From positions 47,245,525-47,309,524 of the forward strand of contig OZ023273.1 of assembly GCA_964007475.1 (NCBI GenBank): a stretch of 64,000 nt of DNA. Reading direction: 5' to 3'. The DNA is from Hybos culiciformis. Its lineage: Eukaryota; Arthropoda; Insecta; Diptera; Hybotidae. Of this stretch, positions 1 to 64,000 are shown one piece after another. The translations under genes and the position numbers were made by a program. How positions within the stretch are numbered: position 1 is the stretch's first letter; each line of letters begins with the position of its first letter. The notes below the pieces were generated by a model. That model had not been told where the DNA came from, searched no databases, and saw only the letters and a list, made by a program, of their open reading frames with translations.

Positions 1-3000
1 AAGGCGCTTAATTTTTTTTTTTTGGAAATACCATTCATGATGTTGCGTAGTTACCTCATTAATTTAATTATATGATTATTACAATGAAATTTCATGTGTG
101 TCATTTCTTTCATATGTTTTGTTATTTTTCATAAGAATGAAGACATTTTAGGTATATTTCTACCAAAACATAAATTAGTACAAACCTGTTAATTTTTAGT
201 GTTGTTGAAAAATATGTAATCGATCATAAATACAATAAAACTTATTTATTAAAAAATCCATGTATTTGCATTAGGTTTATCAAGGAATATATAAATTATT
301 TTTTAAAAAAAATAAACCCATTTCTAATAGACTAAAAATCAGAATATCCTAGAAATAATTTCAAATTTGTCTGATAAAATAAAACGAATGCTAAATAGAT
401 AAGAAATATTTAATTATTTTACACTCGAAAGAAGGAATGTCTTTGCTATATGATACATAAGTAGGTATGTATCTATTTTATCAAATATATAAATATTACA
501 TGTTGTTGTTTATGGAATATAAGGAAAGATAATACTTGATAAATATACACTCAACTATCTATATTTATATAGAAATAGTTACAAGCCACTGCTTTAGAAA
601 CTCTTAATAATAATATTAAAAGCTTTTTTATTATTATTATTATTATTATGCTTAACTTGAAATAAAATTCACGCAGTAATTTAAAAAAAAAAATTTATAT
701 AAACAAAAACGCGGAAGTAAATGAGGGTATAATAAATAAATAAAAAAAAAAAAAAAAAACGAAACTTTTTAAATTAATAAACAAAAAAAAATAATTTAAA
801 TGATAAAACATAGAATAAAAGTAAGTATGTATATGATAAAAAAAAATACAAAAATAAACTTTTAATAATTTTCTTTATAATTCAGTTAACTCCACTGCCC
901 TGAATCAACCAGGACAAAACTATATTAATATATTCACTCATTACATACATCTACCATATAGAAACAATACTAACAAGTTAACACTTTCAATGCAAGTTTA
1001 TACATAAATAAGAGGCTAATTATGCATAACATAATATCTTAAAATATTGTTATGCGTCATGACAACTTTCTTTTTTTTTTCTGTTTTTTTTTTTTAACTT
1101 TATACTAATTCCGTTGAGTAATTTTTTTTTTTTTTTTCAACTCCCCAGTGATTACAAAATGTTTCAGTAAAGAATTTTAGAAAAATATACGTATATGCAA
1201 CAATATATAAATAAATACTTATACTATACATTTATAATTGACATAATAAGCATTTTAAGTTATTTTCATAAGAAAAACTCTATAAATTGTTTCCACCTAA
1301 AATAAAAAATTGTTTATAGTTAAAAAATCAAAATATATATTCTTGACATCTTGACATGAAACTTTTTTCTACTTAATTTTGGGTAAGTAAAACAAAATTT
1401 GAAAAAAAAAGTTTTTTTTTGATTTAGCTTATTTTAAGTTTTAGAGTTTAGATCAGTTATGTATGCATATAAAATAATTTATTTTATTAGAATTTTATAT
1501 AAATTTCCTGCTCCGTACGTTTAAACAAATTTAATGTTTTATTTTGCAGGTGTTTATGCTTTCATTTATTTTTTTTCGTGTTAAAAATAGTAGAAATGTA
1601 TATGTGTTAAACTTTACAATGCCGAATAGGATACACTGTCTAAATACCAATCTTGACATGCGGGAAATGTAACAACTGGTGACATCAAGCTTAATACTTT
1701 AGTTTAGGTAAATTTAGATTTAAAGAAAATTAACCGAACATCTAGTAAATTATCAAAATAAGGAATAATCGAAAAATATTATTCGCATGTGAAATAATAA
1801 ATAAAAAAACAATCAACTTATAAAAAAATATAAAAATAAAACAATAATGCGGAAAATCTTGATATTTAATTAAAAATTGTAATTTAGAATCAATTGTAAT
1901 TTGTATATATATTATTTAAGATGAGAAAATTAATTTTCATTAACAATGAAAAATTAATCTATATATTTTATTGTTTAAAATTGACTATAAGAAAAATAAC
2001 ACATAATAAAACGTCATTATATACTGGCATAGTGTAAACTGTTTACGTTTTATTATTATTTCAATTTTTAAAAAGCAAAGTGTATTTCACACATGTAATT
2101 ATGTTTGTATTTAATACATATTATATCTAAAAATTCGTAGGAAGCTTGCTTTATTTTTATTATTATGTTGTACATTAGATTTTAATATAACAAATATACC
2201 GTTAGGTATACTCTATTAATATAAGAAAAAAGCTTTTTTTCTTCTCTAATTTTTGTCCAAAATAAAATCTTATTCATACGCATTTTTGTTAACATATTTA
2301 TATGTTGTATTTAGATACAAATTGAAATGTATTTGTGGGCATCAACATTCTTCAAGAAAACTATTTTATTATTATTATCTAAAAAAAAATTTTACGCACA
2401 GAATTTCATATTAAAAATAACCTATATAAGTATAGTATACAATTTTTTTCTATCTATGTAAAAAAAATTTGCTACCGAAATCGACTCTGATTGATTCAGT
2501 TGATTTCCTGTTAATTTCGATTGTTAATAAAAATAAATAGCTTATGTAATTATTATATTTTGTCATAAAGTTTAAATACATTACATATTTAATATAACCT
2601 AGGTAAGTACTTGAGTATATTTTCGTATTATAAAAATACTAACAGAACTTACTCTTATTGAATATTGAATATCCGGATCTTGATATAAAACAGGTTCAAT
2701 AATATAATTGACAAATTGTTTATTTCAGCCAGGAAAAATGTCATTAAACTTCATGAAACTTAAATAGTTTAAGGTCTAACTATTATATTTTACACATATT
2801 TTTTCATAAATTTAAATATACATAAATTTGAAGTTAAACTTAGATTTTTGAACTTGATATATAATTATTATATTATAATATCTTATAAAAAAAAACGTAT
2901 TTTTCTCCATTTTGATTAAAAATTACATTATACTATGTTATATATACTAAAACAAAAATTGTGCGTAAATGCGTAAATATTTTTTTTTTCTTACAAAAAT

Positions 3001-4650
3001 TTTGGTACCAAAAAAAAATTTGTAACAATGAATGAATATGTGTGTTTAAAAGTTGGAAAAAGAGAAGAGTAGGTAAAAACAGAAAAAAAATTAAAGAAAA
3101 ATGAAATTTAATTTGATGGAAATGAAAATTAAAATATTAAGTTGTATGGGTTCAAGACAACAACAACAAAAAAAGGTAAAAAACCAAAATGAAATAATAT
3201 TCTGGGGTTTTTGCCTCAAACCTTTACAAGAAATTAATAAAAATTCAGATACACAAAATTTTATGAATGAAACACCATAACCCGCTACTAATTTTTTTTT
3301 CTATACATATATTTAGGTCAAATTAGGAATGGGAATTAGATGTGTATTAAATTTTTTTCGCAATTTTATAGATCTAAAAAGTATAACAAAAAATAAATGT
3401 ATGTATAAATAAAATATTCTATGAAAAACTTAAAGAATTGCCAACTGAAATATAAACTCAAAAATAATGTTTATAGTAATTAGCATTACTTAAGTGCAAA
3501 TATTATTTCATTACTAACTATAGTCTTCTTATTTTTTTTTTTTTAATAATATTTCAGTTGAATTTCATTAGACTTATAAAATATAACTAATCTTCTACCA
3601 ATTTGAATTTATATACTATATATTACACAAATAATTACAATTCTATTAAGTATAGTGGAAAATTGAGTGTATAATTCAATCCAATTTATTTTTATTTTTG
3701 ATTTCCTTAATTTTTATTTTATTATTAGTTTTAGTTTTAGTTTTAATAAGTAGCACTAAGTTTTATTATATACTGGTCAGCAATAGGTTGTTTTTCTTAG
3801 TACGTAAATTGATAAAAAAATTTGTATCTCCTTTAGTGTAAGCAAATTAGTTATTATTAGTTGCATAGAATAATAAATAACATGAACTCTAAAATAAATA
3901 AAAAAAACTTCTATAATGTACAAAAATTATGAAATTCAGAAAATAAATAACTTAATAATAATTCAATCCAATATAAATTTAATTTTACTCTTCATAATTT
4001 CATCATAAAAAATTTATATAGTTAACTGCAATTAATTTGTCACTTTTTTTTTCCCAAATCTGTAAATTACGTGAAAATTAAATAATTTCCGACAGCTCAT
4101 TTAACATCTGTTGTAGCGATTTTTTTTAATGGAAATTACTTATATACAATAATTAGCATTTAAGTATTTGACCCTTTTTTTTTTTGAATTTAAAATATTT
4201 AAAAAATATTGACAATATTGCTATATTCTTGTTTTTGTTTTAAAAAAAATATGTGTTAAATATATATATTTAAAAAAAAAAAGTTCAGTTCAATAAACTT
4301 AAAAAAGGCAATAAATTATACGTTTCAATTAGAATATTCTTGATTTTTTTTTTTAAGTCTTCAGATGCATAAATAATTAAAATAATTCATGAATCTTTTA
4401 CATAAAATTTAAAAGGAAGTCACACTATATTCTTATTCTTCAATGAAAATATATACAAAAATAAATGATTTATATTCTATAGTATGTATAAATTTCATAT
4501 CATTATATTGAAATTTTAAAATAAAAATGTAAATTGTTGAATAAGTTGTTTATGAACTCGCGAAAAACTTTGTAAGAAACTATAGTAAACATAAATTTTT
4601 AGTATAATTACGTCAAAAATTTTATTAAGAGCTTCATTTATATAAGGCAA

Positions 4651-4705
4651 GTAAATCGGGCAAGTTAGTTTAAGCAAGTAAAATGTTCTTACTTGCCCGA
4701 TTTAC
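4651..4705. repeat. Perfect 15-bp inverted repeat (hairpin)
   Basis: Bases 4651-4665 (GTAAATCGGGCAAGT) are the exact reverse complement of 4691-4705, with a 25-base loop. The word GCAAGTA recurs in the loop and in the neighbouring element at 4730-5161, so this may be an outlying part of the same repeat family. Confidence 0.75.
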
Positions 4706-4729
4706 CTACTAGATGTAAACAGAGTTTAA

Positions 4730-5161
4730 GCCTAATTCGCATGTGGCCAAGTAATTTAGTCAACTACTTGACTTGAATTAATTTTACTGTAATTTTTGGG
4801 CAAGTAGAACCTTATTCGGACGAGTAGAAGATTATTTACCTTGTTGCGTTGCCTGTTCATCTTATGCAAATACACTAGTGGCGAGTATTTAATGACTGAA
4901 CCAGTGCCAACTCACCAAACGATTGTTCGCACTTAAAAATGTACTAAATTCAGTGCATTAGAAGCTAGTGTATTGTGTACTATATGAACAGGCAACGCAA
5001 CAAGGTAAATAATCTTCTTCTCGTCCAAATAGGATTCAGAATTTAGTCTAGTACTTTAAAACATTTCCTAAACTACTCGACTAAAATGTTGTTGTTCAGA
5101 CTACTAAATTACTAAATTACTCGTCACTGGACTAAATTAGTTGGCCAAATTCCAACAAGGC
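4730..5161. mobile_element. Foldback MITE with TTTAA flanks
   Basis: The ends form imperfect terminal inverted repeats: GCCTAATTCGCATGTGGCC at the left matches the reverse complement of 5130-5161, and both arms then continue with TAATTTAGTC. Deeper in, 4827-4860 is a perfect 34-bp inverted match to 4984-5017, centred on a short loop region. The element is flanked by TTTAA at 4725-4729 and 5162-5166, a plausible 5-bp target-site duplication. No coding potential was seen. The class is not assigned; a short TIR DNA transposon derivative is likely. Confidence 0.75.
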
Positions 5162-7369
5162 TTTAAATATAACAAATTATTTTCAATGAGATCTTTCCAT
5201 GTAGTTTTAATGAGAAATGAAACGACAACGACTAATCTTACCAACATATTAAATTTCAATATGTAACATCCTGTTTATCTACTAAAATATATACAAAAAA
5301 ATTAACTTTTTTATTCAAATTTTATTAAAAGAAAACATAAAAAAATATTGTTCTGTTAGAATTTAGAATTGTATAATTCAAGCCCTTGCTAAAATTTAAT
5401 TAAAAACAAATTAGATTCTTATATCTTTTCACCAAAATCTATACAAAGGAAATAATATCTCTCCGTTTAATTCTAGCGAATAGATCAACGATGTTTATTA
5501 TACATAAAATTAAAATATATATTAAAAAAAATAATAATTTAACACGTTCAAAGAGATTTTTAAAAAAAAATCATATGATTGTATTTGGTATCTTTATATC
5601 TATCTAGACAAAAAAAAAAAAACAAAAAAAAATCTATATTTTAAAATGCGTAAAAAACGCACTTGAGGTCAAGTAACTTTCAAACATTTTCAAATGAAAA
5701 AAAAAATAAATAAAACTGGAATCATTCACTTACGCTTAAGTTGGTATTTCATTATAGTTCTGCAGTATAGGTTTAAGATAAATGATATCTGAGTGAAATT
5801 GAAGATATGTGTTCGTGTTAGATATTATTTTATTATTTTATTAACATTTTTCGTATTTCATATTTTTAGAAAATTATTTTTACTCTGCCATTCTTTGTGA
5901 TGAGCTTGGGATTTAAACTTTTAATTAAGAACTTTCATTTATAATGTCTATCTCGAGACATACATCTCTATTTTTTCATAATTATCGCCAAAGTAAATAA
6001 ACCAAAAATACCTAATTTTGAAATAATTTTATAATATTCTAATTGAGAAGAAAATATTTTCTTTTTATATTTGTAAATAATAAATTGAAGAATATTAAAT
6101 TGGTGTTTAGATTAAAATAGAATTGTTTTAATTCAATTTATCCATATATTTATGCGCGTTTGAAGTGCAGGTAGCATTCTTTTTAGAGTTCAATGATTTT
6201 GGTATAACCCAAAAACAAAATATCAAGGGTCAAATACATTAATTCTTAATATTTCTACATAGATTATATTTCTTAGTTATTTTTTTTTTTACTTGTTGTA
6301 ATGTGATATTATAATATAATAAAAAAAAAATGTATAATCGTTTGCCTAAAATTTTTTTTTTTTAGAAAAATAAAATTAAAAATATTTTGACTATGTAGAA
6401 AAAAAATTTCAACTTCTTTGTATTTTAATAAAAAAATTTTTTTTGCATACCATATCTATCCCCTACCAATTAAAAACAAAAAAAAAATGTTTTCATAAAA
6501 TATATTTATTAGCGTAAGTATTGTGATTCTATTTTAACACTATGATGATTGAATAAAATTATTATGTTTTTTTTTTTGAATAGCGAAAAAAAATAATTAA
6601 ATATAACACAAAATGCATATCAAAATTGATATTGATAAATAGGAAAGATATTTTACATTATATAATATATTTGTGGCAATAAATAAGAAAAGTTTTTAAT
6701 ATATAGTACAATACATAGTATTAGTATATATAAATTGTAAGCCTTGAAATTCATAAAAAAAATTTATTTCGCACTCAATGTTTCTTTCTTGAAAGTCTTT
6801 AATTCTAATTATTTGTGTGTCAATTAACTACTCTGTCTTTTAATGTGATCCACAATGAAGTTCTGCTTCTTTTACATTCTGAACTGAAGTAGTGGCAATA
6901 TTAGCAATAAAACAAAAAAGGCATTACTTAAACTTTATTTTTTCAGTTTCTTTAATTACAAATATTTTTAATTTCATATTAATTTAGTTAAAAATAATGT
7001 TCAAACTCACATATATTTTTAACTTAACCTTATTCTTACAATCATACTCACAACAAAATATAGTTGGCAATGTCGTGTGCCATAATCACATCAGCGTGAA
7101 AATGTTTTGTTTGTACACAAAAAGATATGATATTAAATTTGTGTTTTTTTTTTTAAAGAGATAACGCTTTCTTCGTAACTAATTGTGTAACACTTTCAAT
7201 AACATTTTAAATTAAATATATAGTTGTTATTGTAAATTTCAAAACAAACATAAAACAGACTTTACTTTTTTTGCTATATAAAATATAATGTTAAAATTCT
7301 CAATGTCATTATCAATTATTTATTAATTAAATATTCATAAATATATACGCAAAAAAGAAAACCACTTAC

Positions 7370-7891
7370 CTCTAAGCCCATTTGATTAACTTTAACACAA
7401 ACTTCATCTTTTTCCAAATCATGTGACAATACATCACCGGATGTTTCTCGTCCATTATATGTTAAGAAAATTTTCTGACCGGGATGCAATTGTACACCCA
7501 TTATTGAACGAAAACCCGGTCCTATTAAATCGGATTCCCGAAATTCTTTAATCATAGCATTTCGCCGAATCGATTGTGCCGGATTAATTAATATATTAAC
7601 ACGTTCGCGATGTTGTTGTTCATTCAACATAATTATTTGTTGTTGATCCATCGGATCTACAGATGTTTTAAAATCAAAACGTACCGTATATTTAGTATCA
7701 GATGGTAAATTTATGGTTTCACCACCACCACTACTAGTAACAGATTCTGAAACCGGTTTATCGCCGTTTTTAACGTCTTGTATAACACCAGAATACCAGA
7801 GACCGTCTGGCCCAGGTGCACAAACTCTAGTACCAATAATACTTCTAGTACCAATAATTGAACGTCTAGCTAATCGGCGGCCAGTTGACAT
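7370..7891 (-). CDS. Glut4EF: DUF4772-domain protein, first coding exon (Glut4EF / SLC2A4RG-ZNF704 family)
   Basis: First coding exon of a gene on the minus strand, 174 codons, ending at a GTAAGT donor (7369-7364). The start is placed at the ATG at 7891-7889 (MSTGRRLARRSIIGTR), which matches the conserved N-terminus I recall for insect Glut4EF; an in-frame upstream ATG at 7915 would add eight residues with no family support. The visible protein is the DUF4772 module, recognisable by VCAPGPDGLWYSG near the N-terminus, TKYTVRFDFK in the middle, and ESDLIGPGFRS, GVQLHPGQKIFLTYNGRE and VCVKVNQMGLE towards the exon end. Family members are nuclear DNA-binding regulators related to vertebrate SLC2A4RG, ZNF395 and ZNF704, with a C2H2 zinc finger further downstream; that part is not in the window. 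An 18-bp tandem duplication (7827-7862) doubles SIIGTR. The orthologue name is inferred from the domain. Confidence 0.85.
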
Positions 7892-10800
7892 TATGTGGTT
7901 AGCACAAAATTTCAAATAAAAAAATAAAAAATAAAAAAATCAAAAATACAAGTTAAAATAAATTCAATAGATCAATTTGTTGGATAATTTGTTTTAAATT
8001 TTAATGTAACTATTTTATTTTAATTTTTTTTTAATCCAATCTATTTTATATTCAATTGCAACCTTTTTTTTTTTTTTTTTTTTCGTAATAAAATATTCAA
8101 TTAAGTATATTGCAAAATAAAAATAAACGTAATTTTATCAAAAAAAAAAGAATAATTTCGAATTTTTTTTTGTTAATATTCTGATGATGCAAGAAGAAAG
8201 AAAAATTAATAACTATATATTTAAGTATAAATATTTATATGTATATTTTCTTCCAATTTTTTTGTTTTTTTTTTTTTTTTGTATATTTTTAACAAACAAA
8301 ATAATGAAAATAGAAAAAAAATTAAGCACTTTAAGACATCACTAATTTAATATTTAATATATTTTTAATTTTAACGAGTTAAAGAAAAAATCTAACTCGT
8401 AAAATTTAATAAAATTTAATTAATAAAAAATATAAATATATAATTTTTAAATATGTAATTAAATTGGAAAAATTAAAAAAAAAAAAAAAGGTAACAAAAT
8501 TTTTTTCCTTTTTCCAAATTTTCGAAAATTTGTTTATTTTACTATTACAGGTATAACTCACAGATTTTATTTATTTTTTTTTTTTCTCTGTACGAATCTG
8601 TCGAGTAATTTGTTATTTTTGAATGAAGAAGAAGGTTTTATTTTATTTTTTTTTTATTGTAAATACAAATCAAAGAAAAATTTAAAAAAGAGAGTGTTTA
8701 CTGAAAAAAATTTGTTAAAAAATAATTTTATATCTCATCATAATTTTTTTTTTTTTTTTTATTTTAATTTTCATTATTTTTTTAATTAAAATAATTATTA
8801 AAGTTTTGTTTTTTTTTTTTTTAATTAAATACTTTTTTTTTTTTGCACTTTACAGAGCCTAGCTCTCGGTTATTCCTATTTTTGTGGTTCTCTCTCTGTC
8901 TCTCTCTATTACTAAGCTTTCACTTTATTTTTTTTAATAATAATTTATATATTCGTATAATTCACAATTTTCTCAATTCTAAGTTTTTCTAGTTTTAAAT
9001 TGAATAGATTTTCTAAAAATTTAATTGAAATATTTAAATTTGATTTTAAAACTTTATAATGTTTATTTAAAGTTTTCATGTAAAGTAATTTTGAATCGTC
9101 AATAAAATAATTTTTATACTTAAACATAATATTTTTTAATAATAATAATAATAATTTTTTTTTAATATTCTCTTTTTATATTTAATTTTTTTTTTAACTT
9201 TTACTTTTTAATCTTATTTTTTTTTTTGTTATTTTTTTTTTTTTAACAATAATTATATTTTATTTTTTCACAAAAACACTTTCGCAGGTTTTAAGAAAAA
9301 ATGTATTATTTCATAATCTTTTAATTGAAAATTAATTAATATTATTTCTAATAATTTGTTTATTATTTTTTTTTTGGAAAACACAGATGTTTTTTTTTTA
9401 ACGTTTAAAAGAAAAAAAAAAAAAGAATAGTTGTTTTCTATTATTATTGCTTTTATTATTGTTTTGAAATTTTTTCAACTACTTTTTATTTTGTTATTAT
9501 TTTTCTGAAATTGTATCTAAACATAAAAAAATTATGTTTTAATAACACCTATGTATTATTTTTTCGATAAACTTTAAATTTTTATTTTTTTTTGCAAATC
9601 AGTTAAGTTTTGATTTATTTTCTTTTGTTTTTTTTTTTTTTTTTAATATTTTCACATTAATATTTTTATCATAAAATTATAACCATAATTTTTATTATTT
9701 TTTTTTTTTTTCAATATTATGAGTTAATGTTTTGTGGACTAAAATTTTTTTTGTTTTATGTAACCGCGAAATATTTATAAACTGAATTCACATTTTGAAA
9801 TAAACTTGAAAATTTTATTTTTATTTATTTTTATTTTAATTTTTGTTATTTTAATTTAATTAATTTTTTTTGGAATTAAAGAAAAATAAAATTAAACAAA
9901 AAAAGAAAGAATAATAATAATAATAAATAAAAATTCTTATTCCACTCTAATAATTTAAATAGAATTTATTTTTTTTTTGAATTAAAAAATATTAATAATT
10001 TTTTTTTTTTGTTTATTTTTATTTATTAATTCTTCAATATTTTTTTTCGTTATTATTATTATTATTTTTTTCTTCTTCTTTAAGATTTTTATTTTGCATT
10101 AAATATGACAAAAAATATTTTTATAGCAACCATAATAGAAATAAATAGATCTATTAAATGAAATGAAAATTAAGAAATAAAATATATAAAGAATTTATTT
10201 TTTATTTTATCTCCTGAAATTTCTGTGTGAACACGAAAGTCGACTATCAAAGACTAAATATTTTGTAATATTTAAAAAAAAAAAAAACAAAAAAAAAAAA
10301 TTCAGATATCATAAAAAAATATATATATTGTATACTTTTTATTAAAGAGTACAATTTCTTAATTAAAAAAAAATGAAAAAAAAAAAATTAAATAAAAACA
10401 GAGAGAAAATTATATATTTTTATTTTAAGATACTAACTAATACTGTCAAATCATTTTTTTTCTTATTATACATGGATTAATGAATATGAGAGAAATCAAG
10501 AGAAATAGAGAAAAAATTTGTATTTTTTTTTAATTAAATATGTATATTAATTTTGTTGTTTGAAAAATGCATTAAAAAAAAATTCTGTATCTAAATTTCG
10601 TACAAATTTTTTTTTTTCTATCTAAATTTACTCTCTCAATATTATTGTTAAGCTTATCAGCACAAAGTTTTTTTTTTCTATTTTGCCTCAAATCAGCTGT
10701 TCAAATCAAAACATACAAACATTTTTTTAAAAATGTATTCGTTATGTTTAGAAGAAAAAATTGAAAAAAAAATTTAGGCCATTCAATAAAAAAAAAAAAT

Positions 10801-11992
10801 TAATTGCTTTATAAAAATTAAAAAAAAAAAAATACACCAAATAAATAAAGAGGAATAAAATTTACTCTTTTTTTTTCTGTTGCTGAATTTTTTTTTTATT
10901 TTTTTTTGCCGGTACATATTTACCGGTTAATCTCTTTTGTTATACGAAAAAATATAAATAACTTTTAAGTGGTAAGAGAATGTGTTAATATACAAAAAAA
11001 AAAAGCAAAAAAAAAATCGTGTCAATAGAGCAAAATTTAGGTCAAATTAAACTTTTTTAAAGTTTAACACAAAAGTTTTAAGATATACACACTCACATTA
11101 GTTTTATTTTATCATAAAGACCATTAATTTATTTTTTTTTTTTTTCTGTCACCTAGTTTAGCTTTTTTGAACTTTTTATTTCAAAAAATGCATAATGATA
11201 TTTATTCATTCAAATTTGATCTCAATTCAAATTAATTAATTTTTAATTTTTATTCTTAAAAAAAATTGTTTAACAGCCTGGTTATTAAATTGAAAGGACA
11301 AGGTCAGACTTCAATGCCGCGCCTTGCCGTTTAGCTTTTATTTTTCCATATTTAGTTAGACAAATTGTTTTAATAAGAAATTTGCAATTTGTGTGAATAC
11401 CAAATCGGATGGAAATCGAATTTACAACTTATTCTTACAATTTTACAGAACTTGACCTATATATATGTACCTTCTGTAAAATATACAATATACTATACAT
11501 ATAAAGATAAGTATAACTATATTATTTTATAGCAGCTAGATAAATTAAAAAAAAAAACTTAACTATTAATCTATTTTTCGAAAATTCAATTTCAAAATTT
11601 CAGACTCGAATTTAATAAAACTATCTACGACTACAACTTAGCAAATTTTATAAATTTTATATTTCGTTCTAATAAAGCTTACCATTTCATATTAAATTAA
11701 TGATAAACATAGAGACGATACTCGATTTAATAAAAGAAATCATATAATTTCCAAACATATTCAGAATGTCTTCAGCTAAAAACTCTCCTAATTTTTTTTT
11801 TTTCTAATTCCGTTATCTAAAAAAATGGTAAAGTGTAGAAAGAATATATGTATAAAAAAAAAAAATAATAATAATAATTTTCGTTTGCGAGTATAATGAG
11901 TATATTATTATTATTAACACTCACAAAGCATAGATGAGAATTCTTCAATTTTAATTTTTTTTTTTTTTCCAACCAAAAATATATTGTGAACA
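7892..11992. other. AT-rich upstream region of the DUF4772 gene; no gene recognised
   Basis: About 4 kb dominated by poly-A/poly-T runs and simple AT repeats. It should contain the 5' UTR and promoter of the minus-strand gene at 7370-7891, but no promoter element is convincing. At 8881-8917 there is a CT-rich stretch (GAGAGA on the gene's strand) that might be a GAGA-type promoter tract; this is speculative. A less AT-rich patch at 11271-11340 was not recognised. No ORF here looks like a real protein. Confidence 0.6.
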
Positions 11993-12192
11993 NNNNNNNN
12001 NNNNNNNNNNNNNNNNNNNNNNNNNNNNNNNNNNNNNNNNNNNNNNNNNNNNNNNNNNNNNNNNNNNNNNNNNNNNNNNNNNNNNNNNNNNNNNNNNNNN
12101 NNNNNNNNNNNNNNNNNNNNNNNNNNNNNNNNNNNNNNNNNNNNNNNNNNNNNNNNNNNNNNNNNNNNNNNNNNNNNNNNNNNNNNNNNNNN
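11993..12192. other. Assembly gap (200 N)
   Basis: Exactly 200 consecutive N, a size often used as a placeholder, so the true distance may differ. It lies 137 bp from the C-terminal end of the transposon pseudogene at 12330 and may hide one end of that element. Confidence 0.98.
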
Positions 12193-12329
12193 ACCAAACA
12201 TATTGTACTAGATAATGAAAATTTTTAAAAGAAAATTTTGCGTTTTTTTTTTATTATTGTTCAAGAATGTTAAAATTTTTTTTTGTATTACAATATTATT
12301 GTTAATTTATTTTATTAATTTTTAATTTT

Positions 12330-13402
12330 TCATAATAGGGCTGACTTATCTGCTTTTAAGAATTCTTGTCTGTGCTTTTCGACAACTTGTAGAAGATATT
12401 GCTTTTGGTCTTCTTTATTCGTCAAAGCGCCATTAAATGCTTGAATTAACGCCAATCCTCTTTCTGCTACATCATTGACTACTTTAAGTTTGTTGATTTT
12501 GGATTGACTTTGTAGGTAAACAATGTTTTTATTCCAAGAAGAACGGTCGTCTTCGAAAAACTTGGTATCGATTTCTAATACGATAAACAATTTTTGTGTG
12601 ATTTCTGAAACAAAGTTTGACAAATCTTTTGTGAGCACTTGACTTTCGTTAATGTTTACTCTTGGTAAAGAAGGACTTTGACTCCTTTTCTTTAAATTTG
12701 CTACGATTTTTGATTTAGTATAGCTTTCAACAGAATCATCGTACAGGGCTAACCCAACAATATTTTAAATATATTTGCACAACGAAGTTATTAAATATGC
12801 GTAGATTTTCCTCGTCTTTTGCTTTCAGTTGAAATTGTAATCTAAAAAGATAAATTTTTAAGCAATCCATCTGGCTCTATGATAAGCACCCGGAATATGG
12901 AACGTTACATCTTTTTTGTACTGTTCACCTAAATATAATAGGGCGAGTTGTGTGCTAATTCCTTATAATCATCTCGAGGCTGAAATTCCTTTAGTTGACG
13001 TTTTAGCATTTTGATGTGATCATTTTTAAAAGGCTCAAACTGCGCAGCTGTTGAGTTATCAATAACACCACTTTCATAAGAAGATTTATCCAATAAATTA
13101 AACGCTTCAGAAAATCTTTGGAATAATTTTATATTAGGCCCACTTGAAGCTTCCATTAGCAAATTGAAAACGTGTGAGACAATAAGCTCTAAGATATGAT
13201 GTCGTCATGCTATATAAAGAAAGCCTTTGTTCATTTGTTTTTGAAGTGAGGTACATGCACCACTTTTACATCCTGTGTTGGAAGCTGTTGTATCAAAGCA
13301 CATACTACAGTTCGTTCCACTCTTCAAGGAGTTCGAAAACAGCTTGTGCTTGGGCTTCGCCAGTCCCACTAGATTTCAAAAATGAACTGCTCGTTACAAT
13401 CA
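12330..13402 (-). pseudogene. Decayed transposable-element protein gene (CFDTTASNTG family, class unassigned)
   Basis: Reading the minus strand from about 13402 down to the stop at 12330-12332, one continuous protein homology can be followed across several frames: GTGEAQAQAVFELLEEWNE, CFDTTASNTG, RHHILELIVSHVFNLL, GPNIKLFQRF, PGAYHRARWIA, LKIYLFRLQFQL, then NDVAERGLALIQAFNG and KQYLLQVVEKHRQEF at the C-terminus. I recall this order of motifs from a repetitive family of uncharacterised arthropod and hydrozoan proteins that behave like transposase genes; I cannot name the superfamily. At least three frameshifts are visible (just before CFDTTA, between KELA and the following LALLYLG, and after WIA). 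A TGA also interrupts YIA-RHH, where a cysteine codon seems to be mutated. The last 102 codons are intact. It is a dead copy. Confidence 0.75.
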
Positions 13403-13904
13403 AAATTTTGAAAACATGTAGAATATTTTTTTTTGTGTTATTTATTTTGTAACGCAGTCTTCATTGATAATTTTATTAAGGTTTCATATAAAATTGCATG
13501 TTCAGAAGTTTTCCAACTTCAAAGCCTCGGCGCGACCTCTAAAACTATAGCAATCGAGCTCAAATTTTCAGGACATTATTTTTACACCAAAAGGCATCAA
13601 ATAGGGGGGTGGGACCAAAAAATGTTCAAACTTTAATTTACTCCATACAAAAACGTGTCACCCTAATATATATATATATATATTATGTAACTGATAAATA
13701 AGAATAAGTTGGCAGTTAAGATAAGCATTTTATTTGAATTTCATACATACATATTTTAGTGTTTATAAAATGTATACACCTACATAGTACAATTACAATG
13801 TATGTTCTTAGATACATTATAGAATTAGTATGGCATTTTAATATTAATATTGAACGATTATTGGACGTCATTATAAACCGAAACATTATCAAATTAACTA
13901 ATTA

Positions 13905-16098
13905 TTTCTGAACCCACCCACATTCCAGATATAAACCATCAGGGTCATCATCTCTTGGATCTGTTTCTGACATCGAATCCAGATAATTATAACGCTTCAA
14001 TTAGTTCCCCCCCTTGGAAACTCCGATCATTGTCTCGTTAGCACGTCCTTCTCTCTTGATGGCGGAGAGGGTTTATCTAACGCTCCTGGAAGACTGGTGT
14101 GGACCTATTCTCAAGCTGATTGGGATGGGCTCGCCAGTTTTCTTGAGAGGATAGATCTGTCTCGTTGCTTCTTGGAGAGGGATGTTGACCTTTGCACGGC
14201 TGTCATTACCGAAAGTATTCTGCTAGGAATGAAACTTTTTATTCCTCATAAAAAAGTTCAAAATAACACGAATACTAAAAATCCGTGGTTCAATGACACC
14301 TGTGGAAAGGCCATAGCTGATAGGGATAATGCTTTTCGTGAGTATAAACAAAGCAATTCTTTAAGTTCACTGAAGCACTGGCGCGAGGTCAGGAACAGAT
14401 GCAGTAAGATTTGTTGTCAGCAGAAGGTTTTGTATATAGAGGAAGAACTCTTCTTTTGGAAGAGTTTACTTTAGGCAACGTGCTATTTTAAAAGCTCTAA
14501 AAAATCTGAATGTGAAAAAGTCAACTGGCCACGATGGTATTCCGGCTGTGGTCCTAAAACATACTGCCTCCGTTCTAGCTAAACCTCTGCGCAACCTTTT
14601 ATATCTTTCATATTCACTTGGCATTTACCCCACCAAGTGGAAAGTTGTGCATGTTCAGCATATTCCAAAAAAAGGCGATAAATGCGATCCCTGTAATTAC
14701 AGGCCTTTTGCGCTTACTTCTATTCTTTCCAAAGTAATGGAATCCCTTATTAACAATAAAGTCAAAAATCCCTTGAATGTAACAAATTGCTAAGTGACCA
14801 GCAATATGGTTTTCGTACGAATAGATCGACTGGTGACCTAATGACATATGTTTATCCCACAAGCTCAACGCCAGTCTTCACAATTCCGGTGAGGCTTGTG
14901 TTGTTGCTTTGGATATAGCTAAGGCTTTTGATCGAGTCTGGCACCCAGCTTTGATTTCTAAAGTTAAATCAAAGGGTCTAGGATCAGCCTTTGTGAATTG
15001 GATCAGCAACTTTTTGTCTGGCCGTTCTATTCGTGCTGTTGTGGATGGGTACGTCACATATTTTTAATATCAACTCCGGTGTACCCCAAGGGTGTGTTCT
15101 CTCCCAACCCTCTTTCTAATTTTCATCGATGATCGTCTGAAATCAACACTCAACTCCATCCACAGCTTCGCCGATGACAATAACTTGGTAGCATGCTACG
15201 ATTTTATTAACAGGAAATCAGCATCTTCAAATGCTGTTACTACTAAACGCAATTTTTTGCAAAGTAGCATAAATCACGACCTTTCCAAAATTTCACAATG
15301 GGGTCTTCTCAACAGAGTTGAGTTCAACGCACCCAAAACTCAATGCTGCCTAATTTGTAGAAAGCTGTCAAATTTTGATCCCCAATTTTCTTTTCAAGGC
15401 GAAAGTATTGCCAAATCTGGAAGCTTTGACATTTTAGGTTCGAAAATAACCAGCGATTTAAGCTGGAAAATTCATATTTTCGAAACGGCAAAAAACGCAG
15501 CGAAATGTCTTGGTTTTTTAAAAAGATGTAAACAAAACTTTTCCCCCTCTGATCTCTTAAACATTTATAAATCCTACATACGACCAAAACCCATCTCGAA
15601 TACCTGGACAAAGTTCAGAGGAGGGCTATTAGATTGATAAACAATCACCAAACCACCAGCTCATTAACTTCACTCAACCACCGTCGTAATGTAGGTTCAC
15701 TTTCCATTTTTTATAAATACTTTATTGGAATGGATACGTGTTCCCTGGAAGTAAAGGCCCTACTTCCTCAACTTCAAGTATTTTCACGTCAAACACGTAC
15801 CGCTTCAACGTCACACCCATTCTTCGTCAAAATTCCCAGATGTGATAGAAGGAGATTCGTTTTCAATTCGCACCTCGAGAATATGGAATGCTCTCCCATC
15901 AAAACTGTTCCCAACAGCTGGCGGACGTTTGATTTACGACTTGCGCCGCTTTAAGAAGAGTGTAAATGATTACCTACTAACTGTCCCACTTTTTAATCCG
16001 TCTAAACTTCCAGTCCTCATTACCAAAACCATACTTCTTATAGTATAAAAGGTATCCCACCTAGTGATTTGGTAACTTTAATAAAAAAAAAAAAAAAA
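13905..16098 (+). mobile_element. Degraded jockey/CR1-like non-LTR retrotransposon, 5'-truncated
   Basis: The homology begins inside the C-terminal part of an apurinic-type endonuclease (LLDLFLTSNPDNY, then PLGNSDHCLVS with the catalytic S-D-H signature, near 13955-14045). It continues through the linker region (14097-14474). It then enters the reverse transcriptase: KKSTGHDGIPAVVLKH near 14515, NYRPFALTSILSKVMESL near 14700, QQYGFRTNRSTGD near 14800, ALDIAKAFDRVWHPALI near 14905, SGVPQGCVLSP near 15075, and the catalytic FADD at 15167-15178. The C-terminal tail (LINNHQTTSSLT, YDLRRFKKSVNDYLL) is followed by a short 3' UTR and a poly-A tail at about 16079-16098. Frameshifts, a stop at 14472-14474 and probable internal deletions make it inactive. 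A related 3' fragment lies at 50178-50686. Jockey versus CR1/L2 is not resolved. Confidence 0.9.
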
Positions 16099-19000
16099 AT
16101 CATAAAATCTTGAATTCTTAGATCCTGAAAAGATTATTGTGACGGTTATCGAACAAAAATGATATAAAAATTAACAGTAGAAAAAGTTTTTAGGTATTAA
16201 AAATAAATAGACGGTGAAATATGAAAAAATAAAAAATTAATATAAAAAAAAAAAAATTTAGTTTTTTTTATTCTAATTGCTTAAAGGTTTTAAATGTCTC
16301 ACCTAATTTCTTGCGGTACTATTATGATGTTGAAGCTGCTAAAGATCAGAGCGCATATAGGAAAAATACGAAAATAATTTTAAAATGTAAATCAATCTTT
16401 ACTATATATAAGAGTTAAGGTCATTTTATTTGATTGCGTCGTTAATAGATTAGTGAATTTAGTAAAATTTTCCACTTTTTACTATGGTTAATAAATCTAA
16501 AAATATAATATGCATATTAATAATAAAACAGATCGATCTATCTTTAACTGACTAAACATTAACAAAAACAATAACAAATATTTTTTTAGATTCGCAAATT
16601 AAATACTATGTCTTCATCTTCTGTCACAATTGCAAATCTTATATTATCATTCTTATAGCATATGTATATTCTGCAAAGTAAGATGACTTAATTCAGTAAA
16701 TAATTTCATAACATTCCGCAAATATCTTACTTTCACCATTATTGATGAATAATAATTATTAGCTCTTGAACATAAGGACATATTCTTCGTCATTACTCAT
16801 TTTCACCCTATTGAATTTTTAATCTTAATTTTAATATATTAGTATTAAATACATTCTCGCATTTAATAGTTATCTTTTACCTCCGCTTCAATAGAAATAA
16901 ACAGGGCTATCGTATTCTTAGACATATTCTAATCTTATAGATGAAAATATAATTTATATTTATTAATTTATTTATATGTATTATGTATAAGATTTAATCA
17001 CTAAACATGCAATTTGGAATAATTAAAATTTTCTGAATTATTTAAATTAATTAATTCAAACCCTTTACATACAGGTATATAATATAATTCAATATTGTTA
17101 ACCTCTATGAGAAAGTTAAATAAGATAATGCAAAAAAAAAAATTAAGATAATTTTAAACTTTGACCAAAACGTGAATTGCATTCAAAAAAAAATACTATA
17201 GCTACATAAATAAACCATAAAATAACAAAAACAGAACATAAAGAAGTAAAACTGGTTTTCTTTGTGTATCATTTATTATAAAAAAAAAAATACACTTGTA
17301 TCGAATTTTAACATGATGAAATTTAAAGATAATAACACGGTTCCCTGTTTACTTCGAACCTTTTTCTTCGTTATGTAAATTTTTTTAATAATTTATATTC
17401 TTCTTCTCTGTTCATATCTCTTGTCCCATGATTTATTAAATATTGCCGAATTTTGAGACCCAATTTATGTCCCTTATATGATTCGAACATAACATAATTT
17501 TGTTCTCATCTTGTTTTGATAACGCGGCGATAATAACATCTTACAGTGTTCAATTTAATAATAAAATCGGGATTAGAAAATTCTAACATTCAAAGAGGTC
17601 AATTTAATGAATTATGTGTTTTTGGAAAATTTATTAACAAGAAAAAAACATTTATTTTTTTTTATTATAAAGATTTTTAATTTTATCCTAGTTTTAAATT
17701 TTCCAATAGTTCGGTGGTTTAAGTAGTTAACTAACTGAACATAAACATTAAAATTATAAACAAAACCAGATGTTTTATTTTTCTTCATATAGGTATGAAT
17801 ATAGTTAGATTTATATTACCAAATCTGGATTTTATATATTTTTTTACATACATAATATATATTATACGAATATATATTTCTAATTTGCTTGTATGTATTA
17901 TAAAATAAAATCAGATTCAAGTCATCAATAAAGAAAGTAACAAAAGTCATATAATTTACACTTGTTTCTCATTCTATTTTTCACTTTTTGATTTTTCAAT
18001 TGTAAAATTTATTACAATAGGTAATTGCACGAGAACTAATAATAAATTATCTCAGTGAAACTTATTTATTTCATAAAATATAAATTGAACAACATCAACT
18101 TCAATACCAGAATTGCCGCTTTGTTCTTAATTTTAATTTCATATTTAATCTAAAAATTCTAAAACGACTCTAAAATGAGAATTTTTCAGCGGTAAATCTT
18201 AAATGAAAAAATAAAGGTTATTAGATATTTAAAAAAAAAAATAGAAATAAAAAAAAGGATATTCAAGGATAACAATAATACAAAATTAGACATAAAAAAA
18301 TAGATATATGCAAGACCAATCAATGTAGAAAGGCTCGGAAAAGAACGCACACAATTAATTTTCATACATTTGTCACCAAGTTTGTGACGTCATTTATGCT
18401 GGAAATAATAAGAAATTGGGCGAAATAAATGATTTATTTACCACTATTCTTTAATGAACATTTTTTTTTCATAAAAAAAAATTATAATATAAATAATATA
18501 TTTTAAAATTTTGATTATTTTGATTTCAAAAAAAAAATTCTTTCGTGTTTCGTCAAATCATACTACTACAAATATAATTTGTATCCGTGTATGAAAGGTA
18601 TGTCTTAGCCTGATTAAATCAATCGACCTTGGATATATGATATAAAAAAGAAAAAGTCAGGTACCCGAGGGTAAAACGTAAAAATATTTATTTCGAATGG
18701 AATTTATTGAACAGAACTCAGTCGTATTAAATGTAACAAATTTTAGTTTACTACAAAATGTCGGATGAAAGCAGAAAACACAACAATTTTTATTACATAA
18801 ATATAATTTAAAATAATTTTTTTTTTTTTTATTTCGGCACCCATTCTTTATTAGACTGAATCACAAGTTTTTCATTTTAAATACATATCTAATCTGATTC
18901 TCAGAAACGGCTTGATAGATTTCGATGAAATTTGCAGTAATGTGGCTTACGGGGAGAAAAATCGATCTAGCTAGGTTTCATTTCTGGAAAGATTCTAAAA

Positions 19001-20236
19001 CCCACAAAAACCGCTAAAAACTTATAAAATTATAAATGTTAGATAAAATGCAACCCATTCAAATCTGATCGTTAGTTACCCGTGAAAATCGTAATAAAAT
19101 CCCCGAAAACCGTATAAAACCGAGAAAATTATTAATTTAAAACAAAATTTACCCCAATCAAATCGAACCATTACTCAACCGCGAAAAAAAAAACAAAATT
19201 CGCGAAAACAGCACGGTCTCCCAGGTACTACTTAAAAATATTATCAAGTATTGAATGGAGTCATAATACTGTAATAGTGAAATACTGTATAGACAAATTA
19301 GTGTATTCCAAAACACTGTATTCGCAAAATACTATATGGTCAAAATAATGCATCTAATTTCGATGAGTTTTTCAGGATGAACTAAGTTATCAAAATATTA
19401 AAAGTTTTTATTTTGATGATTTATTTCAAAATGATGAGGCTAACTTTAATTTTTGATGAGTTAATTTTCACTTTGATAACTTAATTTGTGATGAGTTACT
19501 TCATGGATCGTTTTTTTTCGTGTTAAGTAAGGTTTAAACCCTTTTGTTCAAAACATATATTTTCAATACTCGAAGTAATTAATTTATCCTTGACTTCTAT
19601 GCAAGGAAAATTTCAATATAGATACATTTCCCTTTATACTTATAAAAGCAACATTAAAGAAAAATGGTTTAAATAATATGTATAAAAAAATTATTTTTTA
19701 CTCGACGCTTGTTATACTAATATCGAAAGCTAAATTTTCCAAAGAGAATCAAATCAAAAGCTTATAATATAAATTAAGAGAAAGTGTATTAAATTTGTTC
19801 AATGTAATAGAGCCTGGTTGCCTATTTTTATGTGACCTAAAAGCCTAATTCGAGAAAAAAAAATAACAAAACAAAAATGGAGACTAAATTTCAAAATTGG
19901 TTCATAAACTATAATAAGCTTTCTACACTATATACATACTATATGACTATATGTACCATCATCATAATGAGGTTGATTATAAAATGCATATTTTATAATT
20001 TAAATAAAATAAGAAGTATATAGCACATTTGAGAAAAATTATAATTACGATGAATTAGTTTAATTTTAATTTGAAATTATTGTTATAATCCTATTATAAT
20101 AATTATACTGTGTAATAAAAATTAAATCAATTAAAATTGGTCCAGAAGAGAAAAACATTATATTTCGGTCGACGGTCGCTAATTGGCAGGAGCATTTGTT
20201 TATTTCAAATATTATAAATAAATATTTTTGATAAAC
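16099..20236. other. Gene-poor AT-rich DNA; no gene recognised
   Basis: No exon, RNA gene or complete element is recognised. The less AT-rich patch at 18890-19220 is listed separately. At 19360-19510 the words GATGAGTTA and TTTTGATGA recur loosely without a clear period. Confidence 0.6.
18890..19220. repeat. Probable remnant of a dispersed repeat
   Basis: A relatively GC-rich island begins with a phrase like ACGGCTTGATAGATTTCGA followed by TGAAATTTG. I associate this type of phrase with dispersed insect repeats (family not remembered). Phrases of the type AAACCGxxAAAAxC then recur. Boundaries and class are not visible. Weak call. Confidence 0.35.
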
Positions 20237-20240
20237 TTAA

Positions 20241-21192
20241 GAGCCCTCACTGCGGAAAATGGGTCTTGGTTTTGCTTTGATTCTAGAGTTAATACAATCT
20301 CGACTGAAGTGATTTTTTGATATGTTAGACCAGTGATAAGCAACCTTTTTCGAGAGCGGGTAAATTACAATACTTTCGATTCTCTATTGGGCAACTGGGT
20401 CAAAAATGAATTCAAATTTTTTATTAAATCAAATTTTTTATTAATTTATTATTAATAATATTGAAAGAAAAATAATAATATTGAAAGAAAAATAGTAATA
20501 TTGAAAGAAAAGTTTAATAATTAATGACTTCCTTGATGTTAAAATTCCTTGCAAGATTTTTCTAAATTTTTCTAAGTATGTTGTTCTTTTTAATCTTATA
20601 CAGGCATCTGAATTTTCCAGCGTCAATCTGTTCCTCATCTTCAAAATTAATAAAAAAAAAGATAATAAAACTACTTGGCCGGACTGGGTAATTGGAAATA
20701 TGGCCGCGGGTAACTATGTTACCCGCGGGTAGGGGGTTGCGTACCCCTGTGTTAGACAGTATATAACTGGCTCCAGGGTAGGTGAGGCGGATTTTTTAAA
20801 TTTTGAGTTTTTTTTGGCCCAAATGAGCCTTTAAAAAACTTGTACATATTTGCTTGGATTCTGAAGTAAAGGGAAAATCTAAAACGCAGAAATAAAGCTA
20901 AAATATCACTATCCAGGGCTGGTGACGTGAAATTTTGAATTTCTTTAATTTCCTAAACAATTTTTAATTAATTTCATTTATTTCTAAGAATTTTTTTATT
21001 ATTTTGATAAATTGCATTTTGTGCACAGAAAAATTATAATTACGAAATTCAAATATAGTTTTCTGGTAGAGGTGTTTTTCGTACAATTTTTGTCGCATTT
21101 TTCACGGCCGTTTATGTTCTGTAAAATAAAACAAAAAAAAACTGCAAAAATAGAAAACTGAAATAGAAAACAGAATTTCACGTCGAGGGCTC
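20241..21192. mobile_element. TTAA-flanked short-TIR element, host of a nested hAT insertion
   Basis: The left end GAGCCCTC (20241-20248) and right end GAGGGCTC (21185-21192) are exact inverted copies, each flanked by TTAA (20237-20240 and 21193-21196). TTAA duplication is typical of piggyBac-type transposons. No transposase is seen, so this would be a non-autonomous derivative. Without the nested hAT element and its duplicated target (20331-20757), the host would be about 525 bp. The TIR is short and TTAA is common in this AT-rich DNA, so the call needs a second genomic copy. Confidence 0.6.
20331..20749 (-). mobile_element. hAT-type transposon remnant with intact 8-bp target duplication
   Basis: The left end CAGTGATAAGCAACC matches the inverted right end CAGGGGTACGCAACC at 12 of 15 positions, and both look like classic hAT termini. 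The flanks are the identical 8-mer TGTTAGAC at 20323-20330 and 20750-20757, the target-duplication length of hAT elements. On the minus strand near 20550-20645 the reading NRLTLENSDACIRLK followed by TTY resembles the extreme C-terminus of a hAT transposase. The element is therefore an internally deleted copy keeping only the last coding piece. A 25-bp palindrome (CCGCGGGTAAC around TAT, 20704-20728) sits just inside the right end. Confidence 0.88.
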
Positions 21193-21196
21193 TTAA

Positions 21197-24100
21197 AATT
21201 CTAAACCTTTAATTCCAAATCAATTATCAGTCTTAAATTATTTGCACATGTACATCTCGTTAATAGATATTCTTTCAGCTCAATAATTTTATGGTTTAAA
21301 GCAATAAAACGAATAGTATTTATAAATTTTATTCGAACTGACTAAACGTTTTCAGTCTCTTTGTTTATTCAAAAAGTTTTTCCATTTATGGATCTTCATC
21401 ATTCATTTTAATTTTTCAATTCAATATTTCTTATCATATTAGTTTCCAATATTCGATGTGATAATTATAAATTATATAAATATCTTAATTATTTTCGACA
21501 TTAGAACTTTGACACTATATACAAAAAATAAATGTGACCTTCACCTACTTTAATTGAGCTCAATATTTAAATAATGGAATAAAGTTATCTTGGATTTAAT
21601 GTCATAAGATCTATATTTTGAACATTATTTTACAGATAAATTTTTATAGCCATAATTCAGTTCTAAGGTACATTAATTTCGAATTAACTCTGAATTTTTA
21701 AACTGATTTAAATATAAAGAATATTTTACCGACTCATTATTAATAAATAAAAATAACAAATTAGAAGACATAAAAGTAAATAAAATGTTATTTTACTACA
21801 AACTTATATACCATAAATATGTATTTACATACAAATTCTTTTTAATTTTGGTTTGTTTTATTTCGTATACAAGCTTGTGAAAATTATCTATGCTTTATGC
21901 ATAAAAACGTATGTTTTATTCATAATAGGATTATGTTTCTATAGAAAGAATTTAATTACTGAAATTATTGAATTTTTTATGCTTCTTTTTACATAGTAAA
22001 TATATTTATATGTTCTTATGATGCTATTATACACGAAAAAAAAATGTAGTTCTATTTAGATGAAGTATTTGTCCTAATTTCGGTAATACATATACATATT
22101 TTGTTTTTTCCATATAATTCTTATATTATATACAGTATATATTATATGTATATTATCTACATATATTTAAACCATATACATATTTGGTTTGTTTCACTCA
22201 GTTACCTATAATGGAAAATGGGGCATATTTTTGTATGTACTGTATATATAAAATAAAATTTCATATACTTTTGTACATTGTAGATATTATGTACATAGGA
22301 TTACGAAAAAAAAAAAAAATAACAAACGAAGCTTTTTATTTAGCTTATGTGTTGATTATTGTGCTTGTGTTGTATATTATAAATGCACATATAACTTGTA
22401 TATTATATTTGACTATATTACTCCCTCATGATCCTAGAGGTCTGTGAAATTAATTAGTTTTTCAGTTCATATTAATATTTTTAAAATGTCCAAAAAAAAT
22501 AAATAAATATTTTTAAAACATGCAGCCAGCTTCAACTATTGATTTCTTTACAGAATATTTGTTTTCCAGGAGTAAAATATATACATACATATAATAAAAG
22601 ATTTAATTATATAATTTAACATTAAAACTTAAAACTGAAAATTTTTCGCGCTCAAAAAAAATGTTTCCAATAAAAGTTCTATTTACCAATGACCTATTTT
22701 CTTTATTTATATACATATATTCAAAATACGACACATTTTAATCCTCTTAAAAAATTCAAGGACATTTTAAAAAAAAATATCGAAAATTTTATCTTATATT
22801 CTCTGGTCTTAAACTTTTAGTTTTAAATGGCATGAAATTTTAATATTCAAGGTTCTAAGTTTTTTTTTAAGTAAACAAAAATTGGAATACAGTTACCATC
22901 CTTTTCTTCTTATCATTATCACTATATAATAAAATTGACTTTGTTATGAAAATTAATCAGTAATAATAATTAAAGCAATAATATTTGTCCCTATTTCAAA
23001 AACTAAACTTTAAATTATTGAAAAAGTAATAAAAACAGTTAATAAATAATACAAGTAACTATAGATACATAGATATATATTAATTGCAAAACCTAACCTA
23101 CTGTAATAATATAACATTCTATTTCTTAACAAGACACAACTTTATTCAAATTGTGGTAGTTCTTTCTTAGCTTTTGTATCAAAAATCCCGCAAATATTTT
23201 CTTTTCATATTTATACTTATGTATATACTTTATGAAATATATTTCATATTAGTTTCTTAAAGCTTAAAGCTTAGGTTTTGCACATTAAAAGTTAAGATTC
23301 AATATATGTGTATATAGAATTTTCCAATAAGTTTCCCAAGCACAAATACAATGTTAAAAAATATATTTGGGATATTTAGTAAATACAATATGTCAGAGTC
23401 GTATTATTATTCTTGATTTTTGTATAAAATAGTTTTGTATATTCTTCGTTTAAAAATTCAAAAATATAAGGATTATAATTTCCGATATTTTCAATGGTGC
23501 AAAAATATAAATCCAGGGGCTTTGAATTAGTCTAGAATAAACTTTTTTTTGAAGAAACAAGTATAAAGTGGTAAATTAAGATTGTGAGACTCATTCTGAT
23601 AAACTTTCGATGTGGATACTCAAGTTCAAATTTTTATGTTTTATCTTCACTGAATTATCGAGTTGAAAAAATATTTTCTAACACTAATTTTAATTAATTT
23701 TTCAAAAATATGATGAGAACTTTTCAATTGGACGCGTAGAATGTTATTTTACGAGTATAGAATAAAAACTGGGTGTGATACCCAAAAATAACCCTGAGAT
23801 ATTGAGAAGATACGTTTTTAAAGCTTGAAAACTGACTTGAGGACTTGAATTAAGTTTCTTTCAATCATTCATAAATTTTATTTTTTTTTAATTTTTGTGA
23901 GAAAAGATTTTTGTTTCGCTAAGAAACTATCAATAAATGAAATTTTTGTAATTAGTTAAAAATTGAGAAATCTATTGCAAATTTTAGAAACTGAATAAAA
24001 TCATGTTAATATTTTCCTGATAATGACTTGGAGAAAATCGGAGTATTGAAAAAACATTCAAAAATCAGTATAAATTTTAATTATTAGACAATTTTAGATC

Positions 24101-25374
24101 TGGTTGCAAATATTGATACCACAATATTGTCGAGCCAAAAAAAATAGATCCTCTATTTTGCGCCTTCGCTATTTATATTTCATAATAAAAAATGTAAATG
24201 TTTAGAAGAAATGTAAATGTCATTATCTTGATAATGACTAGTCCTCAATAATACTAACAGAGTCTTAATTTCAGCAAAATTAACTTTCTTATTATAAGTA
24301 AATGAAAATGCCTACCTTCACAACACGATCTCATAGATTCGCAAATAGAAATTTTTTCTTCATAAAAGGCAATAAACTGAGAATTTCCCTAAAGAATTTT
24401 CACAGTAAAAAAAACAAAAAACAAAAAAAAAACAAAGAAAAACATTTTATTTGGTATTGGTAATTTTTCACACATTTATTTTTCTGAAAATATATTTTGT
24501 TTTGTATTTGTTGTAAAAAATTCAATGTAATAATATGCAATGACCTAGTTTCTAAATTTTCCCTGGGCCGACAAGAAAAAAAAAAACTTAAAGCCGCGCA
24601 ATGATAAAAAAAAAAAAAAACGTTCAGAGAATTTTCCAAATATCTCTACATACATTTTCTTTTTCTTTTTTATTGTATTTATATTATATATATACATATA
24701 ATTCAGACATTGGCAATATGGATATGTGTAAATTTTATGTGAACATGAAAAAAAAAAATCAATCTTATAAAATATGTGGGGTGATTAAAATAACATTACT
24801 TTTTTGGGTGATGATATTAAAAGTAGAACAAAAGACCGGTTGGAAAAAAAACTTTTATAAGTCTATAGCGTGCAAATGATAGATTTAATTATTAATTTCT
24901 TCTTCGATAAAATATTTATTAAAAATTAGATAGACAAATAGTTCATAAATACATACATATTAAATTTTCCTATTGGAGCAAAAATTTAGACTTATTTAAA
25001 TCATAATTAGCATTATAATTTATTTTGAGAAAGAATAAAAAAAATAAAACCGAACATATTCCGTTAACATTATGTTTATAACAAATAATAGTTATTAAAT
25101 ATACTAAAAATATTAAATAGTGTTTGAAGTCTGAGTGAATTAAAACATTATTTCAACGGTGAATCCTCCTATTTTTGTCATTGTTACTAACAATAGTAAC
25201 AATTTGTTTTAAGTCGTGTACTTGTACTAAATAACATTTGCCTGTCTCTGTATGTCAATAAAATAGTAGTAAAACTTAAAGAAAGCTTAATATTTATGTA
25301 TACAAACATATAATTTATCTAAAAAAAAAACTTTTTTTATTTCAAAATCAAAAATCCAAATTAAAATTTATTTT
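21197..25374. other. Gene-poor AT-rich DNA; no gene recognised
   Basis: No coding exon, RNA gene or bounded mobile element recognised. Short reading frames at 22184-22447 and 24400-24879 have low-complexity, AT-driven composition and no family resemblance. Confidence 0.6.
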
Positions 25375-25657
25375 GGAGGGTGGAAACAAGGCCGCGGGAA
25401 ATAAGGCTGCAACGATTTTTGTTGCCGTCTTATTTCATTTTGAAAGGTGAAATTAGACCGGATCAAAATTCGATGGGGCCTTATTTCATTTTTAAAATTG
25501 AATTAAACCACCAATGAAATAGTTTTTTTTTGTCGCGGTTTGTGCAAAATGAAATAAGGTCGCGACGATTTTTAATTCCGGTTTTATTTCATTTTAAAAA
25601 ACGAAATTAGCCCCCCAACAAAAAGCCTATCGCGGTCTTATTTCACGCTGTCTTATT
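25375..25657. mobile_element. Degenerate foldback element, GAAATAAGGCCGCG type (FB-A)
   Basis: The left part reads GGAGGGTGGAAACAAGGCCG and continues CGGGAAATAAGGCTGC. The interior alternates the word GAAATAAG(G/A)CCGCG with its reverse complement (CGCGGTCTTATTTC) around AT-rich tips. The right end carries two decayed copies (CGCGGTCTTATTTC, then a diverged one). It is the same design as the element at 41207-41638 but more diverged. TTTATTTT occurs on both sides (25367-25374 and 25658-25665) as a possible target duplication, which is weak evidence in this sequence. No coding potential. Confidence 0.6.
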
Positions 25658-27136
25658 TTTATTTTATTACATTTACAAATCAATTTTGTCATTATTACAA
25701 ATAAAGTTTTAAGAATATTATGTTATCAAAACAAAAGCATTTAAAATTTTATAAAAATTTTAAAACTATGCCATTACTAAAATTCATTTCGCAACTGGAC
25801 TTACAACATTCGTTTCAAAAAAAAAAAAAAAAAGCGGCTCATAATGTTAAATTTATCACATAAATTATAAATTATGTAGTTTTCAAAAATGACTTTTTAT
25901 CATCTTAGACATGGACACATTAACGAAAAAAATATATATAATATAAATATGTATACATTTTTATTTAAAATAAAATTATTGTAGGCGTTCCTACAACAAA
26001 ATTAAACTTTTAACTTGTTGAGAGACTATTACAAAATATTCGAATTATGCTTCATATCATAGTGCAATATGAAACATGAAAAAAAAAAATTATATATATA
26101 TAGATAAAAACTACAAAAAACCGCACAAACTTTACCGGCTTTTATTAACTACAACTTGAATAACAACTTTTAAAATAAAAAAATTTATCACTTTTATTTA
26201 AGTTGGGCAAAAATCGATTAAAATATGCATTTATATTATATACAACTAGACTACACGTAAGTTTTTAATTTTGGGTTTCCGATCATCTTTTTTTTTCAAT
26301 GTTCCAACGGAGTTCGATGAAAATTAGTAGGTAGTAGTTATATGTCGGTTCTAGGTATACCCAAAAATGTTTAGCCTACGATAGTTTTCAATGACTTGAA
26401 CGGGGAGCTGAAAACGGATTTCGATGTTTTAACAGTATTCATAGTTCATTTAAAGAGGTAAAACTTTTAATTATCGACAAGTAGAAAATTTTTAAAATTT
26501 TGTAATTATACATTGCCATAAAACGTATACATTATATTACTGCTTACAAAAGAGAATTCTTTTAAATTCAAAACTTATGATTAGAAGGTTAAGCTATAAG
26601 TTAAGCTATAATCAAAACATTTGGAAAAAAAAAGTTTGTAGCACAAAAAAAAAAAAATTAATATATTTTTTTAACCAGAAATAGTGCAACATTCAACTCA
26701 GCTGTTTTTTTTTTTTTCGTGTTTCACTTTCAAATAACTCAAGGTGCACCTATATTATATTTTTTTTTATTACACTTATAATATAAAATTAATAAAAATG
26801 TGAATTTAAAGTTATGCAACAATTACTTGACGCAATTAATAATATTAGTGTTTCCATATTATATTTTTCTTTTTTTTTTTCTAAATCAAATAATGAGGCC
26901 ATTATTGTCTGTAGTCTATCTATACATAAATATAAAAATTAGTGTTTATTGTTCTTCAGTATAAAAAATTAAATAATAAGTATTTAATAAATTCTTTAAA
27001 TTAAAATGAATAAAAATTTATGGCGATAATTTTTTTTGCTTTTTTGGTTTCAATTAAGTAGAGCTTTAATATTTTTTTACTATTCGCGGGAGATCTTAAT
27101 ATATCTGTATAAATAGAAATAATAGTAGATTATTGT
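25658..27136. other. AT-rich DNA; no gene recognised
   Basis: Nothing coding and no bounded repeat recognised. Scattered less AT-rich patches near 26270-26420 show no homology I can name. Confidence 0.55.
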
Positions 27137-27307
27137 ATATGTAAACTAAATTTGTTATTAATTAAGATTTCTGTATACACAAAAATACATTGACACGAGT
27201 CAATACTTATATCACGAGACCGATGGTCGAGTGATATAAATTGACAAGTGTCAATGTATTTTTGTGTAAATACAGAACGAGTTGTATAACAAATTTTGTT
27301 TACATAT
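27137..27307. repeat. Long imperfect hairpin (about 80-bp arms)
   Basis: The stretch folds on itself nearly end to end. The outer ends ATATGTAAAC and GTTTACATAT pair, and the inner block CACAAAAATACATTGACAC (near 27177-27195) pairs with GTGTCAATGTATTTTTGTG (27248-27266). The tip pairs around ACCGATGGT near 27220-27228. It could be a short MITE or a transcribed hairpin. No clear target duplication, no coding potential. Confidence 0.75.
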
Positions 27308-29033
27308 CCAATATACTGTTTTAATGCGTAGGGGAGAGGTAGTTGCAAAGAGAGAATATATTTTCTTCTCATTTTTTCTCATTTTTTTTTTTGTATTTGG
27401 CTGCATTGAAATATTGTGAGAGATATTATGTTTGTTTAGGTATTACGTAATATTCAATACGAAACATCTAAATGATTTCATTATATACGCTGATGCATCT
27501 AAATTTTTTCATTATTTACGCAGATGCATCTAAATCATTGCATGTGTATTGACGCATATAATACTCCATTTAGTGATCTAAATTCTATAGCACTAAATAC
27601 AACATAACGATCCCCAACGCATTAAAAAATATTACAAATTTAATTTTCTTCAATTCAGTTATGAAATTTAAATTTAAGGCTAAGTACAAATTTGCATATT
27701 CGATCATAAATTTGAAACAAAAAAATAATTAGACACCAGCTATATACCGCCGATTATTTTTAAAAATATGTACAATCTATCTACATTATGAATTTCTGTG
27801 GCCGAGGTATACACCTAATATTCTTCATAATAAATTTTCTTTGCATCATCGCTACTAGTTATTTAACTTCAAATTCATTATATTAATTTTAATCTGACCA
27901 TAAAATCTATATATTTGCGTAAAATTAATTTCTGCCTCTCCTATTGTTTGACATCGTTTAAATCAAAAATTAACTCACGAAATACCTACAACATCAATAT
28001 AGGTTAATGGACTAAAAAAAACAAAAAAAAATTAAAATGCGAATAAAGTCTACATAAAGTTAAAATGTGAATATAATCATTAAAATGTAAAACACCCACA
28101 ATTTTTTATTTTTTATTTTTTTTTCATCTTTTCTAAATATATAATTTTAAGGTCCTTGTTCTCAGTGTGTCTGAACCTAAAATCCTTTTACAAATTAATC
28201 AATCTCAAGGAAAAAAAAGTTCAAAGCCATTCAGTGTCTATATTATTAAACGTTTTTTCTTTATATTTTGGAAAAAAGAAAAACAACCCAAATGAATGAT
28301 ATTGTTGTAAAATAAAATCAGTATGTATATGAAAAAAAAAAAACAAATTTAAAATAAGGTTAACGGCATACGCACAAAATTGTCCTTGTCAGATTTCATT
28401 ATCCTTTATAAAAGCATCAAGGATAAAAAAAATAAAAATAAAATTAAAATTAATTTTGTTTTTTTTTTTTTATAAAAAATTTTGCAGACATTTAATAGTA
28501 AAAATAAAATTCAGAACACACTTACCGCACAAAAATAATATGTACATTTACATTTTTATGTATATAAAAATCAATAAAGTCAAAAATTATATACAAATGT
28601 ATAGCTAAAATTGATGCTTCATATTATATACAAATTTTCAACTATATATAAGTCTAAGAAACGTCAGTAATGAAGAACACTCCAAGTATTATAAAATCAA
28701 ATAAGAAAATCTATGTGTTTCTGTACATTGCATACATATACAGTATATATTATAGTATGCTATGATATACTATGCAATGACTATGAATAAAAATTGTCTA
28801 AAAATTTCATAATAGTATAATAAATGTAGGTAACTAGGGATTTCAGTTACACAAGTAATAACATAGAATTAGAAAAAAAAAAAGATAAAAGATTCGAAAA
28901 CAGAGTTCAGTAAGACATTATAGTACAGATTGATATAGATTTAGTGATACATAAGATATTAGTGGTATATAAGATATTAGGGTTGTTAAAATTAGACCTC
29001 TAAACTTATCTTTATGTTAGAAAGTTTAGTAAA
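27308..29033. other. AT-rich DNA; no gene recognised
   Basis: No gene or bounded element recognised. At 27476-27560 the phrase GATGCATCTAAAT recurs two or three times within about 60 bp, a small degenerate tandem array. Confidence 0.5.
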
Positions 29034-29034
29034 A

Positions 29035-29253
29035 CCATAGATTAAGAATACAGAAAGGTGGGAAGCTTCATACAACATTATTTTTGGTATTTTTATGTGA
29101 ATGTGTGAGTAAAACAAAATAAAATACGTGATGATTATCAATATATGAAAAGAATTTTATTTAGTTTTTCTAACACATTCACATAAAAATACCAAAAAAG
29201 GCTGAAAAAATGTTGTATGAAGTTTCCAATCTTTCTGTATTCTTAATCTATGG
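29035..29253. mobile_element. Palindromic MITE with CCATAGATT termini
   Basis: A perfect terminal inverted repeat of at least 23 bp (CCATAGATTAAGAATACAGA and onward at 29035, reverse complement ending at 29253) extends with few mismatches through an inner arm. There GGTATTTTTATGTGAATGTG pairs with its complement near 29170-29195. TAAAA lies on both sides (29030-29034 and 29254-29258), a possible target duplication. Non-coding. Superfamily not assigned. Confidence 0.75.
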
Positions 29254-29258
29254 TAAAA

Positions 29259-32200
29259 CTTAAGTAAAATATAGAAAAAAATTATTCATTTCGTAAACCT
29301 ATAAAATATTTTTTCGAAAATTTTATCTATTTATTTAAGTATCTTTTATTTGTATCTTCATATAATGTAGTAATAATCGCAATTTTTTTAGCGGAAAATT
29401 TTTCATAGAACAACCATGGTCACCACACCACCATGATAAATTAAAAAGAAAAAAATACTACAAATTCATTTTTTATGTAGACGAGTATTCTATTCACCAA
29501 ACGCTCAATGATAACGTTTTTTTTTTTGGTTTGAATCAGATAAATAAAATTAGGTGAAAGAGTGTTAATTTTCAGCACACACTTAAGGCTTTAATTTTTG
29601 GTTTATGTATAATGCGATTTAAAAATAAATAAACAACAAAATTTTAAACAAGATTTTATTTGCTATTTTTGATCCAAAAATATAATTCTATGATAGTCCT
29701 TCCTTTGCTTAAAATATCTACATTATATTGCAGTAAGTACATGTCGATTTTGGTAGAACTACAATTCCGTTCGAATACATTATTGTCATACAGACATTAT
29801 AGCAAGTCCATATAATTAAAAATTTAAATTTGAATCACAAATTCATTTTTTTATTTTGCGTCTAAATTTACTGTAACCATATTTAACTTTTAATTAAATA
29901 AAAATGAAAAATATTTTTTACCAAAGTAGACTTTTCTAAATAATTAGGGGAAAACTTGGGAAACTATATAGACAATTATATTCTATGTATTTGAACAAAA
30001 ACTTTATTTGGTTACAAATGACATTTCAAATGAATGAATCTTTTATAAATATATTCATAATTAACTATGTTATTACACATGTATTGCTTCCAAATTGTTT
30101 CTATACACTATTAGGCCATTTAAATTAAAGAAAATCAATCAATCTAGCTAGAGACAATTTGTAGGGAATTTTTTTATTATTTCGTCTACCATTTGTAAAT
30201 TTTTTATAAGTTCATTGGAATGGAAATTGGTATAGATATTTAAAAAAAATTATTTTTTAAATATTATATAAAAACATTTAACGTAGGCACACTTCGTCTC
30301 ATTGGAATGGGTCAGACATATAGACATTATGGTTCTTGAACTTACAAATTATATATACCTTCATTTCTTCGAAAAAAAAACATTGATTTCAATATATCTA
30401 CATTATATGTTATATGTATATTTTATGTCGATATACATATGTACAATGTATGTACAGTTCATACATACTTAAATGTGTAGCTAGAAAAAAAACAATTTAT
30501 AAATATTTTATAGATTCAGATTAGCATTAGATGATGGTAAATTTAAGAATTCTATACAAATATATATGTAAATGATATAGGGAGTCTTTATTAGAAAAGA
30601 ATTTGAAATATATTTTTGGCCTTATCACATTAAATTGGTTATCTACCTTTCAAATTAATTTTTTTTTAATATCATAATGTCATTATTTTATTTTATATTT
30701 TATTTTATATTCCATCAAAACGCTTAGAATCGTCAAATATAACATTTTGTTGTTGCGGCACTCCAAAAGTGATACGCTTTTTCTTGAGTTCATATTTTGA
30801 TATTCTGATTCTGATCAGTCATGAGATTGAACTAAACTACATATAAATTATATAAATGAAATTTCGGAATGGTAAATAAGAATAAAGTAAGAGACAAAAG
30901 TAGAAGATAAAGATGATCGATCGAGAAGTTAAACTTTAATTCGCCTAAAAATTATGGTTGGTAATTTTCGAGATTGAAATTAATGTCTATTAACAAATTA
31001 ACAAGGGATGATGTTGCTTTGATTACAACTGGTTAATACAACTAGTCTTGCGTGCAAAAAAAATTTCGGTACACATCATTAGTAAAAGCCTATAACTAAT
31101 TTTTTGTGTTCTTTTATTACCAAACAATTAGGTTCTTTTATTTGAAATTTAGACCAGATTGCATTGAATATAGATATGTATAGAAAGATTTTCGACAGGC
31201 TTAAATGGAAAAGATCTTATCGATCGCCATACTTTATAATAATACATAAGCGTTTTAAAATTATTTCTCTTGTTGTTTCTAATAATGTCAATTTAAAACT
31301 GGTTAATTATTTATAAAATCAGTGTTTGCTTAATATTTGTTTATTTTTAGATTATTTAGTATAATTTAAAATATTTAAGAAGAGAATTTTATAAATCAGA
31401 TTGCATTGGCGAAAAAAATTCTTGAAAATTATTGGCACTATATGTATAAAATTCAATCACCAGCGCATCATACTCAACAAAAATTCCATGTCTGTATTAT
31501 ACATAAATATCTACTTATTAAATATCATATACTTATTGTACACACATATATTCCACGTATTGAATATATTTATATATGTATTATAGCTACATAATGTATA
31601 ATATCATTTGCGAAATATCTAATCTAAATATAATCCCTGCGTGGGAGTTGCTTTCTCGTTAGCTCGAACCTACAGCTACCAATTGTCACGATATTGTTTA
31701 TAAAATAAACTTTGTTTTATTCTTTGCTAATAAATACATATCCGTAGGACATAGGTTCTATTATGTTCTAAAAAACAATCAAATTATTACAGAAAAAAGT
31801 TTGAAAACCTGTACATTATATATTTATTGATAACGTTGAAACAAACAGACCTATACGTATACTTATGACAAAAATTATGTCACTATATTTTCATCAATTT
31901 TTATAACTTATCTTATCATCTTTTCCAGATGTTTGAGTTTACTATTTAATAACTGAACCAACTTTTTTCTGAATACTTAAAAAAGTGTTTAAATGGTAAT
32001 AAATTTACTATGTATTTACATTTTTATTTGAAATAGTTAAAATTTGAATAAAATTTTCGTTTTTTCGCTATAAATAAAGCGAAAAAATATATTTCCCTAG
32101 TATAAAATAAGTAATTTTTATCTACCTACTCTTTCTTGTCTCGTACATAATATCTAAAAATCATAAAAAAAACGAAGTGTAAGCTACCAAAAAATGATTA

Positions 32201-32623
32201 AAAACATAAAATGTAAACAAATAAACAAATTTATAGAATCAAAAAATAACTACATATACATATCCCTATCCCTCCCTATAATAATAATAATATTTTTTTT
32301 CAATATAAATAAACATAATAAACATTAACATTATTATTATATTATACACAAAATACCTACCTCTACCTAATATACCTATGAGTAATATAAACAAAAAAAT
32401 TAATTTATATGTTGAGACAGTATTATTTTGAGAGTCTGAATGTATCGATGTGAAAAAAAGAAATTGAAGAAAGAATTTATTGTAAATAATGAAATTTTTT
32501 TCATTTTTAAATTAATTTATTTTTTGAGTTTTATTATTAAAATTCTTTTTTTTTTATTATTATTTCCAGATCACTCATAAAAATCCAGTTATACCTATGT
32601 TAGGTATTTATGTTGATTAACAA
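29259..32623. other. Intergenic AT-rich DNA upstream of the F-box gene
   Basis: No gene recognised over most of this stretch. Near the right end, a pyrimidine tract and AG at 32568-32569 form a plausible splice acceptor. An untranslated exon of the F-box gene could then begin at 32570 and run into the coding start at 32624; its upstream partner is not identifiable. Confidence 0.5.
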
Positions 32624-34532
32624 ATGGTTTCTAAAACTCTAAATGATTTACCACCTGAGGTAAGAAGTTTAATTGGTTCAGCAGCAGAGATATTTTAGAT
32701 CACTTTAATAATAAATTTAATGTATTTTTTTTTTTTAATTTTTAGTTATTGATTAAAATTTTTCGATATCTCAATTTCGGTGACATTCAAATTGCATCAC
32801 TTGTATGCCAAAAATGGTTTGAAATTTTAAAACTTGAAGAATTTTTATCTAAATTTCAAATAAAACTTATTGGCTGTATGATTAATGATGAATGTGAACC
32901 AGCCGAGTTATTCTTGAAAACATCACGAACATATCGAAATATTTACTTGAAGGGTGTACACTTGGGAAATTGTGAGAAATTTTTCGAGAAATTAAGTAAA
33001 TCTGTGCATTCAGTGAAATTACGACTCAACAAAGAAGAATGCTTTCAAATCTTAGAAAAAATGACACAACTTCAAGAATTAATATGGTACGACTTGTGGA
33101 TGGTTTATGGCCAAGAATATTATCGAAAATTTGAATACTTATTGGTAAATAGTAATGTGTCATCAAATTTAAAATTACTTTATTTAGATGCTATTATGAA
33201 TAAATTACCTGAAGAACCAATTCAGATGCTATTTGAGAAGAATGCTGATACAATGAAATCATTTGAATTTAGTTTTCGAGAGTCTAATCCAGAATTTTGG
33301 AATAAATTGGCTTCAATAAAAGATTTGAAATTAGTGGAATTTAAATGTAATAGCAGGCAAATAATGAATCAATGGAGTCACCCGTTACCTGAATTTCGAA
33401 ATTTCTTGTTCTCTCAAATTAAGCTTAAATCATTAGAAATCAATGGGCCAGTTTATATTACAGACAAGGATATTAATTTAATATCAAAAAATTTAATTCA
33501 TTTAGAAAGTTTACGCTTAAATTTTTGCCCAAACTTAACCGATCAATGCTTATTACCATTGATGAATTTGAAAAAATTAAATATTTTAGAGTTATCAAAT
33601 ATGAGAGGTAATGAAGGTACAACAACTTTAACAAATGAAGCTATAGCAAAATTTTTTTGTAATAATGAAATTGGAAAGGATTTCAAGGAATTATATTTAA
33701 AGCATATGCCTTTAAATGATGATGATATGATAAAAATATGTGAAAATGTTCCAAATCTAAGAATTTTAGATATTTCTTTGGAGAGACATTATGCCGAAAG
33801 TACATTGACAGATAGAACTGTTCAAGCAATTATTAAAAACTTGAAATTTTTGCGGGAATTAAACCTGAAAGGAATTCACAAGGTAAATAATTTTTAAAGT
33901 TTTTATTCTTAGTCAAATTATTTAATTAATTATTAAAAGTATAATTTTTTATGCTTATTGTCTTTATTGGATATCCTCAAAAAGATGGCGTTAAGATTTG
34001 CGCTCGTATAATTCCCTCAAGCTTCAATAAACTAATTTTCGAATGAACTAATTTTCGAATGAACTAATTCTCAATATATCAGCCTCCTTGTTAAAAAAAC
34101 ATGATGCTTTATAATAAAATAGAAAATAATTCATGTAAACTTCCAACTATTCTGGAGAACTAATAATTTTTATAATTCCAGATTACAGATTATGGTTTAA
34201 GTGGAGCGAATAATGGAGACTGGACTCAAGCAGGACAACAAATTTCAGAATTAAAAGGATTGAAAATATTGAATTTAACTAATTGTTCGCAAATTACCAA
34301 TTATTCCTTAATTAATAGCTTTATGTTTTTAGAATTACGAAAATTATTGTTAGGAAGAAATTATAATATTACTACAAAGGGTGTGCGAACTGTTGTAAGA
34401 AATTGTCCCTCTCTAGAGAAAATTAAATTTTCCGGCAAAAAGATCTCAGATTCTGTCGTTACAAAATATTTATATAGATTTAAGAAAAATCATGTTCAGA
34501 ATACATTTTTTATTGACAAATCTGGAAATTAA
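32624..34532 (+). CDS. F-box and leucine-rich-repeat protein, three coding exons
   Basis: Exons 32624-32659, 32746-33882 and 34182-34532 are joined at GT-AG introns in phase 0 and give a protein of about 507 residues. Residues about 7-45 form a clear F-box (LNDLPPELLIKIFRYLNFGD followed by IQIASLVCQKWFE). The first intron splits it, so the twelve-codon first exon is needed to complete the motif; its ATG gives a normal short N-terminus. The rest consists of leucine-rich repeats of the cysteine-containing/AMN1 type, e.g. HLESLRLNFCPNLTDQCL and LKILNLTNCSQITNYSL. F-box/LRR proteins bind Skp1 through the F-box and present substrates to SCF ubiquitin ligases through the repeats; the substrate here is unknown. 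A polyadenylation signal AATAAA lies at 34702-34707, 170 bp past the stop. The exact orthologue is not assigned. Confidence 0.9.
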
Positions 34533-35504
34533 ATTATAATTGTAACAAAATATAAATTAAGTGCTTATTTATGTTTCAATTATATAAAAAAAAAAAATCT
34601 AGAAGTTTTATTACCGTAAAGATATTTATTTACATTATGTATGATTGTGCTAAAAAATTTATTAAATAGATTCGTTGTAACTATTTCATGAAAATTGTAG
34701 CAATAAAGTTAATTTATTTAAAAATAAAAAATAATTTATTTTCGAACTTAAAAACATGAATATTGTAGAACTTGAAATTTAGGGGAATACAATGTAAAAT
34801 ATACGTAAGGCCATGATAGAGAATATTTTTCTTTTATGGAATAGATCAATACCAACACAAATTATAAGCTCTAGATACCTATTATACCTAATTTATCTTA
34901 AATTTAAAAAAAAATTCTAATTTGTTTTAAAAAAATATCTAGATATCGTACCCTAACTCTATTAGATGTTTTGGACAAAAAAGTTCAGTTAATAATAAAA
35001 AATTTAAAATGTTTTTTTTTATTCTCCATTTTAAAAATTATTTTTTTTTACTGAAACTAAAAAATTTATTATTTATTAATTTATATTCACTGTTAATTTC
35101 TTTTTAAATTAATAAAACTAAAAAAAAAAGCGAACAAAAAACACTACCGACCGAAATAGGGAACAAAAATTTGAAAACTATTAGGAATTTTTGTTATACC
35201 TACGAAACTTTTTGTTTACTTTTCAATTACACGGCTGATTGCCTTAGGTTAAGGAATAGATATATTATTTATATATTTATAAGACCATAACAGTTTATTA
35301 GTCCGATTTACATCTCGTTTAATTTTAATTTGCCTTGGTTTTAAATGTATTTAGTATACCTAGAATCTAGATAATTGAAAATGTATTAAAAAAAAGAAGG
35401 TAGGTGATTTCCGGTAAATAACTAAGGCACCTGACTGCCTGCATTACTTTTAATTACCGTTTGTGGAAATTTATATATGATTAAAAAAAAAAGATACTCT
35501 TATG
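34533..35504. other. 3' UTR of the F-box gene and intergenic DNA
   Basis: The 3' UTR probably ends shortly after the AATAAA at 34702-34707. Beyond that nothing is recognised up to the tRNA gene. Confidence 0.6.
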
Positions 35505-35577
35505 TGTTTCCGCCCGGGTTCGAACCGGGGACCTTGTGCGTGTGAAGCACACGTGATAACCACTACACTACGGAAAC
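35505..35577 (-). tRNA. tRNA-Val (anticodon CAC)
   Basis: Seventy-three bases fold as a full cloverleaf on the minus strand. The acceptor stem is GTTTCCG with CGGAAAC and discriminator A; the anticodon stem TGTGC/GCACA carries the loop TTCACAC (anticodon CAC); the T arm CCCGG(TTCGAAC)CCGGG contains an intact B box. A run of T downstream on the minus strand (about 35480-35490) supplies the RNA polymerase III terminator. It reads GUG valine codons. Confidence 0.97.
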
Positions 35578-35761
35578 GTGTCAGCGTACTGGTCAAATAA
35601 TTAATAATAACTTTTCCTTCGATTTTAAAATTCATTTTTATTATCGACGGCATCTGTTATTCGGTTTAAGTACTAGTATGGTATTAATGTGGATTAATGA
35701 AAATAAGACCAATTTGTACTTAATTTATTCAATAATTTTGTATGAACTTAAATTTATTTGT

Positions 35762-36372
35762 GACTAGTCGAAATACCCGGCTTCGCACGGTAGTCCCGAA
35801 CTTATATTAATATCAAAACGCGTTAATCCAGATTTCGTGCACTAAAAAAACAGATTTTCAAAATTTGTTAAATAGCCACTTCCCCGGTGCCTTAACACAT
35901 CCAGTCTTCTAAATAGTCGATTCGGGTCCAACCCTATAATATTTTATCGGAATATACCTAAATTGCAAAACCGCCTTCTAAGGTAGCCCCCGTCGATGCC
36001 TCAGATCCAAAATATAACCAATCGGGTCTCGAGACTCCTTATTTTCAAAATTTTAAAATTTCGAAATTTGTTGTATAGCCCCCCAATTGAGCCTTGGGAC
36101 GGTTGGGGGCATTTCAACATCCAGTTTTTTAAATAGGCTTTTCGGGTCCAGCGGTACTATATTTTATTGGAATATACCTATATTTCAAAACCGACTTCTA
36201 AGGTAGCGCCCCCGCCGGGGCTTCGGATCAAAATTTCTAGTACCCTATAACCATCTCGGGCCCCAATGATACTTAAGTTCAAAATTTCAGCTAAATCGGT
36301 CCAGCGGTTTAGGCGTGATTGAGGACAGAGAAACAGAGAAACAGAGAATTTTCATTTTTATTTATTAGATAA
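35762..36372. repeat. Dispersed repeat with CCGGCTTCGCACGG motif and internal 220-bp duplication
   Basis: The stretch opens with GACTAGTCGAAATACCCGGC followed by TTCGCACGG and closes with GGTCCAGCGGTTTAGGCGTG, GACAGAGAAACAGAG and TTTTTATTTATTAGATAATA. Phrases like these are common at the ends of dispersed repeats in many insect genomes; whether it is RTE-derived or Helitron-like I cannot tell. Internally, the block starting CCAGTCTTCTAAATAG at 35901 recurs at 36121 (CCAGTTTTTTAAATAG) and stays alignable through CTTCTAAGGTAGC, so two imperfect copies of about 220 bp lie head to tail. Confidence 0.7.
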
Positions 36373-36811
36373 TAAGAGGACAAACGCAAAATGTTACTTA
36401 CTAATTTCTATGTTCTACTAAAAACACTGTGTATATATATAACAAGAACATAATAAATAAATATAAACATATATATTATAAATATGAACATAAATTTTCA
36501 CTAGACCAACATTTGGTAGTTTTTTATTTATTTTATAAAGTTAAATTAGGTACTTTAAAATAATAATTTCGATGAGCAAACTTTAAAAAAATATTTATTC
36601 TCAAGTATGATTATTATTTATGTGCCTTGAGAAAAGCGAATTCACGAAAAAAAATTCATATTCAAATAAATGAATATGGTCACACCGTAATAAAAATTTC
36701 CCAAAAGGGGAAATTCTTAACTAGCAAAGACATACACCATTTGATTTTTTTATATATTCCTTGCGACAACTACTTTTAACAAATAGAAGTTTTGACAAAT
36801 AGCTAACATGT
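36373..36811. other. Intergenic AT-rich DNA between the repeat and tRNA-Val(AAC)
   Basis: Nothing recognised; no coding potential. Confidence 0.6.
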
Positions 36812-36884
36812 GTTTCCGTGGTGTAGCGGTTATCACATCCGCCTAACACGCGGAAGGTCCCCGGTTCGATCCCGGGCGGAAACA
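36812..36884 (+). tRNA. tRNA-Val (anticodon AAC)
   Basis: Seventy-three bases form a cloverleaf: acceptor GTTTCCG with CGGAAAC plus discriminator A, D arm with TGTAGCGGTTATCAC (A box), anticodon stem TCCGC/GCGGA with loop CTAACAC (anticodon AAC, wobble A presumably modified to inosine), and T arm CCCGG(TTCGATC)CCGGG (B box). A T-rich terminator follows at about 36891. The acceptor and T stems are the same as in the tRNA-Val(CAC) gene on the opposite strand 1.2 kb to the left. Confidence 0.97.
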
Positions 36885-38091
36885 TTTACTTTTTTTACAT
36901 AAATTCAAAATTATTTTAAACTAATTAATTTTACGGGAACTATACGATAGTTTTTTGTTTGAAAAAAAAATTAGCACTTAATCTTTCTTTGGAAACCCAT
37001 ATTTACAAATATAATTATATATAATATATAAAACATTTTAATATTCAACATCCATATTAAAGAGATGAAATATTATTTTATTTTTAAAAATCTTCATATG
37101 CTATATTTATTCAAAAATCTTTTAATGTGTAGGTATAAGAATTTAAACGAATCGATCGCAAAATAAATTAAAACTCAAATTTTCTTTTCAGATTCTTGCG
37201 ATCCGAATCATAGTTAATTTAATCTTTTAGTAGCTATCAGTTTTTTGTGGGTTTTGTCATTTTTATATAATCAAAATTAAATTTTTGATTTGTATTAAGG
37301 TTCAGACTTTAGGACCAAATAAAAATTTCAAATAAATTATTTCTTTGACGTTACAAAATTATAAGTTTTTCAAATGAATACAAATCAAAAATAAAATGTA
37401 AGTAATTGAAGGTCAAATTAGTACTTTTTAAAAATTTAAGTTATAATAGTTAAAATTAATAAATTGTATAATAAATATTTTTTGGGAGGATTCTAATTAG
37501 ATTTGTTATATATATTTTAAGCAGGAAATTGATGAAATTCTATTGCTATTTTATAATTGAAAACTGGTGGTTGGTCAGTGGGATTTCCGGTGCCAGCGTA
37601 TAGTTCGTTTTTTCATTTTTGATGGAAAAGGGACTAAAAACTACGATGACACCATTAAAACCAACATCGAAAGAAAAGATATAAGATTTAAGGATAGATG
37701 GTGTCATATCTGAATACGGGTTGGGTGTATTCCTAAAGGCATAAAGAAAAATTAATATCTAATTTGTACTTTTCCATTAAAAATTTATTAAAAACTCATG
37801 CATTTAATATTTTACTGCAAACAACTGATTGGATTCTTGATGTATACAAAATTTTCTCTAAAAGGGCGTAAATTTTCGTCCTTGCTTAGGGCGCAAGTTT
37901 GGAAAGTCCCGACTCTGGTTGTATACAGAAGAAAAATTTCTAACTTTTGCATTATTTTATGTTACTCTTATTATAATATAATAAATATAATAAAATTATT
38001 TAGTAAGACCTTACCTACCTATAAATATAATACCGTTATAAATATAATAATACGCACATCTTGATTTATTTATATTGTTCGAAAACATACG
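36885..38091. other. AT-rich intergenic DNA with a short foldback-core relic
   Basis: Mostly featureless. At about 37566-37598 the reverse complement of GGTTGGTCAGTGGGATTT matches the GC-rich core of the foldback element at 41207-41638 (AAATCCCACTGACCAACC). At 37860-37925 there is a less AT-rich patch of unknown origin. Confidence 0.5.
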
Positions 38092-39090
38092 AATATGCGC
38101 AACAGGGTCACTATCATTTTATGTATTCAATGTCCTGTTTTCAGAAATGTAAACAAAAATATTTTACCTACCTCAAAAAAATAAAACGTGTGTAAATAAA
38201 ACTATATATATTTCAAGCATATTTAAATTAATTATGTATAGCATCTATATACATAATGTATATGTTTAAAAGTATAAATACATATAATAATAGCTATATG
38301 CATGTATACTGCATGCGAGGCAAAGAAAAATGTACTTTTTTTTTCATCCTCAAGTCCTTATCCATATAATAAAACTTTTCCAGATGAATATTTTTAACAC
38401 CAACAGGTTGCATACTAAGAAAAGTGAAATTATATATTTTGGGTAAATAGAACATTAAAAAAAGCTTTTATATTTTACGTTTCGTTTTGATAGTACTAGG
38501 AGAGTGTTTTATACCTGTACTATATGTGCTATTGTACACATAATTTAATGTTACATTATGCATAATATTCACAATAAATTCAAATAAAATACTACAAAAT
38601 ATGTTTACAATTTTGCATTTAATTTAAATTTATTTAAAATAACGTTAGCATATATAACAATATTATCTACATAAAGTATGAAAAAAATAAAATTGGAATT
38701 AAAAAAAAATAAAAAGTTCTATTTTCCATTTCCATAAAAAACTACTATAGACAAGATTCGTATATTATTTTGTCACGGTCGATTTACCTATTTATTTTTA
38801 CACTTTCTTATTTGTATATACATACATGTACAACCTGTTGGAGTTATTTACCGTGATTTGTTTTTATATGAACATTTTTTTTTTATAAATGTGCTTAATA
38901 CATACTGTATTATCCTTTTACTCCGAATGATTCTTAAATATTAATAATAATAATAGTAATAGTAATAATAATAATATTAATAATAATATAAAGCTTTTCT
39001 TTAGGGAAGGGAATTTAATAATCTGGTTATCTTTGTCTCCAAAATATATTATGTACATAAATACTGATAGTGACCCTGTTGCGCATATTC
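38092..39090. mobile_element. TIR element of about 1 kb (GAATATGCGCAACAGGGTCA termini)
   Basis: Bases 38092-38117 and 39065-39090 are a perfect 26-bp inverted repeat beginning GAATATGCGCAACAGGGTCA. An inner inverted pair, CCAACAGGTTG near 38400 and CAACCTGTTGG near 38831, echoes part of the terminus. No transposase is visible. The interior is AT-rich and contains an ATA/GTA trinucleotide tract at about 38940-38992. If the true ends are the TGCGCAACAGGG boundaries, both are flanked by TA, as in Tc1/mariner elements; this is not decided. Confidence 0.7.
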
Positions 39091-41206
39091 AGGCTTTTTT
39101 TTGATTATTAAGAAAATATTGTATGTATATAAGATTTTAATGATTTTTCATATATTATATTATATTGAAAAAAAAATTTATAATATACTTTTGAATACTT
39201 GACGTCAATACAGATTGTCATTATTATTTAGATTTAAAAAGATAAAATTTTGCTCTTTTAATTTACCAAACATAGCACTGGTTATAGGTACATTGTTGAC
39301 GCCACATTTTATGGATTCATGTGAGCAATGAGCACAAATGATAAATTAGAAAGAAACCAAGTCTATGCAATATAGAAGAATAAAACTCATCTTGTGATGT
39401 GGCCGTGATAAGAAAAAGATTGAAGTGGGCTTTAGATGCAAGGTTAGAATACAAGGTTATCAACACTAACACCGAAGAGTCATATTATAATCACAACATA
39501 ACTTTTAGAAAAAAAAGAATTAAAACTATGTAAAACAAATTTTTTTTACCAATATTGTAAGATGTAAGATTGTAAATTATACTTAGTTCTATAAAAAAAA
39601 GTTCATTGGCTAACTTAGGGATGGAGTTCCAGGCCTGACAAAAATTTTATTGCCAACTTGTACACTTTATTTTCTATGTATTTATAAGTAAAATAAAATA
39701 AACCGTTAAAAACATTGAAGGCTAATATTAAATTCACACAGTCCTTGAAAGTTTTATGCCTTAAAATTTTCCGTGGAAACTAGAAAGTTAATTCATTTAA
39801 TCGTGATGATCGGGGGTACCTTATTTAAAATCTATAAATTGGAAAAATATTTGTAAATAATTTTTTATAATCGTACACAATATTATCCTTTATTTATTCG
39901 ATTTTAAGAATAAAAATGTATGAAAGTATATTAAAGATTAAAAATACAAACATTGTTGAGGTAAACATAATAGTCTATATACGTAATAACTAATAGGTAT
40001 GGGAAATGAATTTCATTCAATTTTTCAAGGCTATTATAATAATATTTATACATATTTAGTTGATTTCAATTTTCTAGGAATTTAATTAACTAAATTTAAT
40101 TTATTTTTCCGTTGCTTTATCGAAAATCTTTATTATTCTATATGTATGTATCTATGTTATTTACATTTCTATAACTAAATTATACTAAATAAAAATTTTA
40201 TTATGTTATAATTTGTTTAATTTGAGTATAGAAATTATTAAAATGGTTGAAATTGGTCTGTTACTTTCTTGGTACTTTGTTCTATTACTATTCTGGTGGT
40301 TTATTTTATAATATTTCAAATATTCTAGATCGTGAGTTGGACCATGAAGGGAAAAAAAAAATTATATTGCAAATACATAGTTTAGAATACATTATGTTAA
40401 TAAATTTTTGTTTCAATTATTGGTAAATATTGTTTAATTAGTAAAAATAATTTATTGCTCTACTCTACACTATAGAACACCTTGAATAATTAAAAATTAA
40501 TGCAACTTTTTTGTATGTAGGTACAAAGTAAACAAATCTGAAAAATCTTGTTTTGATTGAATTTTATCTTAATAATTTAAGGAAGCTATATTTCAATTTT
40601 ATACCACCCAGTCCATTCATTATACCAAAAAGAACATAATCAAAAGATTTTAAGTTTATTTTTTCTCTCATTTAAACAAAGTAAATTAAGAGCTTTTTAA
40701 ATATGCCAACATATTTTTATACACATTTGAAATAGGTTCTTATATGGAAAAAATTAATATAATTTTCCTGAAAATTTGACCCCTAACTCATCTTTATTAT
40801 GTCGACAGGAATATGCTTATTATTGGATTTTAACTATATTACATTTATTACATAATTCAGTTTTGATTTGTAATAAAATATAAAGTTATATTTTTGATTT
40901 CACATGTGATTGTCAAAACTTTTTTTTTTTCGAAACAATCGAAACTAGTATAATTCTTTTATAAAGCCTACGCCTACCAGAAATTCTAAGACATTCTTAT
41001 AAGACATTCCATCTATAAAAAATAAAATAAGTCAATATTTTTTATTAATTGTTATAGTAGTCGCTACTATAAAAAAAATCGTATATATTTGTTTATAAAG
41101 ACGTAGGTATTCTTAAAGTTGATAACTTAAAAAAATTAACACAATTGATAATATAATGTTTTTATCATTATTTAACATATTTTATATACCCAATAGAAAC
41201 TTAGAG
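39091..41206. other. AT-rich intergenic DNA; no gene recognised
   Basis: Nothing coding or bounded recognised before the foldback element. The last bases, AACTTAGAG at 41198-41206, are that element's target-site copy. Confidence 0.55.
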
Positions 41207-41638
41207 GCGCAGTGAAATTAGGCCGCGGGAAATAAGGCCGCGATGTTTTTTTGTTGCTAGCGCCGCAAATCCCACTGACCAACCGCCCGCCCGCCGCCCT
41301 GCTGCCCCCTGCCCTGTGTGCTCACCTCACAAGATTACGCGGCCTTATTTCATTTATAAAAATGAAATTAGCCCTCCGAATAATTGTTTTTTTTTTGTCG
41401 CGGTCTTATTTCATTTTTTAAAACGAAATAAGGCCGCGAGGAATTTTTTGCGGTCTTATTTCATTTTTCAAAATGAAATAAGACCGCGAGGATTTTTTCG
41501 CGGCCTTATTTCATTTTGAAAAACGAAATAAGGCCGCGAAAAAATCTTCGCGGCCTTATTTCATTTTGCAAAATGAAATAAGACCGCAACAAAAAAACGT
41601 CGCGGCCTTATTTCCCGCGGCCTTATTTCCATCCCCCG
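41207..41638. mobile_element. Foldback element, GAAATAAGGCCGCG type, with 9-bp target duplication (FB-B)
   Basis: Identical 9-mers AACTTAGAG flank the element (41198-41206 and 41639-41647). From the right end, the inverted reading is CGGGGGATGGAAATAAGGCC, then GCGGGAAATAAGGCCGCG. The left end reads GCGCAGTGAAATTAGGCCGC and then GGGAAATAAGGCCGCG. The right two-thirds alternates GAAATAAG(G/A)CCGCG and its complement around tips such as CATTTTGCAAAATG, giving a chain of palindromes. A GC-rich core at about 41258-41333 (CCGCCCGCCCGCCGCCCTGC) resembles the core of the element at 51960-52971. No coding potential. Target length and architecture recall Drosophila Foldback elements; sequence identity with them is not claimed. 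Confidence 0.85.
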
Positions 41639-41647
41639 AACTTAGAG

Positions 41648-44600
41648 AAGTAATGACAAAAGTCATCTATGAAATCACTGACTTTCACCCTTTGCAAATT
41701 TCATTAGGGACAAATTCATTTGGTAGTAATTAGAAAATAGATACTTGATTCCTTTCTCGATGACAATGTATACGAAGTTGTCATCAACAAAAAAAAGTAT
41801 TCGAATTCTATGAAAAAAATAACTGTTAATTTAAAAAGATAGAAGAATAATAGCAGATTTTTTTGTTTTTAATTCATTTAATTTTTTGATTTATTTTGAA
41901 TAAACCAGAAAAAAAAAAAAATGTGGAAGCGTTTCATTTTGATATATTCCACCTACTCCTTTTACCGATAACTTGTAAGCAACAAATTCATCAATGAATT
42001 AGGCGGCCATATATATGGGAATGTCAACGAGATTTGGGAGTAAGAAAGCCGTCACCGGCAGCAACTTTGTCTTAAGGGCGTCATTGACGTTTTCATGCTT
42101 CCAGTTCCTATTGGGATAAATGGGTAATATGTATACAAAGATAAAAATTTGTAATGCCAAAATTTGTAATGCCAAATTTGTGTCGGGACATAAATAATGC
42201 ACTATGTATAATTATCATCCCTCATAGTATGAATAATAATAATAATAAAATCGGGCAAAATAATAAATTTATTTAATTTATCGCATTTTCTGGTCATTAT
42301 TAATTTTGCAAATATTATTTGATAATAAAGTAGAACAGGGAACGACAATTTTTCTTTATAAAAACGAAATGAAATGAAAAATAAACATTTATTTATTTTA
42401 ACATTTAAATTCAAAATAAATAAATTTATATTAATTAATAATTATATTTGTTATCGATTTACAAAGTTTACGTATTAAAATTTAAAAGAATTTAATAAAC
42501 ATATATCTTTTTATTACTTTGCCCATAATAGAAAAATGGAATTTTAATATCTTAATAATTATCATCGTATTGACCTTTCATTTTGGGCATTTTCCAAACG
42601 GTTCAATCATTATGAATAATGCTCTATTTATCAGTTTTGCCCATAACATTTTATGTAAAAATATTAATTAGTTAGTTCAGAATTTTTAAACTATTATTTT
42701 AACTAATGGATTTTATAACCATAAAATAGCATTAAAAAAGGAAAATTATATATACACAATATGATATCCAATTACATATATAGATATGTTGGTATTCACA
42801 GGAAAAAAAAAAGAAAAGTTTTCAATTTCCATTTGTATAAGTATGTGTGATTAAAGCTTATTTTTGAACAGGATTCCCTAGAAGGTAATAATAACGTAGT
42901 AAGTATATATTCATTTTAGATCAGTTATGTCGTTACTCTCAATCAATTCGCTCGCCTCGATAGATAGCAAAAAAAATAAATAAAATAAATTAATAATAAA
43001 TTTAATTTAAAAAATTTTTTTTTTTTGTTAATATTAAATTAATTATTTTTGGTGGAGGAAGGAAATAAAAAAGCTTTTTCTTTGTTAATAATTTGATGAA
43101 AATAATATATTATCTATTTTGTAATATTAATAAATAAATATAAATAAATAAATTTAATATAATATTGTATTTATTTTTAAATTAAAATACATTTTTTTTT
43201 TCTCTTTTATAGAAATTAAGAAAAATGTAATAAAGAAAAGTTAAATATTAATATATATAATTTTATTTAAGAAAAAAAAAAAGGAGTTAATATCTAATGA
43301 AGGTAGAAAAAAAAATTTTTTTTTGTATCTATATTAAAATATAAATACACATATATTTTTCTATATATCTACAAAAACATATACTATACACGAATGTATA
43401 TGTAATACGACTTTTATGTACAATATAAACTTTGTTGACTTTTTTTTTATGAAAAATTTATAAATTTATAAATAATGTATTGTACATTACATGCATATAT
43501 ATATTTAATGTGTATCTACGTAGAGTTCGTATACATGAATATATAAATATATATTAAAAAAAAAAAAATTTATATAAAAATAAATAACGAATGTATTCTA
43601 ATATTTTGACACAAAGAAATAAAAAATATATTATTTACAAAAATTATATGTATGATGCACATGAAAAGTTTTTAATGTGAGAAAAGTAAAAAAAAAAAAA
43701 AAAACAACATAAAGGATCATGAATTTTAATGTTGCAATTAAAACCTTTATTTATTAATTTATATTCATAATACATATACTAATATACATAAAAAGTTTAT
43801 ATAAAATATTAACAAGTAATATATTATAATATTCATTATGGAATTCAAATATTATAAATATTCATTATTTTTTATGTTTCACTTACATATACACGTAAAT
43901 GTACATTGTAAAATATTTTTTTATTTTTATAAATAATACTTATTAAACAAAACTATGATTTATTTAATATTTTATTAAAATATTTTTCTATGTTGTATAC
44001 GTATATTATATTGTATACTTACAATACCTTGCATTATGTACACTATTGCAGAAAAAAACCTTAACCTTAACCTTATCCTCTTCATATTTTTGCCCTCAAT
44101 TGCAATAATGAAAGTGTGTAAAAACTTTGTTGAAAATATTAAATGACAATTTACTATGATTATTGATATGTTTCACTGTTCTAAAAAAAAAAATTACCAA
44201 GAGTCCGTCATAAATGACAAAATATGAAACCTAATAAACATAGATTTATATATATTTAAAAAAAAATTACAATAATTGGGTTGCAAGTTTTTTGGTTGAT
44301 ACTGTATATGTTAAATTTTGCTTAAAAAGGGAAAAATAAATTAAACTGAAGATATGTACATACACATAGGTTGTACGTATAACAAATTTTAAACATATTT
44401 TAAGGAATTTCCGAAAAATTATTTATATTATATCTCCAAAATGAACTTGGGCTTAAAGTTATGAATTAATAAAACAAAAACTTATGAATTAAAAATACAA
44501 AATATAAAAATATAATTAATTAATTATAGAAAATAAATTGTTTCAAAATTTTAAAATACGAATATTTGATTACTCCGCAACTACGTTTTTATATTATTGT

Positions 44601-44916
44601 ATTTTTAAGTTTTTACTGCAAATAAACTAGACTAAATATTCATTTTATTAAGAACGACACAACCATGTTTTGCATCAATATTAAATGTTAACGAAATTCA
44701 TACGAAATGTTCAAAAGTAAACTATTTATAAATTGTACAATGTGTCTGTACATATATTACACAAAGCTTATGTAAAAAATTATTAATATTTAGGTATCCC
44801 GGTCGATCACCACTCAAGTGTACATTTGTACTACTGACGAATAAAAAAAAACATAAATCTTATAATAAAAAAAGAATATATTATTTCCGGATGCTTAGAT
44901 AAAAGAAGTATCTGTA
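41648..44916. other. AT-rich intergenic DNA; no gene recognised
   Basis: A 200-base less AT-rich island at about 41950-42190 carries a 67-codon minus-strand frame (42202-41999) that I do not recognise and would not call a gene. The rest is AT-rich, with long A/T and TATA runs around 43000-44000. Confidence 0.5.
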
Positions 44917-46256
44917 GGGTCGATGCACCACTTATTGTTAGTATAAGGAATTTTCAGTGTTCTAATTTTTTTTAAATCAAACTAAAATCAAAATAAAGGT
45001 TTTTTAATATTAAATAAATTGTCATTTTCGGATTCGGATTTTCATTGGAAAAATTTTTGAAAACTCTTCATTTTCTCAATTTATCCACTTATTGTTAGTA
45101 TGTTCCTCTTATTGTTAATAAAGGTACCACTTATTGTTACAAATTTTTTTATAACAAAAATCATTTAATTTCCAAATACAATAGTTTTGTTTAACTTAAA
45201 CAAGCTTTATTTTTTTATTTTTTTATTTCTAAATGAAATTAATTTTTAAATTTAAATGAAATAAATCAAAAATGATTTTATTCAGTCTTAAATAAAGAAA
45301 GAAAACTTAAGCTAATGAAAAGTCAAAATTTATTTAAATAGTGATTGTAATGTATCATTACGTCAGCTGCTTTTATTTTAATAAATAAAAAGAATTCACA
45401 TTTGATAGTCAGTTCCAGTTGCATTAAAACCTTCGAAATTTGATAATAAATCGGCCTCAATAACTTAAAGTTTTTTCTATCTATTTTCTTAGTTTTAATA
45501 ATTTTTTTTAATAATGTTTGTTGTTTTTGTCTTTTTTCACTTGCTTTTCTTGCTTTTCTGCATTATTTATTAAAATCGAATAAAATCCTCCGTGACCTAC
45601 AAATTCTTTTGGACACTTTCCTTTTAATATATATATGAAATTGTGGTGTAAATTACATGAAATTTTTACTAGCTTATTGTTATATTTGGACAAACTGTTT
45701 TTTACTGCCTCTATTGCTTTCTCTAACGATAATTTATCGTATTGACACCGTTTAATTTTCTTTTGATGGTTGTTTTCGTCGTATCGATGTCATTTTCACA
45801 GAAAAAACATTTAAAAAAATTAAAAACTTTCACTAACAATAAGTGGTAATTTAAGCAAAAAATTGTTCCCACTTATTGTTACAATCAGTAATACGAGTCA
45901 GAACAAAGTTTTCGTTAATTAACAGATGTGCCATGAAATTAGATATATCCACTTACGTTCTAAATGCTAAAACTCAAAATTCGAATAAATAGTAAGATTT
46001 TATTTGCCAATTAGAAAATGTTGTTGTCTTGTTAAAATTGTTAACGAAAATGAAAATCGCAAAACTCATTTTTAAAAAAAAATGTTTTCTCGTTACAAAA
46101 TTATTATTGGTGATTCACTATGCATTAAAAACTAACTGCACATCTTAATTTGCATAGCCCAAACGTTAAAGTTTGTGAAAAGAAACTCTTAAAAAAAACC
46201 TTTTTTTAAAAAACTAACAATCAGTGGTGCACTAACAATAAGTGGTACATCGACCC
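44917..46256 (-). mobile_element. pogo/Tigger-like TIR element with subterminal iterons, non-autonomous
   Basis: The ends are inverted copies: GGGTCGATGCACCACTTATT with TGTTAG following at the left, and GGGTCGATGTACCACTTATT with TGTTAG (reverse complement) at the right. They match at 25 of 26 positions and are flanked by TA (44915-44916 and 46257-46258). Copies of CCACTTATTGTTA recur just inside each end (near 45084-45145, 45833-45886 and 46213-46245) and could be transposase-binding iterons. On the minus strand around 45770-45510 the reading KRCQYDKLSLEKAIEAVKNS continues as SKYNNKLVKIS. It resembles the N-terminal psq/pogo helix-turn-helix of CENP-B-type transposases. The catalytic DDE region is absent. 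Confidence 0.8.
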
Positions 46257-46258
46257 TA

Positions 46259-48420
46259 TATAGTTATATAAAAAAAAAGAAATGTAAGTCTTTGAATATG
46301 TAAAACTATAAAAAAAAATATAGAATAAGAGCAAACTCTTTTTTTTCTTTATTAACCTTTGAACTTCCGAATTTAATCATTTATCATTAAAAAAAACATT
46401 CAATCTCAATGGTTATTATAGAAACTATCAGCAATTTGAATATAATAAAGAAATTCGAAGATGCCTATAAATGCATAAAAACTATCACTGACATAATATT
46501 ATTTTCGGTAGATTTATTATTATTCATGTTAGCAAAACTTTATAAAGCAACCACTTAAGGGCAACTACAAAGCTAAAAAAAGTTAATTGTACAACAGTTT
46601 GAAAAATCTTGTATTCATATAAATACAACTTTCTCGAATAACTCTTCATCAAAATTTATGTCCTTTTCACATTATTGAGATTTTAATGTTTCAATTTTAT
46701 GCACACATATACTTTTTTTTTTGGTATACTTACTTATGTTGCTCTGCTTATGCCATATTATTATTTTATGTATAAATTATAAAAATAAAAATAAAAATAA
46801 TGTTTTCGTTTTCTCCATGAATAAATAATACACATACTTTTTCTTTTAAATAAAATTAGTTGAGAAAAAAAAATAAAAATAAAATGAAAATGTTATGCTG
46901 GAATGTGAAATTATGCTTGAAAAACTTTATGATTCTTTGAAGTACAATCATAAGATAAAAAAAAATTGAAATTGAAAAAAAAAATTAAGGAGTAATAAGA
47001 AGGAACTACCTGAAAACAAAATTACATAAATAATGTAACAAAAAGAACGAAAAAAGAGCAATTAAGTGAATAACGGATCTATATAAAACAAAAATTGCAC
47101 AAGGCAGATTTTCCATTATACAAGAATTCTAAAATGTTCTCTACTTGAAATTGGGAAATTCAAAGTTTATATACTGTTAATAGTTTTGATGATTTCTTTT
47201 TAAAATTATTTAATTCTTTTATGATAATTTATTTATTTCAATTGATTTATCAACGATTCCATTCTTAACAGATTTTTTACAATAATTATTAATGTTTAAT
47301 TTAAGTAAATTAAAACGACAAACAAAGAAAATTTCAACTTACTGCATGTAATTCGTACTAAAACAACAATTAAATAGCTATTATTATGTATTAATAATAT
47401 TTTTGAATATAGATTTAATACTAATAGTATATAAATTCAGTCTCAAAATATGAAGTTTTAATTAAAAATGTAAATAAATAAGAGTATAAAAGATTATTCG
47501 TTAATTAGTGATTTACCACCATCAATTCATAAATTTGTATGCTTAACGGCTTAGCCAAGTTAAAACATTGAAACTTTGCAACAATATTTTACAGTAATAT
47601 CCAATACCTCCTTACTAATATGTGCAATTAACCAAAGTAATAATAATTAAATATTAAAGGTTGATATTCAAGTATAAGTTTAACATTGTCTTGAAATTGT
47701 TCCGGCAATAGTGAAAATCTTCACATCCCATTCTAAATTTAAATTTCTAATGCAATTTGAAATTGGTTCAAAGAAGCTATAGTTTGTCTTGTCGTATGGA
47801 AAGAAACATACATAGAACGAAGGTACCGATCCCAAATTTTGCCTGCGGATAACAATTACATATTTACTTAATAAACTCCCCTTCTGACAGAAATTTGTTG
47901 AAAATATATGTCAAAATATATTAAATCTATGTTAAAAGGAGTCGAATAATAGGCTTCTTGTTCATTGCGATGATTTTAGTTCATTATAATTCAGTTAAAA
48001 ATATAAGCACTTCACAACTATCTATGTTAATTATAATGTGTCAATAAATATATTTTTTGGGAAAGTATCTCGAGTCTGTAAAACTAATAGCTTATCGTTT
48101 TGAATTTAATAGACATCCAAGCTTTAAACTTAAAAAAATAAAATATATTTTTCTAAGTACTAATTAATTATGCATGAATTCGTATACAAAGTAATCTAGT
48201 ATTCTTGCTACTTGAGAGCCAAATTTAAAAAAAGAAAATATTTTTTTTCTGTTTAAGAATTATTACTGTACGAAATAAATAATAAATATAAACAAATTTT
48301 GTACAAGAAAACGTTTACATATTTTATATTTTTTTTAAATTGTTAAAAAGAAATACGGTATAATTTTATGAAAATTTGAAGTATCTGTATTAATCATAAA
48401 ATTCAAAAAGGGCCAGATAT
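46259..48420. other. AT-rich intergenic DNA; no gene recognised
   Basis: No coding exon, RNA gene or bounded repeat recognised. Confidence 0.6.
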
Positions 48421-48473
48421 AAATGCTAAGCGGACCGTATGTGGCCCGCAGGCCCTAGTTTGGGCACCACTGG
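48421..48473. mobile_element. Solo hAT-type terminus
   Basis: The right part of the sequence, read on the minus strand from 48473, is CAGTGGTGCCCAAACTAGGG followed by CCTGCGGGCCACATACGG. This is a typical end of hAT elements in animals. No partner terminus was found nearby, so it is probably a truncated insertion. The left limit is approximate. Confidence 0.65.
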
Positions 48474-50177
48474 ACTATAGACTATAACAAGCATTTTATA
48501 AATTATTGTTTATACCAAGCATTTTATAAAATATTTTCTTATTTTAAGAGTAAAAAATTGGAATAAATTTGAAATCAAATTGTGATATTTTAAGATGTTA
48601 ATATTTTAATATTATGTAAGTTAAGTAATTTAAGATAATGAACAATTACGAACAAAATAAATATTATTTTGTAACTAATTATCATGGGTATATAATTAAT
48701 TAATTTTTATATATTAAATTACAAATTTTCAAATCTAAATTACCCAATGATTAGAACTGTACGTACAGACGTACATAACATATTCAAAAGTTTTTTAATT
48801 TATTTTTACATTTCAATAGTTAAGCTACGTACTATACTATATTATATGATATATAAGCAATGTATTAGGTTAATTATTACACGTCTTTAAAAACGAATTC
48901 ATAAAATTATTAACGAAACTTTTTCGATTTTTCACCCTTAATTTTCTAATATTGTATTATTGTTATCTATCATGATCATGCATTTAAGTTAGAAATTTAA
49001 GTATTAAAAAATAATTATTATCTGCATTGATACATACTAATACAAAAAAAGCAGACACTTTTTTTTTTATATTCCATCAACTAACGTTTCTTACGTACTT
49101 AATGAAGTTTTTGGATTTCAAATAGTTTATTAAAAGTTAATTATATTAATCCAAATGGGCCTCTGTAATCGATTAGAATTTCAGTATAAAAAAATGTATA
49201 TGTGAATAAAATAACTAAATAAAAAAAGGATAATATTTTTTTCATGTTGGTAGAAATTTCTAGTATCGGATATTCCCCAATCAACACTAAATATTTGATT
49301 TTAACATAAAAAGGAAATCGTATAGCCTTCAGAACATATCTTTTTATTTTCCATATAAGTAAATAATCAGTATGTCCCTTAACTTTAATTTTATTATAAT
49401 ATAAAGTCCATGTTATTAAATTTTAATAACATATCAAATTACCAATATGTTAGTTAGGATAAAAAAGAAAACTTTTAAAAACCTTCTTCTTTGTGCTATT
49501 GAAAAATCTATTTGTATAACACTAAATAAGAGACCAGTACCGAATTCAGAAATCCTTAGCGATTAATAAAGAAAACAAACTATCACAGTAGTTACATATC
49601 CGAGTTACTTTCTGTCATCACAACACCTTGGATTTATTTTCAACATACATAATCATCAACTGTTAAAATGATTATAATTTTATTTTCGAATGAATTCGAC
49701 ATTGCTTGTTTATTAAATTATATTAAAAAACTAAAACTTAATTTCTTTAATAAAACAAGTTTTTGAAAAATTAATATATAATTCTCTTATTTTAAGTTCA
49801 AAATTCAATCATTGAGTTATAAAAATTTTTTGCAGAAATGCAATTAAAAAATTTAATCGAAAACTGACACGGGTTTTTTTTCATTATAACATGTTTTGTG
49901 ATTTTTAACTTAGATTCAAAGCTTAATTTTTTCTTAGCCCGTTTTCCACCAAAAATTAAAATGGACTATATGTTTTCATTAAATGTCAGTCCGCCACCAA
50001 AATACTTATAATTTTTAAAGTAGCAAAGCAAGGCTCTCAACCAGCAATGGATTTAAATAACTTTTATATATTTTTATGGTTTTCGACCAAAATGGTGTAT
50101 TAGTATTACCATTCACTTGAATTAAGTGTTTGTGTTGTTTTGAAGCGGTTCTTGAAGCGGTATTAAATTTGTTTTGT
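48474..50177. other. AT-rich intergenic DNA; no gene recognised
   Basis: Nothing recognised up to the poly-T (poly-A of the inverted retroelement) at 50178. Confidence 0.6.
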
Positions 50178-50686
50178 TTTTTTTTATTAAAGTTACCAAA
50201 TCACTAGGTGGGATACTTTTTATACTTAAAGAAGTATGGATTTGGTAATGGGGACAGGAAGTTTAGACGGGATTAAAAAGTTAGGAGGTAATCATTTACA
50301 CTCTTCTTAAAGCGGCGCAGGTCGTAAATCAAACGACCGCCAGCTGTCGGGAACAATTTTGTTGGGAGAGCATTCCACATTCTCGAGGTGCGAACTGAAA
50401 ACGAATCTCCGAAGCTCGTTCTATCACATCTGGGAATTTTGACGGAATATGGGTGTGCCGTTGAGGCGGTACGTGTTTGACGTGAAAATACTTGAAGTGA
50501 AGGAAGTAGGGCTTTTACTTCCAGGGAACACGTATCCGTTCTAACAAGGTATTTATAAAAAATGGAAAGTGAACCTACATTGCGACGGTGACTGGGTGAT
50601 GTAAATGAGCTGGTGGTTTGATGATTGTTTATCAATCTAATAGCCCTTCTCTGAACTTTGTCCAGGTACTCAAGGTGTCTCGCTGA
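50178..50686 (-). mobile_element. 5'-truncated 3' fragment of the jockey/CR1-like retrotransposon
   Basis: On the minus strand the reading starts abruptly near 50686 (RHLEYLDKVQRRAIRLINNH) and runs through RRNVGSLSIFYKYL, DSFSVRTSRMWNALPTKLF and YDLRRFKKSVNDYLL to a stop at 50273. The short 3' UTR (CCCACCTAGTGATTTGGTAA) is the same as in the copy at 13905-16098 and ends in poly-A (poly-T here at about 50178-50186). It is the classic product of incomplete target-primed reverse transcription. The frame is less disrupted than in the longer copy. Confidence 0.92.
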
Positions 50687-51959
50687 AAAATTAAAGTAAT
50701 TGTAAGAAATGAAAATACCAAAATATGTTAATGTACGGTTATTTTAATATTTAAATTTAAATTAAAAGAGTTATAGCTGTAGTTTTAAAAGTTAGAAAAT
50801 GGAATATGTAACATACCTATATGCAGTGATGATATTCAAAATTTTTAACAACTGGTACGGTTGAATAAAGAAATTTGAGATACTCATATAGTATTTTATA
50901 GTAAAAAAAAAGATTAATATCAAATATTAAATTTTGGTTTTGAAAGTGTATTAGGGTGAATTTTCTAAACGTTTATATCACTTGCCAATTGGATGTCTTT
51001 GTAGCAATGTTGTCGTTACTCGTTTCTTGTTTTTATATTTAGTAAATAATTTCGTTCACAATCAGGAATTCTCAGTTCTGAAAATACTATTTAAAATATT
51101 TTCTGCTTCTATGTATCTCGTCTCGTCTATGTATCTATTGTATCAAAGTCTCTTAAGTCGTTTTCTGAAGCGTTTAATTTTATAACTTTAGTTATTTAAC
51201 GAAGTCCAAAAGTATTATGAACCTGTACGGAAAACTTTGAAAATTTTAACAAACGAACCTTACCGCACCTTACCTCCTGAATCTGACTACTGCCTTAATG
51301 TAGTTAATTTGATAATAGTATATCAAATGTACCTAAATTAAGAACCTTTTTTACTATGGAAGTAGTAACAGAAAATAGAAAAAAAAAATGTTTAAATTGT
51401 TTTCCTTTACAAAAAAATATTTTTTTTTACTATGACCGGAAGTAGGTACTTCCAAATATAATTTACAAAAGCGAAAAATAATCTTTTTAAAGGAAGTTAA
51501 AGAAAGTGAAAGTGAAAATTGATTTTCTCTCCTGTTAGTTTATAAATAGAGTCTTTCTTTTTATAATTTAGATATCCTTAAGAGTTTTGAAAACAATCTG
51601 ATACTGAGTGGGACATTAAAAAGTTCAGGTCCCAAGCTTTAAAAGCTATATTGGTAATTATTTCTTTAAACTAAAAAAGTAAAAAAAAATGTTACTCGAC
51701 CGATTTCGATTATATTAATTTGCAACCTCGTTAACCAAAGTGTGAAATTCTTCGAGTGCGAACATTGGAAGTTATACAAGCTTTCGACCGATAAAGATTC
51801 GAAATTACATATTTTATTTATATACCCTGGGGGCTGAAAATTGGTTTGTGACTTGATGTGAATTACAGAAACATAAAAACAGTTTATCAATCGAAAATAA
51901 AGATTCGACTGGGAACGGAAAACAGCTATCAATATTTTCGATAGTTTATACATAAATAT
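50687..51959. other. AT-rich intergenic DNA; no gene recognised
   Basis: Less AT-biased than most of the window, but no exon or repeat identified. Short frames at 50982-51185 and 51666-51953 have no recognisable family. CATAAATAT at 51951-51959 is the left target copy of the adjoining foldback element. Confidence 0.5.
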
Positions 51960-52971
51960 GGCTACAGGACATAACCGCGAATGTCATAACCGCGAAACTT
52001 TTTTGTCATAACCGCGAAATAAAAAATAAAAATGTCATATCCGCGAAAAATGTCTTATATTTTTTTTTGTCATAACCGCGAAAAAATATGGCAAAAAATT
52101 GAAAAAATTTCGTTTTGCGGTTATAACAAAAATTTTTGTTATAACCGCGAAACACAAAATTTCGATTTTTATCATTTCGCGGTTATAACAAAAAATTTAG
52201 TTAAAACCGCGAAATGACAAAAATCGAATTTTTGTGTTTCGCGGTTATAACAAACATTTTTGTTATAACCGCGAAACACAAAAAATCAATTTTTATCATT
52301 TCGCGGTTATAACAAAAATTTTTGTTATGACCGCGAAACACAAAAACTCGTTTTTTTTCATTTCGCGGTTATAACAAAAATTTTTATTATAACCGCGAAA
52401 CACAAAAACTCGATCATTTTGAAAAATGAAATAAGACCTCGATAAAAAAAATGGTGTGCTTACCAGACCTCGAAAAAAAAATGTTGTGGGATAAGCACAC
52501 GGAAGGGAGCAGCAGGGCAACGGGCGGGCGGTTGGACCAAACGCCCGCCCGCCGCCCTGCTTCCACCCCTCCCGTGTGCTTACCTCACAACATTTTTTTT
52601 TCAAGGTCTTATTTCAGTTTTCAAAATGATCGATTTTTTGTGTTTCGTGGTTATAACAAAAATTTTTGTTATAACCGCGAAAATTCGATTTTTGTGTTTC
52701 GCGGTTATAACAAACATTTTTGTTATAACCGCGAAATGAAAAAAATCGAATTCTTGTGTTTCGCGGTTATAACAAAAATTTTTGTTATAACCGCGAAATG
52801 ACAAAAATCGAATTTTTGTCATTTCGAATTCGCGGTTATGACAAAAATAAAATTAGTTTCGTGGTTATAATAAACATTTTTGTTATAACCGCGAAACTCA
52901 TACAAATTCTAGTTTCGCGGTTATGACAAAAAATTTTCGCGGTTATGACATTCGCGGTTATGTCAGTTCAT
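51960..52971. mobile_element. Large foldback element, GACATAACCGCG type, with 9-bp target duplication (FB-C)
   Basis: The identical 9-mer CATAAATAT lies at 51951-51959 and 52972-52980. The left end reads GGCTACAGGACATAACCGCG, then AATGTCATAACCGCGAAA. The right end inverted reads ATGAACTGACATAACCGCG, then AATGTCATAACCGCGAAA, so the first 45 or so bases of both ends match. The body is a chain of alternating TTTCGCGGTTATAACAAA and its complement, with tips of the type AAATTTTT. At 52481-52592 sits a GC-rich inverted core: arms 52481-52530 and 52541-52592 with CGGGCGGGCG and CGCCCGCCCG innermost, around a short spacer. Long reading frames here on both strands are read-through of the repeats (e.g. 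FRGYNKNFCYNRE), not genes. Confidence 0.88.
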
Positions 52972-53331
52972 CATAAATATTCATATTTTTGTTAGGCATA
53001 CTGAATTAAGAATTTACCAAAACCGAATTGAACAGACGAAAGATTTAATTCACCTCAATAAATATATATTTCATTCTTGAATATAATAAACTATAAACAA
53101 AGTAATATATCATAAACATTAATGTTTGCACGTTTTACAAAAAAAAGTAATCAATTCCAGACGATATTGTTCTTACTTCGAAATTAATAATTAAATAATT
53201 ATTTTACCAAATTAAATATCATTTCCGGCTGTAAGATAAACACTAAAAAAAATAATTAAGGAAAAATTGTGAAGCTGTAAATAAAACAAATGTTGGGATT
53301 TTTTTTTTATTACAAATTATATGATTATGAA

Positions 53332-53335
<4 letters not shown>

Positions 53336-53365
<30 letters not shown>
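53336..53365. repeat. (TA)n microsatellite
   Basis: About 30 bases of uninterrupted TA dinucleotides, upstream of the RasGRF gene. Confidence 0.95.
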
Positions 53366-53368
<3 letters not shown>

Positions 53369-53519
53369 TTTACATTATAGGTTTAAATGGTTTATAATAC
53401 AAAGGTCAATCTAATAATCTTTAATAATTTTAAAACTTTTCTATAAATATATATGTATGTATATGTATATATAAGTTACTAGGTATATTTTTTATAATTA
53501 ATTATTTTTTATTTTTCAG

Positions 53520-53655
53520 GTGTTGAAAAAATGTTTTCTCAGTACAAGTCAATAAAACTATTTACCAATAGTTATAAAGAATATTATATTTTTATATGGT
53601 ATATATCTGTGAATTAAATTAATTTTAATGAAATTAAAAGAAAGAATTTGTTTAA
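53520..53655 (+). other. Probable 5' UTR part of the first visible RasGRF exon
   Basis: A pyrimidine tract ending in AG at 53518-53519 is a good acceptor, so the exon carrying the start codon probably begins at 53520 and has an upstream untranslated exon outside the recognised sequence. Two upstream ATGs are present: a 28-codon uORF at 53531-53617, and a 35-codon frame at 53628-53735 that overlaps the main start in another frame. Confidence 0.5.
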
Positions 53656-55185
53656 ATGTTAAGCCCGAAAATGCAACGCTCTGTTCGTGTGAACGAGAGC
53701 CAATTATTGATGCTATCAGATCGTGCCCAGTATGATCATTCAATGGTAAGTGTGTACATTTGTGTATCTGTAATAAATCTACATAATATATCTAGAATTG
53801 TTTTGCAGGATGTGAAGTGTATTTGTATATATTTTACACATATATACTAGCTGAGTGTGGCTGATTTTATCTATTATAATCTACTAATTCGATTTAGGTG
53901 TTTTTAAAATTCAACAACCACTAGACCAATCGACACCATATTTGAATCTAATGCTAGTTTGCTCTTCTCTTAAGTTTGGACCGGGTAGGTGGTGAGATAT
54001 CCTACAAATATCCTGTGTCGGTTCGTCCAGTTGTTCTTGATTTTTAGAAGTACATACCCGAATATTCGATTTTCATATTTTAAGAAGATATAAAAATGAG
54101 TGGTGAAAACATAACTTCAGCTCAGCTGAAACTTTGCATGCAAAGGAATATTTTTTTAATATTTATCGTTCTTTTTCAAGTTTTACTGCCTATTTCATAC
54201 TATTTTCCTATTCTTGTAAACATGCGATTCAAATTTTAATTGAAATGTAAATAAAATGCTGTATATTTAATAATAATACATAGGTACCTACATTACATTT
54301 TATTAAAATGATTGAAATTGAATGTTACTTATTCAACGAAAAAACTAAGAAAACTGTTTGTAACTTTCTTCCTTTTCTCAATTACAAGACTCAGAAAAAA
54401 ATCTTCATTTTATTTTTAGCATGGTTATTTGTACAAAAGAACATCTGATAGTAATAAATGGCAATTAAGATGGTTCATATTATATCAGGTAAAGGTTATG
54501 ATTTTTTTTTTCTAAAAAAGCTTTTGGTTTGAAAACAGATCTAGTCGTACTAAAGCAAATCTACAATTTAATTCTTATAAGAAAATTCAATCGAAGAAAA
54601 GTCATAATTAGTTTGTGACCAGGAACGAATGGCTTTCAAAAGCAATTTTGCACCAAAAATGTTAATTTTAAAATAACTCTATACTTATATTATATTATAT
54701 ATATAATCTTTCTCTTCCTTCAGAACATATTATTCTATTATGAAAATGAGCACGCTCAAAGACCATCTGGAATAATATTTTTAGAAGGATGTTATTGTGA
54801 AAGACTTGTTTCAGCGCCCACATGTTTGAATTCCTTAAATCCACCATCGGGACAAGGATCAAAACCTTCCAAGGAAGAAAAATTGCAGGTAAATTATAAA
54901 TCATAAGTAAATATTATAAATCATAAGGAAGTATTAAAAACTTATTTTCTTTGGGATATGATATATGAAGTTAATGATTGGAAAATTTTCAATCATTATA
55001 AAAAATTCTTATTATTGCAAGAAAGTTTATTAATGGTTTTTTTGTTTTGTGATAACAATTTATTCTCTTAATTTTTAGCATTGTTTTTCTATATCATATC
55101 GTCGTGAAAATCAACGACAATATGAGCTAAGAGCCGGAACTGAGTCGGAATGTTCTGCATGGATTTTGGCAATTAGGGAAGCAAG
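53656..55185 (+). CDS. RasGRF: RasGRF exons 1-4: N-terminus and first PH domain
   Basis: Exon 1 (53656-53745) encodes residues 1-30. Exons 2-4 (54420-54488, 54724-54888, 55079-55185) encode a PH domain, roughly residues 30-145: [19 protein letters not shown] in the first strands, LFYYENEH and [13 protein letters not shown] next, and the C-terminal helix with the invariant tryptophan in [14 protein letters not shown]1 helps membrane recruitment in the family. All three introns before exon 4 are phase 0; exon 4 ends in phase 2. Confidence 0.93.
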
Positions 55186-58100
55186 GTAATTATTTTTGGT
55201 CTATGTACGAATATCAAAATTAATATCAAAATAAGAAAAGACTAAAAATTTCGAACTTTCGTGAAACAATGTCAATGGAAAATTGTTTCATATAATTCTT
55301 ACCTATAGAAAAAAAATTATGTCATGTACGATGTACATATGTACAATTGAACATAATGTAACCAAAAAGCTTAAACAAATGTTAAGTTTTCTCTATATGT
55401 CCACACTCTATCTTGAAGTCTTATATTTGCTTATTATTAATTCATTTGATAAGTGCTTCTAACATTGTTCATACTAATATAATTTTAATTTTTTTAGCTT
55501 CAACAAACTTTTACTCCAAAAGGAAGAATTAGAACAGAAACATGTTCATTTATTACAAGTTGTTGAAAGTGAAAAAACTGCCAAATGGCAATATACTCAA
55601 CATTGTGAAGAACTGGCATCAGAAATAAAGAAATTACGAGCCGAGGTAAGAAAATATAATCATTTGAAGTTTTGAAATCAACAACCATTCAATAAATGGC
55701 ACGACCACAATCTTTGAAATACAAAATATGGAAATATTGATGTGTAATATCAGAATATATCTATTTAAAAGTCCAATAATAGCATCAAAAGTGTTATTTT
55801 TAAAATCTTGCAAACCCAAAACTATATAATTTTGTTCATTTAATTATTTTAAAAATATATTTATAGATATGTGCATTGAGACGCGAATGTAAATCGTCAG
55901 TATCAAGCACTCCGGTTAGACGAGAGAGTTTTGCAACAGTTATTGAACCGCCACCTACTGAAGAAAATACTAATTTAACTGGATTATGTTCGCAAGTTCA
56001 AGACTCAGTTGAGCTAAGAAAAATAAAAAAGGTAATTAATTTGAAACATTTATTTCTGTTCCTATTGGCGCCGTGACATTTGTCCGCGATGAAATTTGTA
56101 TGGAAAACTTCGCGGACAAATGTCATTTTGCAAAATGTCATTTGTCCGCGATTGTAAAATGACATTTGTCCGCCGCGGACAAATGTCCCAAAATTAGCGG
56201 ACAAATGACATTTTGCAAAATGACATTTGTCCGCGATTGAATTTTGTAACTTTAGCGGACAAATGTCATTTTGCAAAATGTCATTTGTCCGCGATTGATT
56301 TTTCGAATTTTTAGCGGACAAATGTCATTTTGCAAAATGTCATTTGTCCGCGATTGAAATTTTTAATTTTTAGCGGACAAATGTCATTTTGCAAAATGTC
56401 ATTTGTCCGCGATTGATTTTTCAGTTTTTTTAGCGGACAAATGTCATTTTGCAAAATGTCATTTGTCCGCGATTAATTTTTATCGCGGACAAATGACATT
56501 TTGGAAAATGTCATTTGTCCGCGGCGGACAAAAGACATTTTGATTCGCGGACAAATGTCATTTTTATGTCCGTGATACAAAAACAAATCGCGGAGAAATG
56601 TCCCGCGGACAAATGTCCAACCCCCTTCCTATTCACGGTCCTCAATTTAAATAAGAAAACTAATTATTAATATAATGTTCAACTGTCGCACATATAAAAT
56701 ACTTAAGTTAAATTTAATGTTTTTAGGTCCAAAGTTTTTTTCGTGGCTGGTTGTGCCGACGTCGATGGAAACAAATTGTCGAAGAATACATAAAATCTCC
56801 ACATGCTGAGAGTATGAGAAAAAGAAATCATCTGGTATTCAGTATGGTGGAAGCTGAAGAAGAATACATGGAACAACTAGAAGTAAGAGACAATTGACTA
56901 AAGTCAAATTCAATTGAATCCAATTGAAGGTCTTCAAAACTATCTGCTTCTAATTATAAAAAGTACAATATTTTTCTTTATCTTGTATTTTTTTTCAGGT
57001 TTTAGTATCATGTTTTCTAAGACCATTTAGAATGGCAGCAAGCTCAAAACGTCCACCGTGTACACATGAAGATGTCAATTCAATATTTTTGAATTCTGAA
57101 ACAGTTTTATTTTTACATCAAATATTTTTAAAAGGACTAACCTCACGTCTAGAATCTTGGCCAACTTTAGTTTTAGGTAAAAATTTATAAAATTTTCGTA
57201 AAATTATAAGATTTATAAAATTTACAAAAACTCAATAATGGAGTTTTTTAATCTTCTAGGTGATTTATTTGATATGCTCTTGCCAATGCTGAGTATTTAT
57301 CAGGAATATGTACGAAATCATCACTATAGTTTACAAGTTCTAACAGAATGCAAACAAAATCAAAATTTTGCAACAGTATTAAAAAGATTGGAAGCTAAGT
57401 CGACTTGCCAAGGACGCAGTTTAGAAACATTTTTAACATATCCTATGCATCAGGTAACGATTATAAAAATTTTAAATTTTCAATAGATTTTGCAATAAAT
57501 GTATCATGAAAAAAATGTTTTATAGTGTTATAAAGTGCATACGCAACAAAATCTCAAAAATTAAAATTTTTGTTTTTTTCTTCCACTTTAATAAAATGTG
57601 CACAAACCCAAAGTCCAATCCTATTTAATAAGTTATATTTTTAGATTCCGAGATATATAATAACATTGCATGAATTATTGGCACATACTCCACATGACCA
57701 TGTAGAGCGAAAAAGTTTACAAAATGCCAGACAACAATTGGAAGATCTTTCTCGTCAAATGCATGATGAAGTGTCAGAAACTGAAAATTTACGAAAAAAT
57801 TTAGCGGTTGAACGAATGATAGTAGAAGGTTGTGATATATTATTGGACGTCAATCAGGTTTTTGTGCGGCAAGGTAAAACTGTACTATTTCTGTTTTAAA
57901 AAAAAAAAAAAATATTTCTACCAAAGTTTTAATGAAATTTAGTTTCTGTTTTAGTTAGGGTGAATGGTCTTGAATTCTTGATATATAGCTCATTAGCACC
58001 AGCCTTGATATAAAACTCATGGGAACTAGAATTCAAGACTCAATACCTATCAGAGACATTGAATACACATTAATTTCAACTATTATCCTCATATTAGTCA

Positions 58101-61100
58101 AATTACATAATAGATAATTACTATAGTATTTCTAGAGTGAAGTTATCAAATGTACTCCCAATGTGTTTGCTAAGCATTGAATCTTGATTCGTAACGCTGA
58201 TGAGATATCATACTTAGCAAGATCATTCAATTCTCGTTTAAAAAATTCAGTTTATTTTTCATTTCTTAATCGTAAACCTTTTTTTTACTTTTTGTTTTTT
58301 AGGAAGTCTGGTTCAAATTCCTCCTGGAAAAGGAAGATTTCGTAGTCGTTTGGCATCATTTCGAAGTGAGAATAAGGATAATGTTCGGCAATGTTTCTTG
58401 TTCTCAAATCATTTGATTGTAGCAACCAGGTACAAGTTTCCTTTTTATTATTAGATAAAAATACTTATCAGTGATAATAAATTTTACAGAACTTCCGGTG
58501 GTCGTTTACATTTACTTCAAGATGTCGGCAAAATACCATTAATTGATGCCACATTAATTGAGGATCCAAGTGATTCTGAAAAAGAAGACGATGGTAATTT
58601 AATATTCTTGGTTAAGAATTTTTAGCGATTGTCAATTAAGGAATCTAATAAAAACATTTTTCATAAATTCTTTTTACTAGATACTACTTCGCAACAAACG
58701 GATATTAGTTGTTTAAGTGTGAATGATTCAGTGAATAATAATCCTCATCATCGCGATTTTAAAATTGCAATAGATACAAGAAGTGGACAGCGGCATTTTA
58801 TACATTTAGTAGCAGCAACTGTCCAGGATAAGGAAGCCTGGATATCAGACATATCACAATGTTTGGACAACATACATATGCACTCAATGTTTGCACCAGG
58901 TCTAATCGGATCAGCAGGAGGTGAAGGGTACAAATAACTTATAAATCAAGATCAAAAAATATTTAATAAACTTTTTTTTCTCTTTTATTTTTTTTTTTTG
59001 CGTTGTGTTGTTTGTGATTGATGTTGTAACGTGTTGCTGTATTATTGTATTTTATTTTAATGATAAACCTGTAGGTTCAATAGCACACCACCATGCTCTG
59101 AAATCAGATCCTCACTTATTTAAGGATGATGTGGATATTCGTTTTTCTAGAACTTTAAATTCGTGTAAACTTCCTCAAATACGATATGCTACTCCTGAGC
59201 GACTATTAGAAAGACTTACAGGTATCAAAATATAATAATTGTTTGCTAACTAAACTAGGATGAATTGTTTTAATTTTATACTACATATATTCGTAGTGTA
59301 CAGTTGTACATGCGTTTAACAGAGGACTAAGAAATCTAAAGTCTAATTTTCTACATAGCAGCGGTCAAAGATGATTATTAATAAAAAGAAAACGACAACT
59401 CATCCTAGTTTGTTGCAGTGATTGAAAAATTAAAACGTTCTTTATTAATTGTTATAGTTTTTGTTTTATCGATTTCTATTGCAGATCTTCGTTTTCTGTC
59501 TATCGACTTTTTAAACACTTTTCTTCTTACATATCGCGTATTTACTGACGGTGAAAAAGTATTAAGTGCTTTAAAAAAAGTATTTTATGAACCTCCACCT
59601 GAATCATCTTGTGAATGTGATCAACCAGGTGATTTTTTAGATATTCCTGGATCATATGATGGAGGATATTCATTAAGACGAACATCAGGTGCAAGCTCCG
59701 TTTCTGGTAAAATTAGTTTATTAGTTGAAAATTAAATTTTTAACTTAATGATTGTTTCAAAAGGTTATTGTTCTGAAGGTGCCGATCGTGACAGATCTTG
59801 CAGCACAGACTCTTCTTTTGTTCGAGTTCGTCATTATCGAAAATTGGCTAATCAACATATATTGCATGGAAGCTTTAGTAGTGCCGGCGGTGCCAGCTCT
59901 TCCGGAATGTCGAATATAAATACTTCAGAAGCTGCTAGTAGTAATCGTTATGCCTCTCTTTTTCCACATCATCAACCAGATGAGCAATTACAATGGATAC
60001 CTGAACAAACTGGGTCTACAATTGTGCAAGAAGAGTCTTCAGACAAAAGTAAAATTTCAGCTGTGAATTCTAATAAAGAAAATGAGACGAAAAGTATGGA
60101 TGGATATTTAAGTGTTCCATCGACAACCATAGCTGCATCAATCAGTTCCGATACTTTAACAGGTAAGTCCCCAAAAACAGTATTAAAATTGTTTGTTGTA
60201 GTTGATTTTAGTGAAGATGTAGGTGATTGTTCTAAGCCTCATTAAAACCAACAAGAAATAAACAATATTTCAACTTCACTTTGTCGGTCATCTCAAAGAG
60301 ACAGGCAATATTAAAAACTTTATTTTAAATATAGATAATGAATTATTTTTATTAGTTGGTTTTTAATATTTCATAGAAAATACACTCAGTGGACCATCCT
60401 CACCATCGAATTTAAGCTCAGTAACTCTGGTGGGTTCAATGGGATCAGGGGTTCAAGATCAAAACGATACTAATAAATCTAATGATACAACACCAACAGA
60501 TGAAAGAAATTTTAAGTATTCCCATGCGCCTAGTTGCCCTATACCGGAGCGCATAAAGAAAAAGAAGCCTCCGGATGAAAAAGAAAAACTAATTTCACCT
60601 CCTCCACTTCCTGAGAGAAAATTATCAATCAGCTCACTGATTTCAAAAAACTTAGGGACAAATGCATCATTTCATTCGAATAAACAAAATATTGCGCCCG
60701 CAACAGTAGTTGGACAGCCGTTATCAAAGCATAGACAATCTTTGCCAACTGTTACAACAACAGTTTTTTTAGACAATCAAACAGAAATTAAATCACCACC
60801 ATCAACAAAAACCTCGTCACCATTATCTCCTAATCGTAATTTCAGTGGAAGATCATCAGGGCATCAACAACTAATTTGTATGCCTTCAGCTTCTCCAACT
60901 GTTCAAAATTCAGGAAGTACAAATGTTATAAGTGATCTGAAGGAAAACGTTTTGAATAGCCTAGCGAACTGTAAGCGAGAAATTATTGGAGTCAAACGTG
61001 GTAGTATTGCTAGTAAACGTGATAGTATAACCAGCCCACCATCATTGCGAGCTTCATCCATTTCTCCGCCAAAAATAAATTTTTTAATGGATAGGAGGCC

Positions 61101-62685
61101 CAGCGCGGGAAACTACGACAATATACCTCATGCAGCTCTTTGCATTCATAGGCGTAGTCTACAAATGAGTGGTGATGGTGGAATATATCGAGTAATAAAT
61201 TTTTTTTCAGTAATCATTAAAACTTTTAAAATAGGTTCAATAATATGTTAAAGCTTTGATTTCCTTGAATTAAAATATTTTATTTCGTTATGAATTAAAT
61301 ATACCTCTAACATTAAAACTGTGACGGGTTTCTCAAAATTTTGAATAACTAATTTTGAATTAATTTTTGTGTTTTAGTTCGCAATATAAACGAAATAATA
61401 TTTTTAATAAAAATATTATAATCCAAAATCAAGTTTTAAAAATTTCAGGCAGTATCTATTTACAAATTAATGTTTACCCAATCTTTTTTTATTATAAATC
61501 ACAAAAAATGTGAATTATTTTCTATTTGAAGAATACTCAAGGAAATGATAAAATGAGCAGCCCACGAGTATCACATCGAATTATCAGAACACCTGAAAAA
61601 CCGAAGAAAAACTCATTTTATTCACCCCAACGGGAGCCTCCAAGGTATAGATAAAAATAAATGACCACTAAATATACATTTTTCTAGATAGCATTTGTTT
61701 GTAAGACATTGGCATGTCGTTAAAACATCAAATATCTGATTTTCTGTACAATGACACACATTTAGGTGCACTTTAGTAACAACATCACAGAGTTAGATGT
61801 TTTAGCGACTTACTCACGATTTCGATTCACATTATAAACAACTTTTTTTTTTAAATCATTATAATTATATAATATTTATTGTATTTATAATATCACTTAC
61901 ATAACTTATCATTAACTTATATTTTATTTTCTTTCTAATCATCGAAGCTTATGGAATATTAATTTCCATCAATACGAAATTATATTTTTATTATTCTTAT
62001 ACATCGACCTAAATATACCTAAATATCTTTACGTACTTTGTGTTATTATGAACTCCGATTCGTGTCTATATCAATTATAATTCTTTCCATCTTGAAAATG
62101 GAATTGCATATTTATCTATTCTTTGATTTTAATCCAAAAAATTTTGAGAACAAAATAATGACTTAACAATTTTTACTATGAAATCATAATAAATCGTAAC
62201 ACAACGCAAACGTTCAAGTAAATAAATTATTAACATAAACACATTTCGATTCATATTTATTTTGATTAAAATAATTTAAAGGGGCGAGATTTAACTGATA
62301 AAAAGAAAGTATTTTAAATGTCCTTTCCAAATCAAAGTAAAGATCATTTAAATATAAAGTTGGAAAACAATTAATTTTTGAAAAGAATTCCACTTTCGCA
62401 CTACAATAAAGTTAGGTTTGTCCGAAAATGTGTTTATGTTACAAATAAATGTATAGTTTACCATCATATAGTATTTTCAAAATTATTATGTAATTGCACA
62501 CATAGGAGATTTTCGGAAAGTGATGATGAAATGGCTTCATCAATATATACGACACCGCGTGGCTCATTAGGTGGCACTTCATTGGGTACAATATCATCTA
62601 GAGCTTCTATGCAGCATGATCCTGTTGCTCATTGTTCTAGTAAAGTAGGTGTTGTAATAACATCGTCCAGGCAATCACACAGAAG
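53656..62685 (+). CDS. RasGRF: RasGRF-type Ras guanine-nucleotide exchange factor, 19 coding exons, 3' end outside the window
   Basis: Joining the exons gives at least 1282 residues collinear with vertebrate RASGRF1/2: PH1, coiled coil, IQ, DH, PH2, REM, then a long linker. The CDC25 domain that loads GTP on Ras lies beyond 64000. Exons: 53656-53745, 54420-54488, 54724-54888, 55079-55185, 55498-55645, 55867-56031, 56727-56882, 56999-57176, 57260-57453, 57645-57873, 58303-58429, 58490-58593, 58681-58920, 59075-59221, 59485-59706, 59764-60162, 60377-61191, 61532-61644, 62506-62685. All junctions keep frame with GT-AG ends. In the family the IQ motif binds Ca2+/calmodulin and the DH domain can activate Rac, linking calcium signals to Ras/MAPK at the membrane. 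The start could be 53656 or the in-frame ATG at 53671 (MQRSVRVNE), which aligns with the vertebrate N-terminus. The ends of exons 13 and 17 are the least certain junctions. Length already matches whole vertebrate proteins because the linker is long. Confidence 0.93.
55498..56031 (+). CDS. RasGRF: RasGRF exons 5-6: coiled coil and variable segment
   Basis: Exon 5 (55498-55645) has a charged, leucine-spaced helix ([20 protein letters not shown]) that fits the coiled coil between PH1 and IQ. Exon 6 (55867-56031) is a less conserved serine- and proline-containing stretch ending in ELRKIKK just before the IQ motif. The intron after exon 6 (56032-56726) contains the foldback element FB-D. Confidence 0.9.
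56067..56624. mobile_element. Foldback element, GACATTTGTCCGCG type, inside a RasGRF intron (FB-D)
   Basis: TTCCTATT flanks both sides (56059-56066 and 56625-56632), an 8-bp direct repeat. The right end inverted reads GGGGGTTGGACATTTGTCCG, then CGGGACATTTCTCCGCG. The left end is GGCGCCGTGACATTTGTCCG followed by CG. The interior repeats GCGGACAAATGTCATTTTGC and the complementary half around the tip CATTTTGCAAAATG about six times, separated by short ATTGATTTTT-like linkers. It begins 35 bp past the exon 6 donor. No coding potential; the minus-strand frame across it is repeat read-through. Confidence 0.88.
56727..57873 (+). CDS. RasGRF: RasGRF exons 7-10: IQ motif and DH (RhoGEF) domain
   Basis: Exon 7 (56727-56882) starts with the IQ motif [15 protein letters not shown] (about residues 249-263), the calmodulin-binding site of the family, and leads into the DH domain with [16 protein letters not shown]. 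Exons 8-10 (56999-57176, 57260-57453, 57645-57873) complete the DH domain to about residue 470: [50 protein letters not shown] (conserved core helix) and [12 protein letters not shown]. The catalytic helices appear intact, so Rac-directed exchange activity is plausible. Confidence 0.93.
58303..58920 (+). CDS. RasGRF: RasGRF exons 11-13: second PH domain
   Basis: Exons 58303-58429, 58490-58593 and 58681-58920 encode about residues 501-658. Features of the DH-associated PH domain are [47 protein letters not shown] and the final helix [16 protein letters not shown]. The chosen end of exon 13 (GAG before GTGAAG) is the donor that keeps frame with exon 14; a nearby GGTACA would not. Confidence 0.88.
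59075..59706 (+). CDS. RasGRF: RasGRF exons 14-15: beginning of the REM (RasGEF N-terminal) domain
   Basis: Exon 14 (59075-59221) contains [20 protein letters not shown] and [12 protein letters not shown]; exon 15 (59485-59706) begins [20 protein letters not shown]. These are near-diagnostic RasGRF REM sequences. After about residue 730 the similarity fades into a low-complexity stretch rich in Ser, Pro and Gly, so the REM domain is interrupted by, or leads into, the long linker as in vertebrate RasGRFs. Confidence 0.93.
59764..62685 (+). CDS. RasGRF: RasGRF exons 16-19: long Ser/Pro-rich linker
   Basis: Exons 59764-60162, 60377-61191, 61532-61644 and 62506-62685 encode about 500 residues between REM and CDC25. 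They are rich in Ser, Thr and Pro, with a basic patch ([13 protein letters not shown]) followed by [11 protein letters not shown], a possible SH3 ligand, and RRPSAG and RRFSESDDE as possible basophilic kinase sites. The end of exon 19, [14 protein letters not shown], resembles the vertebrate segment before the C-terminal part of REM. Splice ends at 61191 and 61532 are the least certain. The intron between exons 15 and 16 is only 57 bp (59707-59763). Confidence 0.8.
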
Positions 62686-64000
62686 GTAAGATTTTCATTT
62701 TCGTAATTTATTTAATTTTTGTTTCAAATATAACAATCACCCATCGTATCACTGATTTAGTCAAAAATAATTATATCTACGTATGTAAGTACATTGTACA
62801 TAATGTATAGTGTATACACATTGTTGTTAATATTAAACAGAATTTTTATAGTATACATATATATGTACTCAATTGACATTCATCTAACCTATTTTGAAAT
62901 TGTTCCCTTTCAAATAATAACATCGAATTTTTTAGGAACTATAAAGTTCGGTTATTTTATTTCCTGTTGTACGTGCACAGTACGATTTAAAATGATCAAA
63001 GTCTGATGAATTGGTCGTTAATTATTCAACGATATTATAGAAAACAACATCTGGTTGAATAATTAAATTAAATACATTAATTGATAAAGCCTTATTTGTC
63101 GTAACATTTGGAATAATATATATATAAAGATTAAGGTTAAAAATGGTATAGAAATGCAGACTTTATGTAAATTCATTAATTTATTTTTATTTACAAAATT
63201 ATTGTTGATGATATGAAGTGAGAAAAAATATTGTCCGAAAAACATGTCACAAAACAAAAAAATTAGAAATTAAAAATTACATAATCTGTATGTACATAAT
63301 TTGAAAAAAATACAAATTATTTTACGTTAATATTTTTCATTTTAGCTATCAATTCATTTTCATCATAAGTTTTTTGCTCGACAAATAATATAAAAATGTT
63401 GAATTCTTCTTAATTCTTATGAGAAGAAAATTTTCTATTAAATTAAGTGGTTATAGATTTTTTTTTTTTTTTGTTATTGATTAAGAGTATGTAAGTTATG
63501 CAATTATTAATGTTTTGCATTGTGAAAAAAAATGTTTGCAGTGAAATTGCTTGGGATATGACATACTTGTAAAATATTTAATGAATCTCACAAAAATGTG
63601 TTCAATAATATAAATACGTATAGTATATAACATAAAATCATAAATTAAATATATCAAGATATATAGCAGTAGGAGCATAAAAATGTTGATTTTTAATTAT
63701 TTTTTAACATTGACCATTTTAGTTTTTTTTATTGCATCTCTTTTCTGTCTCAATTCTCCGACAAAAAAATTAAGTGAAAAAATTAAAACGAATACCCAGA
63801 CCAGTTTTTAACGAAAAAAAACGAAACATAAAATTTTGAATCGAATTCACATTATCTTCTAGCTCGAAAAATAAAAAATCTTAATACGTTGTGCAATTGT
63901 ACATGCGTCGACTTTGTTTATAGAAAATAAATAAAAAGTTGATTCCCAAATTTAGTTCATAATGATTTCTCTTTATTATATATTGTTTTTGATGAAAGTT
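62686..64000 (+). other. RasGRF intron running off the window
   Basis: Begins at the GTAAG donor after exon 19 and shows no further family exon to the right edge. The remaining REM part and the CDC25 catalytic domain must lie beyond 64000. AT-rich, nothing else recognised. Confidence 0.7.

Follow-up and report, generated by a model that had tools for sequence, protein, structure and literature searches.

Four foldback loci in one window

Why the arms of foldback elements should consist of repeated short words, and by what route an entire array comes to change its word, is an open question. The window examined here (the whole stretch of 64,000 nucleotides that was analysed, C1:47245525-47309524 of a 342-Mb genome, about 25% GC) bears on it. 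A sequence-only reading of this DNA had described four loci, FB-A to FB-D, as chains of palindromes, each with its stated word, and had taken them for a possibly undescribed kind of mobile element. All four chains are present in the window with those words, and 58 of the 72 CCGCG/CGCGG sites of the window fall inside them. FB-D, which alone was folded, forms as single-stranded DNA a fold 26 standard deviations below that of shuffled sequences. FB-B, FB-C and FB-D are each inserted between two exact copies of an 8-9 bp direct repeat, and the limits given by these duplications lie within 1-2 bases of those drawn in the first reading. The features are the following.

25375..25652, minus strand: FB-A, old and distantly related to the B family (similarity to B, ends read), with an A2-type end GGAGGGTGG at the left and an A1-type end at the right
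37563..37598, plus strand: lone, armless half of a D-type core (ACTGGTGGTTGGTCAGTGGGATTTCCGGTGCCAGCG)
41206..41637, plus strand: FB-B, B-family element of 432 bp, ends A1 GGCGCAGTG and A2 GGGGGATGG (L024 of the copy set)
41198-41205 (left) and 41639-41646 (right), no strand: target-site duplication AACTTAGA of FB-B, with one extra G at the right
51960..52971, plus strand: FB-C, a member of the C family in which arms of C words enclose a B-like interior
51951-51959 (left) and 52972-52980 (right), no strand: target-site duplication CATAAATAT of FB-C
52414..52629, no strand: B-like interior of FB-C, with a B-word remnant GAAATAAGACCTCG (52428-52441) and the GC-rich core, its centre lost
56067..56625, plus strand: FB-D, a shortened derivative in the D family that lacks the GC-rich core, ends A1 GGCGCCGTG and A2 GGGGGTTGG (L001 of the copy set)
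56059-56066 (left) and 56626-56633 (right), no strand: target-site duplication TTCCTATT of FB-D

The longest match of FB-A to FB-B, on the minus strand, has 72% identity over 255 bases, and a further one has 80% over 127 bases; the AT-rich flanks of FB-A leave its duplication uncertain. Since FB-A is an old B relative, there are three families and not four independent elements: the words are family-specific, as had been proposed, but A has no family of its own. In FB-B, most of the left arm is gone, up to the dyad centre. The interior of FB-C was read by eye in the window, the match to B being measured on a full-length C copy (L069). The half core at 37563-37598 may be what is left of a broken element, or a vestige of the sequence from which the core derives.

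Two other inverted pairs lie in the window. The pair at 35505-36884 was rejected as a foldback, as it consists of two oppositely oriented tRNA-Val genes (35504-35577, minus strand, CAC anticodon; 36811-36885, plus strand, AAC anticodon). The segments 15592-16099 and 50169-50677, about 34 kb apart, are 90-94% complementary; a reverse-transcriptase-like frame, seen by eye beside one of them, indicates that they are probably two retroelement copies.

Genome copies, ends and target-site duplications

BLAST searches of the genome gave at least 274 matching stretches for FB-B (best 40 of 1086 candidates scored), at least 285 for FB-C (best 40 of 768) and at least 117 for FB-D (best 40 of 1266 first-look candidates). 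The terminal word dimer, searched as CCGCGGGA(A/C)AT-N1-9-CCGCG across the assembly, occurs at 1627 places (825 + 802), against 2 + 0 for the same pattern read backwards as a control. The frame GA..CCGCG with family-specific words, put forward from the window, is supported.

Copies with both ends were parsed from fetched loci (n = 65; 22 B, 19 C and 24 D). The sample is not random: L001-L038 are the loci that match the elements of the window best, L039-L068 were the first hits of the pattern on C1, and L069-L087 were picked as long copies of C and D. In all, 84 end pairs were read and same-sequence repeats dropped; the set of 65 leaves out three window duplicates and keeps two overlapping readings of L012. 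Exact flanking repeats of 8 bp or more, scored with one base of shift tolerated at either end, are found in 60 of the 65 copies (40 of 9 bp, 19 of 8 bp and one of 11 bp) and are absent in the other five. When flanks were shuffled between copies, such a repeat appeared in 0.18% (in a set enlarged by the window copies, where 63 of 67 copies have a real one). The lengths of 8 and 9 bp fall within the 8-10 bp range of Phantom (MULE) target-site duplications.

A complete element has a single A1 end and a single A2 end. The parser that gave the 84 end pairs itself demanded this combination; without that demand it is found in all of 10 D and 9 C loci, and in all of the 24 loci, among the 30 of L039-L068, where both ends were seen (some of them the same element), L044 holding one further lone A1 end. 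The A1 ends read GGCGCAGTG in B, GGCTACATG in C and GGCGCCGTG in D, and the A2 ends GGGGGATGG in B, GGTGAACTG in C and GGGGGTTGG in D. The idea of mobile foldback elements with matching termini is borne out, with duplications of 8-9 bp.

Phantom elements in the same genome

A scan of the genome for the MULE transposase family gave at least 145 matches (150 of 167 candidates scored), and 3.8 kb were read around each of four of them (L089-L092). L089, L090 and L091 encode proteins of 462-466 aa that combine an N-terminal FLYWCH finger with a MULE domain, which is the Phantom plan, and their nearest named relatives are from two hoverflies and Bactrocera; the MULE of L092 is of the ZSWIM type. Duplications flank the three Phantom copies, in order CCCAATATC (9 bp), AAAAAAAT (8 bp) and TTTTAAAT (8 bp). 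Each copy has two unlike G-rich ends and a subterminal word array; the words, 14-16 bp long, are CACTGTATTTTCATTT, AAAATCCCAAAAATT and AATTCTGTATTACAA. The words of B, C and D measure 12-14 bp and likewise form a family-specific subterminal array. Moreover, GGGTTGG opens the A2 end of all three Phantom copies and closes that of D (GGGGGTTGG); the A2 ends of B (GGGGGATGG) and A (GGAGGGTGG) are one or two bases off it, and it is absent from that of C (GGTGAACTG). Two one-sided stretches of 801 bases beside further MULE matches contain arrays of about ACCTCGAAAAAAAA (L093) and CCGGGATTTTGTTTT (L094), the latter linked by AATCCC to the word of L090; both may be Phantom, judging from the length of the MULE match.

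The same architecture is known from Tm1 of root-knot nematodes, a Mutator/Phantom element with A1 CGGTTAA, A2 CCTACCC and the motif GGA, whose repeated motif of about 14 bp was CGATTCAGTATCCGC in the first elements described, the species consensus ending in TATCGC (PMC3169594). Tm1 resembles B, C and D in its asymmetric A1 and A2 ends outside the repeats, its arrays of about 14 bp, its 9-bp duplications and its mostly non-autonomous copies; it differs in its tandem words and in copies described as senescent (PMC3169594). The words of L089-L091 and Tm1 run head to tail, whereas B, C and D are built mostly of head-to-head modules, their compared full-length copies are about 99% alike, and a shared core links the three word families. 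From the plan shared with L089-L091 and the layout of Tm1, B, C and D are read as non-autonomous Phantom-type foldbacks, a membership suggested by ends, duplications and arrays; the A2 end of C and the head-to-head modules speak against it. The best explanation as a whole, to which we give a probability of about 0.8, is that they are non-autonomous Mutator/Phantom foldbacks moved by cut-and-paste by Phantom-type transposases encoded elsewhere in the genome. That they are an undescribed kind of element, a possibility raised by the sequence-only reading, is not supported, given Tm1 and the Phantom copies of this genome; the words of B, C and D are undescribed in the consulted parts of the literature on Tm1, Muta1, Tetris and Galileo, of the MULE phylogeny (PMC6446971) and of the 2026 arthropod MULE survey (PMC13359780).

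An autonomous copy with a transposase between matching termini had also been envisaged. No CCGCG word array with a transposase gene was found at the six MULE places read out of at least 145 matches (three whole Phantom copies, the ZSWIM-type one and the two one-sided 801-base stretches), and tblastn over the collected loci detected no FLYWCH + MULE transposase inside the B, C and D copies read. On C1 up to 26.2 Mb, the sole stretch with a gap-free list of word-dimer places, there are two MULE matches, neither less than 5 kb from a word dimer. In a separate locus, L088 (contig C476, 138000-147999), a 7.1-kb tandem unit combines retroelement-like frames with the left-hand portion of a C element, and tblastn detected no Phantom gene in this array.

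Other known systems and rival origins

Muta1 of Aedes aegypti, assigned to the Phantom group (PMC6446971), has been called a type 2 foldback with many non-autonomous derivatives; it shares with the elements of the window, in a comparison of layout and not of words, duplications of 8-9 bp and inverted repeats with 12-bp subterminal repeats, and it differs in that it encodes a transposase, which is functional in yeast, and the elements in the window encode none (PMC5225508). Galileo, of the P superfamily in Drosophila, is also a foldback whose arms contain several sites bound by its transposase (PMC3688188) and which has chimeric copies (PMC3573991), but its duplications are of 7 bp and its transposase is of the P type (PMC3573991; PMC3688188). 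A Galileo-like origin is thus rejected on the duplication length, 8-9 bp here. Tetris/DAIBAM of Drosophila virilis is a non-autonomous foldback with duplications of 8-10 bp and arm repeats, which are about 220 bp long and not a 14-bp word (PMC4079207).

Foldback arms arose independently in several superfamilies (PMC3169594; PMC4079207), and elements of another one (Rehavkus, Drosophila FB-like or hAT) might have converged on this layout. Rehavkus, for which 9-bp duplications and inverted repeats of 26-400 bp are listed, is defined by a transposase with a PHD finger together with those duplications (PMC6446971); in our copies the duplications are of 8 or 9 bp, and no cognate transposase was seen in the copies read, nor at the six MULE places read out of at least 145, a result that leaves room for convergence. 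The GGGTTGG end, the A1/A2 asymmetry and the arrays of words of about 15 bp match, however, the Phantom copies of the same genome, and the mixture of 8 and 9 bp duplications fits Phantom and Muta1 (PMC5225508), which makes another superfamily improbable. Tandem and palindromic structure is also what ordinary satellites or chance palindromes, formed without transposition, would display; dispersed insertions with exact 8-9 bp duplications (60/65) and fixed asymmetric ends refute satellites, leaving this origin practically no weight, and the loci are mobile rather than unrelated satellites.

Inheritance of the word arrays

The question of how a whole array changes its word can be addressed by comparing copies. 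The sequence-only reading had stated that all words agree inside an element and had suggested that each lineage is homogenised. Words were compared in copies close to the maximal length (8 of B, 8 of C and 9 of D), a choice that favours young ones; the mean pairwise identity of these copies is 99.0-99.2%, and the lowest 97.7%. Words at the same position differ between copies by 0.80% (B), 0.41% (C) and 0.49% (D), whereas words at different positions within one copy differ by 6.3% (B), 5.4% (C) and 8.0% (D). Neither is borne out by these full-length copies: the words of an element differ on average by 5-8%, and young copies share variant words at mostly fixed positions, which indicates that the arrays are inherited as blocks.

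Alternatively, gene conversion or hairpin-templated repair might act continuously at each locus and keep its words uniform while the lineage drifts as a whole, and words that are alike within an element and unlike between families are what such a process would produce. Conversion after insertion predicts, however, the opposite of the observed ratio (5-8% within a copy against 0.4-0.8% between copies at the same position), so that homogenisation in place is contradicted for the young copies and a continuing process appears very improbable. Conversion may have acted in the master before its burst, or in older copies.

Block inheritance is most simply explained if the copies of each family come from one recent master, the change of word dating to that master or before. 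Modules (word, tip, word) follow one another at near-regular intervals, of 62 bp in C and, where D is regular, of 52-60 bp, a spacing that suggests that a single module was copied in tandem. A new word would thus become an array by tandem copying, in one master, of a two-word module (reverse word, CATTTTGCAAAATG-like tip, word), and bursts of the master would yield copies carrying the whole array as a block. With three word families in many near-identical copies, and Phantom elements with other words, the question becomes testable in one genome.

Shared core, exchanged interiors and deletions at the palindrome centre

A GC-rich dyad, GTTGGTCAGTGGGATTTGCGGC-N4-reverse complement, is common to B, C and D in many copies; 11 of the 22 B copies and 6 of the 24 D copies have it in intact form. 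A GC-rich core shared by B and C had been noticed in the window, where D lacks the core and B and C lack its centre; the sharing is real but not confined to these two, since many full-length D copies have the core. In the C element of L069, positions 456-838 are two tandem copies of the B interior (reference, B 272-483 of L027), 86-87% identical, and the B-type word GAAATAAGACCTCG still adjoins the core; outside this segment the search gave no match between the C arms and B. The D core matches those of B and C over about 110 bp at 79-81%; the D arms are 64-82% identical to those of B, and no match was found between D and C arms. Interiors would pass between families by recombination or gap repair, and such an exchange explains C arms around a B interior. 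Galileo copies with the arms of one subfamily and the interior of another have been described (PMC3573991). What is new here is C arms holding two B interiors, D sharing the core, and the clustering of B deletions at the palindrome centre.

Deletions of at least 20 bp occur in 12 of 22 B copies and span or abut the dyad centre in 11 of these 12. Of 16 B deletions, ten have at least one end no more than 10 bases from the centre, where random placement predicts 1.1 and none of 20,000 simulations reached 10; the 16, from 12 copies, were counted singly and are not all independent, as L024 (FB-B of the window) and L025, both of 432 bp, may share one event, and limits inside repeats can shift by a few bases. 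In D, tested without 10 copies (the short derivatives L001-L008, L037 and L055), 2 of 11 deletions have endpoints near the centre (1475 of 20,000 simulations, not significant) and 5 of 11 span it (80 of 20,000, a weak signal). Incomplete elements ending within the core were found in L052, L054 and L059, the last at its very centre. The breakage of hairpin tips belongs to the general background of palindrome instability. An extruded hairpin cut at its tip and then resected would explain the centre deletions, the elements that end in the core and the lone half core, and such breakage at the dyad centre would trim many copies; the B deletion pattern points to this kind of event.

Words as putative binding sites

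By analogy with Galileo, each word of about 14 bp is likely to be a site for the FLYWCH domain of a particular Phantom family, and many weak sites together would give the array its specificity. The FLYWCH domains of L089 and L091 are 56.5% identical, and the words of both hold CTGTATT; that of L090, with an AATCCC-based word, is 27% and 39% identical to the other two, and the protein part 150-466 is 56% identical in all three pairs. FLYWCH identity thus agrees with word similarity, three families being too few to establish a correlation. In Galileo, the DNA-binding domain of the transposase binds several arm-repeat sites, and the domain of one subfamily shows partial, weak or no binding on the arms of others (PMC3688188).

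Words can be matched to FLYWCH domains, and chimeras such as C show an exchange of arms and interiors. Exchanged arms carry other words, and, if words are binding sites, the enzyme able to move the element would change with them. A more speculative view, tentative and on balance doubtful, is that one hairpin core sits on the arms of three transposase specificities, the core (for C, with the adjoining B interior) being re-armed with new word arrays and so escaping dependence on one Phantom family as the FLYWCH readers diverge. If true, B, C and D would form a natural series from which a recognition code linking FLYWCH domains to words could be read.

Two further palindromic stretches were seen beside the Phantom copies. 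In the end region of L089, at about 480-740, there is a nested palindromic stretch built on GACATAAAGTC and ending in GCACCCCCCC, perhaps a further word family, and past the end of the copy in L091, at about 3433-3801, lies another palindromic repeat, GTTGTAGGGTAAAAGTTAGGTAGGAATTTGTTGCTCC.
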